Notes under the pieces: generated by a model
The model's database searches: none
What the model was told of the DNA's origin: nothing
The model's input: the letters and a program-made list of their open reading frames with translations, nothing else
Source of the DNA: Candidatus Nanosynbacter sp. HMT-352
GTDB taxonomy: Bacteria; Patescibacteriota; Saccharimonadia; Saccharimonadales; Saccharimonadaceae
NCBI RefSeq assembly: GCF_022819345.1
Contig: NZ_CP089288.1
Location: 1-64,000 of the forward strand
Direction of reading: 5' to 3'
DNA: 64,000 bases
Program-made: the position numbers and the translations under genes
Shown: positions 1 to 64,000 of the stretch, piece after piece
Layout: every line of letters begins with the position of its first letter
How positions within the stretch are numbered: position 1 is the first letter of the stretch

Positions 1-46
1 ATTTCATTTTTCCAGATACGATGTCGTCAAAAATTGTGCGATTCAT
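1..46 (-). CDS. HIT (histidine triad) family protein, N-terminal fragment
   Basis: Only the first 15 codons lie in the window; the gene runs off the left edge. The readable start, MNRTIFDDIVSGKMK, resembles the N-terminus of HIT nucleotide hydrolases (typically M..IFCKIVxGEIP). The ATG at 46-44 is preceded by an AGGGAG Shine-Dalgarno about 6 bases upstream and by TATAAT at 66-71. The HIT catalytic triad is outside the window, so the family call rests on this short stretch alone. Confidence 0.55.
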   Translation of the reverse strand, partial: MNRTIFDDIVSGKMK

Positions 47-71
47 AATTACTCCCTTTGAAGTAATTATA
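47..71 (-). promoter_or_regulatory. Promoter and SD hairpin of the HIT-like gene
   Basis: On the minus strand TATAAT (66-71) is followed by a 7-bp inverted repeat, AATTACT...AGTAATT, whose loop and 3' arm hold the AGGGAG Shine-Dalgarno. Pairing would partly hide the SD. No good -35 box is seen. Regulation by this hairpin is inference. Confidence 0.4.
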
Positions 72-76
72 GCATT

Positions 77-709
77 TTATGAAGTTTTCAAGTCGGACAA
101 TTTAAGCTCCATTCGACGACAAACCAGAACTAGCCACATCGTCGCAAAAATCCCCAATAAAACTTCTACTATCACAAACCAAAACTTGCCCATCGCGTAA
201 CCTTGTGCCGCTATAATTGCCGCAAAAATCGGAAAACTGAAAGATGAGATTCGCTCACGATGAGTTAAATAACTCAAACTCGATGGCAAAATAAACATCA
301 AAAACACCATCAATATCACGATGCCGCGCGAGAAAACAAAATGCGCCGCATGCATTGTGTCGTTCGGACAAAGCGCCACTCCTATCATACAAATCGCAAA
401 CAATGAAAGTATCCAACCAGATATCCGAGCAGAGCGAATTTGACCAAGCTTAAGATAACCGCGATTCATAAAAAATCCAATCGTTGCCATAATCAAACCA
501 GATAAAAATACTCCCGAGTTGAACGAAAATGCAGACAAACGGTTCGAAGTGGTTTCGCCCAATCTACTCAAACTCCAGTTCGTCCACCGAGTATCATCAG
601 AAAGCAGCATCGCCGCAACCAAGCCCACAGCCAAAACGACACCATTAAGAATACAGAGCACCTGAAGGCGATTCTTACGCAAAAAATCCTTAGTCTGTCG
701 AAGTTTCAT
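77..709 (-). CDS. DUF998-like multipass membrane protein
   Basis: The 210-residue protein has about six hydrophobic segments, starting with one at residues ~15-37, and basic ends. The layout and the short SRLGE motif after the first helix resemble the DUF998 family, whose function is unknown. The ATG follows the pheS stop by five bases, so the gene is probably the last cistron of the 1996-77 operon. No catalytic motif is visible. The family assignment is tentative. Confidence 0.6.
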   Translation of the reverse strand: MKLRQTKDFLRKNRLQVLCILNGVVLAVGLVAAMLLSDDTRWTNWSLSRLGETTSNRLSAFSFNSGVFLSGLIMATIGFFMNRGYLKLGQIRSARISGWILSLFAICMIGVALCPNDTMHAAHFVFSRGIVILMVFLMFILPSSLSYLTHRERISSFSFPIFAAIIAAQGYAMGKFWFVIVEVLLGIFATMWLVLVCRRMELKLSDLKTS

Positions 710-714
710 ATTGC

Positions 715-1758
715 TTAAAATTGTTCCAAAAAGTCCAACTTGCCACTTTCAAAATGACGGACATCTTCGATTCCATACTTCATCATAACCAAGCGGTCGA
801 TTCCGCAACCAAAAGCAAATCCTGTATATTCATTTGGGTCAATTTGCGCCGCCCGAAGAACATTCGGATGAATCATTCCACAACCCAATAGTTCAATCCA
901 ACCTTCACCAGAGCAGACTTTACAATCAGGATTTTTTCCTTCACAAAACGGACAACTTAACGCAAACTCGAAGCTAGGCTCGGTGAACGGAAAGTAAAAT
1001 GGATTAACACGAACGTCAAGTTTCTTGCCATAATATTCCTGCAAAAATTCTTGCAACGTAGCAATCAAATTGCCAACATTAACTCGGCGTGAAACGTACA
1101 CGCCTTCGACTTGATAAAACGTATGCTCGTGGCGCGCGTCCAAATCTTCGTTACGGAAAACGCGATCAGGAACGATAGCGGCAATAGCCTCGCCTTTTTC
1201 CAAATTGTCGCGATATTTCGTCAATACGCGATTTTGCATAGTCGACGTATGCGCCGGAGCAATCAAACGATCGCCATTAGAATCAGTTTCCTCGGTCATA
1301 AACGTATCGTAATCGTCGCGCGCTGGATGACCTTTTGGAAAATTCAGACTCTCGAACATATGGAATTGATCGTCAATCTCTCTGGACTCTTCCGTGACAA
1401 AGCCCATGCGATTAAAAATTTCAGAAATGCGCTCAATTTCAGTGCTCAGCGGATGAATCGTGCCCTGTTCGCTCGGCAAAAGTTCAGGCTTGGGCGAATT
1501 CACATCCATCGGCGCCGTAACGTCAATCGGTTTCAAGTCAACTTTTTCCAGCTCCTCCAGTCGCACAGCAATAGCCTGTTCAACAGCTTGCTTCAGCTCG
1601 TTAATTCGCTTACCGAACGGACCACGCTCAACTGGCGGCAACGACTTGATTTGATCATACAATTCCCTAAGTCGTCGATCGCGCAAAAACTCACGCGGAG
1701 ATTTGGATTGCGAAACCGCCAAAACTATTTCTCTTCTCAATTCATCTAAGTCAACCAT
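715..1758 (-). CDS. pheS: Phenylalanine--tRNA ligase alpha subunit
   Basis: The protein charges tRNA-Phe with phenylalanine in the cytoplasm, normally as an alpha2-beta2 enzyme with PheT. Its 347 residues match the usual alpha length (~330-350). An N-terminal coiled-coil tRNA-binding arm (~1-85) precedes the class II core. Motif 2 surrounds FRNEDLDARHEHTFYQVEG (~residues 202-220), and motif 3 is GFAFGCGIDRLVMMKYGI near the C-terminus. Four cysteines (CPFCEG...CKVCSGEGW) form a likely zinc ribbon, as in some PheS proteins. The start has an SD (AAGGACG) and follows the 78-residue gene by one base (TAA-A-ATG). No pheT adjoins it in the window. Confidence 0.97.
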   Translation of the reverse strand: MVDLDELRREIVLAVSQSKSPREFLRDRRLRELYDQIKSLPPVERGPFGKRINELKQAVEQAIAVRLEELEKVDLKPIDVTAPMDVNSPKPELLPSEQGTIHPLSTEIERISEIFNRMGFVTEESREIDDQFHMFESLNFPKGHPARDDYDTFMTEETDSNGDRLIAPAHTSTMQNRVLTKYRDNLEKGEAIAAIVPDRVFRNEDLDARHEHTFYQVEGVYVSRRVNVGNLIATLQEFLQEYYGKKLDVRVNPFYFPFTEPSFEFALSCPFCEGKNPDCKVCSGEGWIELLGCGMIHPNVLRAAQIDPNEYTGFAFGCGIDRLVMMKYGIEDVRHFESGKLDFLEQF

Positions 1759-1759
1759 T

Positions 1760-1996
1760 TTATCGTCCTTGCATTAAAAACATTACAATCACCGCACCAG
1801 CCATAATAGCAATTAAAATCCACGCCCACGCCAAAGTCGTCGTCTGTTTCGTGCCTTCCAAATATCTTATGTCGTCGACGCCGTCCATAGTTGCCTTTTC
1901 TTGCAAACTCGAAGCCTTTGCCTTCTCTCTTAATTCCGCCGCAATTCGCTCTTGCAATTCACTGCGCTGATCCTGTTGATTTACAAATAATCCCAT
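1760..1996 (-). CDS. Small single-pass membrane protein of unknown function
   Basis: The product has 78 residues: a charged, helix-prone N-terminal half (about 1-50), then one transmembrane helix (~residues 54-75) ending in QGR. I recognise no family. It is the first gene of the pheS operon. A TATACT box (2003-2008) sits 6 bases before the ATG and no SD is present, so the message is probably leaderless. Confidence 0.65.
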   Translation of the reverse strand: MGLFVNQQDQRSELQERIAAELREKAKASSLQEKATMDGVDDIRYLEGTKQTTTLAWAWILIAIMAGAVIVMFLMQGR

Positions 1997-2025
1997 AACT
2001 ACAGTATAGCAAATTATGTTATAAT
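1997..2025. promoter_or_regulatory. Divergent promoters between the pheS operon and the aquaporin gene
   Basis: Minus strand: TATACT at 2003-2008, 6 bases before the ATG at 1996. Plus strand: an extended -10, TGTTATAAT (TATAAT at 2020-2025), followed by a short leader holding an AAGGAGGG Shine-Dalgarno for the gene at 2054. Neither side shows a convincing -35 box. Confidence 0.6.
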
Positions 2026-2053
2026 AGTCGTGATATTACTTTAAGGAGGGAAT

Positions 2054-2989
2054 ATGGCTACGAAGAAAACTTCAAAGAAAGCCCCAGTTAAAGCCGCAGA
2101 AAAGAAAACCGCTGCCGCTAAAACTGAAACCAAAACGACCGTAAAGCGCGTCGTTGCTGAATCTACCGCTAAAAGCAAGCGTGTCGAACTAGATTCTAAA
2201 TTACCAAACAACTTAATTAACATCATTATTGCGGAAGTTATCGGTACGTTCATTTTGACACTTGCCGCATTATTCGCATCAGATATTTTGTCATCAATGT
2301 ACGTCGGTTTTGCGTTGATGTTCATCGTTGCAATCATCGGCAACATTTCTGGCGCACACGTAAACCCAGCTGTCACATTTGGTCTATGGACAATGCGTAG
2401 GCTAAAGACTGTACTTGTTCCATTTTACTGGGGTGCACAATTCCTCGGTGCAATGGCAGCTATCGTGCTTGTTGGTTCATTAACAAACGGCGGATTTGCC
2501 CTAAGCTTCGACCAATTCACTGCGTTCTCTTGGAACATCTTCGCGATGGAATTAGTCGGTACCGCTGTATTTGTATTTGGTATTGCCGCAGTTTTGCAGC
2601 GCAAAGAAATCAAAGCAGCTGGTCAAGCTTTTGGAATTGGCTTGGCATTGATGATTGGTCTTGTCGTATCTGGCTCAATCTCTTCATACATTAAAAGTAC
2701 TGCTATTGCAAAAATCCAAAAAGATCAAAGCACTACTCAAACTGAGAAAAACGGCCGCACTTACCCACGCGAGATCTACATCTCAGGCGCAACTTTGAAC
2801 CCAGCAGTTTCTTTGGCTATTACAGAGAAAACCGACTCTCAACTACGTAGCAACGGAGTATTGCCAGCTGAAGGCGAAAAAAGCTATTCACGCTTTAGTC
2901 TGGAAGTAATTGCCGCTACCCTAATCGGCGCAACATTAGGTGGTAACTTATTTCTACTCGTCAATTACCGAAACAAAGACGAAGAATAG
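2054..2989 (+). CDS. MIP family channel (aquaporin / glycerol facilitator) with basic N-terminal tail
   Basis: This membrane channel passes water or small uncharged solutes. Both hallmark NPA boxes are present: NPAVTF near residue 107 and NPAVSL near residue 249, in a six-helix plus two-half-helix layout. The 311 residues exceed the usual ~230-280. Part of the excess is a Lys/Ala/Thr-rich tail of about 50 residues before the first helix, resembling histone H1 tails. The rest is a hydrophilic insert (~residues 215-240) just before the second NPA. The AAGGAGGG SD, well spaced before ATG 2054, fixes the start. Substrate preference cannot be read with confidence. Confidence 0.92.
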   Translation: MATKKTSKKAPVKAAEKKTAAAKTETKTTVKRVVAESTAKSKRVELDSKLPNNLINIIIAEVIGTFILTLAALFASDILSSMYVGFALMFIVAIIGNISGAHVNPAVTFGLWTMRRLKTVLVPFYWGAQFLGAMAAIVLVGSLTNGGFALSFDQFTAFSWNIFAMELVGTAVFVFGIAAVLQRKEIKAAGQAFGIGLALMIGLVVSGSISSYIKSTAIAKIQKDQSTTQTEKNGRTYPREIYISGATLNPAVSLAITEKTDSQLRSNGVLPAEGEKSYSRFSLEVIAATLIGATLGGNLFLLVNYRNKDEE

Positions 2990-3008
2990 ATTATAACTTC
3001 ACAATAAA

Positions 3009-3038
3009 ATATCCCGCTTAATCGGCGGGGTATTTTTT
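3009..3038 (+). terminator. Intrinsic terminator after the aquaporin gene
   Basis: A 9-bp stem (ATATCCCGC/GCGGGGTAT, one G-T pair), a 7-base loop and a T6 run lie just after the stop. It sits between converging genes and the opposite strand also ends in a T-rich stretch, so it may serve rmuC too. Confidence 0.85.
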
Positions 3039-3041
3039 ATG

Positions 3042-4112
3042 TCAATCTTCCTGAGTCGGCCGATCAATCAGCTCCGGCTGAGCTTGGTTATCTCCACCAG
3101 AAATTCGCACGACATCCTTATCGATCTTCCCCAACTCCTTGTACGTATTGTTGTAATGGCCAACGGTCGTGCTTAAACTCTTGCCCATTTTTGTCATCAG
3201 CTCGTCAAACTTTTTAATGTGAACACCCAATTGCCCAACTCGAACTTGAATATCTTTGGCCTGCTCTTCAATCTGCAAACTACGAAGCCCCTGAAGAACG
3301 GTTTGTAGGTACGCCAGAAAACTAGTCGGACTAACAATAATCACTCGCTTATCTCGAAACGCATATTCAATCAGATCGCGACTCGAACCGCCCTGACCAA
3401 CATTGTTAATCAGAAGATCGTAATACAAAGATTCGCTAGGAATAAACATAAAGGCAAAGTCCATGGTGTTTTCGCGCGGACGAATATATTTACTAGTCTC
3501 GTCAATTCGCCCCTTAAGGTCGGCCTTCACTTTATTTAGCCACATTTCACGCTCGGATTTTGTCTCGGCATTAATCATCCGATTGTAATTCTCCAAAGAA
3601 AACTTACTGTCCACCGGCAATATCTGCCCCTTGTCCAGAAAAATAACCGCATCAACAATTTCACCGTCCTTGAAACGATATTGCATTTGATATTGCTTGG
3701 CTGGCAAAACGTTATCCAGCACGCTTTCCAGATAAAACTCACCAAAAACGCCACGCTGTTTTGGATTTTGCAACACGTTTTGCAAGGTTTTAAGATCAGT
3801 TGCCACATCAACCACACGCTTATTGGTCTCATCCAATTTTGCCAATCGCTGCGTCACATCAGCCACCAACTTCGCGCTTTCTGATAATTGTTTCTGCACG
3901 GAAGTCTGAACTTGCGCGTTACTTCGCTCCAACTTATCACTAACGGATTCATTCAGTTTCGCAATCGTCCGCCCCAATTCCACGACATCGGTTTTAATTA
4001 GCTCGACGGATGATTGATTTTTTAGCTCACTGATTTTTGATTGCAAGACAAATAAAGTCGCACCCAAACCAATAGTAATAACAATTAAGAGAATAATGAT
4101 AATGATTTCCAT
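3042..4112 (-). CDS. rmuC: DNA recombination protein RmuC
   Basis: RmuC is a predicted nuclease-fold protein that limits inversions and rearrangements at repeats. The 356-residue protein starts with one transmembrane helix (~1-24), followed by a coiled coil (~28-115) and the RmuC domain (~118-330) with its typical GVFGEFYLESVL and FMFIPSE stretches. The E. coli protein is longer (about 475), so this is a compact form. A TACACT box 6 bases before the ATG suggests a leaderless message. It is the only gene between convergent aqp and the membrane-protein pair upstream. Confidence 0.92.
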   Translation of the reverse strand: MEIIIIILLIVITIGLGATLFVLQSKISELKNQSSVELIKTDVVELGRTIAKLNESVSDKLERSNAQVQTSVQKQLSESAKLVADVTQRLAKLDETNKRVVDVATDLKTLQNVLQNPKQRGVFGEFYLESVLDNVLPAKQYQMQYRFKDGEIVDAVIFLDKGQILPVDSKFSLENYNRMINAETKSEREMWLNKVKADLKGRIDETSKYIRPRENTMDFAFMFIPSESLYYDLLINNVGQGGSSRDLIEYAFRDKRVIIVSPTSFLAYLQTVLQGLRSLQIEEQAKDIQVRVGQLGVHIKKFDELMTKMGKSLSTTVGHYNNTYKELGKIDKDVVRISGGDNQAQPELIDRPTQED

Positions 4113-4147
4113 ACACTTAGTGTACAGTGATTATAGTGCCAAAACAA
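4113..4147 (-). promoter_or_regulatory. rmuC promoter with small palindrome
   Basis: Minus strand: -35 TTGTTT (4142-4147), a 17-base spacer and -10 TACACT (4119-4124), then 6 bases to ATG 4112. The -10 box is half of the 13-base palindrome TACACTTAGTGTA (4112-4124), a possible operator. The -35 lies in the 3' end of the upstream gene. Confidence 0.6.
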
Positions 4148-4625
4148 CTCGTGCTAAGATTGCGAATAAAGTCATAAATAAAATTGCTGCGCCGTTGCCA
4201 CGAATTCTATTCAACCAGATTAACGACAAATATACCAAAACTGTCGCCAAAACTACCCATAGTAATGACAAAATCCAAGATCCGCCAGCCCATAATGTAG
4301 CACCCCACAATGACACAGTTGCCGCGATTACTACCAACAGAGGTCGCTTAATACCAAATACCGCCAACACTGGAACTAACATAATTCCCGCCAAAACTAA
4401 CGCAACGTAAGATGCGATGCTCGTGCTGTTTGCGCAAATAGAAATATGCTCAGCGTTCGCGCAAAATACGGGTGTAATCATAAATTTATCAAACGCAAGC
4501 GCCAGCAACCAGATAGTCACGCCGCTAGCAACTAAAATCGCCAAAATCCTCAAGAAAACTCGCCTTGAAAATGGATATGTGTAATCTGATATTTCTTCAC
4601 GGAAAATAGCTGACAATAATTTCAT
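4131..4625 (-). CDS. Multipass membrane protein of unknown function
   Basis: From the chosen start (MKLLSAIF) the protein has 164 residues and four to five hydrophobic segments. Cysteines in the first long loop (VFCANAEHISICAN) could form a disulfide outside the membrane. I recognise no family. An earlier in-frame ATG at 4652 exists, but the promoter TTGCAA-17-TACAAT ends 6 bases before the ATG at 4625, which argues for the shorter, leaderless form. Its 5' neighbour is a PAP2 phosphatase. Confidence 0.6.
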   Translation of the reverse strand: MKLLSAIFREEISDYTYPFSRRVFLRILAILVASGVTIWLLALAFDKFMITPVFCANAEHISICANSTSIASYVALVLAGIMLVPVLAVFGIKRPLLVVIAATVSLWGATLWAGGSWILSLLWVVLATVLVYLSLIWLNRIRGNGAAILFMTLFAILARVVLAL

Positions 4626-4631
4626 ACGTAA

Positions 4632-4660
4632 ATTGTAACGTAAACTTGTCAATATTGCAA
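4632..4660 (-). promoter_or_regulatory. Leaderless promoter TTGCAA-17-TACAAT
   Basis: Minus strand: -35 TTGCAA at 4655-4660, a 17-base spacer, -10 TACAAT at 4632-4637, then 6 bases (TTACGT) to the ATG at 4625. There is no room for an SD. Confidence 0.7.
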
Positions 4661-4670
4661 ATGTATATGA

Positions 4671-5204
4671 TTAAATATTATGCTTTTTCAGGAGACTCAT
4701 CGGTTTATACCAAACAATCCCTACGCAGGCAATCAATAATCCGCCAACAACGTCAAGTGGCGTATGTACCAATGCAATAACCCGACCGACACATATTAAG
4801 ATCGTCATAACCAGACAAACAACAGCCAGCCGCCAACTCTTCGCTCCGAAAAATACCGCCAAAGTAATTGCCATTGTAAATAGCGCGTGATCGGACGGAA
4901 AACCCGGATTATTAAGGAATGACGCGCCGGCAGATACACCCAGAATCTCGAACGGGCGCATCTGATCTGGTTGATAAATTGACCCGATAATTTTTGCCGC
5001 CACGTAAGCCGTCAAACCAGCCATCAAAACTTGGCTATAAACTTGATACTTCTCTTTATTTGGAACCAATTTTATCAGCGAGTACGCACCAATTAGCACG
5101 ACTGGCACCACTAGCCCATCAGCAATTAGCTTCACGATCCATTGCAAATCCATATTACCAGTATATCGCGTCAACGCTGGCCAGTAAACGCTTGCGGAAA
5201 TCAT
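4671..5204 (-). CDS. PAP2 superfamily phosphatase (undecaprenyl-diphosphatase-like)
   Basis: This is a membrane acid phosphatase of the PAP2 fold, probably acting on lipid phosphates such as undecaprenyl diphosphate. All three family motifs are visible: a lysine upstream of QMRPFE (K-x6-RP-like), GFPSDHALF (PSGH motif with D for G), and GRVIALVHTPLDVVGG (SRxxxxxHxxxD-like). About five transmembrane helices; 177 residues. An upstream TTG (5219) is in frame, but the TACTAT box at 5211-5216 sits 6 bases before ATG 5204, so that ATG is preferred. The exact substrate is inferred. Confidence 0.8.
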   Translation of the reverse strand: MISASVYWPALTRYTGNMDLQWIVKLIADGLVVPVVLIGAYSLIKLVPNKEKYQVYSQVLMAGLTAYVAAKIIGSIYQPDQMRPFEILGVSAGASFLNNPGFPSDHALFTMAITLAVFFGAKSWRLAVVCLVMTILICVGRVIALVHTPLDVVGGLLIACVGIVWYKPMSLLKKHNI

Positions 5205-5220
5205 TTTTCTATAGTACAAT
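5192..5220 (+). promoter_or_regulatory. tRNA-Gln promoter, overlapping the divergent PAP2 promoter
   Basis: Plus strand: TTGCGG (5192-5197), a 17-base spacer and TACAAT (5215-5220), 12 bases before the tRNA. The minus-strand -10 TACTAT of the phosphatase gene (5211-5216) overlaps it, so the two polymerases would compete for the same site. Confidence 0.65.
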
Positions 5221-5232
5221 TATGTTTGCCGT

Positions 5233-5307
5233 TGGGATGTCGCCAAGTGGTAAGGCAGCGGGTTCTGGTCCCGCCATTCGGGGGTTCGAATCCCTCCATC
5301 CCAGCCA
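5233..5307 (+). tRNA. tRNA-Gln (anticodon CTG), CCA encoded
   Basis: A full cloverleaf can be drawn. The acceptor stem TGGGATG/CATCCCA has the U1-A72 pair common in tRNA-Gln. The anticodon loop TTCTGGT sits between GCGGG and CCCGC, giving anticodon CTG. The T arm contains GGTTCGAATCC. The 3' end GCCA is encoded. It has its own promoter and terminator. Confidence 0.95.
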
Positions 5308-5321
5308 AGTTTGAAATTTAG

Positions 5322-5346
5322 CAGCCAATTATTTGGCTGTTTTTTT
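5322..5346 (+). terminator. Intrinsic terminator of tRNA-Gln
   Basis: Stem CAGCCAA/TTGGCTG, 4-base loop and T7. The stem overlaps the last codons and stop of the convergent gene at 5329-5748. Confidence 0.9.
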
Positions 5347-5748
5347 CATCGATAAATTTGCGCAAATCAGCAAAGCCCACATCACGAATACCAGAAAAAT
5401 CACAGCCGCACTATTCACGTTCTTTATCGTTGCACCAAATATCACCGACACATACCCATTCACAAACGCCAAAAAACTAATTACCGTCATAATCCCCAAA
5501 TTCAAAAAGCCAGCCATTCTACTCGTCAGAGTAATTCTTTTTGACATATCCATATCAATTAAAAACGGCAACGATGTTAGCTCAACAACCACCAATATTA
5601 TCGCAATCGGAAGACTTAAATATGGCGTAATCCCCGCAGAAGTAATGACCGCAGAAAACTTCTCAAACGTAAATAATTGACATAATAATGGCACCATTAT
5701 CAATAGTCCTGTAATCAATTTAACAATTTTATTCACTTTTCTAGACAT
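5329..5748 (-). CDS. Four-helix membrane protein (DoxX-like size)
   Basis: The 139-residue protein has four hydrophobic helices and a basic C-terminus (MKKTAK). Size and layout recall DoxX/MauE-type small membrane proteins, but no diagnostic motif is seen, so it is left as hypothetical. Promoter TTGAGC-17-TATACT (5755-5783) ends 6 bases before the ATG and no SD is present, so it is predicted to be leaderless. Its final codons are shared with the tRNA-Gln terminator. Confidence 0.6.
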   Translation of the reverse strand: MSRKVNKIVKLITGLLIMVPLLCQLFTFEKFSAVITSAGITPYLSLPIAIILVVVELTSLPFLIDMDMSKRITLTSRMAGFLNLGIMTVISFLAFVNGYVSVIFGATIKNVNSAAVIFLVFVMWALLICANLSMKKTAK

Positions 5749-5754
5749 GATTTC

Positions 5755-5783
5755 AGTATAGCTTGCGCGTCAAAAAAGCTCAA
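5755..5783 (-). promoter_or_regulatory. Leaderless promoter TTGAGC-17-TATACT
   Basis: Minus strand: -35 TTGAGC at 5778-5783, -10 TATACT at 5755-5760, then 6 bases to ATG 5748. From 5784 to 5912 I see nothing else recognisable. Confidence 0.65.
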
Positions 5784-5912
5784 GCTTGTTGTATTTTTTA
5801 CGAAAGCACTTGCACTTTTTATAAAAACGTCATAAAGTTAAATCAGCGAACGTTACAAAAATAAACACCACAAAATCGTATCTTTCGCTCTACGACAAAT
5901 CCACCACAACTT

Positions 5913-5939
5913 AAAATACCCCGTCTCTATGGGGTATTT
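5913..5939 (-). terminator. trmD terminator, overlapping the coding end
   Basis: AAATACCCC/GGGGTATTT, a 9-bp stem. Read on the minus strand, the 5' arm is made of the last trmD codons (...AAT ACC CCA) and the TAG stop lies in the loop. The plus strand has a stronger T run, so the hairpin may work both ways. Confidence 0.75.
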
Positions 5940-6595
5940 TTATTGGTCAATATCCGCGATTGTTCAGCGCGCCACTCGGCAATTTTTCCGTGGTGTCCGC
6001 TCAATAAAACATCCGGCACACGTAAACCCTTAAACTCCTCAGGCCGTGTATACTGTGGAAATTCCAACGTTTCTCCATCTGAAAAACTTTCAATTTCCGC
6101 AGATTTTTCGCCGCCCAAAACTCCAGGAATCAACCTAACAATAGAATCAATCATCATCATTGCCGCCAACTCGCCGCCAGTCAGCACAAAATCGCCAATA
6201 CTCCATTGCTCGTCAACCAACTCCAATATTCGCTCATCTACGCCCTCATATCGCCCGCAAATAAATATCACACCCTTATCATTATCGGCTTCTTTCTGAG
6301 CTTTAGCCTGCTTCCAGCGTTGCCCTCGCGGACTCATCAGTACCACTTTCGCTGTTTCATCCTGAGATTTCGCAAATTCTACTGCTTTCCATAACGGCTC
6401 AATCATAAGAAGCATCCCGTCGCCGCCGCCATAAGGAGTATCATCAACTTGACGACGAGGACCCAAACCAAACTCCCGCAAATTCACTGTCGTAAGCTCC
6501 ACTATACCGTCTTTCTGAGCCTTCCACATCATGGAACTATTAAAAACTCCCGTTGTCATTTCTGGGAAAAGCGTAATTACTTGAAACTTTCTCAT
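5927..6595 (-). CDS. trmD: tRNA (guanine37-N1)-methyltransferase TrmD
   Basis: TrmD methylates N1 of G37 in tRNAs reading CNN and some other codons, using S-adenosylmethionine, and so prevents +1 frameshifting. The SPOUT trefoil-knot hallmarks are present: YGGGDGMLLMIEP (~residues 55-67), GRYEGVDERI (~112-121) and SIGDFVLTGGELAAM (~131-145). At 222 residues it lacks part of the usual C-terminal domain (E. coli 255). A TACACT box 7 bases before the ATG, preceded by TGGACA at 18 bases, implies a leaderless message. It stands alone rather than in the usual rpsP-rimM-trmD-rplS operon. Confidence 0.96.
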   Translation of the reverse strand: MRKFQVITLFPEMTTGVFNSSMMWKAQKDGIVELTTVNLREFGLGPRRQVDDTPYGGGDGMLLMIEPLWKAVEFAKSQDETAKVVLMSPRGQRWKQAKAQKEADNDKGVIFICGRYEGVDERILELVDEQWSIGDFVLTGGELAAMMMIDSIVRLIPGVLGGEKSAEIESFSDGETLEFPQYTRPEEFKGLRVPDVLLSGHHGKIAEWRAEQSRILTNKNTP

Positions 6596-6615
6596 CTGTT
6601 ACAGTGTACCAAGTG

Positions 6616-6644
6616 TTGACTTTTTTGTCCAGGTATGATATATA
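6616..6644 (+). promoter_or_regulatory. Promoter of the 6700-7332 gene
   Basis: Plus strand: TTGACT (6616-6621), a 17-base spacer and TATATA (6639-6644). A leader of about 50 bases follows with an AGAAAGGAC Shine-Dalgarno before ATG 6700. The -35 region faces the trmD promoter. Confidence 0.6.
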
Positions 6645-6699
6645 TATCAGCTTTTGTTCAACCGAACAGAAGTAGCCCTTACATAGAAAGGACAGAGAT

Positions 6700-7332
6700 A
6701 TGTCCGGAGAACTCTCGCTCGAAGGTGCCGAGTACGCAATCAATACTGCAGGGCTCAGCCCTAGGTCGCATGCGTATGTCGACCCATGTGGTGATATCAT
6801 CATCAAGATCCAAGTCCCCTTGACTCTTGATGATGGAACGCAGGTTCCTTATGGAGCTGGCAGTGATATCCGGCGAAACCTGTCTCATCTCATCAATGAG
6901 ATCTCGTGGAAGGGAAGTTCCACCGAAGACTGGCGGCTGAACTTCTTCGGAGACAGACTCACTGTCACAGTCGGTGCTGACGTCGTCCTTCCCGAAAAGC
7001 ACAACATCAACAGCGACGAGCATTATCCCCTGATTCATCAGGGGAATGATAACGGACGCGCGGAGCGTATCCACGCCGCATGCGTCTCCGGGCTTGGCTT
7101 CGACTTCTGTTCGATGGCTGCATTGTTCTCCTATACGAACAGTGCAGCCATCGCCGAGCTCCTTAGGCGGGGTCCGGGACATGAAATCATTCATGTCAAC
7201 GACCAGGAGACCTACGCAGATCTCCTTCCGCATCTGAGCAAGGCATTCCCCTGGAAGACCAGGTATCACCTCCCCTTCCCTTTGAGGAATGTTGACGGTT
7301 GGGTCGCGCGCCCCATCCCACAAGAGGGCTAA
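6700..7332 (+). CDS. Orphan protein of foreign base composition, function unknown
   Basis: The 210-residue soluble protein matches no family I know. Visible features are an acidic N-terminus, a central stretch with repeated DDG/GxxVPYG, two cysteines about 8 apart (CVSGLGFDFC), and no transmembrane segment or signal peptide. Two sampled lines of the gene are ~55% G+C against ~45% nearby. Ile is nearly all ATC, Leu mostly CTC/CTT and Lys often AAG, unlike neighbouring genes that favour ATT and AAA. Its own promoter, SD, 3' hairpin and terminator make it a self-contained unit between trmD and khpA. A long antisense frame (6679-7323) exists but lacks such signals. Confidence 0.6.
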   Translation: MSGELSLEGAEYAINTAGLSPRSHAYVDPCGDIIIKIQVPLTLDDGTQVPYGAGSDIRRNLSHLINEISWKGSSTEDWRLNFFGDRLTVTVGADVVLPEKHNINSDEHYPLIHQGNDNGRAERIHAACVSGLGFDFCSMAALFSYTNSAAIAELLRRGPGHEIIHVNDQETYADLLPHLSKAFPWKTRYHLPFPLRNVDGWVARPIPQEG

Positions 7333-7333
7333 C

Positions 7334-7402
7334 GCCCGCCGAGAAAATAGCTCGTTGAGACATTAAGCCTCAGCTTGAGCGCGTTTTCGGCGGGCTATTT
7401 TC
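7334..7402 (+). other. Large multi-stem hairpin after the 6700 gene
   Basis: GCCCGCCGAGAAAA (7334-7347) pairs with TTTTCGGCGGGC (7384-7395) with one bulged G. Inside lies a second stem (GCTC/GAGC plus GTTGAG/CTCAGC). A competing register pairs GAAAATAGC (7343-7351) with GCTATTTTC (7394-7402), so two folds exclude each other. It starts one base after the stop codon and ends in a T-rich tail, so it may be a terminator or an RNA stability element. Confidence 0.55.
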
Positions 7403-7431
7403 ATGTCTTTTTACAGAAATTATTCCCCACC

Positions 7432-7461
7432 AAAAAACCGTCCCAGTAAGGACGGTTTTTT
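7432..7461. terminator. Strong bidirectional terminator
   Basis: Perfect 12-bp stem AAAAAACCGTCC/GGACGGTTTTTT with a 6-base loop. It has a T run on one strand and an A run on the other, so it can end both the 6700 gene and the khpA transcript. The 83 bases from here to 7544 hold nothing recognisable. Confidence 0.9.
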
Positions 7462-7544
7462 AGCACAAATAAGGCTCTCAATGGTTACCCATTGTCTCGC
7501 ATAGAGCTGTTCTCGCATAATGTCTGTGCTTGAACTGGTTTTAA

Positions 7545-7934
7545 TTATATATCAAGATCGTCGAGTTCTGCAAGTTCTTTTCTGGTGTTTTCTGCGTAAG
7601 ATGATTCATTTTCCACAGTTTCATCTGTTGAGTTATCCACAGAAGCATTACCATTATAATCATTTTCCTCGCGTGCGCCAGAAAAACCATCATTGTTAAC
7701 AATCTTCAAGTTATATCGAGCGTCATTCTTTGCGCCCAAAGCTCGTAGAAGCGTGCGCAAGCTCTGTGCCGTACTGCCGCGCTTACCAATAACTCGACCC
7801 AAATCTGCTGGATTAACTGTCAATGTTAGTAAAACGCCCTTTTCATCAATCGTTCGGTCTACTACGACGTCTTCTGGATGTCCAACCAACGCCTTTACAG
7901 TATATTCTACAAACTGCTGATCTATTGTTGACAT
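7545..7934 (-). CDS. khpA: KH-domain RNA-binding protein (KhpA/YlqC family)
   Basis: A small RNA-binding protein of the KhpA type, which in other bacteria pairs with KhpB and binds many RNAs. Residues ~1-80 form the KH domain with the hallmark DLGRVIGKRGSTAQSLRTLL, including the GxxG loop (GKRG). A Ser/Asn/Glu-rich tail of about 50 residues is extra to the usual ~80. The start MSTIDQQ is set by the AGGAGGGG SD; an earlier in-frame ATG at 7997 would add 21 residues and lies in the promoter. It sits next to rnc. Confidence 0.85.
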   Translation of the reverse strand: MSTIDQQFVEYTVKALVGHPEDVVVDRTIDEKGVLLTLTVNPADLGRVIGKRGSTAQSLRTLLRALGAKNDARYNLKIVNNDGFSGAREENDYNGNASVDNSTDETVENESSYAENTRKELAELDDLDI

Positions 7935-7968
7935 TCTGCCCCTCCTCCTGGAATTAAACTGTATTTTC

Positions 7969-7997
7969 ATTATACACGAGCAGTTTACGCCGTGCAA
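7969..7997 (-). promoter_or_regulatory. khpA promoter TTGCAC-17-TATAAT
   Basis: Minus strand: -35 TTGCAC at 7992-7997 and -10 TATAAT at 7969-7974. A leader of about 28 bases with a strong SD follows. Confidence 0.75.
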
Positions 7998-8004
7998 ACT
8001 TTAA

Positions 8005-8721
8005 CTATTTCTCGCCAGATTCTTTATATTTAGCAATTGCAGCACGAGCAGCTTGCTGTTGAGCAACTTGCTTAGATGGACCAATGCCTCGCCCCATCAT
8101 ATTATCGCCAACAAAAACCCCAAGAGTAAAGACTTTATCGTGATCTGGACCTTCTTCGCTCAGGACTTTATATACCGGCGTTTGATTGTCAACTCGCTGA
8201 GAAATCTCCTGCAAATATGACTTCGGATCACGCCAACTGCCCGACTCCAAAATTCCATCCAACTTAACAATTATATGCTTATGAATAAAATCGCGAGCAT
8301 CATCAAAACCACGCTCCAAATAAATCGCGCCGATTACCGCCTCAAATGCATTGGCTAAAATCTGTAAATGTGCTCGCTCTGAGCCGTTCTTCTCACCCTT
8401 TGACATACGAATCAGCGGACCATAACCCAACTTGTCACCAGCATCGCCAATACTTTCCGTTCGCACCAAAGCTGCCCGCCAAGCAGTCAAAATTCCCTCT
8501 GGCTCAGAAAAATGCGTAAACAAATATTCCGTTACCGCCAATTCCAAAACCGCATCACCTAAGAATTCCAAGCGCTCATTGTGGTGATGAACGGATTTTC
8601 GATGCTCATTCACATAGCTACGGTGAGTCAAAGCTGTAATCAGCAAATCCAAATTCGTAAATTCAAAACCTAATTTTTCGCGCGCAAAATCTTGATATGG
8701 CGCGGTATTCATTCCGTTCAT
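8005..8721 (-). CDS. rnc: Ribonuclease III
   Basis: RNase III cleaves double-stranded RNA, including rRNA precursors. The endonuclease domain (~1-155) carries the signature ERLEFLGDAVLELAV with the metal-binding acidic residues. A C-terminal double-stranded RNA-binding domain (~160-233) ends in the typical SKKxAxQxAAxxAL-like helix (SKQVAQQQAARAAI). The 238-residue length is normal. The ATG immediately follows the TAA of the upstream NUDIX gene (TAAATG), with SD AGGAG inside that gene's end, so the two are translationally coupled. Confidence 0.97.
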   Translation of the reverse strand: MNGMNTAPYQDFAREKLGFEFTNLDLLITALTHRSYVNEHRKSVHHHNERLEFLGDAVLELAVTEYLFTHFSEPEGILTAWRAALVRTESIGDAGDKLGYGPLIRMSKGEKNGSERAHLQILANAFEAVIGAIYLERGFDDARDFIHKHIIVKLDGILESGSWRDPKSYLQEISQRVDNQTPVYKVLSEEGPDHDKVFTLGVFVGDNMMGRGIGPSKQVAQQQAARAAIAKYKESGEK

Positions 8722-9219
8722 TTATAAGTTCTCCTGTCTAATTCGTTTCATTGCCAAAAGAATCAGCTTGCCAATATCTTCATATTCAACTTCATCCAGC
8801 GCCTCATGAAAACTAAACCATTTAAGGCCATTCATCCACTCTTCCTTTTGGAGTTTCTCGTTAGGATCCAGCGCCTTAACTAGATAAACTTGCGTTGTCA
8901 TCAATACCAATTTATCGATTCGACGATAACGAAAATTCACCTTGCCCAGCCAGCCATGCAGCTCAATTTTCTTCAGTCCAGTTTCCTCGCCGATTTCTCT
9001 ACGAGCCGTCACTTGAGCTGTTTCACCTGGCTCAATGTGTCCTTTCGGAATTGTCCAGCGGTCGCGAGCGTCTTGATATAGCAAAAATTCCGCCTCGCCC
9101 TTTTTATTGCGACGAAAAATCACGCCACCAGCAGTTGGCTCGCGTACAATTTCCTGAATCAATGGTTTCTTGCTGCCGCCAAAATATTTTTTTATCTTAT
9201 CAAAGTTGCTTGTTCTCAC
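8722..9219 (-). CDS. NUDIX hydrolase
   Basis: NUDIX enzymes hydrolyse nucleoside diphosphates linked to other groups. The NUDIX box reads GHIEPGETAQVTARREIGEETG (Gx5Ex7REUxEExGU satisfied). Sequence around it (WTIPKGH and the following KVNFRYRR) resembles MutT/diadenosine polyphosphate hydrolases. Start: GTG at 9219, chosen because GGAGGAG lies 8 bases upstream; it overlaps the nusB end by 20 bases. The resulting protein has 165 residues. A longer frame from 9267 would lie mostly inside nusB. It lies in the rpmF-nusB-NUDIX-rnc operon; its substrate is unknown. Confidence 0.85.
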   Translation of the reverse strand: MRTSNFDKIKKYFGGSKKPLIQEIVREPTAGGVIFRRNKKGEAEFLLYQDARDRWTIPKGHIEPGETAQVTARREIGEETGLKKIELHGWLGKVNFRYRRIDKLVLMTTQVYLVKALDPNEKLQKEEWMNGLKWFSFHEALDEVEYEDIGKLILLAMKRIRQENL

Positions 9220-9658
9220 TGTCGGACTCCTCCACGAGAGTACGGAGTGCCGTGCCAAGCACGCCATTCACAAACTTACCCGAGTTATCCGAACCGAACG
9301 CTTTCGCTAACTCTACCGCTTCATTAATCACCACTTTCGGCGGAACGGTATCTGCACAATATAGCAATTCATATAAACCAATTCTAAGTACCGCCCGATC
9401 AATTCGCGGCAACTGACTAATAGGCCATTCTGGCGCCAATGGCTGCAATTTCTCGTCCAATTGACTCTGCGTCGAAAGTACGCCGCTGATCAAATTATCG
9501 ATAAATTCAATATCGTCAACCGATGATTTATATTCAGCCAAATTACGCTTTAAAATAGTCTTATAGTCAACATCGCTATCACCAACCTCTTTGCGAAATT
9601 CATGTTCATAAAGTGTTTGCAGTGCGACAATTCGTCCCAAATGACGGTTTGATGCCAT
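9200..9658 (-). CDS. nusB: Transcription antitermination / rRNA biogenesis factor NusB
   Basis: NusB binds boxA RNA with S10 and supports rRNA transcription. The 152-residue protein has the expected all-helical pattern: NRHLGRIVALQTLYEHE at the start, LPRIDRAVLRIGLYELLY in the middle and VVINEAVELAKAFGSDNSGKFVNGVL near the end. These are the most conserved NusB segments. It lies 24 bases after rpmF and overlaps the start of the NUDIX gene. Confidence 0.96.
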   Translation of the reverse strand: MASNRHLGRIVALQTLYEHEFRKEVGDSDVDYKTILKRNLAEYKSSVDDIEFIDNLISGVLSTQSQLDEKLQPLAPEWPISQLPRIDRAVLRIGLYELLYCADTVPPKVVINEAVELAKAFGSDNSGKFVNGVLGTALRTLVEESDSENKQL

Positions 9659-9682
9659 TATTAAGCGTCCTGTTCGTAATTA

Positions 9683-9829
9683 TTATTTTGTTGTTTTACC
9701 GGTTTCACGCTTGGTTGTCTTCACCTTAACTGGTGAAGTTGCGTTAACGCGACGTGCCAATTTTAATACCAAGTGGCTGCGACGAAGACCAGTTTTACGC
9801 GGGCTACTCTGTTTCTTAGGTTGTGCCAT
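9683..9829 (-). CDS. rpmF: 50S ribosomal protein L32
   Basis: This short gene encodes 48 residues beginning MAQPKKQSSPRKTGLRRSHL, matching the N-terminus of L32 (MAVPKKxxSxSRRxxRRSH). The C-terminal zinc-ribbon cysteines of many L32 proteins are absent and the protein is short, so it is a 'C-minus' form. The SD AGAGGAG lies 8 bases before the ATG. It is the first gene of the operon rpmF-nusB-NUDIX-rnc, driven by a good promoter. Confidence 0.9.
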   Translation of the reverse strand: MAQPKKQSSPRKTGLRRSHLVLKLARRVNATSPVKVKTTKRETGKTTK

Positions 9830-9871
9830 AATTTATTCTCCTCTTTTAGGTTGTCATAAAACTTACGTACC

Positions 9872-9900
9872 ATTATACCTTTTTTATTGAACAATCTCAA
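9872..9900 (-). promoter_or_regulatory. rpmF operon promoter TTGAGA-17-TATAAT
   Basis: Minus strand: -35 TTGAGA at 9895-9900, 17-base spacer, -10 TATAAT at 9872-9877, leader of about 35 bases to the rpmF ATG. Confidence 0.8.
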
Positions 9901-9928
9901 GAGCTTGCCTGCAAATTAGATAATAATA

Positions 9929-9957
9929 TTGACTTTTTATGTCGTTTATGGTAACAT
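9929..9957 (+). promoter_or_regulatory. Leaderless promoter TTGACT-17-TAACAT
   Basis: Plus strand: TTGACT (9929-9934), 17-base spacer, TAACAT (9952-9957), then 7 bases to ATG 9965. Confidence 0.7.
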
Positions 9958-9964
9958 ATGGAAC

Positions 9965-10480
9965 ATGAGTAAAGAACTATCACCAAATAGAGTAGAATCT
10001 AAAAATAAAACAACGGCAGCAGAATTTCCTAAAAAGCTAGGAGGGGTAGCTCTAGCCCTCTCTTTAATAGCTGGAGGCGCTTTCGTATATGCAGCGAGAC
10101 AAGCCAATATGCCCGAGCAAAAACCTAGCACACAAGAAGAGATCGCTCGGTTTGTAGATGACTACAGAGAAGGAACGGCAGACTTGCCTGATGATGCAGT
10201 AGTGGAGACGTTCACTATAGAAGAAGGCGGAAATATAGTTAACGAAACCACCAAACTAGCCAAGGAGAACAACTTTAGCCAAGACGAAATGAATCATCTA
10301 GGCGAAGGTGTTCTAACAAGTGCACAAGCAGTATACGGCTTCAATAAAGAACAAGGAGAAGAGCCTTCATCGTCAGCGAAAGTGCGGGCGGGCGATCAAG
10401 TCATGGCTGCCATTGTAGACGCAAATGGAGACGGCATGCGAGACGTAACAGTACTCGATATAAAACGCTCGCCTAACTAA
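9965..10480 (+). CDS. Membrane-anchored extracytoplasmic protein of unknown function
   Basis: The product has 171 residues: a short basic N-terminus, one transmembrane helix (~residues 25-45, uncleaved-looking, no lipobox), then an acidic outside domain ending with DANGDGMRDVTVLDI. That DxNxDG pattern resembles a single calcium-binding loop (dockerin/EF-like). I recognise no family. The ATG at 9965 is chosen over 9929 because the promoter overlaps the longer form. It converges with leuS and overlaps its 3' end by 8 bases. Confidence 0.6.
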   Translation: MSKELSPNRVESKNKTTAAEFPKKLGGVALALSLIAGGAFVYAARQANMPEQKPSTQEEIARFVDDYREGTADLPDDAVVETFTIEEGGNIVNETTKLAKENNFSQDEMNHLGEGVLTSAQAVYGFNKEQGEEPSSSAKVRAGDQVMAAIVDANGDGMRDVTVLDIKRSPN

Positions 10481-12980
10481 CAATATTCACCAGCTTGCCT
10501 GGAACATAAACCATCTTTTTAGGTGGTTTATTGCTTGTGAACTTCTGGACATTTTCGTCAGCCAGAGCCGCTTCTTCAACACTCTGCTTGTCCATATCAC
10601 TCGACAGTTCAAGTTTCGCACGAAGCTTGCCGTTCACTTGAACTATAATAGTCACCGTATCGCTCTTTAGATATTCTTCGTCCCACTTCGGCCAGTGACC
10701 AACGTGAACCGTATCATCATGACCCATTTCACGCCACAATTCCTCTGTGATATGCGGAGCAAAAGGCGCCAAAATCTGGATCAAACTTTCTAACGCAAAT
10801 CGCCACTCGTCCGACATGTCAATTCCATGCGACTCTTTTATCTTATACAGGCCATTGACCATTTCCATCATCGAAGCCACGGCTGTATTAAACTTCTCAT
10901 CTTCAATGTCGCGAGTAACCTTTTTAATCGTCGAGTGAGTTAATCGCAATAGTTCTTGAGTTGTTTTTTCATCCATCTCGGGAGAACTACTTGGACTATT
11001 ATTCTTATCAACGAGCTCCTGAACCAGATTCCATGCTCGGTTTAAGAATCGATAAGTTCCCGGAACGCCACGAGGATCCCATGGCGCATCCATATCATAA
11101 GGCGCGATGAACATTTCGTAAACTCGCAGCGCATCAGCGCCATATCCACTATCCATAATTTCCATTGGATCAATGACATTGCCCTTAGACTTGGACATTT
11201 TCTGACCGTCTGGGGCCATAATATATGCATTGTACATCATTCGCTTGAAAGGTTCGGGAGTTGGAACGAGACCGAGCTTATAGAAAAATCGCATCCAAAA
11301 ACGACTGTATAACAAGTGAGCCACGGCGTGGTCGGCACCGTTGTAATAATCAACCGGCATCCAATGGTTAATTCTCTCAGGATTCCATGCTTCATTATCA
11401 TTGTGCGGGTCGAGATATCGCAAGAAATACCAGCTAGAGCAAGCATAGCCATCCAAAGTGTCAGTCTCGCGCCGACCTTCTACCCAATTGTCGCCATCAG
11501 GCTTATTTTCTGTAATCGGCACAGTTTTTCCAGTTTCAACATCCACCCATACTCGCACCCAATCATCAACCTGGGCCAAAACGGAAGTATTACCGCCCGT
11601 TGGCTTAAAGTTCTCCACCTCTGGCAAAATCACTGGCAAGCATTCATCAGCCACGGCAATTGGCGCACGACCGTCAACATGAACAATTGGAATCGGAGCG
11701 CCCCAATAGCGCTGACGAGAAATTAACCAATCGCGCATTTTATACGTGGTTTTGCTTCGCCCAGAATTCTGCTGCTCCAGCCACGCAACAATTTGCTCGC
11801 GAGCATCCTCGCTCCTGGTACCGTTGAATTGTCCGGAATTTATCAACTCACCTTCACCAGAATAACAACCAGCATCGGCTGAATGCTCAGGCTTATCAAT
11901 CACCTGGATAATCGGCAAGTCAAATTTTTCAGCAAACGCAAAATCGCGCTCGTCGTGCGCTGGCACCGCCATGACTGCGCCGGTTCCATAGCCACCCAAA
12001 ACATAATCCGCCACCCAAATCGGCAATTTTTGACCATTGACCGGGTTTATGACATAGCTACCAGTAAATACACCTGTTTTCTCTTTATTCTCTTGGCGCT
12101 CAACATCAGATTTTTGTTGCGAAGCTTGGATATACGCTTCAACCTTTTCGCGCGTATCAGAATTGACCAACTGAGTAATCAGAGGATGCTCCGGCGCCAA
12201 AGCTACATACGTCGCGCCAAATAACGTGTCAGGACGAGTTGTGAAAACTGTAATCTTGGAATCTTGACCACTAACCACAAACTCAACTTCCGCGCCAACT
12301 GATCGACCAATCCAATTCTTCTGCATGGTTTTAACCATTTCCGTCCAATCAAGCACATCGGTTGCCTCTAAAATTTCATCTGCATACGCCGTAATTCGGA
12401 AAAACCACTGCTTAAGGTTGCGCTTAGTTACAGGATTACCGCAGCGCCAACATTTGCCACCTTCAACCTGTTCGTTAGCAAGCACCGTGTTATCAGTTTC
12501 ACACCACCATTGTGGCTGCTCTTTTTGATATGCCAAATCGTGCTTATATAATTGCGTAAAAATCCACTGAGTCCATTTGTAATATTCTGGATCAGCTGTA
12601 GAAATTTCTTTTGTCCAATCATAACTAAACCCAAGTCGCTTCAATTGCTCCTTAAAATGAACTTTCGCCTCATCATGCGCTACACGCGGCGTTTTTCCGA
12701 CTTTAATAGCGTAATTTTCAACCGGTAAACCAAAGCTGTCCCAGCCGATTGGATGATAGACATTATAGCCCTGCTGACGCTTGAATCGTGCCTTGATGTC
12801 GGCAAATTGAAAAGTACGACCGTGGCCAATGTGAATTCCCGCCCCCGTAATCCCCGGAAGCATGCTCAAACTGTAATATTTCGGTCGGGTCGTGTCATTA
12901 AAATCAACCGCGTAAGTGCCGTCAGCCTCCCATTTGTTTTGCCATTTTTGTTCAATTTCTGTCGGATTATAGCGTCTCAT
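10473..12980 (-). CDS. leuS: Leucine--tRNA ligase
   Basis: LeuRS charges tRNA-Leu and edits mischarged products. The 835-residue class I synthetase has the HIGH motif as HIGHG (~residue 50), a zinc-binding insert (CETDN...CWRCGN), the CP1 editing domain with TTRPDTLFGATY (~247-258), the KMSKSKGN signature (~residue 620) and a C-terminal tRNA-binding region. Length is close to the bacterial norm (~860). TATAAT lies 7 bases before the ATG with no SD, giving a predicted leaderless message. Two tRNA-Leu genes lie 8 kb away. Confidence 0.98.
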   Translation of the reverse strand: MRRYNPTEIEQKWQNKWEADGTYAVDFNDTTRPKYYSLSMLPGITGAGIHIGHGRTFQFADIKARFKRQQGYNVYHPIGWDSFGLPVENYAIKVGKTPRVAHDEAKVHFKEQLKRLGFSYDWTKEISTADPEYYKWTQWIFTQLYKHDLAYQKEQPQWWCETDNTVLANEQVEGGKCWRCGNPVTKRNLKQWFFRITAYADEILEATDVLDWTEMVKTMQKNWIGRSVGAEVEFVVSGQDSKITVFTTRPDTLFGATYVALAPEHPLITQLVNSDTREKVEAYIQASQQKSDVERQENKEKTGVFTGSYVINPVNGQKLPIWVADYVLGGYGTGAVMAVPAHDERDFAFAEKFDLPIIQVIDKPEHSADAGCYSGEGELINSGQFNGTRSEDAREQIVAWLEQQNSGRSKTTYKMRDWLISRQRYWGAPIPIVHVDGRAPIAVADECLPVILPEVENFKPTGGNTSVLAQVDDWVRVWVDVETGKTVPITENKPDGDNWVEGRRETDTLDGYACSSWYFLRYLDPHNDNEAWNPERINHWMPVDYYNGADHAVAHLLYSRFWMRFFYKLGLVPTPEPFKRMMYNAYIMAPDGQKMSKSKGNVIDPMEIMDSGYGADALRVYEMFIAPYDMDAPWDPRGVPGTYRFLNRAWNLVQELVDKNNSPSSSPEMDEKTTQELLRLTHSTIKKVTRDIEDEKFNTAVASMMEMVNGLYKIKESHGIDMSDEWRFALESLIQILAPFAPHITEELWREMGHDDTVHVGHWPKWDEEYLKSDTVTIIVQVNGKLRAKLELSSDMDKQSVEEAALADENVQKFTSNKPPKKMVYVPGKLVNIVS

Positions 12981-12987
12981 ATCTGTA

Positions 12988-13027
12988 ATTATAGCAAATA
13001 ATCCCGCTCATTACGAACGGGATTATT
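12988..13027 (-). promoter_or_regulatory. Terminator of the 13046 gene fused to the leuS promoter
   Basis: Minus strand: hairpin AATAATCCCG/CGGGATTATT (12997-13027) ends the upstream transcript. TATAAT (12988-12993) starts only three bases later and lies 7 bases before the leuS ATG. Confidence 0.7.
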
Positions 13028-13045
13028 ATTAAGCAATTAAGCTAT

Positions 13046-14134
13046 TTACCTAGTCGAGGTTGATGACAATCCGCTCGAATACCCTTCCATAAAACCTTCT
13101 ACAAACTCCTTCAAGCTCTCAGCACTCGAAGGAACCTTGATTTCTTCAGACTTGTTCATATTAATGTCAAATGAAATTTCTACAGAAGCCTTCTTATCAT
13201 TACCCTTAAGCTCTACAGCCTTCAGCTCATGAGATGACCTATCAACCCACACTTTCAATGAAGATTCGTCAATAGATGATGATTCATCATTGCTATCGTA
13301 GCCATTCGATTTTCCACACTTACTGAGCGCCTTGCCGACTGATGAATTCTTAAACTCTTCCTCAAATTTTGACGAATTAGATTTATTATTACCTTGCAAT
13401 TCAAAACCACGTCCGCCGTTACGATCACTAATCTTTGAATCTTTTATAGTAAATAAACTATTCTTTTGATAAATCTGAGCCAATTCCTTACGTGCACTTT
13501 CGTCACTTTGGATTTTCTTCAGAGCGTTAATTCCACACTTGTATTCGCTACCGATTTCATCTGGAGAAATCTTCATCCATGTATTACCCATTTTATCTAT
13601 CTCAGAGCTCATCTTCCTCAAAGTCTGATCACGGTAAGTTTCTATTTGAGCCCTTGACATCTTACCGCCAGACGAAGATTCCATAACCACTTCAAGCAAA
13701 GTGCCATACAAATCCTTAAAGTTATTTATCTTCACATATATCGTTCCGTCACTATCAAGAATCACATCACCTTTAAGAGAGATGTTTTTCTCAACTCCCT
13801 TAATATCAAGCTTAGCATCAATATTCGCCTTTGACTTTCCCGAATCAGTAGCAGTCTTTACGTTTAGCTCTATTTTTCCTTGGTCGCGCATATCAACAAC
13901 TACCTTGCCGTTGGCAGTCATCTTCTTTGACATAACGGCATTAGACATAGCGTCCGTAACCATTTTTTCTGGATTCTGCCACCACAAGAAATAGACTAGC
14001 GCAGCAGAAACAATAGAAATGAGAACTATAACCCCCAACACTACACCAATTATCAATCCCGTTTTCTTCTTTTTTGGTTGCATCGGCACGCCGTTATATT
14101 GCGGCTGCGGTGCAGGTTGATTACCTTGATACAT
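13046..14134 (-). CDS. Membrane-anchored LppX/LprG-like extracellular protein
   Basis: A Gln/Pro-rich cytoplasmic N-terminus (~1-20) and a KKKK stretch precede one transmembrane helix (~25-47). An outside domain of about 310 residues follows, rich in Lys, Ser and beta strands (for example MTANGKVVVDMRDQG and VILDSDGTIYVKI). The strand pattern resembles the LppX/LprAFG or LolA-like lipid-carrier fold, but this is weak. Four cysteines lie in the outside part. The second of two adjacent ATGs (14134) sits best behind the AAGGGGG SD; 14137 is the alternative. It is followed by a terminator. Confidence 0.6.
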   Translation of the reverse strand: MYQGNQPAPQPQYNGVPMQPKKKKTGLIIGVVLGVIVLISIVSAALVYFLWWQNPEKMVTDAMSNAVMSKKMTANGKVVVDMRDQGKIELNVKTATDSGKSKANIDAKLDIKGVEKNISLKGDVILDSDGTIYVKINNFKDLYGTLLEVVMESSSGGKMSRAQIETYRDQTLRKMSSEIDKMGNTWMKISPDEIGSEYKCGINALKKIQSDESARKELAQIYQKNSLFTIKDSKISDRNGGRGFELQGNNKSNSSKFEEEFKNSSVGKALSKCGKSNGYDSNDESSSIDESSLKVWVDRSSHELKAVELKGNDKKASVEISFDINMNKSEEIKVPSSAESLKEFVEGFMEGYSSGLSSTSTR

Positions 14135-14176
14135 CATTCCCCCTTGTTTTGTATAACTTGAATTCAATATATCACA

Positions 14177-15466
14177 TTAATCTTTAAATTGTGAGAAAAA
14201 TTGATTTTTCCTAGCAATCCACTTCGGCGTTTGCCTGACCAAGTATTTATCATCCTCAGTACTATGAAGGTTAATTTTTATAGATTCCTCTAGCCATACG
14301 CCGCCGCTTGAACCCTTAAACAGAGCAACGCCTTCAGATTTCAATTTGTCGCGCACGAAAGACCCAGCCTCGATGGCATTCTTACATTCCTTCACCTGGC
14401 AACCTTTTTGACGAGCGGCCGGCGCCAAATATTGATTAGCTTTCTCACCAACCGTCACAACCCAATCCAACAAATCCGGGCTACAATGAGAACCAAGTTC
14501 AGCGTGAGCTTGCTCGAAAATCCCCTTTAAGCCATTCATATTGCCAAGTACAGCAATTCGCTGCGGAGTCTCAATTCGATACAAAGACTGTAAAGCCGCC
14601 AAGGCAGTCAACGGCGTCGAACTATAGCTATCATCAATCAGCCAAGTATTGTCCGCACCCTTCAGCAAATTCATCCTGCCAGGAAGTGGACGCAAATTTT
14701 CTATACCCTTTTTTATATTCTCCTCAGTTTCACCAAACACATACCCAATAGCTGCCGCCACGATCGCTGGACGAATATTATGCTCGCCGATTAGCTTAAC
14801 ATTGACTTCTAATCCATTAGGGTTTTCTGGCGACATAATAAAGCCGTGATGTCCGTCTTTCAGGGAAAAATTACGATCGTCAAAATTATACTCCGCTACT
14901 GGATCACTTCCGTAAGTAGTGATATTAGGATTTGTCAAAAAGCTAGCAAAACGCCCGTCGATGTCATCACGATTTATCATCGCCATTCGCGAGAAATTCG
15001 CCAGCGAAATCATCTCATTCGCCACTTCCTCCAAGGAATATTCAACCTGCATTCTACCATTCGTCACGGAAGTTACAACCGTAATATCCGGCACAACATA
15101 AGCCTTAAACCAATCATTATAGCCAAGTTCCTTTGGATTAAACTCCTGAACAATCACCTGAACTTCCGGTTTTTCAGCCTTGATTCTCTTCTTTACGGCG
15201 CGCATCACTTTCCACCATTTGAACAAGCCTTTTTCAGGCATTTTCACGCCCATCATCTGAAGGAAAACGTCAGCTTTCGTCTTCGGCTCTTCATTGCGAA
15301 GTTGAATATCAAATTGTTGCGCCAAAACCGTACCGATAGCTATTTTTGCACTAGCCTTTCCAGCGCTACCAGTTATCGCCACAAGCTTCACATCTGGATG
15401 AACAGCAAAAAATTCTCGCACTAATTTTGCTAGTTTTTCTTCCCTCTTTTTTGAAACAGTAACCAT
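14177..15466 (-). CDS. Mur ligase family protein (MurF-like), degenerate P-loop
   Basis: Mur ligases add amino acids to UDP-MurNAc-peptides; MurF adds D-Ala-D-Ala. The 429-residue protein shows the three-domain order: ATP-binding N-terminal part (VAITGSAGKASAK, ~30-42), central part with a DITVVTSVTNGRMQ stretch, and a C-terminal Rossmann domain starting near PQRIAVLGNMNGLK. MurF-like features are WLIDDSYSSTP and RMNLLKG. The Walker A motif reads GSAGKA where GK[TS] is expected, so the metal-coordinating Thr/Ser is replaced by Ala. It may be a divergent or altered enzyme. TATGAT 6 bases before the ATG implies a leaderless message. Confidence 0.75.
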   Translation of the reverse strand: MVTVSKKREEKLAKLVREFFAVHPDVKLVAITGSAGKASAKIAIGTVLAQQFDIQLRNEEPKTKADVFLQMMGVKMPEKGLFKWWKVMRAVKKRIKAEKPEVQVIVQEFNPKELGYNDWFKAYVVPDITVVTSVTNGRMQVEYSLEEVANEMISLANFSRMAMINRDDIDGRFASFLTNPNITTYGSDPVAEYNFDDRNFSLKDGHHGFIMSPENPNGLEVNVKLIGEHNIRPAIVAAAIGYVFGETEENIKKGIENLRPLPGRMNLLKGADNTWLIDDSYSSTPLTALAALQSLYRIETPQRIAVLGNMNGLKGIFEQAHAELGSHCSPDLLDWVVTVGEKANQYLAPAARQKGCQVKECKNAIEAGSFVRDKLKSEGVALFKGSSGGVWLEESIKINLHSTEDDKYLVRQTPKWIARKNQFFSQFKD

Positions 15467-15495
15467 AACTATATCATACCATAAGCATTATAGAA

Positions 15496-15586
15496 GAGCT
15501 GCTACGCGCCCACCCGGGGCATATTTGAATATGTGTTTGTCTTTCAATTGGCAAGCATAGGAGAATGCCCCTATGCGTACCAGCTC
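15496..15586. ncRNA. Candidate structured RNA element (91 bases)
   Basis: An outer stem GAGCTG-C-TACGC (15496-15507) pairs with GCGTA-C-CAGCTC (15575-15586) with a single C-C mismatch. Inside, GGGGCAT (15516-15522) pairs with ATGCCCC (15565-15571). A competing hairpin pairs GCATAGG (15555-15561) with CCTATGC (15570-15576). A small CATAT/ATATG hairpin sits at 15520-15533. The strand is unknown because the folds are near-symmetric. It does not carry the SRP RNA signature or any riboswitch core I know. It fills most of the gap between two minus-strand genes. Confidence 0.45.
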
Positions 15587-15625
15587 ATGTTTAATTATGC
15601 ATTATCACCCAAAAAAACACAAGCA

Positions 15626-16324
15626 TCATTTCTCATTTGCATATTCTGGCAAAACTTTCCCAACTAAAACTACCGCCATCAAAACTGCAAATCCACACAT
15701 AATTGACGGAATTCCGATAATAGTCGACGGATCAATGATATTGACAAACGTCGTAGGCGCCATAAATAGAACATATCCCACAATCAACGAACCTAGAGAG
15801 CGCCGAATGTGTTTACTGGAGGTTTTGCTACTAACATATGCATAAGCAATTGCTGCAAATAATAGGCCGTAATAATACAAACCATACCACATTCCGACGC
15901 CCGGCTGGTTTTCAAAAATCACATAATTACCAAGGCAAGCCCCGGACTTAATTCCGTTAGCCTCCAATAGAAAATAGCTAATAAACATTGCGGCAAAAGT
16001 GTAACCAAGCACAGGAATCCACCGCCTCTTATCGCTAGAAATTTTATATATCAAATGAATACCCAGGGGCGGAAGCATAGTAATTGCAATATAGCCAAGT
16101 TTAGCCCAGCCGAGATTATCCAGAAGAATCGCACCTTCACAAACGTTATATTCAGCCCATTGAAACAGCGCTAAACAAATCAACAGCATGATCACAATCT
16201 TCGTCACAGCATTCAATTTATATTTCCAAAAAGTATATATTGCCAGAATAATTTCAATTGTCAACGTCGCCAACATTACCGCTGGAGAGAAACAATAGAG
16301 TCTCGGTTTTTTAATCTTATCCAT
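15626..16324 (-). CDS. Seven-helix membrane protein of unknown function
   Basis: The protein has 232 residues with about seven predicted transmembrane helices and an aromatic- and cysteine-containing third loop. The layout resembles 7TM sensor or lysoplasmalogenase-like modules, including the 7TM input domains of histidine kinases, but no kinase domain follows. The start MDKIKKPRL at 16324 is preferred over the ATG at 16339 because TATAAT (16331-16336) lies 6 bases before it. Confidence 0.55.
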   Translation of the reverse strand: MDKIKKPRLYCFSPAVMLATLTIEIILAIYTFWKYKLNAVTKIVIMLLICLALFQWAEYNVCEGAILLDNLGWAKLGYIAITMLPPLGIHLIYKISSDKRRWIPVLGYTFAAMFISYFLLEANGIKSGACLGNYVIFENQPGVGMWYGLYYYGLLFAAIAYAYVSSKTSSKHIRRSLGSLIVGYVLFMAPTTFVNIIDPSTIIGIPSIMCGFAVLMAVVLVGKVLPEYANEK

Positions 16325-16343
16325 GCGTAAATTATACATTAAT

Positions 16344-19434
<3,091 letters not shown>

Positions 19435-19436
19435 AA

Positions 19437-20312
19437 TTACATCTTTGTTGCGTTATTTCTCAACCTTGCAATTCTGTCTTCTAGCGGTGGATGAGTACTA
19501 AATAATTTTGAGAAAAATCCGGGTTTCAAAGGATTATTCATGAACAAATTGGCAGTAGAAGAACTTTGTTTTTGCATTGGTCTGCCGTATTGGCGCAATT
19601 TTTCCAGCGCGCTTGCTAACCCTTCAGTATCTCGTGTCAATAATACACCCGAAGCATCCGCCAGATATTCACGCTGTCGACTAACCGCCAATTGGGTTAT
19701 CGTTGCTAAAAGCGGCGCCAATATACCCACAATCAACCCGAAAGCGTAGATGATAGGATTAACATCTCTGTCACGGTCATCACTATAAAACATCATCCTA
19801 AGCGCCAAATCTGCAAACAGCCCAATTGCGCTAACCAAACCAAAAGCAATCATACTCACACGGATGTCGTAATTTCGCACGTGACTCATTTCATGCGCCA
19901 TAACCGCTTCCAGCTCACGCTTGTCCATAATATCCAAAAGCCCAGTAGTCGCGCCAACAATAGCATGATTTGGGTCGCGACCAGTCGCAAAAGCATTTGG
20001 AGCTGGATCGTCGATAACATAAACTTTCGGCATCGGCATGCCAGAAGCGATAGACAAATTTTCCACCACTCGCCAAAGTTCAGGAGCATCATTTTTGCTA
20101 ATTTCCTGAGCGCCGGTCATCATCATAGCCAACTTGCCAGCTATAAAATATTGCAACCAAGCATACAATATCGCACATATGAAAATGATGAGCGCTAGCG
20201 AATAGCTGTCAGTTGCCACTCCAATAAACAGACCGATGACTCCAATAATTATCACAAACACAGACATAATTAATATTGTGTTGCGTTTGTTTTGAGAAAC
20301 TGCATTGTACAT
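19437..20312 (-). CDS. htpX: HtpX-like zinc metalloprotease
   Basis: HtpX is a membrane-embedded protease (M48 family) that degrades damaged membrane proteins. The zinc motif HEMSH (HExxH) is near residue 140, a downstream glutamate lies in the second conserved motif (REYLADA, ~residue 220), and four transmembrane helices flank these as in E. coli HtpX (293 residues versus 291 here). TATAAT lies 6 bases before the ATG with no SD, so it is leaderless. lemA lies immediately upstream, a pairing seen in many bacteria, but here each has its own promoter or terminator. Confidence 0.95.
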   Translation of the reverse strand: MYNAVSQNKRNTILIMSVFVIIIGVIGLFIGVATDSYSLALIIFICAILYAWLQYFIAGKLAMMMTGAQEISKNDAPELWRVVENLSIASGMPMPKVYVIDDPAPNAFATGRDPNHAIVGATTGLLDIMDKRELEAVMAHEMSHVRNYDIRVSMIAFGLVSAIGLFADLALRMMFYSDDRDRDVNPIIYAFGLIVGILAPLLATITQLAVSRQREYLADASGVLLTRDTEGLASALEKLRQYGRPMQKQSSSTANLFMNNPLKPGFFSKLFSTHPPLEDRIARLRNNATKM

Positions 20313-20318
20313 ATGTTA

Positions 20319-20360
20319 ATTATACCAAAAATCGCCCGCTAAAAATAGACGAGCGATTTT
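20319..20360 (-). promoter_or_regulatory. lemA terminator fused to the htpX promoter
   Basis: Minus strand: terminator hairpin AAAATCGCTCG/CGGGCGATTTT (20328-20360) with a T5 tail, then GG and TATAAT (20319-20324), then 6 bases to the htpX ATG at 20312. Confidence 0.8.
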
Positions 20361-20375
20361 CATTTCAGAGTTCAA

Positions 20376-20945
20376 TTAGAACTTTACTTCAACTGGATTT
20401 TCAACACTTGCGCGATCCTCAACGTCGAAGAATTCCTTAGCTTGGAAGCCAAACATTCCCGCGATGATGTTTGTTGGGAAAGTCTGGATCTTCGTGTTTA
20501 AGTCGCGAACGCCACCGTTGTAGAATCGGCGAGCTGCTTGGATTTTATCCTCAGTATCAACCAATTCCTGCTGCAATTGCAAGAAGTTCTGGTTTGCTTT
20601 CAATTCTGGGTAAGCCTCAGATACAGCAAACAAGCTCTTCAAAGCGCCCTCCAAAGCGTTTTCAGCCTTAGCAGTCTCAGCCACGCTGCCAGCATTCATA
20701 ATTGCTGAACGAGCTTCTGCGACCTTCTCAAACACTTCTTTTTCGTGTGTAGCGTAGCCTTTTACCGAGTTGACCAAATTTGGAATCAAATCAGTTCGGC
20801 GCTTTAGCTGAACAGTAATGTCGCTCCATGCCTCTTCTACGCGGTTGCGCAACACAACTAAACCATTGTACGCACCGATTACAACTCCTACGAGTACCAA
20901 TAAAACTACCACTGTAACAATAAGTACAATTACCAATGGACTCAT
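20376..20945 (-). CDS. lemA: LemA family protein
   Basis: LemA proteins are membrane-anchored four-helix proteins of uncertain role. The 189-residue protein has an N-terminal transmembrane helix (~3-26), then the family signature [17 protein letters not shown] and the conserved [10 protein letters not shown] with long helices. The end [18 protein letters not shown] is typical. SD AAAGG lies close to the ATG. It neighbours htpX, as often seen. Confidence 0.95.
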
Positions 20946-20993
20946 TTCTTACCTTTGTCCCTTTCCTATTCAATATTATTTTCTTTACAACTT

Positions 20994-21079
20994 TGGTGCG
21001 CAAGGCGGGAATCGAACCCGCACGACTTTTGGTCAAGGGATTTTAAGTCCCTCGCGTCTACCAATTCCGCCACTCGCGC
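20994..21079 (-). tRNA. tRNA-Leu (anticodon TAA), CCA encoded
   Basis: Class II tRNA of 86 bases including CCA. The acceptor stem GCGCGAG pairs with CTTGCGC. The anticodon loop CTTAAAA gives anticodon TAA, and a long variable arm (GACCAAAAGTC) follows. The T arm contains GGTTCGATTCC. The discriminator is A, as in tRNA-Leu. A TATAAT box lies upstream at 21123-21128. Confidence 0.95.
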
Positions 21080-21160
21080 TTATTTATATACGATCCAGAC
21101 GCCTACACGCCAGACTGCTTATATTATACTATATTCGCTAAGTAAAGTGTACAATTTCGC

Positions 21161-21192
21161 AAAATAAAAAATAGCCCAATACTCAGGACTAT
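21161..21192 (-). terminator. Terminator of tRNA-Cys
   Basis: Minus strand: ATAGTCC/GGGCTAT stem (one G-T pair), 8-base loop and a T-rich tail, lying 13 bases downstream of the tRNA-Cys 3' end. Confidence 0.75.
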
Positions 21193-21204
21193 TCATCAAA
21201 AAAT

Positions 21205-21278
21205 TGGAGGCACGTACGAGAGTCGAACTCGTCTAAAAGGTTTTGCAGACCTCTGCGTAACCGCTCCGCCAACGCGCC
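21205..21278 (-). tRNA. tRNA-Cys (anticodon GCA), CCA encoded
   Basis: Cloverleaf of 74 bases. The acceptor stem GGCGCGT pairs with ACGTGCC. The anticodon loop CTGCAAA within AGGT/ACCT gives GCA, and the T arm contains AGTTCGACTCT. The discriminator base U73 is the main tRNA-Cys identity element. TATAAT lies about 10 bases upstream. Confidence 0.95.
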
Positions 21279-21346
21279 ACCACTTTTATTATATCAGATT
21301 TTGCAAAACATATCACGAACAGATCGTCTAATAGTTGCAATATGTT

Positions 21347-21434
21347 TGGTGCGAGCGAGAAGACTTGAACTTCCACGAGCGCAATGCTCACTAGCCCCTC
21401 AAGCTAGCGCGTCTACCAATTCCGCCACGCCCGC
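21347..21434 (-). tRNA. tRNA-Leu (anticodon GAG), CCA encoded
   Basis: Class II tRNA of 88 bases. The acceptor stem GCGGGCG pairs with CGCTCGC. The anticodon stem CTAGC/GCTAG encloses TTGAGGG, giving GAG. A long variable arm (TGAGCATTGCGCTCG region) follows; the discriminator is A and CCA is encoded. A promoter TTTACA-16-TATAAT overlaps the stop codon of the upstream binding-protein gene. Confidence 0.95.
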
Positions 21435-21458
21435 ATAGCCACTTACCATTATACCCGA

Positions 21459-23249
21459 TTACGGGGTTTTGTAAACGGACTTTTTCTCTGTCGCCCAATA
21501 TTGAACATCGACATAGCGATCGACGGGATTGACAACTTCAGTGCTTGCGTCGAGAGCCTTAACGTTACGAATATGGATATAGTCAAACTTCGGCTGATAC
21601 AATGCTATCGCCGGAGCGTCTGCTTGCCAAACAGCAGTGAACTTCGCGTAACGATCAGCGCGTTGCTTCGCCGAGATTTTAGATCGACCGCTCTCCAAAG
21701 CATCGTCCGCTATCGCATTATTGTAATTGGAGAAATTCAAACCATTGTTGGTTGCCTGCGAAGAATGCCAATAGGCGTAAACATCGGGGTCGCCGCCCAA
21801 GGAGAGTTCGTAAACCAGCACGTCAAAATTGCGCGGCTGCAAAACTGTCTGAAGAATATTTTGAGTGGCGTCGTTCGGATCGACAACTTTAATATCCGAT
21901 TCTATGTTCAGCTCGTCATACCAAACTTGAGCCAAGTACCTGGCGACCTTTTCGTAATTGCTATTCTTCAAAACGACCACGTTGAGTTTTAACTTATCAT
22001 TTCCCTTCTGGCGAACATTATTTACATTCTTCCAGCCCTCAGCGTCAAGTAGAGATTTCGCTTTCTTGACGTCATAACTAGACGAATTCGAATTCTTTCC
22101 CAGGAATTTGTTGAGCGTTGGACCAGATAATTCCTCTGTAGACAATGACAAAGACTGGCGCAGCTTGGATGTATCAACGCTGAGCGACAAAGCCTGGCGA
22201 ACTGCTTTTGATCGCAAGAACTGGCTATTGTTATTAAACAGCGCGTAAACTCCGTTATTCAAAGAATGCGCTTCTGCGGCGTACATAGATTTTACCTCGG
22301 CGGACTGATCGTTATAAATTAATTCTGGAGTTCCTGTAATTTCTCGCGTACGCAAACTTTTCGCAATATCATCCTGCGTCGGATATGCGTACAACTGGAA
22401 TCGCTCCAACTTAGGTGTGCTACCATAATAATTACTATTCGACTGCAGATATAGCACTTTTTTACTACCATCGCTCGTTACATTCTGCAGCAATCTAAAG
22501 GCGAATGGACCGCTGGATATGGGCGACTTATTAAAATCATGTTCACGTAAATTCGACGGTTTAACATCTTTTAATATATGTTTAGGGATAATCGGGAATG
22601 TCAAAGCGTGGACAAACGGCGAATATGACGACGGCAAGATAAACTTTACCGAATCGTCAGACACTTTCTCGAATTTTATGGATTTCCAGCCTGATATTTC
22701 AGCTCCAACTTCTGGATTCGCCAATAGCTTCAACGTAAAGATTACATCGTCCGCCGTTAGGTCTTGTCCGTCCGACCACTTCAGACCTTTCTTCAGTTTG
22801 ACTATATATTCAGTTTCTTTATCGTTCACACTGACGCTGTCCGCCATGTCAGCCTTTATATTGCCCGTTGAGTCATATCGATACAAACTTGAAAATAGCA
22901 ATTTCGCGGCGGATTTTTCAGCATTGGTTTTTGCGAAAATTGGATTTAGGTTTTCCAAAGGACCCAGCACACCCTCAGAGTATGATCCGCCAGAAGTGTA
23001 CGCCATTGTCGTGAAAGAATTGCGAGAAATATGCCACTGCACCGCACTGGCGCCAATCATCACCAATACTAGAATAATCCAGACAGAAACCCGACGTCGC
23101 ACATTAGATAAGCGATCCAGCCTGGATGTCACGAATTTATGCGCATGGCGCAAGCTTCCCTTTTCAATCTTACGCAGACGCTTATTGACATCTTTACTGG
23201 AAACTTTTAGCCGCGCAAAACGATTCCATGACAAATTATCCGAGCTCAA
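21459..23249 (-). CDS. Peptide ABC transporter substrate-binding protein (SBP family 5), membrane-anchored
   Basis: Family 5 binding proteins capture oligopeptides or similar solutes. Of 596 residues, the first ~55 form a basic cytoplasmic tail, followed by one transmembrane helix (~55-75) in place of the usual lipobox signal. The binding domain follows, with the family pattern LKKGLKWSDGQDLTADDVIFTLKL and a later SLSVDTSKLRQSL. The start is TTG, fixed by AGGAG 8 bases upstream. No permease or ATPase genes lie in the window, so its partner transporter is elsewhere or absent. It follows secG by 10 bases. Confidence 0.88.
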   Translation of the reverse strand: MSSDNLSWNRFARLKVSSKDVNKRLRKIEKGSLRHAHKFVTSRLDRLSNVRRRVSVWIILVLVMIGASAVQWHISRNSFTTMAYTSGGSYSEGVLGPLENLNPIFAKTNAEKSAAKLLFSSLYRYDSTGNIKADMADSVSVNDKETEYIVKLKKGLKWSDGQDLTADDVIFTLKLLANPEVGAEISGWKSIKFEKVSDDSVKFILPSSYSPFVHALTFPIIPKHILKDVKPSNLREHDFNKSPISSGPFAFRLLQNVTSDGSKKVLYLQSNSNYYGSTPKLERFQLYAYPTQDDIAKSLRTREITGTPELIYNDQSAEVKSMYAAEAHSLNNGVYALFNNNSQFLRSKAVRQALSLSVDTSKLRQSLSLSTEELSGPTLNKFLGKNSNSSSYDVKKAKSLLDAEGWKNVNNVRQKGNDKLKLNVVVLKNSNYEKVARYLAQVWYDELNIESDIKVVDPNDATQNILQTVLQPRNFDVLVYELSLGGDPDVYAYWHSSQATNNGLNFSNYNNAIADDALESGRSKISAKQRADRYAKFTAVWQADAPAIALYQPKFDYIHIRNVKALDASTEVVNPVDRYVDVQYWATEKKSVYKTP

Positions 23250-23259
23250 ATCTATTCTC

Positions 23260-23496
23260 CTATTTTTGCAATCCCGGCAAAATCATACTTGCCAAAATCG
23301 ATAGCACAAAAATCACCGCAAAAACAATAGTTACATCAAACAAGTTTTTATCAAATCCGCGACGAGTAGTGAATAATTCCCCAGACGAGCCGAATCCTGC
23401 GCCCAAGCTTGCGCCTCGTTGCTGCAACAAAATTGCGATAATCATCAGTACGGCAGATCCAAGTGTCACGTACGGTAAAATTGTATCAATTGACAT
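23260..23496 (-). CDS. secG: Protein translocase subunit SecG
   Basis: SecG is the small helper subunit of the SecYEG channel. The 78-residue protein has two transmembrane helices separated by the conserved loop LLQQRGASLGAGFGSSGELFTTRRG, close to the classic LLQxGKGxGLGxxFGGGxxxxFG. It sits one base after the gene at 23498 and before the binding-protein gene, so it belongs to that short operon. Confidence 0.93.
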   Translation of the reverse strand: MSIDTILPYVTLGSAVLMIIAILLQQRGASLGAGFGSSGELFTTRRGFDKNLFDVTIVFAVIFVLSILASMILPGLQK

Positions 23497-23497
23497 A

Positions 23498-23872
23498 TTA
23501 CTCCTTTTCTTCCCGCTGCAAAACCAGCGCGCTACTTATAATATAGTTTACCAAACTCAATATAATCCCGGCAATAATTGAATGCGCAAAAGTCATAGAA
23601 ATTCCTGGTGCCAAAGCGAGCGAAATATAAACCATAAAGCCGTTCACAATTAAGGTAAACAGCCCTAAGGTCAATAGAATTGCTGGCAGAGCTAAAATTG
23701 TAGCAATTGGCTTCAATACGCTATTCACCACCGAAAATATCAACCCCGCCATCATAAACGTCCACGCAGAAGTTGCGCTCGGAGTTTCATTTCCAAGTAG
23801 CCGCACTGCAACCCAAATACCTACCGAGTTAAGAATCAGCCGAATCAAAAACGTTGCAAATTGTCTTTTCAT
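23498..23872 (-). CDS. Phage holin family IV-like four-helix membrane protein
   Basis: The 124-residue protein has four transmembrane helices and the stretch VNSVLKPIATILALPAILLTLGLF, characteristic of the 'mycobacterial 4 TMS phage holin' (YvlD-like) family. These are common chromosomal membrane proteins, rarely true phage holins, with unclear roles. No phage genes are nearby. ATG 23872 is preferred over 23920 because TCGACA-17-TATAAT ends 7 bases before it. It opens the operon with secG. Confidence 0.85.
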   Translation of the reverse strand: MKRQFATFLIRLILNSVGIWVAVRLLGNETPSATSAWTFMMAGLIFSVVNSVLKPIATILALPAILLTLGLFTLIVNGFMVYISLALAPGISMTFAHSIIAGIILSLVNYIISSALVLQREEKE

Positions 23873-23879
23873 TAGTCTT

Positions 23880-23908
23880 ATTATATATAATTTATGCTTT
23901 ATTGTCGA
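23880..23908 (-). promoter_or_regulatory. Leaderless promoter of the holin-like/secG operon
   Basis: Minus strand: -35 TCGACA (23903-23908), 17-base spacer, -10 TATAAT (23880-23885), 7 bases to ATG 23872. Confidence 0.65.
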
Positions 23909-23922
23909 TTGGTCGCCCAAAC

Positions 23923-25500
23923 TTAAGACGAGCGTTTGATCAAATTCGCCTTTTTCGCGCCAACTTCCGCCTGCAATTCCGCATAATCTGCCTCAATAAT
24001 TTTTTTCACACTGCCAAATTTCCTCAACAATTTAGCGCGTGTCTTTGGCCCAATCCCCGGAATTTCTTCCAGTTGGTTTTTCGTCTGATTTTGACGCTTC
24101 AGTGCTGTATGATAACTCACAGCAAATCGGTGTGACTCGTCACGAATCCGCTGAAAAAGCTTAACAATGTCCGTCGTTGCAATAGAACTTTTTGTAAAAT
24201 TGCCCCGGCCGGAACCGTCATCAATAGCAGAGCCTCGTAGATTCTTTGAATGCGATCCGGCGTTGCGCTGAGCAGGATGCAAATTTACCACATACACATC
24301 ATTATCTTCATAAATGGCGACATCCTGATGAATCGATTTTTGCAACTCTTCAATGCGCGTTACATCAATTTGCGAGCCAGTTTTATGAATAATAATTTCT
24401 TCCTCGCGTTTGGCAATGCTAATAATCGGCAATTTAATTCCGCGCTCGTCCCTTGCTTTAATCGCTGCCGAAAGTTGACCTTTTCCACCGTCAATCAACA
24501 ACAGATCTGGATAGCCCCAACTTTTGATATTTCGCTCGCCAAGCCGCCTAAAAATCACCTCATACATATTTCCAGTATCGTCGTTTTTTTCGCTCACCTT
24601 AAATTTGCGGTATTCCGCACGATCGCTCGCACCATTCGTAAAAACTACCATACTCGCCACAACTTGGCGTCCGCTCATATGCGAAATATCATAACCCTCA
24701 ATTCGCACTGGAATATTTTTCAAGCCAAGTAGTTTCGCTAAATCAGCCAGCGCCTTGTCTTTTGAAATATCCAAAAATTCTTTGTCGCCAAACATAACGC
24801 GTCGCTGAAGCTCTTGCATGGCGCGCAACTTATTCCTCAGACTTGCCGCCCGCTCAAAATCATGAAGCCCCGCAGCCGTTTTCATATCACGCTCTAGCTC
24901 CACGGCAATAGCTTTGCGATTTCCCTTAATATAACTTATCAATTTACGCAAACCAGCTTTATACACGTCCGAACCATCACTTATTTTCGGACTTAAACCC
25001 AAATCCTCATCCAACTTTGATTGACCGGGACGTCTTTGGTGAGTGAGATATGGAAAAATTCGCCTCAAATAGCGCAATGCCTTTTTCAGTGCAAAACCAT
25101 TGTAAAACGGACCAAAATAATCCGCACCATCATCGGCAGGATTTCGCGTAAAACTGACCGTCGGCCAATCGCTTTTCATATCAATCCGAACGTACATCTG
25201 AGATTTGTCGTCGCGCAACAGAACGTTGTATCGCGGCATATACCGCTTGATCATCTCGCTTTCCAAAAACAGCGCGTCAACCTCACTCTCAGTTTCAATC
25301 CAATCAGTATCAAAAATCTCCGCCACCAGCGCCATAGTTTTATTATCTCGCCCGCGCGAATCTTGAAAATACTGACGTACGCGGTTTTTAAGAACCGCCG
25401 CCTTGCCAACATAAATTACCTCGCCGCTCGCCGACTTATGAAAATAAACGCCGGGCGTTCGCGGCAAAGTTTTTAGCTTGGCTTGCAATGCTTGATTCAT
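23923..25500 (-). CDS. uvrC: UvrABC excision nuclease subunit C
   Basis: UvrC makes both incisions around DNA damage bound by UvrB. Domain order: GIY-YIG nuclease (~10-90, GVYFHKSASGEVIYVGKA), UVR/UvrB-binding motif (~205-235, AAGLHDFERAASLRNKL), RNase H-like nuclease (~265-420, with IEGYDISHMSG and LLIDGGKGQL), and helix-hairpin-helix (IPGIGPKTRAKLL) at the end. At 525 residues it is shorter than the usual ~600, mainly between domains. The message is probably leaderless (TTGCAT-17-TGTAAT, 7 bases before the ATG). uvrA lies 5.5 kb away. Confidence 0.97.
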   Translation of the reverse strand: MNQALQAKLKTLPRTPGVYFHKSASGEVIYVGKAAVLKNRVRQYFQDSRGRDNKTMALVAEIFDTDWIETESEVDALFLESEMIKRYMPRYNVLLRDDKSQMYVRIDMKSDWPTVSFTRNPADDGADYFGPFYNGFALKKALRYLRRIFPYLTHQRRPGQSKLDEDLGLSPKISDGSDVYKAGLRKLISYIKGNRKAIAVELERDMKTAAGLHDFERAASLRNKLRAMQELQRRVMFGDKEFLDISKDKALADLAKLLGLKNIPVRIEGYDISHMSGRQVVASMVVFTNGASDRAEYRKFKVSEKNDDTGNMYEVIFRRLGERNIKSWGYPDLLLIDGGKGQLSAAIKARDERGIKLPIISIAKREEEIIIHKTGSQIDVTRIEELQKSIHQDVAIYEDNDVYVVNLHPAQRNAGSHSKNLRGSAIDDGSGRGNFTKSSIATTDIVKLFQRIRDESHRFAVSYHTALKRQNQTKNQLEEIPGIGPKTRAKLLRKFGSVKKIIEADYAELQAEVGAKKANLIKRSS

Positions 25501-25555
25501 TAAATATATTACAATCTAAACACGGCAATTATGCAAGTATTCTTCTAGTGATTAA

Positions 25556-25903
25556 CTAATCTTCCAACCACTTTTTGAGAACTATCGCCTGATTATGCTC
25601 CGTATCTTTGGCGCCGTATAACAGCGTAACTGCAGATTGTTCGTTCCAATTATTCTTTGCTTCGGCAGCCGCAGGATTATTATCTAGCTCCTTCACATAA
25701 CGGCGAGAAAATTCCGGGAATTTTTCTGGATCGTGATTAAACCATTTGCGTAATTCATCGGTCGGGGCAATTTCTTTGTTCCACTCGTCCAATGCAGCTC
25801 GTTCTTTGCTAATTCCGCGCGGCCACAATCGATCAACCAGCACACGATAACTATCGTCCGACGCGGTCGACTCATAAATCCGTTCAATTTTATACTTTGT
25901 CAT
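25556..25903 (-). CDS. DUF488 family protein (YeaO-like)
   Basis: The 115-residue protein has the family hallmarks: YRVLVDRLWPRGISKE near residue 20 and DEWNKEIAPTDELRKWF, then FPEFSRRY. Function in this family is uncharacterised. TTGATC-17-TTATAT ends 6 bases before the ATG, so it is probably a single leaderless gene. Confidence 0.92.
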   Translation of the reverse strand: MTKYKIERIYESTASDDSYRVLVDRLWPRGISKERAALDEWNKEIAPTDELRKWFNHDPEKFPEFSRRYVKELDNNPAAAEAKNNWNEQSAVTLLYGAKDTEHNQAIVLKKWLED

Positions 25904-25969
25904 AATTTCATATAACTACAAATCATTGATCAGATCAATAAAAGGCGAAAGCTAGCCATTCTTCAATAT

Positions 25970-26689
25970 TTAATCGACGCTGCGTAAATATTCCTCCAAA
26001 AACTCACTCCAGTCAGACGCATTCTTCTCGCGGAAATAGGCGCGAAGAAAATCAACCATAATTTGATGACGATTTTCTGCTTCTATTCGTCCTGGCTCAG
26101 TCAACATCAAACCTTTCAATTTCAGCAGTTTCTCAAAGAAGTGATTGATAAATCCGTCAGTATCATGCGTATTGCCATCAGCGTTATATTCGTGCGCCGC
26201 CAGATTGACATTCGGCCAGACTTTAGGATCAAAAATCCGACCGCCGTGATGACAAGCATAAGCCAACGCCCGCTCAATGCCGACCGCACCAATAGCATCA
26301 CACATATCAGCGTCAGACGCCAATTTCCCCGCCAACCGCTGCGGCTGCTTGCCGTTCAACCGTTTACTATAACCAATCGCCGCAATATTTTCCAGCACAA
26401 CCTGACTTAAATCATCAGCTATCTCCGCCTGCGCCATAATATCTACTGCATTCGTCAATTTTTCCGCCTGCGTTTTACCGACTAATTTATAATCATCAAC
26501 ATCATGTAGCCAAGCCGTCAACAGAACTTCTTGCAGATTCACCGATTCGCTATATTCGTTAGCAAAACGCTCCGCTAGCAACGCCACTCGCTCGACATGA
26601 TCATCAGCATGTCCCGAAGTGTCGCCGCCCAGTAACTGCCGAACTTTAGTCTTTACTATTTCAAGCTGGGCAATTTGTCGATCGTTCAT
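25970..26689 (-). CDS. HD-domain phosphohydrolase
   Basis: HD proteins hydrolyse phosphate esters of nucleotides using a bound metal. The 239-residue protein has HADDHVERV near residue 34, then AWLHDVDD (the HD pair) around residue 65, and SDADMCDAIG as the distal Asp motif. It resembles the YedJ/uncharacterised HD family. ATG 26689 is chosen because TATAAT lies 6 bases upstream; two ATGs further up (26704, 26695) overlap the -10. Substrate unknown. Confidence 0.85.
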   Translation of the reverse strand: MNDRQIAQLEIVKTKVRQLLGGDTSGHADDHVERVALLAERFANEYSESVNLQEVLLTAWLHDVDDYKLVGKTQAEKLTNAVDIMAQAEIADDLSQVVLENIAAIGYSKRLNGKQPQRLAGKLASDADMCDAIGAVGIERALAYACHHGGRIFDPKVWPNVNLAAHEYNADGNTHDTDGFINHFFEKLLKLKGLMLTEPGRIEAENRHQIMVDFLRAYFREKNASDWSEFLEEYLRSVD

Positions 26690-26718
26690 ACTCATATTAT
26701 ACATAAAAACAGAGCCGC

Positions 26719-27183
26719 CTACTGGTGCTTATTAATATACAAAGTGCAATATTCTTTAGGAAGATAATTCATATTAAGCCACCGGGCTTCCATTATTTCA
26801 AAGTTGCATTTTATGTCATAATCAGACGCGTGCGCCGCAAAAACTCGAACTGAAAATTTGGCATATGATTCATGAGAATTAGCTTTTCCGAGATATCGCA
26901 GATTATGTATCTTTAATCCAATTTCTTCCAAGACTTCTCTAACGGCAGCCTGCTCATAACTCTCATTATATTTCACCCCGCCTCCTGGCAAAGCCCATTC
27001 TTGACGACTAAAGCGGCTTCTAACTAATAAAATCTTACCATCATCACAATAAACAATTACCCGTACGCGGTCCTTCTTCGGTACAATCCTAAAAATTAGC
27101 GATACGACACACGCAATTCCACGAAAAATCGCCCGCCCAAATGAACTAAACATCTCGCCGGCGATTGATCCTTTGTGAGACAT
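26719..27183 (-). CDS. NUDIX hydrolase with N-terminal hydrophobic segment
   Basis: The NUDIX box GGGVKYNESYEQAAVREVLEEIG fits the consensus and is preceded by WALPGG. A hydrophobic stretch (~residues 15-33) precedes the catalytic domain, which could tether the enzyme to the membrane. The protein has 154 residues from the first ATG; the start is uncertain because the AAGGAG lies 16 bases away. Substrate unknown. It lies 32 bases after the cupin gene. Confidence 0.8.
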   Translation of the reverse strand: MSHKGSIAGEMFSSFGRAIFRGIACVVSLIFRIVPKKDRVRVIVYCDDGKILLVRSRFSRQEWALPGGGVKYNESYEQAAVREVLEEIGLKIHNLRYLGKANSHESYAKFSVRVFAAHASDYDIKCNFEIMEARWLNMNYLPKEYCTLYINKHQ

Positions 27184-27215
27184 AATTAGCAGGAACTTTC
27201 TCCTTTGGCGACAGT

Positions 27216-27611
27216 TTATTCTGTGGTTACACCATCAAAATCTTCTTCGTTAGCCTCCGCTTCTTCGCGAGTCGCCCGAACGATTCCATCTTTATGGTGT
27301 GCTGGACTATAAATAGTATAAAGCTTAAGTGGCTCCTCGCCGGTATTTATCACATTATGCTCAGCTCCCGCCGGCACAATAATCGCACTACCGTCAGAAA
27401 CAGCATATTCATTGCCATCAATCAAAACCTTACCTTTACCAGACTCAAATCGGAAAAATTGATCATTCTCCTCATGAACCTCCGAACCAATTTCCCCACC
27501 AACAGGCAAGCTCATCAATACCAATTGGCAATGCTTCGCAGTATATAGAACTTGACGAAAATTATTATTTGCCAATGTAAGCTCTTCGATATTTCCACTA
27601 AAACCCTTCAT
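27216..27611 (-). CDS. Cupin-domain protein
   Basis: The single cupin barrel of 131 residues has metal-ligand candidates: HEENDQFFRFESG (H...E) in motif 1 and PAGAEHNVIN (H) in motif 2. It resembles the common bacterial 'cupin domain' proteins annotated as mannose-6-phosphate isomerase-like, with no phosphate-binding evidence. AGGGGG SD sets the start. It lies 18 bases after trxA and is likely co-transcribed with fur and trxA. Confidence 0.88.
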   Translation of the reverse strand: MKGFSGNIEELTLANNNFRQVLYTAKHCQLVLMSLPVGGEIGSEVHEENDQFFRFESGKGKVLIDGNEYAVSDGSAIIVPAGAEHNVINTGEEPLKLYTIYSPAHHKDGIVRATREEAEANEEDFDGVTTE

Positions 27612-27629
27612 AAATCCCCCTTCTATTTT

Positions 27630-27959
27630 TTATTTCGCAGCTTTTTCCAAAGCGTCAATCAACGTCTGCTTTGGCTTCATGCCGATCATTTCAGCAACTT
27701 CCTCGCCGCCAACAAAAATCTTCATGTTTGGAATTCCCTGCACGCGGTATTCCATAGCTAATTGCGCATTTTCCTGACTTGCTTCAGTGTCAACTTTAAC
27801 AATATCAAACTCTGTTTCTTCAGCAATTTGATGCAAAAGCGGAGCCATTGCACGACATGGCGGACACCACGGCGCCCAAAAATCAACTAGCACAGGACCG
27901 TCGCTTTTTAGCACCTTATCTTCGAATTCTTGCTTTGTTGTAATTTCATATAAAGCCAT
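27630..27959 (-). CDS. trxA: Thioredoxin
   Basis: Thioredoxin reduces protein disulfides using its Cys pair. The 109-residue protein has the active site WAPWCPPCRAMAP (CPPC instead of the usual CGPC) and the conserved cis-proline segment GIPNMKIF. The ATG overlaps the fur stop by one base (TAATG), and the GGAGG SD lies inside the last fur codons, so the two are coupled. Co-expression with fur suggests redox or metal control. Confidence 0.95.
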   Translation of the reverse strand: MALYEITTKQEFEDKVLKSDGPVLVDFWAPWCPPCRAMAPLLHQIAEETEFDIVKVDTEASQENAQLAMEYRVQGIPNMKIFVGGEEVAEMIGMKPKQTLIDALEKAAK

Positions 27960-28351
27960 TATTTCCTCCTTTTCTGGCATTTTTTACAAACTCCCGTCAC
28001 AACCAACGGGCCGTCAATATAACAATCGCTAATTTCATGCGCAATCTGTTTTCTCATCTCATCGGCAATTTTAACATCCATCAAGCCGTCGCAGTCACTA
28101 CACACAAAATGATCGTGATCGTCCTTACGAATATCATATCGCAAGCAACCCTTTTTGGTCGATGGTGCCAAACCAATCGTCCCGTCGCCGTACAGGCGCT
28201 GAGTTATTCGATGCACCGTCGTGTCGCTGACTTCAGGATGAATGTTCCGCAATTCCTGAGCAATTTCCGCATTCGTCGCATGATGCTTACTCTTTAAAAT
28301 CGCCATCACATCATTCGTGTATTTTGTTGATCGCCTAACAATTTGCGTCAT
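27959..28351 (-). CDS. Fur family metal/peroxide-responsive repressor
   Basis: Fur-family proteins are DNA-binding dimers controlled by iron, zinc or peroxide. The 130-residue protein has an N-terminal winged helix (~1-75) and a C-terminal metal-binding part with DDHDHFVCSDC (His-rich motif and first CxxC) and VCKKCQKR (second CxxC, structural zinc). Which member (Fur, Zur or PerR) cannot be told. A perfect 19-base palindrome overlaps its promoter, suggesting autoregulation. It leads the fur-trxA-cupin group. Confidence 0.9.
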   Translation of the reverse strand: MTQIVRRSTKYTNDVMAILKSKHHATNAEIAQELRNIHPEVSDTTVHRITQRLYGDGTIGLAPSTKKGCLRYDIRKDDHDHFVCSDCDGLMDVKIADEMRKQIAHEISDCYIDGPLVVTGVCKKCQKRRK

Positions 28352-28357
28352 GTTCCT

Positions 28358-28386
28358 ATTGTAAAGTATTTACAATAAATAAACAA
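28358..28386 (-). promoter_or_regulatory. fur-trxA promoter with perfect palindromic operator
   Basis: Minus strand: -35 TTGTTT (28381-28386), 17-base spacer, -10 TACAAT (28358-28363), then 6 bases to the fur ATG. A perfect palindrome, ATTGTAAA-GTA-TTTACAAT (28358-28376), covers the -10 and spacer. Its length and AT-rich arms fit a Fur/PerR-type box. Confidence 0.75.
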
Positions 28387-28403
28387 GGGCTTTGCTCCAC
28401 AAA

Positions 28404-28432
28404 TTGACTTATATCTATATATTCCATATAAT
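28404..28432 (+). promoter_or_regulatory. Promoter of the ABC exporter
   Basis: Plus strand: TTGACT (28404-28409), 17-base spacer, TATAAT (28427-28432). A leader of about 110 bases follows, with a small hairpin GAACTC/GAGTTC near 28446-28465 and the SD at its end. Confidence 0.75.
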
Positions 28433-28549
28433 AGTCAAAGTCTATGAACTCCCGACGGCGAGTTCCTCTAATATACGTTTTGAATAATTAAGAACGCTCA
28501 GTTTTCTGTGCAGTTTATAAATATTAATTTATCATCGAAAGGAATTGAT

Positions 28550-30322
28550 TTGAAAAACAAACCGAACAGTAAAGAAATATTTCGTCTATTCTGGAAGACG
28601 TCAGCGCCGTACAAACACCGCCGAAACTTGGCAATATTTTTTGCAATGCTCACACTCGTGGTTACTATTTTTGTCGGCCCACTTATAATTGCTCAGCTTC
28701 TTAGTATTATCCAACACAATCAACTGCACGACGCAAAAAACATATGGACACTAATTGCTTTATACGGCGTCAGTGAATTATGGTCGAGCGTCATCGGCTG
28801 GCGATTAGTTTTATATCTCGCCTGGACATTCGAAACCGCCATGCAGCGAGATTTGTACGCTCGGTGCTTCAGCAAACTGACCAACCAAACATTATTCTTC
28901 CATTCAAATAAATTCGGCGGGTCGCTCGTTAGCCAAACAAATAAATTAGTTGGCGCGGTAGAAAGTTTTTGGGACACGATAATTTGGTCAGTTTTGCCTC
29001 TAGTTGTTTCACTGGTCGGTTCAATAATTGTCTTATCAACTCTCCTCTGGCAATACGCGCTCTTCTTACTCATCTTCTCAATTGTTTTCAGCCTCGTCGT
29101 TTATTACGGATCCAAGCCAATGGCAAAATTGACAAAAAAAGAAGCCAAATCCAGCAATAAATTGAACGGGCAATTGGCGGATGTAATCTCAAACGTTCTG
29201 GCGGTCAAGTCATCTGGCGCCGAAGCTACGGAACAGAAATTTTTCACAAAAACCGTCAACTCTTGGCGAAACTCAAGTCTCGACGTAATGCGCGGATTCT
29301 TAAAAGTCAGCACTATATATTCGTCAATCAACATGGTTATTAAAATTGGAGCAATCGCCTTCGCAGTGTACGCAGCTCAAAATAATTTGGTATCAGTGGC
29401 GTCTGTTTACCTCATCATCACCTACACCGGTAGTGTCGCGCATGAATTATGGAACATGAACGGAATTATGCGCAATTACAACCGAATTATCGGTAACGCA
29501 AATGATATGGTAGAAATCTTACAAACGCCAACAACATTGATTGATAAAAGTGATTCAAAGCTAAAAGTTACAAACGGCGAAATTTCTATAGATAAAGTAA
29601 CTTTCACGCACGACGAGGGTCAAGGCGACACTCTATTCCGCGACTTCTCTCTGGATATTAAACCGGGCGAAAAAATAGGTTTAGTCGGAGCGAGCGGTTC
29701 TGGAAAAACTACGCTCACCAAATTGCTATTACGCTTCGCTGATATTGACTCGGGAAAAATTACCATCGATGGACAAGATATTTCCGAAGTCACCCAAGCA
29801 AGTTTGCGCGCAAAAATCGCTTACGTACCGCAAGAGCCATTACTATTCCACCGCTCCGTGCGCGAAAACATCGCTTACGGTCGACCTGATGCAACGGACG
29901 CAGAAATTGAAGAAGCCGCCAAAAAAGCTGGCGCTTACGATTTTATCGTTGGACTTAAAGACGGTTTTGACACAATGGTTGGCGAGCGCGGAATTAAATT
30001 ATCTGGCGGACAGCGACAACGAGTTGCAATTGCTAGGGCAATCCTAAAAAATGCGCCAATTCTAGTCCTCGACGAGGCGACTTCAGCGCTAGATTCCGAG
30101 TCAGAAGCATTGATCCAAAAATCCTTGGAAACGTTGATGAAGAATCGAACTTCAATTGTCATTGCCCATCGCTTATCTACAATTGCTAAGTTGGACCGTA
30201 TAATTGTCCTGAAGGATGGAAAAATTGTCGAGGATGGATCGCATGATGAACTTATCAATAAAAAACGTGGTGTTTACGCGAAATTATGGGCGCGACAATC
30301 TGGCGGATTTATTGAAGAATAG
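28550..30322 (+). CDS. ABC transporter, fused permease and ATP-binding protein (exporter type)
   Basis: A half-size exporter of the MsbA/LmrA type. The membrane domain (~1-310) has six helices. The ATPase domain (~350-590) has Walker A GASGSGKTT, signature LSGGQRQR, Walker B LVLDEATSALD and the switch His in IAHRLS. The start is read as TTG at 28550, because AAAGGA lies 6 bases upstream; an in-frame ATG at 28508 would add 14 residues and has no SD. The substrate cannot be deduced. Downstream is DedA. Confidence 0.93.
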   Translation: MKNKPNSKEIFRLFWKTSAPYKHRRNLAIFFAMLTLVVTIFVGPLIIAQLLSIIQHNQLHDAKNIWTLIALYGVSELWSSVIGWRLVLYLAWTFETAMQRDLYARCFSKLTNQTLFFHSNKFGGSLVSQTNKLVGAVESFWDTIIWSVLPLVVSLVGSIIVLSTLLWQYALFLLIFSIVFSLVVYYGSKPMAKLTKKEAKSSNKLNGQLADVISNVLAVKSSGAEATEQKFFTKTVNSWRNSSLDVMRGFLKVSTIYSSINMVIKIGAIAFAVYAAQNNLVSVASVYLIITYTGSVAHELWNMNGIMRNYNRIIGNANDMVEILQTPTTLIDKSDSKLKVTNGEISIDKVTFTHDEGQGDTLFRDFSLDIKPGEKIGLVGASGSGKTTLTKLLLRFADIDSGKITIDGQDISEVTQASLRAKIAYVPQEPLLFHRSVRENIAYGRPDATDAEIEEAAKKAGAYDFIVGLKDGFDTMVGERGIKLSGGQRQRVAIARAILKNAPILVLDEATSALDSESEALIQKSLETLMKNRTSIVIAHRLSTIAKLDRIIVLKDGKIVEDGSHDELINKKRGVYAKLWARQSGGFIEE

Positions 30323-30347
30323 TCCAATCTGCATACGCCAATCATGC

Positions 30348-30353
30348 TATAAT
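30348..30353 (+). promoter_or_regulatory. Leaderless -10 box of the DedA gene
   Basis: TATAAT, 6 bases before ATG 30360. No clear -35 box. Confidence 0.6.
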
Positions 30354-30359
30354 TAAGGC

Positions 30360-31010
30360 ATGGAATCTTTTATTCACTTGATAACTAGCTTTGGTGTATT
30401 GGCAATTTTATTAGTAGTTTTTGCAGAGTCTGGCCTGTTAATCGGATTTGTTCTACCCGGCGACAGTCTACTTTTCACCGCTGGATACATGGTTCAGCAA
30501 AACATTCTACACATTGACATTCACATTTTTGCGCTTTTGGTTTTTGCGGCGGCAGTGCTGGGCGACAGTGTTGGCTATAGTTTTGGCCATAAAGTTGGAC
30601 GCAAGTTGTTTGAAAAAGAAAATTCCCGATTCTTCAAGAAAAAATATTTGGAGCAAACAGAAAAGTTTTATTACAAACACGGCTCGGCGACAATCGTCCT
30701 GGCTCGATTTGTGCCAATTGTAAGAACCTTCGCCCCAATCGTTGCCGGCGCCAGTAAGATGCACTATAAAACATTCTTAACTTTCAATCTTATCGGTGGA
30801 TTTCTTTGGTCGTCAGCATTCGTTTATCTAGGCTTCTATGCTGGCGAGTTTTTGACCAAAGCAGGCGTAAATATTGAAGTTGCAGCTATTCTCATCATCT
30901 TCCTGTCTGTCTCACCAATGGTTATTCATGCTTTGAAACAACCAAATACTCGCGCTTTATTAAGAAAACAATTGTTGGTTCTCCTCTCAAAAACCAAGCG
31001 TAAAAAATAA
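30360..31010 (+). CDS. DedA family membrane protein
   Basis: DedA proteins are membrane transporters or flippases, recently linked to recycling of undecaprenyl phosphate or phosphatidylethanolamine. The 216-residue protein has the family motifs FAESGLLIGFVLPGDSLLF (~residues 22-40), FGHKVGRKLF and the downstream ARFVPIVRTFAPIVAG with the functionally important arginines. About five helices. It ends two bases before the uvrA stop on the other strand. Confidence 0.93.
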   Translation: MESFIHLITSFGVLAILLVVFAESGLLIGFVLPGDSLLFTAGYMVQQNILHIDIHIFALLVFAAAVLGDSVGYSFGHKVGRKLFEKENSRFFKKKYLEQTEKFYYKHGSATIVLARFVPIVRTFAPIVAGASKMHYKTFLTFNLIGGFLWSSAFVYLGFYAGEFLTKAGVNIEVAAILIIFLSVSPMVIHALKQPNTRALLRKQLLVLLSKTKRKK

Positions 31011-31012
31011 TC

Positions 31013-33826
31013 TTAAAGCATCTTTTTCAGATATTTGCCAGTGAACGAATTTGGTACCTTGGCGATATCTTCAGGTGTACCGCAAGCCACAACCGTACCG
31101 CCGCCAATTCCGCCTTCTGGGCCCATATCAATTATCCAGTCGGCTGACTTTATGACGTCCAAATTATGCTCAATGATAATCATACTATTACCGCCCTCAA
31201 CCAATTGCTGTAAAATCCCCAACAGTCGTTTTACGTCAGCCGAATGAAGCCCAGTGGTCGGCTCATCCAGAATGTACATAGTTTTTCCAGTGGAACGCTT
31301 GGAGAGCTCCGTCGCTAATTTAATTCGCTGCGCCTCACCGCCCGAAAAAGTAGTTGCTGGCTGACCAAGTTTAATATAACCAAGCCCAACCTCAACCAAC
31401 GTCTGAAGTTTACGTGCAATATTCGGCACACTATCAAAAAACTCCGCCGCTTGATCAATTGTCATATCCAAAACATCGGCAATTGTCTTGTCTTTATACT
31501 TAATCTCCAGCGCTTCGCGATTATAACGCTTGCCATGACACTCGTCACATTGAACATAAACATCCGGCAAAAAGTGCATTTCAATCTTTATCACACCATC
31601 ACCCTGACAATTTTCGCAGCGACCGCCTTTAACATTAAAACTAAATCGTCCAGATTTATAGCCTCGAACGTTAGCCTCGGGCGTACTGGCAAAAAGTTCG
31701 CGAATCGGCGTAAAAATTCCAGTGTAAGTCGCTGGATTGGAGCGCGGCGTCCGACCAATTGGCGACTGATCTATGACAATCGTCTTATCAAGCAAATTCA
31801 CACCTTCTATGGCATCGTGCAGTCCTGGCGCCGTCGTTGCGCGATTCAGCTCTGCAGCCAATTCCCGCGCCACAATGTCATTCACAAGCGTCGACTTTCC
31901 GCTACCAGAAACACCAGACACTACAGTCATCAACCCCAAAGGAAATTCCACATCAATGTTCTTAAGATTATTTTCGCGAGCGCCACGAACAATCAACTTT
32001 CTATCTTTCACGACTTTGCGACGCTTTTTCGGAACGGCAATTTTTTCCGCCCCAGATAAATAGCGACCAGTTATACTATTCTCATTTTTCGCAACAATTT
32101 CAGGCGTCCCCATCGCCACTACTTGACCACCATTCACACCAGCTCCCGGTCCCATATCAACCAGAAAATCACTCTGGCGAATCGTGTCCTCGTCGTGCTC
32201 AACCACCAGCACAGAATTTCCCAAATCTCGAAGACGCTTCAACATATCAATCAGCTTGTCGTTGTCACGTTGATGAAGTCCAATCGACGGCTCGTCCAAC
32301 ACATAAAGTACGCCCTGAAGTCCAGCACCAATTTGCGTCGCCAAGCGAATTCGCTGCGCCTCGCCACCGCTCAATGTGTTAGCCGCTCGACTTAATTCCA
32401 AATAGTTCAGTCCAACATTGCTCATAAACGCCAAACGAGATTTAATTTCCTTCACAATCAAGCGAGCAATCGTCATTTCTTGCTCAGTCAATTGAAGCTT
32501 ATTGTCAAACAAATCCAACGCATCATCAACACTCAAATCGCACACGTCAACGATATTCAATTCATGAACCGTCACCGCCAAAACCACAGGTTTCAGGCGC
32601 GCACCTTTACAGGCATAACAATCCCTCTCGCGCATAAATCGCTCAATATCTCGTCGCATAAAATCGCTATCAGTTTCCTTCCAGCGTCGCTCCAGATTAG
32701 GAATAACACCCTCATAAGTCGTATCATAATGCCGACCGCCACCCAAATCAACGCGATATTTTTGGTCGCCAGTTCCGTATAATATTTTATGTTTAGCATC
32801 ATCAGAAAGCTTGCCTACGGGAACTTTCAAGCTAAAGCCGTGAGCTTCAGCAACAGACGCCAATCGCTTCATATTCCAAGCGTCAGAATTCATTCGATTA
32901 TACGGTCGAATTGCGCCTTCGGAAATTGTCAAATTGTTATTAAAGACCAATTCTGGATCGACCTCCAACCTCGACCCCAAACCCGTACACACAGGACAAG
33001 CTCCCTGCGGCGCGTTAAAACTAAACAGTCGCGGCTCCAGCTCTGGAATATCGACATCAGGGTGATCAACACAAGCATATCTCTGCGAAAATGTCTTCAC
33101 TTCGTCGCTATCCGCGTCCAAAACCTCGATAACGCCCTGACCTAGATCTAGCGCCTGCTCAACGCTCTGACTCAATCGAGATCGCATTTCCGCCGTCAAC
33201 GCCAGCCTATCAACCACCAGCTCGATGTTATGCTTGTAACTTTTTTGCAGCTCCGGAAATTCATCCAGCGCGTATACTACGCCGTCCACGCGAACCCTGG
33301 CATAACCAAGTCGCTGATATTGCTCCGGAATGTGCGCAAACTCACCTTTTTTATTCTTAACAATTGGCGCCAATAACAAAATTCGCTTATCAACAAATTG
33401 TCGCAAAATCTCGTCAATAATCACCTCAGTCGTGCGACGCGTCACTTCATTGCCACAAATCGGACAATGCGGCACGCCAATTCGTGCAAACAAAAGCCTC
33501 AGATAATCATAAATTTCCGTAACCGTAGCCACGGTCGAACGCGGGTTGCGGCTGGTCGACTTCTGGTCAATTGAAATCGCTGGGCTGAGCCCTTCAATTG
33601 AATCAACATCAGGCTTATCCATCGTACCCAAAAATTGCCGCGCATAAGAATTAAGACTCTCCATATAACGGCGCTGACCCTCGGCATAAATCGTGTCAAA
33701 TGCCAAACTGGATTTACCCGATCCGCTAAGACCTGTAATCACCACCAGCTGATCTCGCGGAATCTCAATATCTACATTTTTCAGATTGTGCTCACGAGCA
33801 CCTTTAACACGAATTACCTCTGTCAT
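31013..33826 (-). CDS. uvrA: UvrABC excision nuclease subunit A
   Basis: UvrA is the damage sensor ATPase of nucleotide excision repair. The 937-residue length is standard. Two ABC modules are visible: Walker A GLSGSGKSSL (~residue 33) and GVSGSGKSTLV (~residue 640), and signatures ANTLSGGEAQR and ATTFSGGEAQR. Zinc fingers: HCPICGN early, a middle one where the first pair reads CVDH before ACPVC, and a C-terminal one (RCENCQG...QCDECHGKR) needed for damage binding. TATAAT lies 9 bases before the ATG. uvrB is not in the window. Confidence 0.98.
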   Translation of the reverse strand: MTEVIRVKGAREHNLKNVDIEIPRDQLVVITGLSGSGKSSLAFDTIYAEGQRRYMESLNSYARQFLGTMDKPDVDSIEGLSPAISIDQKSTSRNPRSTVATVTEIYDYLRLLFARIGVPHCPICGNEVTRRTTEVIIDEILRQFVDKRILLLAPIVKNKKGEFAHIPEQYQRLGYARVRVDGVVYALDEFPELQKSYKHNIELVVDRLALTAEMRSRLSQSVEQALDLGQGVIEVLDADSDEVKTFSQRYACVDHPDVDIPELEPRLFSFNAPQGACPVCTGLGSRLEVDPELVFNNNLTISEGAIRPYNRMNSDAWNMKRLASVAEAHGFSLKVPVGKLSDDAKHKILYGTGDQKYRVDLGGGRHYDTTYEGVIPNLERRWKETDSDFMRRDIERFMRERDCYACKGARLKPVVLAVTVHELNIVDVCDLSVDDALDLFDNKLQLTEQEMTIARLIVKEIKSRLAFMSNVGLNYLELSRAANTLSGGEAQRIRLATQIGAGLQGVLYVLDEPSIGLHQRDNDKLIDMLKRLRDLGNSVLVVEHDEDTIRQSDFLVDMGPGAGVNGGQVVAMGTPEIVAKNENSITGRYLSGAEKIAVPKKRRKVVKDRKLIVRGARENNLKNIDVEFPLGLMTVVSGVSGSGKSTLVNDIVARELAAELNRATTAPGLHDAIEGVNLLDKTIVIDQSPIGRTPRSNPATYTGIFTPIRELFASTPEANVRGYKSGRFSFNVKGGRCENCQGDGVIKIEMHFLPDVYVQCDECHGKRYNREALEIKYKDKTIADVLDMTIDQAAEFFDSVPNIARKLQTLVEVGLGYIKLGQPATTFSGGEAQRIKLATELSKRSTGKTMYILDEPTTGLHSADVKRLLGILQQLVEGGNSMIIIEHNLDVIKSADWIIDMGPEGGIGGGTVVACGTPEDIAKVPNSFTGKYLKKML

Positions 33827-33911
33827 AACCGCTATATTATACAGGTTTTTGACATTTTTTTCCAGTCCAAATATCGACGCAAATCAGAGTTAAAACACAT
33901 TACGCTTATGA

Positions 33912-33940
33912 TTGCAAGTCAATATCTTATTTGTTACAGT
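33912..33940 (+). promoter_or_regulatory. Leaderless promoter TTGCAA-17-TACAGT
   Basis: Plus strand: TTGCAA (33912-33917), 17-base spacer, TACAGT (33935-33940), 7 bases to ATG 33948. Confidence 0.7.
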
Positions 33941-33947
33941 TAGATCT

Positions 33948-34334
33948 ATGAGAAAGCTGGGCATTTACTTAGTTATAACACTCGGAGCGATACTACTCGC
34001 ACCTTTTGTAATTGACCAGCTTTTTTTCTTCTTTTTCCTAGGAAAAATCCCCTTCACGAACATCAGCCTGCCCGCAATTTTAATGGTTATTTTCTGGGCA
34101 ATTATCGTACCGTTGGCAATTATCCTCAGAAAATCACTTTCTGCCCTGTTTTGGAAGTCCATTGACATTGCCGGCGAAATCGCGCAACGACGAATCAACA
34201 GAAAAATCCGCTATTTTACACCAAATCAAAAAAGCGAGCTTATTTTATTATCAATTTATCTACTTTCCAATATGAAAAAGAGCGAGCCTTATGATGAGAT
34301 TGAATCTCAAAAGCTCGCTCCGTCTATGACCTAA
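33948..34334 (+). CDS. Small two-helix membrane protein of unknown function
   Basis: The 128-residue protein has two transmembrane helices (~5-30, Phe-rich, and ~43-62), then a basic, helical cytoplasmic part. I recognise no family. An upstream in-frame TTG at 33912 would add 12 residues but lies in the -35 box; ATG 33948 fits a leaderless promoter. The last codons contain a terminator hairpin for the opposite strand. Confidence 0.55.
   Translation: MRKLGIYLVITLGAILLAPFVIDQLFFFFFLGKIPFTNISLPAILMVIFWAIIVPLAIILRKSLSALFWKSIDIAGEIAQRRINRKIRYFTPNQKSELILLSIYLLSNMKKSEPYDEIESQKLAPSMT
34275..34320 (-). terminator. Terminator of the BNR surface-protein gene, inside the convergent coding end
   Basis: Minus strand: GAGCGAGC/GCTCGCTC (34280-34287 with 34313-34320), with an inner GAGAT/ATCTC stem, then T5. 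It lies within the 3' coding part of the plus-strand gene 33948-34334. Confidence 0.8.
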
Positions 34335-34338
34335 TTTT

Positions 34339-35643
34339 TTACAGCCGTTTTCTCAGAACCAACGCACCAGCTGCGACAGCCACAACAGCTAATCCACTAA
34401 CTAGCCAAATAGAGTTTCCTGTTTCAGCAAGGTTTTTTGACGATAATTTTTCTGGTTTTTTACTGGAAGTGGATGATGTTGTTGTTGCGGCGATTGAAGC
34501 ACCTGAAGATGAAGAGCCCGTGGATGGGGTGGCGGGAGTTGATGGAGTGGTAGTTCCGCCCGCGCCCGAGCCGGTACCGCCAGGAGTTACAGGCGGAGGT
34601 GTCGGTAGAGTTGCTAGGCGATAATAAGCCGCGCCCGTTGTCATATCGTAGAACATTGCGAACATTCTGGACGCCGACGAAGACGAATAAACGCTACCAA
34701 AACCAGCCTCATTATCACCCTGCGACGTCCAGGTTTTACCGCCGTCTACTGACATTACAATATACGGCAAATTTGAAGCATCCATGACGGCTGGTCGAAC
34801 GTAGACAAACAGCCTCTTGCCGTCATCGCTAACTCCTGTCTGCGTAATATAATCATCCACCTTCTGAGTCGGAACTTCAGCAGGAATGGGCGCCCAGCTG
34901 GCACCACCATCTAATGAAATTTTGTGACCATCAAATAGACTATTACCGTTAATACTGATGAACATGAGGGTTGTATCGTGGATGACACGAGTTCCAGCGT
35001 CCGTCCAGGTCAATCCGTAATCATCAGACCTCTTTACTACACTAGGAGTCCCATCTATCGCAATCATCTTTCCACCGTCAAGTATGCGCTCAGGACAAAC
35101 ATTACCCTTCTGCGTCCAAGTTTGACCATCGTCAGTAGAAACATAAAGCGGAGGAGTTTCACCGTCATCTCCACACCTAGCTAGAGTGGAGCCATCTGGG
35201 CTCATAAATAAATGATTATTGCCGGGGTCTACATTGCTAGACTTTATCCAGTTGCGACCACCATCAGTTGACATATAAAAAGAGTTTTCTCCATGCCGAC
35301 CATTCACAATCATCTTAGACCCGTCTGTATTTACTAGCAATCTATTCGCAGAGTCTGGCATCGCAAAGCTATTCCAACTTGCACCATTATCCGCAGAGAT
35401 TAACAATTTTATATCGCCAGTATTAGTATCTTCTCGCAGGACAAAAAGTTTTGACCCGTCTGGACTAATAATCGCTTCCCTAAATTCATCATCTCCTGGT
35501 ACGGTTACATCCTTCCACGTATACTTAGGCGATTCCTCCGCTCTAACCAAAGGCGGTAGAACTGCCAATGCTGATAATGCAAACACAAATACTAAGGACA
35601 GCATCCCTCTGTATACTACGCGCTTTCTGTTCTTAATTAACAT
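34339..35643 (-). CDS. Secreted BNR/Asp-box repeat surface protein with LAETG sorting signal
   Basis: A signal peptide (~1-34, ending VRA) leads into a beta-propeller-like domain (~35-350) with at least six Asp-box motifs (SADNGASW, STDGGRNW, STDDGQTW, SDDYGLTW, SLDGGASW, SVDGGKTW), as in sialidases and sortilin-type propellers. No sialidase catalytic set is evident. A Gly/Thr/Ser/Pro linker (~355-400) precedes LAETG, a hydrophobic helix and KRL, which is a sortase sorting signal. It is therefore a predicted wall-attached protein, perhaps an adhesin. GGAGG 5 bases before ATG 35643 sets the start; the frame opens earlier at 35697. Confidence 0.85.
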   Translation of the reverse strand: MLIKNRKRVVYRGMLSLVFVFALSALAVLPPLVRAEESPKYTWKDVTVPGDDEFREAIISPDGSKLFVLREDTNTGDIKLLISADNGASWNSFAMPDSANRLLVNTDGSKMIVNGRHGENSFYMSTDGGRNWIKSSNVDPGNNHLFMSPDGSTLARCGDDGETPPLYVSTDDGQTWTQKGNVCPERILDGGKMIAIDGTPSVVKRSDDYGLTWTDAGTRVIHDTTLMFISINGNSLFDGHKISLDGGASWAPIPAEVPTQKVDDYITQTGVSDDGKRLFVYVRPAVMDASNLPYIVMSVDGGKTWTSQGDNEAGFGSVYSSSSASRMFAMFYDMTTGAAYYRLATLPTPPPVTPGGTGSGAGGTTTPSTPATPSTGSSSSGASIAATTTSSTSSKKPEKLSSKNLAETGNSIWLVSGLAVVAVAAGALVLRKRL

Positions 35644-35706
35644 CCGCTCCTCCATTTTTTGTTTTCCTATGCGAAACCATCTTTCTGATTTTAGCATAAC
35701 CTCATT

Positions 35707-37125
35707 TCAAGCGTCAACAGAAGGCAGAACAGACTCCAGCCATAATTGCAATTCTTGCAAAATAAACTGCTGTTCATCAGTCGCACTAGGCGCCAATCGC
35801 TGCAAAGATTTCATAAATTGCGGCAGTTGCGTCTGTAAATGCTCAGTGCGCCATTCTTCCCATTGTCGCAACTCATCTTCACTAAGCAAATTAGGAAAAC
35901 TTCGCGCTTTATAATGCAACAATAGTGGCGATAATCGCTCATCCTGGAAATCCGGATGAAAATCAGCCAACTCGCGCTCACCAGCATTGCGCACAGCTTC
36001 AACACGAACTCGATCACTATTATCCAAAAAACCATCGTATAATTGCGCTTCTGGGTCGGTCATTTTCTTAAACTCTGGCCTATTCTCAAATATACTACGC
36101 AGCCTTTCGGCAAAATCTGGATGAGAAAGTAAAATATCTTGGTGCTTCTGTACAGTTTCCGCATCCAGAGAAATTTTCTTCCAGCCATCGCCCTGAGTCA
36201 ACACGCCAAGTGGCGAAACTGCCGGGCAACGATTATATTGTAATTCCTTAACTGGCAATTTAACGAAATCCTCAGCTTGCCTTTCTTCCCACGTTGCAAA
36301 TATCTTCGCTGACAATTCCTCAACGCTCAGATCAACAAACGGCGTCGGATCATAGCGTAAATCATAAACAATCACGCCACCATTTCGACTCGTGGTTAGC
36401 GGAAAAGCCACGGTCGTTTTGGCAAATTCTTTATCATATCGACCACTCGCGTAAACAAAAGGTTTTTTATCGTCGACATTCACCAGTTTCTGCACCAATT
36501 TCTTATCGCGCATCTTCAGTAAATAGTCGTACATTTGCGGCTGATTCTGCTTAATCAATTTAGTTACAGCAATCAACGCGGTCACGTCAGCCAGCGCATC
36601 ATGCGCGTTCTCGTGCTCTATTCCGTTGGCTTTCGTGATGAGCTCCAAGCGGTTGCTCGGCTCACCTTTATCGTCAATCGGCCACTCAATTCCCTCAGGT
36701 CGAAGCGCCCTGGTTAAGCGCACCACATCCAACAAATCCCATCTGGATCGACCGTCTTTCCAAGTCCACTCGTATGGATCGTAAAAATTCCGCCAAAACA
36801 AATGACGAATAAACTCGTCGTCAAAACGGATATTATTAAAACCAACAGCAATCGTATCAGGCGTAAATATTTCCTCGCTTAACATACGCGCAAATTGAGC
36901 CTCAGTATAGCCTTCTTCGACAGTTTTTTGCGGCGTTATGCCCGTCACCATCAACGCATCAGGACTCGGCAGCGTATCGTCATTTAGTGTCACGAGAATG
37001 TTATACGGTTCGTCAATCGGTTGCAAATCCATATCGGTTCGCTGACCGGCAAATTGCATAATTCGATCTTGTCGAGGATTAAGACCGCTAGTTTCAAGGT
37101 CGTAGAAGAAAAACGTTTGCGCCAT
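35707..37125 (-). CDS. sbcB: Exodeoxyribonuclease I-like 3'-5' exonuclease
   Basis: ExoI degrades single-stranded DNA from the 3' end in recombination and mismatch repair. The DEDDh core is visible: FYDLETSGLNPRQDRI (~residue 5), VGFNNIRFDDEFIRHLF (~100) and ENAHDALADVTAL (~175). The C-terminal SH3-like and helical domains follow, and 472 residues match E. coli ExoI (475). The message is probably leaderless (TATAAT 6 bases before the ATG). Confidence 0.92.
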   Translation of the reverse strand: MAQTFFFYDLETSGLNPRQDRIMQFAGQRTDMDLQPIDEPYNILVTLNDDTLPSPDALMVTGITPQKTVEEGYTEAQFARMLSEEIFTPDTIAVGFNNIRFDDEFIRHLFWRNFYDPYEWTWKDGRSRWDLLDVVRLTRALRPEGIEWPIDDKGEPSNRLELITKANGIEHENAHDALADVTALIAVTKLIKQNQPQMYDYLLKMRDKKLVQKLVNVDDKKPFVYASGRYDKEFAKTTVAFPLTTSRNGGVIVYDLRYDPTPFVDLSVEELSAKIFATWEERQAEDFVKLPVKELQYNRCPAVSPLGVLTQGDGWKKISLDAETVQKHQDILLSHPDFAERLRSIFENRPEFKKMTDPEAQLYDGFLDNSDRVRVEAVRNAGERELADFHPDFQDERLSPLLLHYKARSFPNLLSEDELRQWEEWRTEHLQTQLPQFMKSLQRLAPSATDEQQFILQELQLWLESVLPSVDA

Positions 37126-37171
37126 ATTTATATTATACCATCAAGCTCACGCTAATTTACACCAGCAAAAT

Positions 37172-38548
<1,377 letters not shown>

Positions 38549-38554
38549 CTAGTT

Positions 38555-39739
38555 CTAGTGGATATATAGATAACCGCCTGCGCCGTTGAGTGTGCGGTGA
38601 GTAATTATTCCATAACCTGCGTAGTTCATATCGCTAACGTAAACCACACCGTTTTCAACTCGCTCGACAATACCAACGTGACCATAATATCCGGCAGTAG
38701 TCTGGAATATTGCACCAGGTGCTGGCGTATTATTAACTACGAATCCAGCGGCACGAGCACTTGTGGCCCAAGTATTAGCATTGCCCCAGAAACTACCAAT
38801 CGGACGACCAAGCTGTAAACGACGCTCGTATGCATACCATGTACAGTTACCGGCCGCATATCGGTTACCGACAGAAGCAGTCAACCAACTTCGACTCGCG
38901 CTCGTAGTAGATGATGCCGAAGAGTATTGATTTCCGTACGACCTACTTCGTGGAGCAACATAACCAGGTCGCTCATTTTCTGGAAGCTCACCTCCAGGCA
39001 ACACAATCCTAGAGCCAGTAGACAACTTCGCACCATCATCAATGTCATTATACAGAACGACGCGCTCAGCACTCGTCTTATACTTTTCTGCCAGAGATTG
39101 GGCAGTATCACCATCTTTAACAGTATAGACAACACCATCAACAAGAGGTACGACTAGGGTCTTATTTGGCTCTACAGCGTCCGAAGTTGTATTATTAGCC
39201 CAACGAAGAGTCTGAGACGAAATCTTAAACTTCTTAGCAATAGACTCCATCGTATCACCCTCTTTGGTTACATAAGACGAAATGCCACGCGCCGCCGAAG
39301 TGTCCGGCTTAACGATATCAGGTTTTGTTATAACTTCTGCATCATTCTGAGAAAGGTTCTTCTTAATTGTTAGTGAAGTTTCAGACTCGCGCAAGTCACC
39401 AGCTGAAGGCAATTCCGCCGTTTCCGCCAAGTTAGTTACAGCATTAGCTGCCGTTAATTCATCTACTGAAGCTGTTTTAGACTTAGCAGACTTAGATACC
39501 GATGAAACACCAGTAGCTTCAGATGATGCCAAAGTTTTTGATCTTTCAGCGGATACATTACTACCGCTATTACCGTAGACCAAAAATGATATAGTCAATA
39601 AAAATATTCCACCGTAGATTGCAAATGATTGCAGTTTACGTTTTTTACTCCGAAGAGATGTAAAATGGTTACGAATAATCGTTCTCCTTGCGTTGATGTT
39701 ACCATCAGCACTTCTACCAAATTGTCTTTCTTCTCGCAA
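38555..39739 (-). CDS. Secreted LysM-LysM-CHAP peptidoglycan hydrolase
   Basis: CHAP enzymes cut peptide bonds in peptidoglycan. A basic N-terminus and one transmembrane/signal helix (~40-60) precede a Ser/Ala-rich linker. Two LysM domains (~150-195, SYVTKEGDTMESIAKKF; ~200-245, YTVKDGDTAQSLAEKY) would bind glycan. The CHAP domain (~285-394) has the catalytic Cys in NCTWYAYERR and His in YGHVGIVE. The best-placed start is TTG at 39739, without a clear SD, so the N-terminus is uncertain. It has its own promoter, a structured leader and a terminator. Confidence 0.9.
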   Translation of the reverse strand: MREERQFGRSADGNINARRTIIRNHFTSLRSKKRKLQSFAIYGGIFLLTISFLVYGNSGSNVSAERSKTLASSEATGVSSVSKSAKSKTASVDELTAANAVTNLAETAELPSAGDLRESETSLTIKKNLSQNDAEVITKPDIVKPDTSAARGISSYVTKEGDTMESIAKKFKISSQTLRWANNTTSDAVEPNKTLVVPLVDGVVYTVKDGDTAQSLAEKYKTSAERVVLYNDIDDGAKLSTGSRIVLPGGELPENERPGYVAPRSRSYGNQYSSASSTTSASRSWLTASVGNRYAAGNCTWYAYERRLQLGRPIGSFWGNANTWATSARAAGFVVNNTPAPGAIFQTTAGYYGHVGIVERVENGVVYVSDMNYAGYGIITHRTLNGAGGYLYIH

Positions 39740-39819
39740 TAGAACAGGATATGTTGTCGACCTAATTGATTATTATTATTCTACATTAGTTTTGCTATAT
39801 CCGTAGCGACAATTTTGGC

Positions 39820-39869
39820 AGGTCATTTATCGTAATTCACCCCTGTTTGATAAATTAGACAAATGATCT
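39820..39869 (-). promoter_or_regulatory. Strong leader hairpin upstream of the LysM-CHAP gene
   Basis: Minus strand: AGATCATTTGTC-TAATT pairs with AATTA-C-GATAAATGACCT: 16 of 17 positions pair, plus one bulge. The 15-base loop contains AGGGGTG. It begins right at the predicted transcription start, 80 bases before the coding start. GGGGTGAAT also occurs in c-di-AMP (ydaO) riboswitches that often precede such wall hydrolases, but the rest of that consensus is not seen. Confidence 0.5.
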
Positions 39870-39876
39870 AACATCT

Positions 39877-39905
39877 ATTTTACACAACATTGACAATAAA
39901 GTCAA
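39877..39905 (-). promoter_or_regulatory. LysM-CHAP promoter TTGACT-17-TAAAAT
   Basis: Minus strand: -35 TTGACT (39900-39905), 17-base spacer, -10 TAAAAT (39877-39882). Predicted leader of about 130 bases, unusually long for this genome. Confidence 0.75.
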
Positions 39906-39929
39906 TAAATTTTATAAAATGCGTTTTTG

Positions 39930-41006
39930 TCAAGAAATCTGGCACTTCTTTTGACAGTGAGCCTTGACATTAGCCTCGTGCTCTTCGTTGGTTTTCGCAA
40001 AATACGTAATATCATCGTCGCCGCTCAGGAAATATAGATAATCAGAGTTTATCGGGTCAGCTGCGGCATTCAACGCACTCAAACTAGGCGAAGCGATTGG
40101 TCCAGGAGTTAAGCCCTTTTGAATGCGTGTATTATATGGCGATTTAAGGTTTGGTGAGCGCTCTACCCCTGTTTTGTCAGCAATATATTGATATGTTACA
40201 TCAGAACCCAACGGCATATTGGCTTTCAGGCGATTGTAAAATACACTAGCAATCTTACGCTGATCCTCGCAAGTTGCCGCACCAGACCCGCAGCCAATCG
40301 ATTCGCGCTGAATAATCGACGCTAGTGTTATCCCTTGATATAGGGTCAGTCCACGAGCTTTAAATTTCTCCTCCAGATTATATTTCTTAACAATTTTCTC
40401 CAAATGATCAATTGAGCGCTGCAAAACCTGTTCTGCGGTTTCGTCTGGGGAAATATAGAATGTTTCACCGTAAATATACCCCTCAAGCCCAGCATTTTCC
40501 GGTCTACCCACAAAAACTGGACTGTCATACTTAGCAGTAAATGCCTTTTTTATCTGATCATCCGAGAATCCCGCCTTAAGCAACACAGATTCAACCTCTC
40601 TGCTATCAGAATTCTTTATTTTTTTATTCAAAGTCGATCCAGGATAAAATGTTATAGCAATCTCATCAGTTTTACCACTGGTCAAATGATTAATTATTTC
40701 ATCGACAGATTGTGAAGCTTTTACAGAATAAACGCCAGCCTTAAATTTACTCGCTGAGTTGTGGAGCCTTGTGTAGATAGAAAAAGCTAAAGAGTTTTTG
40801 ATAATTTTATTATCCTCTAAAGTTTTGGCAATATCACTAGATCCCATACCTTCTTTAATATTGATTCTGAAGGTTTGCTGGCTATTTACGTCGACAGGAG
40901 AAAGCATCTGCTTATACCACACTGTTGCCCCGAGAGCGCCAATTCCAGTGATAGCCACAACTATTGACAGCACCAATAGCCAAATACGTTGTTTACGAAT
41001 TTTCAT
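39930..41006 (-). CDS. mltG: Endolytic murein transglycosylase MltG (YceG-like)
   Basis: MltG cuts nascent glycan strands in the membrane. A transmembrane helix (~9-29) is followed by LysM-like and YceG domains. The catalytic Glu lies in ASIIQRES (~residue 235), and GLEGYIYGETFYI is the conserved domain segment. A disulfide-like Cys pair (GCGSGAATCE) and C-terminal CQKKC are extras. 358 residues, typical. It overlaps ruvX by 14 bases, the usual mltG-ruvX type of pairing. Confidence 0.95.
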   Translation of the reverse strand: MKIRKQRIWLLVLSIVVAITGIGALGATVWYKQMLSPVDVNSQQTFRINIKEGMGSSDIAKTLEDNKIIKNSLAFSIYTRLHNSASKFKAGVYSVKASQSVDEIINHLTSGKTDEIAITFYPGSTLNKKIKNSDSREVESVLLKAGFSDDQIKKAFTAKYDSPVFVGRPENAGLEGYIYGETFYISPDETAEQVLQRSIDHLEKIVKKYNLEEKFKARGLTLYQGITLASIIQRESIGCGSGAATCEDQRKIASVFYNRLKANMPLGSDVTYQYIADKTGVERSPNLKSPYNTRIQKGLTPGPIASPSLSALNAAADPINSDYLYFLSGDDDITYFAKTNEEHEANVKAHCQKKCQIS

Positions 41007-41406
41007 AATTCTCCTCCAAAAAATCCTGCAAAATTATGCTAGCAGCCTCCGCATCAATCTCGCCCTTATCTTTAATTTTATTCCCCAATCTCTGCTCAGC
41101 CTGTACACTTGTTAAAGATTCGTCCTGAAAAACAATCTCTGTGTCAAGCTCAATGTCTTCAAATTGCTTAACAAACTCTTCCACAAATTCCGTCTGCTTC
41201 GTTGGTTCACCGGATTGATTTCGTGGATAGCCCACTACGATCGTATCGATATCATGCCTCAATACCAGCTCTGTTATTTCCTGGACAATATTTTCATTAT
41301 TCTCCAACCAGCCAAACGGCACGGCAATTTTCACTTGCGAATCCGCCATAGCCAAACCAATTCGCCGAGATCCAACATCCAGCGCTAAAAAATTTTTACT
41401 TGACAT
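40993..41406 (-). CDS. ruvX: YqgF/RuvX family RNase H-like nuclease
   Basis: This family (Pre-16S rRNA nuclease YqgF / Holliday-junction resolvase-like) trims 16S rRNA 5' ends. The 137-residue protein has FLALDVGSRRIGLAMAD (first catalytic Asp), IVVGYPRNQSGEPTKQ and FQDESLTSVQAEQRL, ending with DAEAASIILQDFLE (last Asp). All catalytic motifs are intact. It overlaps its upstream neighbour by 11 bases and mltG by 14, so all are co-transcribed. Confidence 0.95.
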   Translation of the reverse strand: MSSKNFLALDVGSRRIGLAMADSQVKIAVPFGWLENNENIVQEITELVLRHDIDTIVVGYPRNQSGEPTKQTEFVEEFVKQFEDIELDTEIVFQDESLTSVQAEQRLGNKIKDKGEIDAEAASIILQDFLEENYENS

Positions 41407-43027
41407 CTTTTATCTTAAATTCGACATTAATCTTATTGATATCCTTTGGAACAGATTTAACCCAAAATGGCGAGAATTTAACATCGACATCTTCAACGCC
41501 TTCGATAGATTCAATAGCAGACTGAACCTCTCCGTAACTCTTGCCTTTGGCTTGATCCTTTACGTTCGCTTCTTTAATATCTGGACCAACCTTGCCATTC
41601 GTAGTTAAGCGCACAGTCTGCGTATTATGCGCCCTAGAAAATTGCGAGAACGCAACCTTGCTTACTCCATTGTCATAAATTCTCTGCGACTTCTTACCAG
41701 AAATCTCCTCTTTAAGCTTTGCTTCCACAAAGTTTTTTAGCTCATTCTTATCAATAGCCAACGCGCTGGCGGTAATTGTAGATTTCAGAGTTACAGCTCC
41801 AGTCGCCTCGCCATCCACAGCCACACTCGAGCTAGGATCTGATCGATTTTCAACGTAGCTTTCCATTATAACCGTTGCCGAATCGCCGAATGATGACAAC
41901 AACTGCTCTTTTAATCCATCAATCTTCTTTTCGCTCAGCTTGCTTTTTGCCGATTCTATATCACTAGCCGTCACAACCGTCGCAGTTTTATCGGTACCGC
42001 CGCTAGTAGCGGACCGTAGCGACGCAGAAATGTCATCAACCGAAATACTCATACTACCAGTCGCCGCATTATACTGAGCTCCGCCCTCACTGGCGGTAAT
42101 AGACCCAGAAGCAGATCCCGGACATTTATATCCTGGACAGCTCCAACCCAACGTAGCTCCTGGAACAGTCACAGAAGAATTCAAAGTATAAGATAGTCCG
42201 CTATTTTTCAAGATTGTACCAGCTGAAATAGTCACACTACTTGACGACGAGTTACTAAAGACAACCACTCCAGTAGCTTTTTCTCCGACATTCTTCTTGC
42301 CCGTAGCAGAGAATTCAACACTAACTTCCTTTGCTAATTCTTTTTTTACAGGCTTAATGACATTAGATTTTGCGCTTGTAGTGGCTGTTTCATTTAAGTT
42401 GACAGTATCACTGACTGTCACACTGGTCGTCTTTGCTGAAATAATAATCGTAGCGTGTGGCGCAAACCAAATTGCCCAAACCAAAAATACGATCAAAAGT
42501 AAGGCGCCGCCTCCAATCAATAAGAACTTCTTACGAAATGTATTAAAATCAGGGACTTTTGGTTTTTTAACCATCTTTTTCAGAGAGTCCAACCCCTTAG
42601 ACTCCTTCTTGTTTGCGTCAGCTATAACATTATCTACGGCAGAATCTTCATCAGATTTCTTTGATCTTTTCGCGGAATCCGCCATATCTCCAACCGCCAG
42701 CTTGCCGCCATCAATCACATCATTGTCGTCATCGACTTTCAGGACTGGAATCTCCGCAATTTCTGGCTTGCTCTGAAGTGTTTTTGCAATAGGAATTTTC
42801 GCCGTTGCCGCTAATCCAGCCAAAACCGAATCATTCGTGATTAATACAATTCTCTTATCCGCCGAAGTTGCCGCCCGAGCTAGTAATCGAATATTGACTG
42901 CACTCTGTAAAACACCAATTCTTCGAGGCGGCACTAACGCAATAATTCGCTCTTTCGACGCCTTAATCTTACTAATTATCGTCGTAATGTCGTCTTCTAC
43001 ATCGATATAAATAACGTCTTTATTCAT
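41396..43027 (-). CDS. Membrane protein with baseplate J/gp47-like extracytoplasmic part
   Basis: The 543-residue protein has a cytoplasmic N-domain (~1-110) beginning IYIDVEDDITTIISKI that resembles an alpha/beta fold, an acidic linker, a transmembrane helix (~172-192) and a long outer region rich in Val/Thr/Ser beta strands. The outer region has similarity in style to baseplate J/gp47 proteins, as often annotated for CPR homologues. Two cysteines (WSCPGYKCPG) could form a disulfide. It starts one base after the FtsA-like gene. Role unknown; a link with an envelope or pilus machine is inference. Confidence 0.65.
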   Translation of the reverse strand: MNKDVIYIDVEDDITTIISKIKASKERIIALVPPRRIGVLQSAVNIRLLARAATSADKRIVLITNDSVLAGLAATAKIPIAKTLQSKPEIAEIPVLKVDDDNDVIDGGKLAVGDMADSAKRSKKSDEDSAVDNVIADANKKESKGLDSLKKMVKKPKVPDFNTFRKKFLLIGGGALLLIVFLVWAIWFAPHATIIISAKTTSVTVSDTVNLNETATTSAKSNVIKPVKKELAKEVSVEFSATGKKNVGEKATGVVVFSNSSSSSVTISAGTILKNSGLSYTLNSSVTVPGATLGWSCPGYKCPGSASGSITASEGGAQYNAATGSMSISVDDISASLRSATSGGTDKTATVVTASDIESAKSKLSEKKIDGLKEQLLSSFGDSATVIMESYVENRSDPSSSVAVDGEATGAVTLKSTITASALAIDKNELKNFVEAKLKEEISGKKSQRIYDNGVSKVAFSQFSRAHNTQTVRLTTNGKVGPDIKEANVKDQAKGKSYGEVQSAIESIEGVEDVDVKFSPFWVKSVPKDINKINVEFKIKDVK

Positions 43028-43028
43028 T

Positions 43029-44291
43029 TTAAATCTTTAACAACCTATTTACTTTTTCAACTAAACTATTACCGTCTTGACTACCGATAATTGTATCATA
43101 TCCAACTCGCAACAAGCCCATTGCGGTTACAAATGTGTGATCGCTAATATCTCCAGTTTCATCAATTATCCCTGTAATATCACTTGGATTGATATACTGA
43201 ACCACAGGTTTCTTAGTAAAAGGCAAATCCTCTGGCCAGCGTCGAGTTTTCAGAGCTTCAGTAATTTTCTGCAAGCTCGATCCGCCGCCGCACAGTAAAA
43301 TCCTATTCGGCAAATAATCGACATTATCAAAATCGCTCAGCGCCAATTCAACGCCTGATAGCCAAACCTCCAAAGTCTTGTCGATCGCCGCGTCAACTTT
43401 TTTCTTTACGCTAGGCTTCAAATTCTCATTATCGATATTAAGCTTCAACTTTTCTGCATCTTTGAAGCTTAAATCCAGGTCAGCCGCAATAGTTCTAGTG
43501 AAACTTCGTCCACCAATACCAAACATCTTTGTGCCTTCGACTCCGCCGTCATTAACAACTGCAATATCCGTCGTGCCACCACCAATGTCTGCTAGAATCG
43601 CCGTGAAATTGCTATCCGTATCTGACCCCAAAACGCTCCTACTCACCGCAAATGGCTCGGCGGCCACAGCTACCAAATCCAGTGCAAGCTCGTCCGCAAT
43701 CTTCTCCAGCGCGCCAATATGAACCATCGGAGCAAACGCCGTGTAAATCTGCACCGCCACATCTCGCCCCTGAAAACTAATCGGATTCGAAACTTTATAG
43801 CCATCAATATGGATACTCACCAGCGCTGAGTTGACCAGCTTCACTTCAACATCCTCATTGCCGGTTTCCAGTGCAATTTGAGCCTGAGCCTTTCCTTGAG
43901 CCCGCTCCTGAACTTTCTCAATGATGAACTCCATCTCGGCAATGTCTAGTGGCTTATTTGGCTGCGGCCTGCGATAGCGAATAGTATTCGTAACGCCCTT
44001 AACTAATTCGCCCGCAATGCCGATAACAACTCGCTTACCTTGAACGCCAGCTTGATCTTCAGCTTCAGACAGAGCCTCCTCGCAATTCGCTACAACCCCA
44101 GCAATATCAGCAATCGCACCGCTGTGCATATCGCCCATTTCCTGCTGTTTTCGCCCAACGCCAATAATCTTCAGTTCGTTGTCTTTAACTTCAGCGATTA
44201 ACGCCTTAACCACTTCCGTACCAATATCTAAGCTAACCAATAGTTCACGACTATCTTTATCAGACTTCTTCAACATGTCTTTCAATGCCAT
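43029..44291 (-). CDS. FtsA/PilM-like actin-fold ATPase
   Basis: The 420-residue protein has the actin-like ATP-binding motifs: SLDIGTEVVKALIAEV (phosphate 1, ~20-35), ILADIGGGTTDIAVV (phosphate 2, ~235) and LLCGGGSSLQKI (adenosine). An SHS2 insertion (~100-190, with VHIDGYKV-like strands) is typical of FtsA and PilM. FtsA is a membrane tether for FtsZ; PilM recruits pilus assembly proteins. There is no ftsZ or pilN next to it; a gp47-like membrane protein follows. The start is uncertain: TATAAT lies 9 bases before the ATG. Confidence 0.82.
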   Translation of the reverse strand: MALKDMLKKSDKDSRELLVSLDIGTEVVKALIAEVKDNELKIIGVGRKQQEMGDMHSGAIADIAGVVANCEEALSEAEDQAGVQGKRVVIGIAGELVKGVTNTIRYRRPQPNKPLDIAEMEFIIEKVQERAQGKAQAQIALETGNEDVEVKLVNSALVSIHIDGYKVSNPISFQGRDVAVQIYTAFAPMVHIGALEKIADELALDLVAVAAEPFAVSRSVLGSDTDSNFTAILADIGGGTTDIAVVNDGGVEGTKMFGIGGRSFTRTIAADLDLSFKDAEKLKLNIDNENLKPSVKKKVDAAIDKTLEVWLSGVELALSDFDNVDYLPNRILLCGGGSSLQKITEALKTRRWPEDLPFTKKPVVQYINPSDITGIIDETGDISDHTFVTAMGLLRVGYDTIIGSQDGNSLVEKVNRLLKI

Positions 44292-44340
44292 ATAAGAAAT
44301 ATTATATAACGCTTGTGATTTTAGAGCAACAGTTAATTAT

Positions 44341-46224
44341 CTATCTTAAAACAGCCTTGATTCGACGAATTCCAGCCGAACTAGATTCTTCTTTGGTGAT
44401 TTTGAATCGCTTGCCATCTTCAGCCAAAATTCCAGTATGTTCGACGTGTGGACCGCCACAAACTTCAAAGCTGACAATATTATCACCCTTGCCAATAGAA
44501 TACACCTTAACTTCGTCGCCGTAACGCTCGCCGAACGCGCCAATTGCACCCATGTTTAGTGCCTCGTCTGTTGGATAAACAGCAAAACCAACTGGCAAAT
44601 CTTCATCAATCCAAGCGTTAACTTGATCTTCGACCGCCTGTTTTTCTTCTGGCGTCAATTTATCGTGATTGAAATCAAAGCGCAATCGATCGGCGGTAAT
44701 ATTGCTTCCGTGCTGCTGTAAATCTGGCGCATTCAAAACCTTGCGTAACGCCGCACCCAATAAATGTGTCGCCGTGTGATATTTCAGATGAATAGAGTCA
44801 TGACCTTCCAAACCGCCGCTAAATTGCCCCTTGCGAGCCGTCTTAGAGCGCTGCCTCTGCTCATCCATTTTCTTAGCAAATTCATCGCGCCAATTGTCCG
44901 AAAGTTTAATTCCTTGTTTATAAGCCTCTTCCGTACTGAGTTCCACCGGAAAACCGAAAGTGTCGTACAAAGTAAACAATTCTTCACCAGTCAAGCCATC
45001 GTCAATATAGCGCTGCATTTGTCGCAAACCTTTTCTCAAAGTCTGGCGAAAAGCTTTCTCCTCCTTAACAAGGACGGAAATTATATTATCGCGATTATTC
45101 TTCACCTCTGGAAAATCGGCTTCATACAAATCAGCAATCGTCGGCACAACTTCTTGCAGGAAATTCTGCTCGATACCCAAATCAAAACTATAGCGAATTG
45201 CCCGACGGAGCAGACGACGCATCACATAGCCCTGCTCTTTATTACTTGGCACACACCCATCAACCGCCATAAACGTCGCAGCCCTCAAATGATCAGCAAT
45301 CACTCGCATACTTTCGGTATGTGAAGTGTAATCCTTGCCGCTCAGATCTTGCAGCTTTTCAATAATCGGCCAGAGCAAGCTAATCTTAAAGACGTCAGGA
45401 TCATTATTTGCTGCAGCTGCGATTCGCTCAAGTCCAGATCCATGGTCAATATTTGGCTTATCAAGTGGCTCAAATTTACCCTCGGCAACTTTTTTATATG
45501 CCATAAATACGTTATTACCAATCTCCATAAATCGACCACAATCGCAGTTCGGATGACAATTTTCACCAAATTTTGGATCATGCTCAATGAAATCAAACTC
45601 ATAAAACATCTCACTATCCGGACCACACGGATCACCAACCGGAGTAGTTTCTGGACCACCATTACGACTCCACCAGTTTTTACTGCCGTCATAAAAGAAA
45701 ATTCTTTCACCTGGATTTACACCACGCGCCGCTCCCTGCTCTTCGCTGCCGATATCCGCCATTTTTGCATCAATGCCCTTTTCTGCAAACTTTTTCTGCC
45801 ACAGTTTAGCCGCTTCAACATCTTTCTCAATATTATATTCCGGCGCACCAATAAAACACGTTACATACAATCTCTGCGGATCAAGACCAATTTCCTCAGT
45901 CAAAAACGTCCACATCCAGCCAATTTGTTCTTCCTTAAAATAGTCGCCCAAACTCCAGTTTCCAAGCATCTCAAAAAACGTTGTATGACGATTGTCGCCA
46001 ATGTCGTCGATGTCCTGCGCCCGTAAACACGTTTGAGAATCGGCAATTCTCTTACCTTCGGGATGTGCCTCACCAAGCAAGTACGGAATCATCGGCTGCA
46101 TTCCGGCGCCCGTAAATAAAGTCGTCGGGTCATTAGTTAAAATCAACGGCGCACGCTCAACGACGGCGTGACCTTGTTTTTTATAAAATTCAAGATATTT
46201 ACTACGTATTTTTTGGGCATTCAT
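44341..46224 (-). CDS. alaS: Alanine--tRNA ligase lacking the C-terminal domain
   Basis: AlaRS charges tRNA-Ala and edits Ser/Gly mischarging. The class II core (~1-240) starts IRSKYLEFYKKQGHAVV, followed by the tRNA-recognition region and the editing domain with zinc ligands HTATH (~515) and CGGPHVEH (~600). It ends at 627 residues where E. coli AlaRS has 876, so the coiled coil and C-Ala/DHHA1 domain are missing. The stop is clean and no remnant frame follows. ATG 46224 is chosen over 46254 because TATAAT lies 7 bases upstream. Confidence 0.97.
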   Translation of the reverse strand: MNAQKIRSKYLEFYKKQGHAVVERAPLILTNDPTTLFTGAGMQPMIPYLLGEAHPEGKRIADSQTCLRAQDIDDIGDNRHTTFFEMLGNWSLGDYFKEEQIGWMWTFLTEEIGLDPQRLYVTCFIGAPEYNIEKDVEAAKLWQKKFAEKGIDAKMADIGSEEQGAARGVNPGERIFFYDGSKNWWSRNGGPETTPVGDPCGPDSEMFYEFDFIEHDPKFGENCHPNCDCGRFMEIGNNVFMAYKKVAEGKFEPLDKPNIDHGSGLERIAAAANNDPDVFKISLLWPIIEKLQDLSGKDYTSHTESMRVIADHLRAATFMAVDGCVPSNKEQGYVMRRLLRRAIRYSFDLGIEQNFLQEVVPTIADLYEADFPEVKNNRDNIISVLVKEEKAFRQTLRKGLRQMQRYIDDGLTGEELFTLYDTFGFPVELSTEEAYKQGIKLSDNWRDEFAKKMDEQRQRSKTARKGQFSGGLEGHDSIHLKYHTATHLLGAALRKVLNAPDLQQHGSNITADRLRFDFNHDKLTPEEKQAVEDQVNAWIDEDLPVGFAVYPTDEALNMGAIGAFGERYGDEVKVYSIGKGDNIVSFEVCGGPHVEHTGILAEDGKRFKITKEESSSAGIRRIKAVLR

Positions 46225-46231
46225 GAGTGTT

Positions 46232-46270
46232 ATTATACCATAAAATAACCCCACCTTATAGATGGGGCTT
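46232..46270 (-). promoter_or_regulatory. rpsP terminator fused to the alaS promoter
   Basis: Minus strand: AA(G)CCCCA/TGGGGTT hairpin (46247-46270, one bulge) ends rpsP. TATAAT (46232-46237) follows and lies 7 bases before the alaS ATG. Confidence 0.7.
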
Positions 46271-46297
46271 ATAGGTCAAATCGCCAATCTCAACAGA

Positions 46298-46645
46298 TTA
46301 TTCAGCTACTTCTTCAGCTGGTTCTTCTTTTGGTTGATTCTTGCGAAGTTTTTCTGGATTGCGGATGGCTTTGTGCTTATCAACTGAGACTTCCTTAACC
46401 CACTTTGGCAACTTAACGCCAGCTTCTTTCAATAACTTAACTACGCGTGGTGTTGGCTGTGCGCCATTGTCCAAATATTTCTGAGCCAATTCAACTTGGA
46501 TATTTGATTCTTTAGTGTGTGGATTGTAGCTACCGACATAAGCGACTACACGACCGCTTGATGGATGACGATGTGCTTCTTGTACCGCCAAGCGATATAC
46601 TGGATAACCTTTGCGACCCAAACGTTGCAAACGAATTGCTAGCAT
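46298..46645 (-). CDS. rpsP: 30S ribosomal protein S16
   Basis: S16 is a small-subunit assembly protein. The N-terminus MLAIRLQRLGRKGYPVYRLA matches the S16 signature (MVxIRLxRxGxKxxPFYxIV). At 115 residues it carries a Lys/Glu-rich tail beyond the usual ~80-90. It is separate from trmD and rimM here. An AAAGGAAG SD lies before the ATG. Confidence 0.97.
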   Translation of the reverse strand: MLAIRLQRLGRKGYPVYRLAVQEAHRHPSSGRVVAYVGSYNPHTKESNIQVELAQKYLDNGAQPTPRVVKLLKEAGVKLPKWVKEVSVDKHKAIRNPEKLRKNQPKEEPAEEVAE

Positions 46646-46721
46646 AAAATTAATTCTTCCTTTAACTCTACGTTTTATTATTCCTTACTTTAGAACAGTT
46701 TACACTATTTTTCCCATAACG

Positions 46722-47774
46722 TCAATCTGTTTTCACGATTCCGCCACCCAAACATTCATCGCCGTCATATATTACCGCAGATTGACCCGCGGCTACGGCA
46801 CGCTCCGAAGCAGAAAGGTGCACAATATCTCCGTCAATTTTCGCGTTGAATAAAGAGCCTCGATGACGCAGTCGAACTTGCACACCCCTATCTTTATGCG
46901 GCGCTTGATTAATCCAATGAATATCTGCCAGCCTAAGTTCTTTTCGCCACAAACTTTCATTATCAATCGAGCGCGACACGTAAACCTCATTTTTCTCCAT
47001 ATCCTTGCCCACAACATAATAAGGTAATCCTCCGCCGACGTTCAGCCCATGACGCTGACCAAGCGTATAGAAAATTGCGCCGTCATGTTTACCGACGACA
47101 GATCCCGTCTGCTGGTCAATGATATTTCCTGGCGCAGTTTTAACATATTCCGACAAAAACTCACGAATTCCAACTTGCCCAACAAAACAAATTCCCATCG
47201 ATTCCTTTTTGCTAGCCGTCCACAAACCGCGCTCTTTCGCCATTTTGCGAACTTCCGCCTTAGTAAAATCACCCAACGGAAATATGGTTTTTGACAAAGC
47301 CTCCGAAGTCACTCGATATAAGAAATACGTTTGGTCTTTATTATCATCACGAGCGCGTAATAATTTGGCTGACGAAGACGATTCGTGAGCAACGCGCGCA
47401 TAATGCCCTGTCGCGATATAATCCGCTCCAGCCGCCAACGAGGCCTCCAAAAATACCTTAAACTTCACTTCTTGATTACACATAATATCTGGGTTTGGCG
47501 TGCGGCCCGCTTGATATTCGCGAATCATGTAATCGACAACGTTTTGCTTATATTCTTTCTGGAAATCAAAAACTCGAAAATCAATGCCCAAACCAACCGC
47601 CACACGCTTGGCGTCAGCAACATCTTCCGCCCACGGACAATGCATTCCAGGAAGATCTTCCGACCAGTTTTTCATATAAACACCCGTTACGTCATAGCCC
47701 TGCTCAACCAAAAGTGCCGCGGCCACGGAGGAGTCCACACCGCCCGACATTCCAACAAAAACTTTCTTACTCAT
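46722..47774 (-). CDS. mnmA: tRNA-specific 2-thiouridylase MnmA
   Basis: MnmA makes s2U34 in tRNAs for Lys, Glu and Gln. The PP-loop VGMSGGVDSSVAA (~6-18) binds ATP. Catalytic Cys pair: PDIMCNQEVKF (~residue 100) and MGICFVGQ (~200). 350 residues is normal. It overlaps the upstream DUF218 gene by 4 bases, and a cysteine desulfurase two genes upstream can supply the sulfur. Confidence 0.97.
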   Translation of the reverse strand: MSKKVFVGMSGGVDSSVAAALLVEQGYDVTGVYMKNWSEDLPGMHCPWAEDVADAKRVAVGLGIDFRVFDFQKEYKQNVVDYMIREYQAGRTPNPDIMCNQEVKFKVFLEASLAAGADYIATGHYARVAHESSSSAKLLRARDDNKDQTYFLYRVTSEALSKTIFPLGDFTKAEVRKMAKERGLWTASKKESMGICFVGQVGIREFLSEYVKTAPGNIIDQQTGSVVGKHDGAIFYTLGQRHGLNVGGGLPYYVVGKDMEKNEVYVSRSIDNESLWRKELRLADIHWINQAPHKDRGVQVRLRHRGSLFNAKIDGDIVHLSASERAVAAGQSAVIYDGDECLGGGIVKTD

Positions 47775-48367
47775 CTGGACAACCCCAGAGCGAACAGCCC
47801 AATTCTCATTAATTCACCCATTGCCAAACACCAACCCCACGGCGTCAACCACCACCACGAGCTCCAGTTTTTATCAGAAGCGACAGGATGGCTCCGGATT
47901 TTGACGTCATTAAACTGCGCTGAAAATTCGAGCTGCGCCCGACGCATATGATATCCACTTGTCACCAAAATCACATCTTCAATTTTTCGCGAATCGACAA
48001 TTTTCTTCACTTCGGTGGCGTTTTGCCTGGTCGTTTCGGAAGACTCGTCCATAACAATAGCTTTCTCAGGAACACCGCTATTAATCGCTCGCTGGTACAT
48101 AGCCTTAGCGTTGGACGGGCCAGTTTTATCGGCCGCCGCGCCCGACACAACAATCAACGGTGCCCAACCTTCTTTATACAGTTTAATAGCCTCGTCAGTT
48201 CGCGCATTCGTGTCACCGCCACTGACAACAACTATTGCATCAGCCTTACGACAATCGCCTTCGCCCACGCTTTGACATTTTCCCAAATCATTCGGCGACA
48301 AATATGCGCTAAGCCCAAAAATCACCAAAGCAGCAAAAATAATCAAGCCAACTAGTTTATGAATCAT
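47771..48367 (-). CDS. DUF218 / YdcF-ElyC family protein
   Basis: The 198-residue protein has one N-terminal transmembrane helix (~5-24), then the DUF218 motifs: ADAIVVVSGGDTNAR (~43-57), EGWAPLIVVSGAA, MDESSETTRQNA and LVTSGYHMRRA. ElyC and SanA relatives affect envelope integrity. It overlaps both neighbours by 4 bases, in an operon with cysteine desulfurase and mnmA. Confidence 0.9.
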   Translation of the reverse strand: MIHKLVGLIIFAALVIFGLSAYLSPNDLGKCQSVGEGDCRKADAIVVVSGGDTNARTDEAIKLYKEGWAPLIVVSGAAADKTGPSNAKAMYQRAINSGVPEKAIVMDESSETTRQNATEVKKIVDSRKIEDVILVTSGYHMRRAQLEFSAQFNDVKIRSHPVASDKNWSSWWWLTPWGWCLAMGELMRIGLFALGLSR

Positions 48368-49521
48368 CGACGAGTCCTCTTCATTTCCGCCTGTACAGCT
48401 TCGATGATAAATTCGCCAACTCGCTTTATATTCTCATCATTGTTCAACTTGCCTAAGGTAAGCCTTAGACTTCCGTCAATCTCTGATTCGCTCAGACCAA
48501 CACTCGCTAGTACATGAGAACGCGTTCCAGAATTAGCCGCGCAAGCACTACCTGTAGCCACTAAAACCCCGCGAGATTCTAATAAAAACACCAATCTTTC
48601 AGCATCAATTCCAGAAAATGATATATTCAAAAAACTCACCAAACTTTTTTTCATATCTGATGATATCAACATGTCAGGAAAAGCCCGCCTCAAATCTTTT
48701 ACCAACTCTTCCCGCAACTTTCGCAGTCGCTTCACTTCGGCAGAACGTCGTTTTTGTGCCAATTCCAAAGCCGTCGCAAACCCAACCACGCCAGCAACGT
48801 TTTCAGTTCCGCTGCGAAGACCCAATTCTTGACCGCCACCAAAAATATTGGCTTTCAGCGTAACACCAGGTCGCACCCACAGTAAACCAACCTGCTTTGG
48901 GCCGTAAACTTTCGCCGCAGATAATGTCAATAAATCAACACCCAGCCTTTTAATCTTCACGTCAATTAAAGCCGCCGCCTGCGAAGCATCTGTATGAAAA
49001 ATCAACGGTAAAGGTTCATCATTTTCTTGGCGCCTTAGTCGCTCAGCTTTTACAATTTCCGCAATTTCTTCAATTGGCTGGATGTAGCCTAGCTCATGAT
49101 TCACCAGCGCAACACTAACAAATCCAACATCTGGCGTTAACATTTTTTTAACCGTGTTCGGGTCTATTCGTCCATTTTTCATTGGCGGAATTAACTTCAC
49201 TTCCGAACACGCTTTTGCAGAGTTGATCACCGAATCATGCTCAATTGCCGAAATTAAACTTACGCCATTTGCTGCATTGAACGCCAAATTGACAGACTCA
49301 GTTGCTCCAGCTGTCATTATTAATTCGTCAGCCATCACGCCCAAGCAGCGCGCCAGCCGAGCCTTCGCGTCTTGATATTCACGCTTTGTAAATATTGCCG
49401 GAGCGTAAGGACTAGACGGATTGAAAAACTTTTCAGAAAAATATGGCAACATCGCCTCAATCACCAATGGATCCATTGGCGTGGCAGCAGCATGATCAAG
49501 ATAGATATAGTCTTTATTCAC
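48364..49521 (-). CDS. Cysteine desulfurase (NifS/IscS family)
   Basis: This PLP enzyme takes sulfur from cysteine for tRNA thiolation and Fe-S clusters. YLDHAAATPMDP (start), TDASQAAALIDV, the PLP lysine in SAAKVYGPKQ (~205) and the catalytic loop with GSACAANSG (~325) are visible. The residue before the lysine is Ala where SxHK is usual, so the PLP-stacking or proton-transfer His is missing at this position. 385 residues, typical. It heads the operon with DUF218 and mnmA. Confidence 0.93.
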   Translation of the reverse strand: MNKDYIYLDHAAATPMDPLVIEAMLPYFSEKFFNPSSPYAPAIFTKREYQDAKARLARCLGVMADELIMTAGATESVNLAFNAANGVSLISAIEHDSVINSAKACSEVKLIPPMKNGRIDPNTVKKMLTPDVGFVSVALVNHELGYIQPIEEIAEIVKAERLRRQENDEPLPLIFHTDASQAAALIDVKIKRLGVDLLTLSAAKVYGPKQVGLLWVRPGVTLKANIFGGGQELGLRSGTENVAGVVGFATALELAQKRRSAEVKRLRKLREELVKDLRRAFPDMLISSDMKKSLVSFLNISFSGIDAERLVFLLESRGVLVATGSACAANSGTRSHVLASVGLSESEIDGSLRLTLGKLNNDENIKRVGEFIIEAVQAEMKRTRR

Positions 49522-49533
49522 TTTTTTATTATA

Positions 49534-49977
49534 TCAAAGAGGCTGACCGGTTTGCGGATCTTTCTTATACAATTGTCGAGAAACTCGCTCGTAATATTCC
49601 TTAGTTGCCAAGACAAAATTCTGAAGCTCGTCGCCCTCCAAGTAACTATAGCGATAATTCGGCTGAATCTTCAAAATTCCCTTTGGTTGCACTTCATAAC
49701 GCGTCGTCAATTCTTGCCGGCCACCCTTACCATCAGCAACTTCTTCATACCAAATCCAAGTATCTTTATCTAAATTAAAAAACTCTCGTCGCGCAACATA
49801 CGCCGGCTTCTCGCCAAAAATCGTTGCGCCAATTTCACTTTCCAATTGGATTAGCTCGCGCTCGGTAAATTTCTTTAATGGACGATCTTTTTTACGGAAT
49901 TTCAATAAAGACACCGCGTCGCTATCATCAGCAAAAACCAAACTTCGTACTTTTTTCAAAAACTTAGTCACCTGCAA
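49534..49977 (-). CDS. Conserved-looking hypothetical protein, 147 residues
   Basis: A soluble, mixed alpha/beta-looking protein with basic N-terminus and several Trp/Tyr-rich strands (DTWIWYEEVADGKGG). I recognise no family. It overlaps the end of the upstream gene (49968) by 10 bases and lies 12 bases before the cysteine desulfurase gene, so it is probably co-transcribed. Confidence 0.6.
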   Translation of the reverse strand: MQVTKFLKKVRSLVFADDSDAVSLLKFRKKDRPLKKFTERELIQLESEIGATIFGEKPAYVARREFFNLDKDTWIWYEEVADGKGGRQELTTRYEVQPKGILKIQPNYRYSYLEGDELQNFVLATKEYYERVSRQLYKKDPQTGQPL

Positions 49978-50273
49978 CTCTCCTTAGTTTTGTATTCACG
50001 TAGGAGTTGGAGTGAATTACCAATTGCCTGCACAGTTTCAAGCGGACTGTTGTTAATGTAGTCAAGACTTTTTCCATAGCTACCAAGTGCTTGATTACAG
50101 AAATCAACCGCCCCATTATCAGCAAAGTCCATCTTAATATCAATCGCAGTCTTCCCCAATTCAGGGTTCACCTTAGAGTTATCGCGTTGCTCGGCGTCAG
50201 AAAAAATAGCAGCAAGTTTTTCGCGAGCTTCAATTTCAGGTGTTTTTGTAACACATTCCGGTGTACTATTCAT
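49968..50273 (-). CDS. Hypothetical protein, about 101 residues
   Basis: A small helical protein (CVTKTPEIEAREKLAAIF near the start) with four cysteines and no transmembrane segment. No family recognised. Start uncertain: ATG 50273 has GGAG 3 bases upstream; GTG 50282 or TTG 50288 (overlapping the tatD stop) are alternatives. It links tatD to the next gene. Confidence 0.5.
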   Translation of the reverse strand: MNSTPECVTKTPEIEAREKLAAIFSDAEQRDNSKVNPELGKTAIDIKMDFADNGAVDFCNQALGSYGKSLDYINNSPLETVQAIGNSLQLLREYKTKESCR

Positions 50274-50284
50274 CTTCTCCACTT

Positions 50285-51103
50285 TCAAATGCCAAAAAGT
50301 TCTTTTGTATTGCGAAGAGTAGCTTGGCTTAAAACATCAAAATCAATATTTCTCTGTTTCGCCCAATATTCAGCCACCACTCTCACATATTCTGGCTTGT
50401 TTATATTACCACGAAACGGCGCTGGTGTCAAGAATGGCGCGTCAGTTTCTAGCAATAATCGCTCCAGCGGAATTGAAGCAAACAATTCTTTCTGCAATTG
50501 ATCCTTTGTGAATGTACTAATTCCATTAAGTCCAACGTACAAATTTCGCGAAAAACCTTTTTCCAAATTTTCACGCGTATCAGTAAAGCTATGTAGTGCG
50601 CCGCGAAGCCCGTGAAAATTGTCAAAAATTGGCCAAAAATCATCCCAAACCGACGGCTGATCCTTCGCACCATCACGAACATGAAAACTTACCGGCAAAT
50701 CGTAATCAATCGCCATTTGAAGTTGCGCCTCCAAGCCTTCAATTTGCGTTTCCCGCGGACTGTTATTGTAATAATAATCAAGCCCAATTTCACCAATTGC
50801 CACAATCGGAGAATTTTCCGTCTTATTCTCCAGCAAAGTTTTGACATCTCCCCAGCCATCTTTCGTATCGTGCGGATGAACGCCAATTGCCGCCCAAGTA
50901 AACTTATGATTCGCGGCAAATTCCACAGCTTGGCGGCTACTTCGCTGGTCAGTACCGACACAAATCATGCCAATATTCGCCTCGACCGTTTCTTTGTAAA
51001 ACCTCTCACGATTGTCCGTAAAAAATTCTGTATCGTGCAAATGACAATGCGAATCTATCAGACGTAAGCCCTCAGTCGCACTTTTCTTATCAGCCTCAAT
51101 CAT
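50285..51103 (-). CDS. tatD: TatD family metal-dependent hydrolase (DNase)
   Basis: The TIM-barrel hydrolase has the family motifs: LIDSHCHLHD (metal His pair, ~17-26), IGEIGLDYY (~105-113, catalytic Glu), SFHVRDG (His), and LLETDAPFLTP (~220, final Asp). 272 residues is typical. The stop is TGA, supporting the standard code. It starts three bases after metG ends. Confidence 0.95.
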   Translation of the reverse strand: MIEADKKSATEGLRLIDSHCHLHDTEFFTDNRERFYKETVEANIGMICVGTDQRSSRQAVEFAANHKFTWAAIGVHPHDTKDGWGDVKTLLENKTENSPIVAIGEIGLDYYYNNSPRETQIEGLEAQLQMAIDYDLPVSFHVRDGAKDQPSVWDDFWPIFDNFHGLRGALHSFTDTRENLEKGFSRNLYVGLNGISTFTKDQLQKELFASIPLERLLLETDAPFLTPAPFRGNINKPEYVRVVAEYWAKQRNIDFDVLSQATLRNTKELFGI

Positions 51104-51106
51104 AAA

Positions 51107-52618
51107 CTATTTAACCTGAGATTCTGTTTTCGGAGCGCGTGGATCTGGCGTGTGAATATATTTGCGCGGGAACAAAGGCATCAATTCTGACGGCACGACA
51201 CCACTAGCAAACATATCATGAATTTTCTCGGCAGTTTGCGGCATAAATGGACGAAGCATGTCAGATACTTGCAATAATGTGCCACAAGCGTGCGCCAAAA
51301 TCTCGCTCAAATGCGACTCCGCCTCTGGATCTTTATCGCGATTTTTAGCAACTTGCCAAGGCTGGACTCGCTCGATATATTGATTCAAAGAGCGAACAAT
51401 TAGCCAAATTTCGTCCATTGCTTGATCGAACATATAACTTTCCATCGCCTGACGATACGGTCCCATGTCGTGCTCTGATTGTGGAGCGTCGCCAATAACG
51501 CCCGCTTGATAACTCTGCACCATTTTAGCAACTCGCTGAACCAAATTGCCCAAATCATTGCCAAGCTCACCATTATACGCAGCTTCAAACTTTTCCCAAG
51601 TAAAGTCACCATCATCTTGCGTCGGTACGTGGCGCAGGAAATAATATCGGAACGCCTCAGCGCCGTAATCTGGAATAATGTCAGTCGGGCCAACACCATT
51701 TCCGAGACTCTTTGACATTTTCATTCCGCCAGAATTGATAAATCCATGAACAAGTAGAACCTTCGGAAGTGGTAAATCTAGCGCCATGAGCATTGCTGGC
51801 CAAATACCAGCGTGGAAGCGGAGAATGTCCTTGCCGATAACTTGCACGTCAGCCGGCCAGAATGATTGCCACTCTTCTGGACGGTCAGGATAACCAATAA
51901 CCGTAATGTAATTACTCAGAGCATCCAACCAAACGTACATGACTTGATTATCATCGCCAGGAACCGGCACGCCCCAGCTAAGATTTTTACGTGGACGAGA
52001 AACCGACACATCTTTCAAGCCATCTTTCATCAATTCCAAAAACTCTTTTTTACGGAATTCAGGCACGATTCTCATTTTATTTGACTCAATCGCCTGACGA
52101 ATATTGTCCGAAAAAGCACTGGTTTTAAAATAATAATTTTCCTCACTCAAGCGCTGATACGGCGTCTGGTGATCTGGACAAACCCCATTATTGTCAGCAG
52201 CTTCTTTATCCGTAACGAAAGCTTCGCAACCCTGACAATACCAGCCTTCATATGAACCCTTGTAAATGTAACCAGCCTCAACGAGTTTCTGCCAAATATA
52301 CTGCACCGCAGCAACGTGATGCGCGTCAGTTGTTCGAATAAAATCCGTCACTGAAATATTCAGCTCATTAATCATCTTCTTAAAATTAACGTGCGTCTGA
52401 TCGACGTATTCTTGAGGGGTTTGATTTTGGCTAGCAGCTTTGGCGGCAATTTTATTGCCATGCTCATCTACACCAGCTTGAAAACGAACCTCACGACCGT
52501 TTTGTCTGGAATATCGCGCCCACACATCTGCCAACATATAATCCATAGCATGCCCAATGTGCGGCAAGCCGTTTACGTAAGGAATAGCGGTAGTGATGTA
52601 AGCGTGTTTCTTAGTCAT
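51107..52618 (-). CDS. metG: Methionine--tRNA ligase
   Basis: The class I synthetase has ITTAIPYVNGLPHIGHAM (HIGH motif, ~residue 18), a zinc knuckle CQGCE...CPDH and KMSKS (SGGMKMSKSLGN, ~300). At 503 residues it lacks the C-terminal EMAP-like dimerisation domain of longer MetRS. Promoter TATAAT lies 6 bases before the ATG, with TTGGTC 18 bases upstream, so it is leaderless. Confidence 0.97.
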   Translation of the reverse strand: MTKKHAYITTAIPYVNGLPHIGHAMDYMLADVWARYSRQNGREVRFQAGVDEHGNKIAAKAASQNQTPQEYVDQTHVNFKKMINELNISVTDFIRTTDAHHVAAVQYIWQKLVEAGYIYKGSYEGWYCQGCEAFVTDKEAADNNGVCPDHQTPYQRLSEENYYFKTSAFSDNIRQAIESNKMRIVPEFRKKEFLELMKDGLKDVSVSRPRKNLSWGVPVPGDDNQVMYVWLDALSNYITVIGYPDRPEEWQSFWPADVQVIGKDILRFHAGIWPAMLMALDLPLPKVLLVHGFINSGGMKMSKSLGNGVGPTDIIPDYGAEAFRYYFLRHVPTQDDGDFTWEKFEAAYNGELGNDLGNLVQRVAKMVQSYQAGVIGDAPQSEHDMGPYRQAMESYMFDQAMDEIWLIVRSLNQYIERVQPWQVAKNRDKDPEAESHLSEILAHACGTLLQVSDMLRPFMPQTAEKIHDMFASGVVPSELMPLFPRKYIHTPDPRAPKTESQVK

Positions 52619-52676
52619 AGGTAAATTATAGCAAATTCAACAGATCATGACCAATGATAAAGGGCGCTAATTGATG

Positions 52677-52685
52677 TGATATAAT
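52677..52685 (+). promoter_or_regulatory. Extended -10 promoter of the choline-binding-like gene
   Basis: TGATATAAT (TGn plus TATAAT) lies 29 bases before ATG 52715, followed by an AGGAGGGG Shine-Dalgarno. It lies back to back with the metG promoter. Confidence 0.65.
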
Positions 52686-52714
52686 TATAGTCACAATTTA
52701 TTAGGAGGGGAGTT

Positions 52715-54157
52715 ATGAACAAACTCATAAAAAACTTAACCGTAGCCGCAGCTATTAGCATTGCTATAATCGGCGTCTACACACCAGCAACAGCAAGCGC
52801 CAACGGAGGAAGCTGGCAGAGGGATTCAGTTGGATGGTGGTATAAAAATTCCAATGGAAGTTACCCAAAGAATGATTGGCAACGAATAGATGGCAAATGG
52901 TATTACTTTGATGGACGCGGATACATCACGCATAGCAAATGGGAGCGTATAAAGGATTATTGGTACTATTTCAACACTAGCGGTCACATGACAGAAAACG
53001 CCTGGAAAATGATTGGCGACAAGTGGTACTACTTCGACAACAAAGGTCATATGCTATTAAATCAATGGGTCGGCGACTACTACGTCGGTAAAGATGGTGA
53101 TATGTTAAAGAATACCGTCACACCAGACAACTATGTAGTTGGAAGCGACGGAAAATGGGACAAGAGGTTTTCGAGAGAATTAGCAGAAAAAGCTAAGAGC
53201 CCATTGAATAACCTATATAAGGTTGATCGCTCCAAATATAGCGTAGCCGGAGATCTTACCTTTGGAAAAAGAAATGAATACAATATAGCACTTCAGTTAC
53301 TCGAGACAATTTACCCAGAATACAACGCTGTAGATAACGCGAAAAGGGCAATAAAAAACATGATAGGCAAGATGGACAATGATAATAATCCTTACGATTG
53401 GATGTCCAAGGACTTGTCAATACGCGCCCTTACTGAGTGGCATGTTAACACTAATAGCCACAGTAGCTACATGTTCTCACAAGAAGAAGTTAAAAAAGCA
53501 TTCGATGAGCTGAGTAGCGAGATTGATTTCGCTAAATTCTTCCAAAGACAGGCCGTAAAAGCTCTAAAGAATATAGATTCCTATAAGCATACATCAAAAA
53601 CACAGTACGAAAAAGACCTTACTGAGTTCGGCTTTACCAAGGAAGAAATTGACAATGCCTTTAATACAGTAAAAATTGACTTTGCATATAATGCTCAGCA
53701 AAAAGCAACTAGTAGCTGCACAACAGCAGGCAGTAAATGTACATCCTCAAAAGAATGGACTATACAAGCCTTAGTAAAAGGTTACGGTTTCACCAGAAAA
53801 GAAGCAGAAGAAGGAGTTAATCGCCTGAACTATGACTATAAAATCAATCTGCGTAACCTTATTGAGGCAAACTTCACAACCGCCAATGCTACCTGGGCGG
53901 GATCAATTTCAAAAGAATTCATAGTAGACCATTTAGTAAGAAATGATCTATTTGTAGAATCAGAAGTTCGAGAGGTTCTAGCAGAATACAATATCAATTA
54001 CACTGAGCGGGCACGACTACGAGCTATAGACATTCTGAAGAATGGAAAATATAGTAGAAGCGACTTGATAAAAATTCTTATCGACCAGTGGAAATTCACT
54101 AAGGAAGAAGCCACCAACGCCGTTAAGGATTTAAAGCACGAAAACCTAACTGATTAA
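52715..54157 (+). CDS. Secreted choline-binding-like protein with Ltp-like helical repeats
   Basis: A signal peptide (~1-29, TASA|N) is followed by at least four cell-wall-binding repeats (~30-135: WWYKNSNG, WYYFDGRGY, YWYYFNTSGHM, WYYFDNKGHM), the CW_binding_1 pattern of choline- or glucan-binding proteins. The rest (~165-480) is about six helix-turn-helix-like repeats with FTKEEIDNAF, FTRKEAEEGV and FTKEEATNAV, resembling Ltp (host cell surface-exposed lipoprotein, pfam07553) repeats. It is a likely exported surface protein, perhaps binding another cell's wall; that is inference. No transmembrane anchor or sorting signal. A strong SD and terminator bracket it. Confidence 0.88.
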   Translation: MNKLIKNLTVAAAISIAIIGVYTPATASANGGSWQRDSVGWWYKNSNGSYPKNDWQRIDGKWYYFDGRGYITHSKWERIKDYWYYFNTSGHMTENAWKMIGDKWYYFDNKGHMLLNQWVGDYYVGKDGDMLKNTVTPDNYVVGSDGKWDKRFSRELAEKAKSPLNNLYKVDRSKYSVAGDLTFGKRNEYNIALQLLETIYPEYNAVDNAKRAIKNMIGKMDNDNNPYDWMSKDLSIRALTEWHVNTNSHSSYMFSQEEVKKAFDELSSEIDFAKFFQRQAVKALKNIDSYKHTSKTQYEKDLTEFGFTKEEIDNAFNTVKIDFAYNAQQKATSSCTTAGSKCTSSKEWTIQALVKGYGFTRKEAEEGVNRLNYDYKINLRNLIEANFTTANATWAGSISKEFIVDHLVRNDLFVESEVREVLAEYNINYTERARLRAIDILKNGKYSRSDLIKILIDQWKFTKEEATNAVKDLKHENLTD

Positions 54158-54173
54158 TTAACCTCTAATCACA

Positions 54174-54209
54174 AAAGCGACTCAGTTTAAATGTATTGAG
54201 TCGCTTTTT
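54174..54209 (+). terminator. Terminator of the choline-binding-like gene
   Basis: Perfect 11-bp stem AAAGCGACTCA/TGAGTCGCTTT with a 12-base loop and T5. Confidence 0.92.
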
Positions 54210-54232
54210 ATTCGAGAATAAATTCTAAGCAA

Positions 54233-55021
54233 TTATAGCGCCCGCCATTCTTTGAGCAACTTCTTCCAACCTTCAATCGCCAAATCTTCAGCGCGAGCAT
54301 CTGGTGAAATTCCTGCATTTTTCAGTAATTCTTCCGCCACACTTTTATCAATCCCCAACCCGCCGCTCAAGCTAGAGCGCAACTTCTTTCGCTTAGCAGA
54401 AAATCCAGCCTTAACAATGCGGAAAAAATCTCTCTGAGCTTCTGGAGTAATTAACGGATTATTACGAGTTCTTAAAACCACAACCTGCGAGTCAACTTTT
54501 GGCGGCGGCGTGAAGAATTGCCGCGGCACTTCAATATCTAGCTCCGCCTCAGCAAAAATCTGAACGCTCACAGACAAAACACTCATATTTCCAGCCTCTG
54601 CCGCAATTCGCTCGGCAACTTCTTTTTGCACCAACAGCACCGCAATGCTCGGCTTATTTTCTGCTGTCATCAATTTTTCAACAATTTTGCTGGTAATGTA
54701 ATATGGGACATTAGCTACGACTTTGTAGTTTTTTGGTAATTGATTCAGGTCAAATTGCAATATATCTTGATTTACGACAGTTAATTTTTTCCCAGGAAAT
54801 TGCCCTGGTAATTTTCGCGCCAAATCCGCATCAAACTCCACAGCGGTCACCGAATTAGCCCGAGCCAACAAACGACTAGTCAAAGTACCCAGCCCCGGGC
54901 CGATCTCCAGCACAACATCATCGCTCGTCAATTCAGCCGCTTCAGCAATATCCGCCAAAATCTCCGGATCCTTCAGCCAATGCTGTCCAAGCGATTTTTT
55001 TGGTCCACGAGAAGAAGTCAT
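54233..55021 (-). CDS. rsmA: 16S rRNA dimethyladenosine transferase RsmA
   Basis: RsmA (KsgA) dimethylates A1518 and A1519 of 16S rRNA. It has the SAM motif EIGPGLGTLT (~39-48), QDILQFD and the catalytic NVPYYI (~106), an NLPY-like motif. 262 residues is normal. The ATG directly follows the stop of the G5-domain gene (TAAATG). Confidence 0.96.
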   Translation of the reverse strand: MTSSRGPKKSLGQHWLKDPEILADIAEAAELTSDDVVLEIGPGLGTLTSRLLARANSVTAVEFDADLARKLPGQFPGKKLTVVNQDILQFDLNQLPKNYKVVANVPYYITSKIVEKLMTAENKPSIAVLLVQKEVAERIAAEAGNMSVLSVSVQIFAEAELDIEVPRQFFTPPPKVDSQVVVLRTRNNPLITPEAQRDFFRIVKAGFSAKRKKLRSSLSGGLGIDKSVAEELLKNAGISPDARAEDLAIEGWKKLLKEWRAL

Positions 55022-56041
55022 TTAGCGCCCATCTCCATTCGTCCAGTCAGTCGCTAAGTCAAATCCGTGCGGATGCTTGGCTGCAAATCCACCGGTGTCA
55101 TAAACCTTTCCAGGACCCATGCTAGTCTCAACCACCGAGCATCGCGGATAATTACCATAATTAGCCGCCACCAAAATATAGCCATCCTTATCGACCTTCG
55201 CGCCGTCCGCCCGCACCGTATAAGTACCGCCGCTACCGCAGGCTTTTATCACAATATTCATCGGCAAATCATAATACGTCTCGCGATGCGCCACACCCTT
55301 GGAGTCGGTAAATATCTGCGCGCCCTTGCTTTTTGTCAATGGATTTTTAGGCTTCGTACCAATTATTTCAATCTGCTTCTTTGGCTGTTTTGCGATTTCG
55401 CTAGCAGCTTCCTTACGACTAATCTCGCGCTCGTTTTCTATCTCAACCCGATAAGTTACCTTCCGCACGCCCTTTTCTCCAAGCTGTTTAACGCTCTTAA
55501 ATCCAATAGGCTGAGAATCGTCCTTAATCTGCTCAATATCAAAATTAACATCAACCTCTTCGGTTATCGTTCGCTGTTTTGATCGCTCAATCTTCATCAC
55601 CAAGCCAACACCGTTCACCAAAAGATCGTCAGAATTCGTAAAATGCGTCTTATCTTCGCGATATAAAGTCAGCCCAGCGACCTTCGCAATCAAAGCCGGC
55701 GTTTGTTCGGCAGTGGTTATTTTCAGGCGCTTATTTCCATCAACGATTGTTATTGGACGAGCGCGGAAAATATTGACCTGGTATTTTGCGCCGGTCAATT
55801 CCATATCAATATTTGGCTCAACCGCGTCAATCTTTTCGTCAATCGTAATCTTAGCCGCACGCAAGGCCTGCCGAACGGTCAATGCATTTGTGATAATGGT
55901 CTTTTCTTCACCGCGATCATAAATGCGAACCAAATGCTCACCAGAAGTCTTTCCGTCAGCAAACGAAATCATTGGAGTTGCAATCGCAACCAACACAGCC
56001 AATCCAATAATTTTTCCAAAAAATAAACCTTTTGCGCGCAT
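55022..56041 (-). CDS. G5-domain wall protein with C-terminal 3D domain (YabE/Rpf-like)
   Basis: From ATG 56041 the protein has 339 residues with a signal/membrane helix (~5-27), DUF348 ubiquitin-like repeats (VRIYDRGEEKTI..., ~37-135), a G5 domain (~145-220) and a C-terminal 3D domain with the Asp triad in YDTGGFAAKHPHGFDLATDW. The 3D domain is a lytic transglycosylase-type active site, so it probably cuts peptidoglycan. ATGs at 56041 and 56047 are both possible. It is a paralogue of the next gene, and is adjacent to rsmA. Confidence 0.88.
   Translation of the reverse strand: MRAKGLFFGKIIGLAVLVAIATPMISFADGKTSGEHLVRIYDRGEEKTIITNALTVRQALRAAKITIDEKIDAVEPNIDMELTGAKYQVNIFRARPITIVDGNKRLKITTAEQTPALIAKVAGLTLYREDKTHFTNSDDLLVNGVGLVMKIERSKQRTITEEVDVNFDIEQIKDDSQPIGFKSVKQLGEKGVRKVTYRVEIENEREISRKEAASEIAKQPKKQIEIIGTKPKNPLTKSKGAQIFTDSKGVAHRETYYDLPMNIVIKACGSGGTYTVRADGAKVDKDGYILVAANYGNYPRCSVVETSMGPGKVYDTGGFAAKHPHGFDLATDWTNGDGR
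55681..55774. repeat. Copy 1 of a 94-base repeat shared by the two G5-domain genes
   Basis: 86 of 94 bases match 56933-57026 in the same orientation. It codes for NIFRARPITIVDGNKRLK and the following residues. Confidence 0.85.
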
Positions 56042-56138
56042 AATCATATAATGACTTGTAAACCTAGTCAAATAAATTATACCAAATTAAACACTTTTTA
56101 TCTATAGACTACAGCCAACTTACGCCACCAGCGTTAGT

Positions 56139-57329
56139 CTACCACCATTTTTGGCGGTTCCATGCATTGTAAGCGCCAGCCCAGCTACCATATGTACTTA
56201 CAGCATAATTATTGAAAACTCTAATCTGACAGACTGGATCACTTTGCCAATTTGGGCAAGCCTGAGAAAGCTTATCTATATTCGTCTGACCGAGCCCAGC
56301 ATATTGCCCATTCCTAGCCGTTGTTCGCCAAGTTGACTCTTTCGTAAAAATGAAGTTCACGTAGCCATAATCATCAGGGCTAATACCAGCCGCAGACATC
56401 CAATCCGAATGAGATCCAGAAGGTAGGCTAACTTTCGTCCCCACAATCTCAATCTGCTTCTTTGGCTCTTTTGTCACAACACTAGCGATCTCCTTGCGGC
56501 TCACCTCCACGCCGTTCTTCATTTCGATTTCATAAGTGACATTTCTCTTACCATTCTCGCCCGCCTGTTTTACTTCGCGATATCCCGAATCTCGATTCGC
56601 GTCTTGAACTTTTTCAACCTCAAATTTCACATCTTCTTCTGCGGTTATAGTTTGCTTGCCGTTACGCCAAAGCTCAATTTTCATTCCAGGAATAATTTTT
56701 GCCGAACGATCCACAGATAGCGTATCATCTTTCTTTGGGTCGATATTTTTCTCTTTTAATAGCTCGCCAACTGTCTTAGCATGTGTACGAATGACAGATT
56801 CTTTACCATAAAGCACAAAAATAACCATCGAGGCTCTGTCAATTTTCATCACCATATTTGCGCCATCAACCGCCATATTATCGGAATTAGATAGAGTAGT
56901 TTTGTCCTCTTCAAAAACTTCAATTCCAGCGGCCTTCGCAATCAAAGCCGGCGTCTGCTCGGCAGTAGTTACCTTTAGACGCTTATTTCCATCAACAATT
57001 GTTATTGGACGAGCGCGGAAAATATTAATATTGTACTTCTCCGCCACCATCTCCGAATCAAGACTCGGCTCGACTACGTCTTGGCGTTCGTCAATAGAAA
57101 ACTTAGCCAATTTCAAAGCCTCGCGAATCGTCCTCGCTTTTGTAACAATCGTCTTTTCTGCGCCTCTGTCGTAAATCGTTACCAACTTTTCGCCAGCCTT
57201 AGCCGCTGGCTTAGTAGCGTCAGCTAACGCTTGATTAACAAAAAATAGACCGCCAACCAGCATCAATATCGCGCCAGAAACGAACGTAATTTTCTTAGAG
57301 TAATGTTTTGCTTGTAATCTTATACCCAT
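56139..57329 (-). CDS. G5-domain wall protein with C-terminal lysozyme-like domain
   Basis: The 396-residue protein has a signal helix (~14-36, ending ALA), DUF348 repeats (~45-205), a G5 domain (~210-290) and a C-terminal transglycosylase-like domain (~305-396) with the probable catalytic Glu in FTKESTWR, then QYAGLGQT and the Cys pair CPNWQSDPVC. This is the architecture of resuscitation-promoting or YabE-type hydrolases. TATAAT lies upstream with a short leader holding a weak SD. It is a tandem paralogue of the previous gene. Confidence 0.88.
   Translation of the reverse strand: MGIRLQAKHYSKKITFVSGAILMLVGGLFFVNQALADATKPAAKAGEKLVTIYDRGAEKTIVTKARTIREALKLAKFSIDERQDVVEPSLDSEMVAEKYNINIFRARPITIVDGNKRLKVTTAEQTPALIAKAAGIEVFEEDKTTLSNSDNMAVDGANMVMKIDRASMVIFVLYGKESVIRTHAKTVGELLKEKNIDPKKDDTLSVDRSAKIIPGMKIELWRNGKQTITAEEDVKFEVEKVQDANRDSGYREVKQAGENGKRNVTYEIEMKNGVEVSRKEIASVVTKEPKKQIEIVGTKVSLPSGSHSDWMSAAGISPDDYGYVNFIFTKESTWRTTARNGQYAGLGQTNIDKLSQACPNWQSDPVCQIRVFNNYAVSTYGSWAGAYNAWNRQKWW
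56933..57026. repeat. Copy 2 of the 94-base repeat shared by the two G5-domain genes
   Basis: Eight mismatches in 94 to 55681-55774, well above the identity of the surrounding paralogous sequence by eye. Confidence 0.85.
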
Positions 57330-57364
57330 AAGTTCACACCCACAACGCAGGTATTCTTATTATA

Positions 57365-59467
57365 TCAAATTTTCTCCAAGCGCGCGAACTCGACGTTCAA
57401 TTTCTTAATATTTCCATTGTCAAACTGGACCGTAACACTCAGCCCTTCGCTGTCAATAATTTCCCCCGAACCAAAACTCGGGCTGCAAACTCGATCACCA
57501 ACCTCCAAACCAATATCTTCCGAATAAAAATCAGGTTCTATAATCGGCTGAGCTGGCCTATCAACACCACCGGCCATCAAACCCATCTCGTCCAAAAACC
57601 TCGATGGCATGTTATAGCCGATCTGACCAAATTGCGTCCGAGAACTAGCACAACTAACGAACAATTCTTCCCTCGCCCGAGTCACACCAACGTAGCACAA
57701 TCGGCGCTCCTCCTCAATATCGTCAGCATTACCACTATCAAACACTCTCGCATGCGGCAAAATTCCCTCTTCCAGTCCCGCCAGAAAAACCACCGGGAAC
57801 TCCAAACCTTTAGCCGCATGAAGCGTCATGAGCGTTACTTGTTGATCGGCAGTTGTATCCGTCGAAGACATCAAAGCCATCTCTTCCAAAAACGTCGCCA
57901 CGTCAACATAAGCCTTCGCCTCCGACAAAAGCACGCCGATATTTTCTATTCGTTCCTCAGCTTGCGGCGTTCCGTCGTTTATAAAATCTTCATAGCCAGT
58001 ACTTTTCATAATTTTTTCAATCAGTTCGGCCGGAGATCCGTCAATTTCCTGCTGCAAATTGTGCAATTTTTGACCAAACTCTAGCAGCGGACGTTTTGCA
58101 CGCGCCGTCAAAGTATCCGCCTCCTCAACCGCCAGCAACCCGCTAATTATGTCTTTCCCTGACGCATCATTCCAGTCCAAAAACTTAGAGATACTCACCG
58201 CGCCAACGCCACGTTTTGGCGTATTCACAATTCGCAAAAAACTAACTCGATCACTCGGCTGATATAACAATCGAAGATATGCCAATAGATCCTTAACGAC
58301 CGCTCGATCCAAAAATCGCAGACCGCCGACGATTTTATACGGAATATAGCTCTGACGCAAGGCTCGCTCAATTGCGTAACTTTGCGCATTCGTTCGGTAC
58401 AACACCGCCACGTCACCATATTGACGACCGTTCGCAATTTGCGCCTGAATCTCATTCGCAATCGCCAAAGCCTCTTCAGACTCATTGTATAATTGCCATA
58501 ATTTTGGCTCAACACCGTCGCCATTCGCTGTCCATAAATTTTTATCAGTTCTATGAATATTATGACTAATCAGCGCATTTGCCATATTCAAAATCGCACT
58601 AGTCGAACGATAATTCTGCTCCAACTTAACCACCGTCGTACCTGGAAAATCACGCTCAAAATTGAGAATGTTAGTATAATCAGCCCCGCGAAAACTATAA
58701 ATCGACTGAGCATCATCACCAACCACGCATAAATTGCGACGCGAATTGACCAGCAACTTAATTAACGCATATTGCACCGCATTCGTATCCTGATACTCGT
58801 CAATCAGAATATGTTCGAATTGCTGCTGCCATTTATGGCGAATATCCGGCTTGTTTCGTAACAATTCAACAGTTTTTATCAATAAATCGTCAAAATCCAA
58901 CGCCGAAGCATCTTTCAAAGCTTTTTCATAAGCAAAAAACAGCTCGGCTATTTTCTGCTCTCTTGGGCCACGGGTCGAAGCAGAAAAATCCTCAGCATTT
59001 CGCATTTCATTTTTAGCGTTTGAAATAGCCGAAAGTACAGCTCGAGGTTTAATATCTTTATCCGTCAAGCCGCGAGACTTCATAATTTGCTTCATCAAGC
59101 TTATTTGATCGTCGGTATCGTAAATCAAGAATCGCTTGTTCAGGCCAATATTTTCACCATCCATCCGCAACATTCGCACGCAAATACTGTGAAAAGTTCC
59201 CATCCACGGCATAAATTGCCGATTTTCAGAATCTTCACCTAATATCTGCGCTAACCTCTGACGCATTTCCTTCGCGGCTTTATTAGTAAATGTAACCGCC
59301 AATATTCGACTAGGAAATATTTTCAACTCGCCAATCAAATAAGCGATTCTATGAGTCAGAGTTTTGGTCTTTCCAGATCCGGCTCCAGCCAAAATCAACA
59401 ACGGCCCATCAACGTGCGTCACCGCTCGAGCCTGCTCGCTATTTAATCCGTCAGTAAAATTAGACAT
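57365..59467 (-). CDS. pcrA: UvrD/PcrA/Rep superfamily I DNA helicase
   Basis: This 3'-5' DNA helicase acts in repair and replication restart. Motifs: AGAGSGKTKTL (Walker A, ~29-39), VTFTNKAAKEM (Ia), ILIDEYQDTN (II, ~225), VVGDDAQSIYSFRGA (III), QNYRST (IV), VTLMTLHAAKGLEF (V, ~565) and RRLCYVGVTRARE (VI). 700 residues, typical of PcrA. A C-terminal Tudor-like end (VGDRVCSPSFGSGEII) fits PcrA. It lies 4 bases after the 59472 gene. Confidence 0.95.
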   Translation of the reverse strand: MSNFTDGLNSEQARAVTHVDGPLLILAGAGSGKTKTLTHRIAYLIGELKIFPSRILAVTFTNKAAKEMRQRLAQILGEDSENRQFMPWMGTFHSICVRMLRMDGENIGLNKRFLIYDTDDQISLMKQIMKSRGLTDKDIKPRAVLSAISNAKNEMRNAEDFSASTRGPREQKIAELFFAYEKALKDASALDFDDLLIKTVELLRNKPDIRHKWQQQFEHILIDEYQDTNAVQYALIKLLVNSRRNLCVVGDDAQSIYSFRGADYTNILNFERDFPGTTVVKLEQNYRSTSAILNMANALISHNIHRTDKNLWTANGDGVEPKLWQLYNESEEALAIANEIQAQIANGRQYGDVAVLYRTNAQSYAIERALRQSYIPYKIVGGLRFLDRAVVKDLLAYLRLLYQPSDRVSFLRIVNTPKRGVGAVSISKFLDWNDASGKDIISGLLAVEEADTLTARAKRPLLEFGQKLHNLQQEIDGSPAELIEKIMKSTGYEDFINDGTPQAEERIENIGVLLSEAKAYVDVATFLEEMALMSSTDTTADQQVTLMTLHAAKGLEFPVVFLAGLEEGILPHARVFDSGNADDIEEERRLCYVGVTRAREELFVSCASSRTQFGQIGYNMPSRFLDEMGLMAGGVDRPAQPIIEPDFYSEDIGLEVGDRVCSPSFGSGEIIDSEGLSVTVQFDNGNIKKLNVEFARLEKI

Positions 59468-59471
59468 ATAT

Positions 59472-60710
59472 CTATTTTATCAGCAAAAAGTACGAAACAG
59501 CGCCGCCAGCCATGCCAATTGCTAAAAATAGAACAATAAGCAACGCTATTAATAATCCGGACTTTTTCTTTTCTTTGTCGACTGAAGGTTTGACTTCTGT
59601 GGATACAGCAGCAAACATCGGTGCTGGCTCAGAATCCATAGTTTCTTTTTCGGACAATTCGGAAGACTCAATCAAAGAGCTGTCAATGTCAGTGGACATT
59701 TTATCGTCTGAATCTTCAGGAACGCCAGCCTCCTCAATTGCTATAATTTCTGGACTCAAATCCATTGGCGAGTCGGGTGCATCACCCAAAGAATTTTCGC
59801 TCATGCTGTAATTAGATAAATTGGTATTGTATTGATGTTCCAATTTTACACCCTCAGAATCAGCAGACATAGACGCATCTTCATCACTATTTATCTCAGA
59901 ACTAGTCATAGTTTGGTTAACAGAACCAAGCGGCCGCTTCTCCACTTCAACATTAGCAATAAACGGAGACTCCAGCGGCGTAGTCATCGGTACAGCAGGA
60001 GCTTCGCTATTACTTACAGCTAACGATTGCGCTATCTTATCAGTCAACGACAATTCCCCAGCGGGCGCATCTTCAATCTCCGCAAAAGTAGATTCATTGT
60101 GCACATCTTTAAGATCAGGGGTGTCGCTAAGATTATCTGATTGAGCAACTATATCAGACATTTCTTTTCTTACCGCAGAATGCCTATTATTTGCGCTAAT
60201 CACGTCCACCAAATCAGGCGAAGGCTGAATTGTCGTGCCAGTTCGAGATGGAGCGGGAGTAGCAGGTTTTTGGATAGTGCTGACAGATGAAGGTCTAACA
60301 ACATCCATGAAACGGCCAGTCGAGCGTCTCGCGATTACTGGCGCAGCTTTGACTTCGCTAGCAGCCACGCCAGGAGTCCTGCTAGCTATTAAATCATTAG
60401 CAACTTTCTCGTTCGTAGGGCTATCGACCTCTTTAGGAGTCGCATCGTCGTTAGAAGAGTCTTTTTTTGCTTCAGGCTGAGAGATCGATGATAAAGGAGT
60501 AGAAGCAACAGACGAAGGCGTAAATGGAGTTACTGGAGGTGCAAAACTAGTACCAATAGAGTTCTCTGATACAGGTTTTTCCTCTACGGGCGCAGACACA
60601 GAAACCTCGCTATTATTTTCATTAGCCACCGCTGGAGCTTCCTTTTCTCGCTGCTTATCCATAAGAGAGCTTACCGCTCTATCCAACTCATCAAAATCAA
60701 TATCTGTCAT
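59472..60710 (-). CDS. Low-complexity protein with C-terminal membrane anchor
   Basis: The 412-residue protein is Ser/Pro/Glu/Ala/Thr-rich and probably unstructured, beginning with an acidic helix (TDIDFDELDRAVSSLMD), and ends in a Lys-rich stretch and one transmembrane helix (~382-408, KKKSGLLIALLIV). It is a tail-anchored, mostly cytoplasmic protein by the positive-inside rule. No family recognised. It lies between tpiA and pcrA on the same strand, likely co-transcribed. Confidence 0.6.
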   Translation of the reverse strand: MTDIDFDELDRAVSSLMDKQREKEAPAVANENNSEVSVSAPVEEKPVSENSIGTSFAPPVTPFTPSSVASTPLSSISQPEAKKDSSNDDATPKEVDSPTNEKVANDLIASRTPGVAASEVKAAPVIARRSTGRFMDVVRPSSVSTIQKPATPAPSRTGTTIQPSPDLVDVISANNRHSAVRKEMSDIVAQSDNLSDTPDLKDVHNESTFAEIEDAPAGELSLTDKIAQSLAVSNSEAPAVPMTTPLESPFIANVEVEKRPLGSVNQTMTSSEINSDEDASMSADSEGVKLEHQYNTNLSNYSMSENSLGDAPDSPMDLSPEIIAIEEAGVPEDSDDKMSTDIDSSLIESSELSEKETMDSEPAPMFAAVSTEVKPSVDKEKKKSGLLIALLIVLFLAIGMAGGAVSYFLLIK

Positions 60711-60724
60711 ATGCCCCCTATTTT

Positions 60725-61483
60725 TTAACCTTTATGTGCTTTCGAGATTATCTCCTTAAATTGATATGCATCCAAACTGGCTGCACCAACTAATAAACCA
60801 TCAAGTTCATCAATTGCCAAATAATCTGCGGCGTTTATTGAAGTAATACTTCCACCATAGATAACTCGAACTGATTCCGCCGCTTTTTTACCATACAAAT
60901 GAGAAATATGTCGTCGAATCATCTGTGTAGCTTTTTTTACATCAGACGCTTTAGCGCTGTCGCCAGTACCGATCGCCCAAACTGGCTCATACGCAATAAC
61001 CACTTCATCCAGCTCGTCTGCCGTCACATTAGCCAGACCGCTAGTCAATTGATCAACTAGAACATCCTTCGTTTCGCCAAGAGTCTTCTCTTGAATCGTC
61101 TCACCAACGCACAAAATCGGATGAATACGATTTCGAATTGCCGCCTGAACTTTCAACCGAATATCTTTTTCGCTTTCAATGAAAATATAGCGACGTTCCG
61201 AATGTCCAATTATCACATAATCAGCAATTCCACGAAGATGCGCCGCTGGAATTTCTCCCGTATACGCCCCCGAATCTCGCCAATAGCAATTCTGGGCCGC
61301 CAACTTAGCGATTCGACGATTAATTTGTAAACTCAAACTCTGCAGCGTCAAAATAGTAGGCGCCAGCACCACTTCAACATCTCTATGCGACGGCAGCGTG
61401 TTCATCAGCTTATGCAAATATAAGCTAGCCTCCTGCATATTGAAGTTCATTTTCCAGTTACCAATGATTAACTTTTTTCTCAT
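60725..61483 (-). CDS. tpiA: Triosephosphate isomerase
   Basis: Interconverts glyceraldehyde-3-phosphate and dihydroxyacetone phosphate. Active-site residues: GNWKMN (Lys), IIGHSERR (His, ~95) and IAYEPVWAIGTG (Glu, ~166). The loop GGSITSINA binds phosphate. 252 residues, standard. It follows pgk by 24 bases; an AAGGA SD is present. Confidence 0.98.
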   Translation of the reverse strand: MRKKLIIGNWKMNFNMQEASLYLHKLMNTLPSHRDVEVVLAPTILTLQSLSLQINRRIAKLAAQNCYWRDSGAYTGEIPAAHLRGIADYVIIGHSERRYIFIESEKDIRLKVQAAIRNRIHPILCVGETIQEKTLGETKDVLVDQLTSGLANVTADELDEVVIAYEPVWAIGTGDSAKASDVKKATQMIRRHISHLYGKKAAESVRVIYGGSITSINAADYLAIDELDGLLVGAASLDAYQFKEIISKAHKG

Positions 61484-61507
61484 GAGATAATCCTTATGCT
61501 TAGTTTA

Positions 61508-62746
61508 TCACCTCAAACCGTATGCGTCTAGTAAACTTTCAATTCCAGGCAATTTTTTACCAGCCATCAAGGCCATACTAGCTCCACCACCAGTGGAAAC
61601 ATGGGTAAAATTGGCGCCATCATGCCCGTCCCATTTCAATATAAAATCAGCCGTATCTCCGCCACCAACTATTGAAACGGCTCCTTTATTCTGGGCAATA
61701 GCTAGCGCTACTCGCGCTGAACCGATTGCAAAATTATCAATTTCAGCATAGCCCAGCGGACCGTTCCAGATAACCATCTTCGCGCCGGCCAGTATTTTCG
61801 TGAATTTCTCAATTGTCTGACTTCCAATATCCAGCGCCATATCTGAGTTCTTTATTTTATCAATATTAACTTCTTGACGAGGAAAATCTTTAGAAATCTC
61901 TGGCGCAACCGCCACGTCAATCGGCAATACCAAAAAATCGTCAACATTCTCTGCGCTGACCTTAGCCGCCGCCAAATCATAAATTTCCGCGACAACCTTT
62001 TCCATTACTGGCTCAAACACACTCTTGCCGACATTAAATCCACGACAATGTAAAAACGTGTTTGACATAGCGCCGCCAATTAAAATCCGATCCGCCTTTT
62101 CAATCAGACGCTTAATCAGTAATATTTTATCACTAACTTTCGCACCACCAATAACCGCAACCAACGGACGTTTTGGCTTATTCATCGCCTCGGTGATAGT
62201 TACATATTCTTTTTCTAATAGTAATCCCGCTAGTCCTGGAACACACAACGTAATCGCATGAGTGCTGGCGTGCGCCCTGTGCGCCACAGCAAATCCGTCT
62301 TGCACAAAATAATCTGCTCGGACAGCGCGTTGAATTGACTTGGCAAATGTTAAATCGTCAGCCTCCTCCTCGTCATAAAAGCGTAAATTCTCCAACATAA
62401 GAATACTGCCTCGTGGCGCGCGGCGAACGGCTTGATGAACAGCTTCGCCCACGCAATCATCCAGCAATTCTACCGGACGGCTCAGCAACTTGGATAGGTG
62501 ATCTGCAACAACTTTCAGACTAAACTTAAGATCCTTACCTTTTGGTCTCCCCAGATGAGACATGATAACAATCTTGCAATTCTGCTCCAGCAAATATCGG
62601 AGTGTGGGCAGCGAAGCACGAATTCTTAGATCATCAGAAATCTGACCGCGCTTTGTTAGCGGCACATTATAATCTGCTCGCAGAAGAATAGTTTTTCCAC
62701 GTAGATCAACATCGCGAATTGTTTGCTTCGGAAATTTTCTGCCCAC
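61508..62746 (-). CDS. pgk: Phosphoglycerate kinase
   Basis: Transfers phosphate from 1,3-bisphosphoglycerate to ADP. LLRADYNVPL (~21-30), MSHLGRPKG (~61-69), VAVIGGAKVSDK (~196) and the final GGGDTADF and TGGGASMALM are the family hallmarks. 412 residues, typical. The start is GTG at 62746, after AAGGAG. It lies 11 bases after pyk, forming the pyk-pgk-tpiA group. Confidence 0.98.
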   Translation of the reverse strand: MGRKFPKQTIRDVDLRGKTILLRADYNVPLTKRGQISDDLRIRASLPTLRYLLEQNCKIVIMSHLGRPKGKDLKFSLKVVADHLSKLLSRPVELLDDCVGEAVHQAVRRAPRGSILMLENLRFYDEEEADDLTFAKSIQRAVRADYFVQDGFAVAHRAHASTHAITLCVPGLAGLLLEKEYVTITEAMNKPKRPLVAVIGGAKVSDKILLIKRLIEKADRILIGGAMSNTFLHCRGFNVGKSVFEPVMEKVVAEIYDLAAAKVSAENVDDFLVLPIDVAVAPEISKDFPRQEVNIDKIKNSDMALDIGSQTIEKFTKILAGAKMVIWNGPLGYAEIDNFAIGSARVALAIAQNKGAVSIVGGGDTADFILKWDGHDGANFTHVSTGGGASMALMAGKKLPGIESLLDAYGLR

Positions 62747-62757
62747 CCAAATTCTCC

Positions 62758-64000
62758 TTATGACAACGTCTTGACTTGGATATTGTCAGTTTTGCCTGGC
62801 TCTGGATTGTGGCCACTAACAAGCACAACCGTAACTGGGTCTGCGCCGAAATAGCCTTCTTGTTTCAACTCGTCAGCTAGCTTAGTTGCTGCATTTGGGT
62901 CGTTTGGTCGAACGTATGGACGAGAAGCGTACCTTAGCGCCAACTTTTGCGCAGTCTTCACTTCTTCGGTCACGCAAACAATTGGTAGGTTCGGACGATA
63001 TGCGGCAACGTTAATTGCAGTAGCGCCAGTGTGCGTTTCCGCAATAATAGCTCGAGCCTTAATTCTCCTTGCCAATTGAGCTGCCGTGTAGCTTAAAATC
63101 GCGTCAGTTTTTTCACGCATTTCAGCCTTTTCTACCAACATTACTTCACTGTGTTCTTGAGTGTAAATAATAGTCTTGCGCATCGCACGAACGGTTTCAA
63201 CAGGATATTTACCATTGGCAGTTTCATCAGACAGCATAACTACGTCAGCGCCTTGGATTACAGCATTGGCAACGTCGCTTACTTCAGCGCGACTTGGCTC
63301 TGGATTATCAACCATACTACCCATCATTTGTGTTGCAACGATTACTAACTTGCAATATTTACGACACAAGGCAATAATTCGACGCTGTACAACTGGGACA
63401 ATTTCTGCACCAGCTTCCACCGCCAAGTCGCCGCGAGCGACCATAATACCGTCACTAGCCTTAACGATTTCCTCCAAATTCTCTGGATCAACGGCAGACT
63501 TAGTCTCAATCTTGGCAATAATATTGGCTGTCGAACCCAGGTCTGTCAATCGACGACGCAAATCAATAATATCATCAGCTTTTTGGATAAAACTCAATGC
63601 AACGTAATCAAAATCTTGGTTCGCGCCCCATTCCAAATCGTTAATATCTTTCTGAGTAAGAATGTCGCCACCAAAATCTGTGTCTGGCAAATTCAAACCC
63701 TTGCGACTCATCAAAAAACCGTCATTCTGAACTTCTACGCGAATTGCAGTTGAGCTAACAATTTCTCGCACAACCGTCCTGATCTTGCCGTCAAACATGT
63801 AAAGTGGCTCGCCGACTTTCATCTTCTCCGCCAAATTGTACTGCACTGGCAAATTGAAGCTGCCGTCATGCTCATTAATTTCTGAGTCCAAGACCAGCAT
63901 ATCGCCGACCTTAACATTCAGCATATTATCTTTCAAAACGCCCAGGCGAATCTTCGGACCTTGCAAATCTTGTAGAATTGCGACAGGCTTGCCCAGCTGT
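62758..64000 (-). CDS. pyk: Pyruvate kinase (partial, 5' end beyond the window)
   Basis: Makes ATP and pyruvate from phosphoenolpyruvate. The reading frame continues through 64000, with LQGPKIR (the DLQGPKIR motif) near the edge, so the N-terminus is outside. Visible are FIQKADDI, IIAKIET (~catalytic Lys region), MVARGDLAVEAG and TQMMGSM. The C-terminal domain ends HNPEPGKTDNIQVKTLS. About 413 residues are in view. Confidence 0.98.
   Translation of the reverse strand, partial: QLGKPVAILQDLQGPKIRLGVLKDNMLNVKVGDMLVLDSEINEHDGSFNLPVQYNLAEKMKVGEPLYMFDGKIRTVVREIVSSTAIRVEVQNDGFLMSRKGLNLPDTDFGGDILTQKDINDLEWGANQDFDYVALSFIQKADDIIDLRRRLTDLGSTANIIAKIETKSAVDPENLEEIVKASDGIMVARGDLAVEAGAEIVPVVQRRIIALCRKYCKLVIVATQMMGSMVDNPEPSRAEVSDVANAVIQGADVVMLSDETANGKYPVETVRAMRKTIIYTQEHSEVMLVEKAEMREKTDAILSYTAAQLARRIKARAIIAETHTGATAINVAAYRPNLPIVCVTEEVKTAQKLALRYASRPYVRPNDPNAATKLADELKQEGYFGADPVTVVLVSGHNPEPGKTDNIQVKTLS

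What the first reader, a model, noticed from the sequence alone, without database searches (positions are those of the whole stretch)
1997..52630. Widespread leaderless promoters: -10 box exactly 6-7 bases before the ATG
At least twenty genes have a TATAAT-like hexamer ending 6 or 7 bases before the start codon and no SD: 1996, 4112, 4625, 5204, 5748, 6595, 9965, 12980, 15466, 16324, 20312, 23872, 25500, 25903, 26689, 28351, 30360, 33948, 37125, 38494, 46224, 52618. Several also have a -35 at exactly 17 bases. Transcription would start at or next to the A of ATG. Operon-internal genes and most secreted-protein genes instead carry strong SDs. This also corrects several over-long starts.
Basis: partly seen in the sequence, partly recalled or inferred. 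Interest (0 to 1): 0.72.

Follow-up and report, generated by a model that had tools for sequence, protein, structure and literature searches.

The report
Leaderless genes throughout Saccharibacteria
In this tiny bacterium many genes seem to have their promoter so close to the start codon that the message should begin at the very first codon; the pattern is strong and shared by relatives, and it is a known way of starting genes for which I found no report in this group.

Summary
The window is from a Saccharibacterium (TM7), close to OX335598.1. Of the 22 listed sites 15 are strict, 7 weak, and one start (5204) is probably wrong (5153 fits better). The SD motif scan found none.

Leaderless transcription is well supported by sequence. 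At 6 bases, the base before ATG is a pyrimidine in 94% of 130 cases. TGn precedes 57% of these hexamers, against 7% inside genes. Starts fixed by protein homology keep the box in 63 of 90 orthologues; shuffles give 4.9. The signal is rare at operon-internal genes (3 of 89). Whole-genome counts extend it to most sampled Saccharibacteria and, patchily, to other CPR lineages. The claim about secreted genes is not supported.

Leaderless bacterial genes are a known kind; I found none reported for Saccharibacteria in the library searched. The compactness stands out: about 15 bases hold a promoter, some promoters abut the upstream terminator, and two divergent pairs have 14 bp between ATGs. No RNA 5'-end data were available.

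The parts
1996..2008 (-). TATACT, 6 bases, ATG (78-aa ORF, no Pfam match)
   Evidence: strict, TGC before the hexamer
4112..4124 (-). weak -10 TACACT, d=6, ATG of an RmuC-family gene
   Evidence: 4/6; orthologue in L148 has TATACT, six bases, ATG at the same start; Pfam
4625..4637 (-). TACAAT, 6 bases, ATG (164 aa, no Pfam match)
   Evidence: strict
5153..5165 (-).
   Evidence: L148 homologue has TATACT, six bases, ATG two codons from the aligned position; Pfam
5748..5760 (-). TATACT, 6 bases, ATG; -35 TTGAGC at 17
   Evidence: strict
6595..6608 (-). weak extended -10 TGG-TACACT, d=7, ATG of tRNA (guanine-1) methyltransferase; -35 TGGACA at 17
9952..9965 (+). weak extended -10 TGG-TAACAT, d=7, ATG; -35 TTGACT at 17
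12980..12993 (-). TGC-TATAAT, 7 bases, ATG of leucyl-tRNA synthetase
   Evidence: strict; the one orthologue with an aligned start lacks the box
13001..13023 (-). terminator-like hairpin whose T-tract runs into the leuS promoter
15466..15478 (-). TGG-TATGAT, 6 bases, ATG of a Mur-ligase-family gene
   Evidence: strict
16324..16336 (-). TATAAT, 6 bases, ATG (HisKA_7TM domain)
   Evidence: strict
20312..20324 (-). TGG-TATAAT, 6 bases, ATG of an M48 peptidase
   Evidence: strict
20331..20357 (-). terminator-like hairpin joined to the 20312 promoter
23872..23885 (-). TATAAT, 7 bases, ATG (Phage_holin_4_2 family); -35 TCGACA at 17
   Evidence: strict; the one orthologue with an aligned start lacks the box
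25500..25513 (-). poor candidate: TGTAAT, d=7, ATG of uvrC
   Evidence: 3 of 6 orthologues with an aligned start have a strict -10 at d=6-11
25903..25914 (-). poor candidate: TATATG, d=5, DUF488 gene
   Evidence: the one orthologue with an aligned start has an SD instead
26689..26701 (-). TATAAT, 6 bases, ATG (HD domain)
   Evidence: strict
28351..28363 (-). TACAAT, 6 bases, ATG of a Fur-family regulator
   Evidence: strict; kept in L027
30348..30360 (+). TGC-TATAAT, 6 bases, ATG of a VTT-domain membrane protein
   Evidence: 9 of 10 orthologues keep a -10 at d=6-11; Pfam
33935..33948 (+). weak extended -10 TGT-TACAGT, d=7, ATG; -35 TTGCAA at 17
37125..37137 (-). TGG-TATAAT, 6 bases, ATG of exonuclease I (Exonuc_X-T_C)
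   Evidence: of 19 orthologues 6 have a -10, 2 an SD, 11 neither
38494..38506 (-). TGG-TATACT, 6 bases, ATG of obg
   Evidence: 27 of 33 orthologues keep a -10 at d=6-11
38513..38540 (-). terminator-like hairpin whose T-tract leads into the obg extended -10
   Evidence: same join found by the scan in L002, L003, L005, L013, L026, L036
46224..46237 (-). TGG-TATAAT, 7 bases, ATG of alanyl-tRNA synthetase
   Evidence: 16 of 17 orthologues keep a -10 at d=6-11
46249..46267 (-). terminator-like hairpin upstream of the alaS promoter
49521..49533 (-). TATAAT, 6 bases, GTG of an aminotransferase class-V gene (non-ATG case)
52618..52630 (-). TGC-TATAAT, 6 bases, ATG of methionyl-tRNA synthetase
   Evidence: strict
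59467..59479 (-). TAAAAT, 6 bases, ATG of a UvrD helicase; only 4 bases behind the upstream gene, so possibly chance

Best explanation
Many transcription units in this Saccharibacterium start without a 5' leader. A housekeeping-type promoter, usually an extended -10 (TGnTATAAT) with little or no -35, sits so that RNA polymerase starts on the A of the start codon (hexamer, six bases, ATG) or one to a few bases away. The mRNA would be read by initiation at a 5'-terminal AUG. Genes inside operons cannot start this way and use an SD or neither signal; the 16S rRNA keeps its anti-SD, so both modes coexist. The layout saves space: about 15 bases hold a complete promoter, and the upstream gene's terminator can abut it. 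Shown by sequence: position, promoter grammar, -1 pyrimidine, conservation and operon position. Inferred: the 5' ends, the mode of translation and the benefit of compactness.
For: (1) Position: window 17 of 99 ATG candidates against a shuffled mean of 1.49; relative G001, 322 ORFs in 321 kb: d=6 42, d=7 18, background about 3.7-3.9 per distance; 42 loci from other bacteria show no peak at d=6-11 (7, 3, 3, 2, 4, 2). (2) Start-site mark: at d=6 the base before ATG is C or T in 98% of 55 (window+G001) and 94% of 130 (all Saccharibacteria stretches used), against 43% of 63 SD starts and 48% of 333 others in window+G001, and 54% of 142 and 56% of 727 in the other Saccharibacteria. (3) Promoter grammar: TGn before 186 of 326 hexamers at d=6-9 against 7% of 2995 inside genes; TTG with a 17-base spacer 13% against 2%, and 19% where TGn is absent. 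(4) Starts fixed without the promoter: 63 of 90 orthologous starts have a strict -10 at d=6-11, base-shuffled upstream DNA 4.9; alaS 16/17, obg 27/33, VTT gene 9/10. (5) Operon logic, window+G001: gap under 15, leaderless 3 and SD 34 of 89; gap 15-60, 33 and 10 of 71; gap 60 or more, 25 and 25 of 115; divergent, 33 and 18 of 94; same trend in 783 ORFs of other Saccharibacteria. (6) Whole genomes: TATAAT-N6-ATG 661 against 180 for N14 in 16 genomes of the Saccharibacteria side; 668 against 482 in 20 others (N14 sums added by hand).
Against: No RNA data: no 5' end was seen. In relatives the spacing spreads over 6-11. The -1 pyrimidine is also raised at d=9-11 (78-80% of 61, 28 and 18 cases) though less at d=7-8 (72%, 60%), so part of that bias may not mark +1 itself. 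Deep ATGs inside genes show a codon-phase ripple with 25 hexamers at d=7 (of 2525 ATGs), so d=7 is a less clean signal than d=6. About half of the ORFs (188 of 369, window+G001) show neither a strict -10 at d=6-9 nor an SD-like 5-mer. Two of the 16 genomes show hardly any N6 excess (G182 11 against 9, G184 25 against 23). Exonuclease I keeps the box in only 6 of 19 orthologues. GTG starts are not rare in other Saccharibacteria at d=6/7 (17, with 134 ATG; the non-start ATT gives 14). Window and G001 share orthologous genes, so the two are not independent. ORF sets were chosen mechanically, without annotation.
Confidence: 0.87

Rival explanations
1. Near-leaderless: transcription starts 1-5 bases upstream of the ATG, giving very short leaders rather than none.
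For: The spacing peak in relatives covers d=6-11; at d=9 the seventh base after the hexamer is a purine in 73% of 61.
Against: In the window and G001 the peak is at d=6, where -1 is a pyrimidine in 98% of 55. At d=9 the base before that purine is not pyrimidine-rich (46%), while the base before the ATG is (80%).
Confidence: 0.3
2. The box is an A+T-rich translation signal (S1-type or Bacteroidota-type), not a promoter.
For: AT-rich upstream biases have been linked to S1 binding (PMC5397173, passages read), and an S1 protein is present.
Against: TGn at 57% against 7% and TTG at a 17-base spacer, terminators abutting the box, and near absence from operon-internal genes are promoter traits. A translation signal would serve internal genes too.
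Confidence: 0.04
3. A chance product of AT-rich upstream DNA and of choosing the ATG nearest to a TATAAT.
Against: Shuffles, low counts at other distances and at out-of-frame ATGs, spacing-swapped whole-genome counts, starts fixed by homology.
Confidence: 0.01
4. The promoters are real, but transcripts from many of them are translated from a later in-frame start, so the leaderless ATG is not used.
For: No peptide data; translation was not tested.
Against: Orthologous proteins align from the first residue (alaS 17, obg 33, VTT gene 10 counted), so the N-terminus appears to be under selection.
Confidence: 0.05

Closest known systems
Leaderless genes in bacteria found by TA-like (TANNNT) signals about 10 bp upstream of the start (Zheng et al. 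2011, PMC3160421; passages read)
   Same: Pribnow box at a like distance, given there as the mark of leaderless genes; [quoted passage not shown]
   Different: The bacterial groups listed in the passages read (953 genomes) name no Saccharibacteria or CPR; averages there are 19.2% of genes in Actinobacteria and 39.4% in Deinococcus-Thermus. Here an extended -10 is prominent.
Leaderless transcriptomes of Mycobacterium (PMC3898074, PMC4633059; titles and abstract starts seen in a search listing)
   Same: A large share of genes leaderless beside SD-led genes.
   Different: Mycobacteria have mapped 5' ends; here only sequence.
Bidirectional promoters with symmetrical -10 elements in E. coli (PMC12825309; passages read)
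   Same: Two opposed -10 elements overlap in a few bases between divergent genes (L016, L035, L093).
   Different: Predicted start sites here are 15 and 21 bp apart (commonest there 18, also 10 and 23, small variations possible), and both transcripts would be leaderless coding mRNAs, so the promoter is the whole intergenic region.

Membership tests
Bacterial leaderless genes | -10-like TANNNT box at the distance that puts +1 at the start codon, above chance | tested here: met
Bacterial leaderless genes | No SD upstream | tested here: met
   no SD-like 4-5-mer at 22 of 22 listed sites
Bacterial leaderless genes | Primary transcript 5' end at the start codon | not testable with these tools
   no RNA data held; -1 pyrimidine bias is indirect support
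Bacterial leaderless genes | Restricted to first genes of transcription units | tested here: met
   3 of 89 at gap under 15 against 33 of 94 divergent (window+G001); 10 of 208 against 88 of 248 (other Saccharibacteria); operons themselves inferred from gaps
Bacterial leaderless genes | AUG preferred as start (recalled) | tested here: met
   strict -10 at d=6/7: 76 ATG, 2 GTG, 7 TTG, 9 ATT (window+G001); 134 ATG, 17 GTG, 5 TTG, 14 ATT, 3 CTG (other Saccharibacteria); ATT and CTG serve as background
Extended -10 promoters | TGn directly before the hexamer, with a weaker -35 | tested here: met
   186 of 326 with TGn against 7% of 2995 inside genes; TTG at 17 in 9% with TGn and 19% without
Bidirectional promoters with symmetrical -10 | Opposed overlapping -10 elements with divergent starts about 18 bp apart | tested here: inconclusive
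   14-bp pairs in L016 and L035 and a 20-bp pair in L093 have the elements; predicted start distances are 15 and 21 bp; transcription untested
S1- or AT-rich-signal initiation (Bacteroidota type) | AT-rich box acting in translation, independent of promoter position | tested here: not met
   promoter grammar and near absence at operon-internal genes

The most novel reading that the evidence does not exclude
Leaderless initiation is an old and widespread default for transcription-unit starts across much of the CPR (Patescibacteria). Paired with extended -10 promoters, it shrinks a complete intergenic region to about 15 bases, down to divergent gene pairs whose entire 14-bp intergenic region is two overlapping promoters for two leaderless mRNAs. 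Some CPR lineages then reverted to SD.
Probability: 0.4. Interest if true: 0.68.

Novelty: new member of a known kind. Interest (0 to 1): 0.5.

Why it matters
CPR bacteria are a large part of bacterial diversity, and their gene expression is hardly tested. If about a fifth of their genes are leaderless (the excess at d=6-11 was 0.15-0.27 per ORF in five Saccharibacteria samples), gene finders tuned to SD sites may misplace many starts, reporters and genetic tools for Saccharibacteria could use leaderless promoter fusions, and a group with reduced ribosomes becomes a test case for how 5'-terminal AUGs are chosen. The 15-base promoter suggests one concrete way that streamlined genomes save space.

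Tried and rejected
The window's own genome could not be used, so G001 (OX335598.1, 98% identical Obg; 93-95% identical DNA in the blastn pieces with L018) stood in. The claim that secreted genes prefer SDs was tested with a crude N-terminal hydrophobicity score and did not hold: window+G001 24 of 94 leaderless against 19 of 87 SD, p=0.60; other Saccharibacteria 38 of 207 against 46 of 171, p=0.06. A link to a changed 16S tail was rejected: CCTCC is intact in 4 of 5; the fifth (L084) has other sequence at that place, possibly an insertion. A link to missing factors was rejected: IF3 39 of 41, YchF 38 of 41; bS21 matches weakly (35 of 41, 20 over the cut-off), bearing unknown. The 18-bp divergent pair in L015 was set aside, because homology places the uvrC start 18 bases further in. 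The reversed-pattern control of the genome search was judged poor (different words), so the N14 spacing was used; N14 is itself not neutral (G051 5 against 19 and G098 11 against 34 have more N14 than N6; 4 of 116 genomes lean that way at p above 0.99). In 10 other CPR genomes sampled (40 kb each) the excess was strong in one (G087, 0.33 per gene), 0.02-0.14 in seven and absent in G104 and G068; their -1 pyrimidine share was 21 of 32, weaker than in Saccharibacteria, and TGn 12 of 32 against 36 of 726 inside genes.

Rows dropped or chosen: the call-34/38 comparison used 36 of the 79 loci (20 of the 42 non-CPR, 16 of L001-L037). Of L001-L037, 10 carry record titles other than Saccharibacteria/TM7 (for example 'bacterium', 'Nomurabacteria'); 6 of these 10 were in the Obg tree and fell in the 25-row clade that holds the named Saccharibacteria. 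Of 72 phylum-sample genomes with an Obg match, loci were fetched for 30, and these are the ones in the tree. The homology test asked for 11 sites, 10 gave rows, and only alignments starting at residue 1 on a start codon were counted; its control, and that, shuffle single bases. Of the four terminator joins in G001 at least two (obg in L018, leuS in L094) are the same loci as in the window.

Full report
What the window is. The Rfam family lysM-TM7 (120.4 bits, cut-off 61.5) lies at 39684-39823, and the Obg protein is 98% identical to TM7 oral taxon 352 and to OX335598.1, with colinear DNA at 93-95% in L018. It is a Saccharibacterium with 43.7% G+C. No whole genome is held for it, so I used OX335598.1 (G001) as a near stand-in and other loci for breadth.

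The observation. I defined a strict -10 as TA...T with at least five matches to TATAAT and measured the distance d to in-frame ATGs. The window has 13 at d=6 and 3 at d=7, against 0.89 per distance elsewhere. With a slightly wider ORF set, 17 of 99 candidate ATGs have one at d=6/7; 1000 dinucleotide shuffles gave mean 1.49 and maximum 6. Fifteen of the 22 listed sites are strict, seven are weak, none shows an SD-like motif. Position 5204 should probably be 5153: it has TATACT at d=6, and a homologue with about 50% identity has the same layout two codons away.

Wider samples. G001, 322 ORFs in 321 kb: 42 at d=6, 18 at d=7, 10 at d=8, 12 at d=9, against 3.7-3.9. Loci L001-L037: 46, 28, 28, 36, 15, 15 at d=6 to 11, and 3 to 9 at every other distance from 0 to 30; 42 loci from other bacteria have no such peak and a rise near 18-19. 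Out-of-frame ATGs show no peak; ATGs deep in genes show only a codon-phase ripple, whose highest value (25) is at d=7. The mode at 6 is sharpest near the window; other Saccharibacteria spread to 8-9.

Why promoters, and why leaderless. Among 326 such hexamers (d=6-9) in Saccharibacteria, 57% carry TGn directly upstream against 7% of 2995 hexamers inside genes; TTG at a 17-base spacer is at 13% against 2%, and is commoner where TGn is missing (19% against 9%). For d=6 the base before the ATG is a pyrimidine in 98% of 55 cases in window+G001 and 94% of 130 overall, against 43-48% for SD and other starts in window+G001 and 54-56% in the other Saccharibacteria. A pyrimidine at -1 and a purine at +1 is the usual start-site preference (recalled), so this points to transcription starting on the A. 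Against a simple reading, the -1 pyrimidine is also raised at d=9-11 (78-80%) and lower at d=7-8 (72%, 60%). Start codons in window+G001 are nearly all ATG (76, with 2 GTG and 7 TTG; 9 for the non-start ATT); in other Saccharibacteria GTG reaches 17 with 134 ATG and 14 ATT.

Starts fixed without the promoter. Proteins from the window were aligned to Saccharibacteria-side DNA, leaving out L001, L018 and the G001 stretches L085-L099; where the alignment began at residue 1 on a start codon, 63 of 90 starts had a strict -10 at d=6-11, against 4.9 in base-shuffled DNA; 5 had an SD instead and 22 neither. AlaS 16 of 17, Obg 27 of 33, VTT gene 9 of 10; uvrC 3 of 6, exonuclease I only 6 of 19, LeuS 0 of 1. 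In L003 and L036 exonuclease I has a strong SD instead, so the mode can differ between relatives.

Operon logic. In window+G001, genes within 15 bases of an upstream same-strand gene carry a leaderless signal in 3 of 89 and an SD in 34 of 89; with a gap of 15-60 it is 33 and 10 of 71; with 60 or more 25 and 25 of 115; divergent genes 33 and 18 of 94. Other Saccharibacteria agree (10 and 66 of 208; 61 and 20 of 134; 48 and 46 of 193; 88 and 39 of 248). The leaderless class was called first, so SD counts exclude it. N-terminal hydrophobic segments do not separate the classes, so the statement about secreted genes fails in this test. One contrast remains: the LysM/CHAP gene at 38555 sits behind a structured lysM-TM7 leader with an AAGGAG.

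Compactness. Same-strand leaderless genes often begin 15-30 bases after the upstream stop (one search lists the gaps). A terminator-like hairpin and T-tract lies in the 45 bases before the -10 in 4 of 14 same-strand cases in the window (shuffles 0.2), 4 of 31 in G001 (0.1; at least two are the same loci as in the window) and 9 of 73 in other Saccharibacteria (0.8), so it is real but a minority. At obg the scan finds this join in the window, L018, L002, L003, L005, L013, L026 and L036; by eye it also appears in one distant CPR genome, G147. Of 171 divergent pairs, 26 have leaderless signals on both sides (d=6-9). In L016 and L035 a RarA-like AAA ATPase and an alpha/beta hydrolase (names by inspection; the Pfam did not run) have 14 bp between their ATGs, with two opposed -10 boxes sharing two bases; the 14 bp differ between the two while both boxes are kept, and both proteins align from residue 1. 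L093 has a 20-bp pair. E. coli bidirectional promoters have start distances of 18, also 10 and 23 bp (PMC12825309, passages); here they would be 15 and 21.

Distribution. Whole-genome counts of TATAAT-N6-ATG against TATAAT-N14-ATG: 661 against 180 in 16 genomes of the Saccharibacteria side (two of them, G182 and G184, with hardly any excess) and 668 against 482 in 20 other genomes. In 116 genomes drawn from the phylum: 2652 against 1335, 23 genomes with p under 0.001 for an N6 excess. Twelve of those 23 are in an Obg tree of 54 rows; ten of the twelve fall outside the clade with the named Saccharibacteria, in two other groups of the tree. Two sampled genomes that pair in that tree (G068, G104) show no signal and SD-like motifs in 50% and 46% of ORFs. 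Strict -10 boxes at d=6-11 precede obg in 9 of the 29 other phylum-sample loci examined.

Translation machinery. The 16S tail reads GGATTACCTCCTTTCT in 4 of 5 relatives. IF3 is found in 39 of 41, S1 domains in 21 of 21, with four in one reading frame in 19 of 21 by my count, YchF in 38 of 41. PMC12641178 (passages) says that YchF is broadly conserved and promotes leaderless mRNA translation. bS21 matches weakly near the window. Nothing here demands a special ribosome.

Known or new. Zheng et al. 2011 (PMC3160421, passages) set out this kind of gene, its box and its operon logic; StartLink (PMC9581028, passages) reports 21.6% of bacterial species as predicted leaderless users. Searches for leaderless with Saccharibacteria, Patescibacteria, candidate phyla radiation, Parcubacteria and further CPR names gave no paper that reports it in these bacteria: of those I opened, PMC7441243, PMC10434106 and PMC6851277 hold the word only in reference titles, and PMC12641178 speaks of YchF. 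One search counted 4 papers and listed 3, searches listed only their top rows, PMC13361665 was not opened, and subscription papers and preprints are not held. The GeneMarkS-2 paper (Lomsadze et al. 2018) was not read. I therefore file it as a new member of a known kind, with the compact promoter layout as the interesting part.

Noticed in passing
window 39684-39823, - strand: A lysM-TM7 cis-regulatory RNA (120.4 bits) overlaps the mechanically called start of the LysM/CHAP gene 38555-39739, so the true start probably lies after it; the gene looks leadered with an AAGGAG, unlike its leaderless neighbours.
   Followed up: partly
L016 around 17093-17108 and L035 around 12461-12476: Divergent RarA-like and alpha/beta-hydrolase genes with only 14 bp between ATGs, filled by two opposed overlapping -10 boxes; the sequence differs but both boxes are kept.
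   Followed up: partly
L093:5121-7630 and G001 matches: OX335598.1 shows several broken frames (an aminopeptidase-like gene in pieces; short IF3, YchF and S1 frames), which may be sequencing indels rather than biology.
   Followed up: no
L084, 16S 3' end: In L084 (relative G004) other sequence stands where the anti-SD should be; insertions in CPR rRNA genes are reported (PMC11270868, listing only).
   Followed up: no
relatives of G001: Ribosomal protein bS21 matches weakly (below the cut-off, match mostly starting at profile position 9-11) in G001 and several relatives, but above it in G028-G037.
   Followed up: no
exonuclease I start in L003 and L036: The same gene is leaderless-type in the window and SD-led in these relatives, a natural pair for studying how initiation mode switches.
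   Followed up: partly
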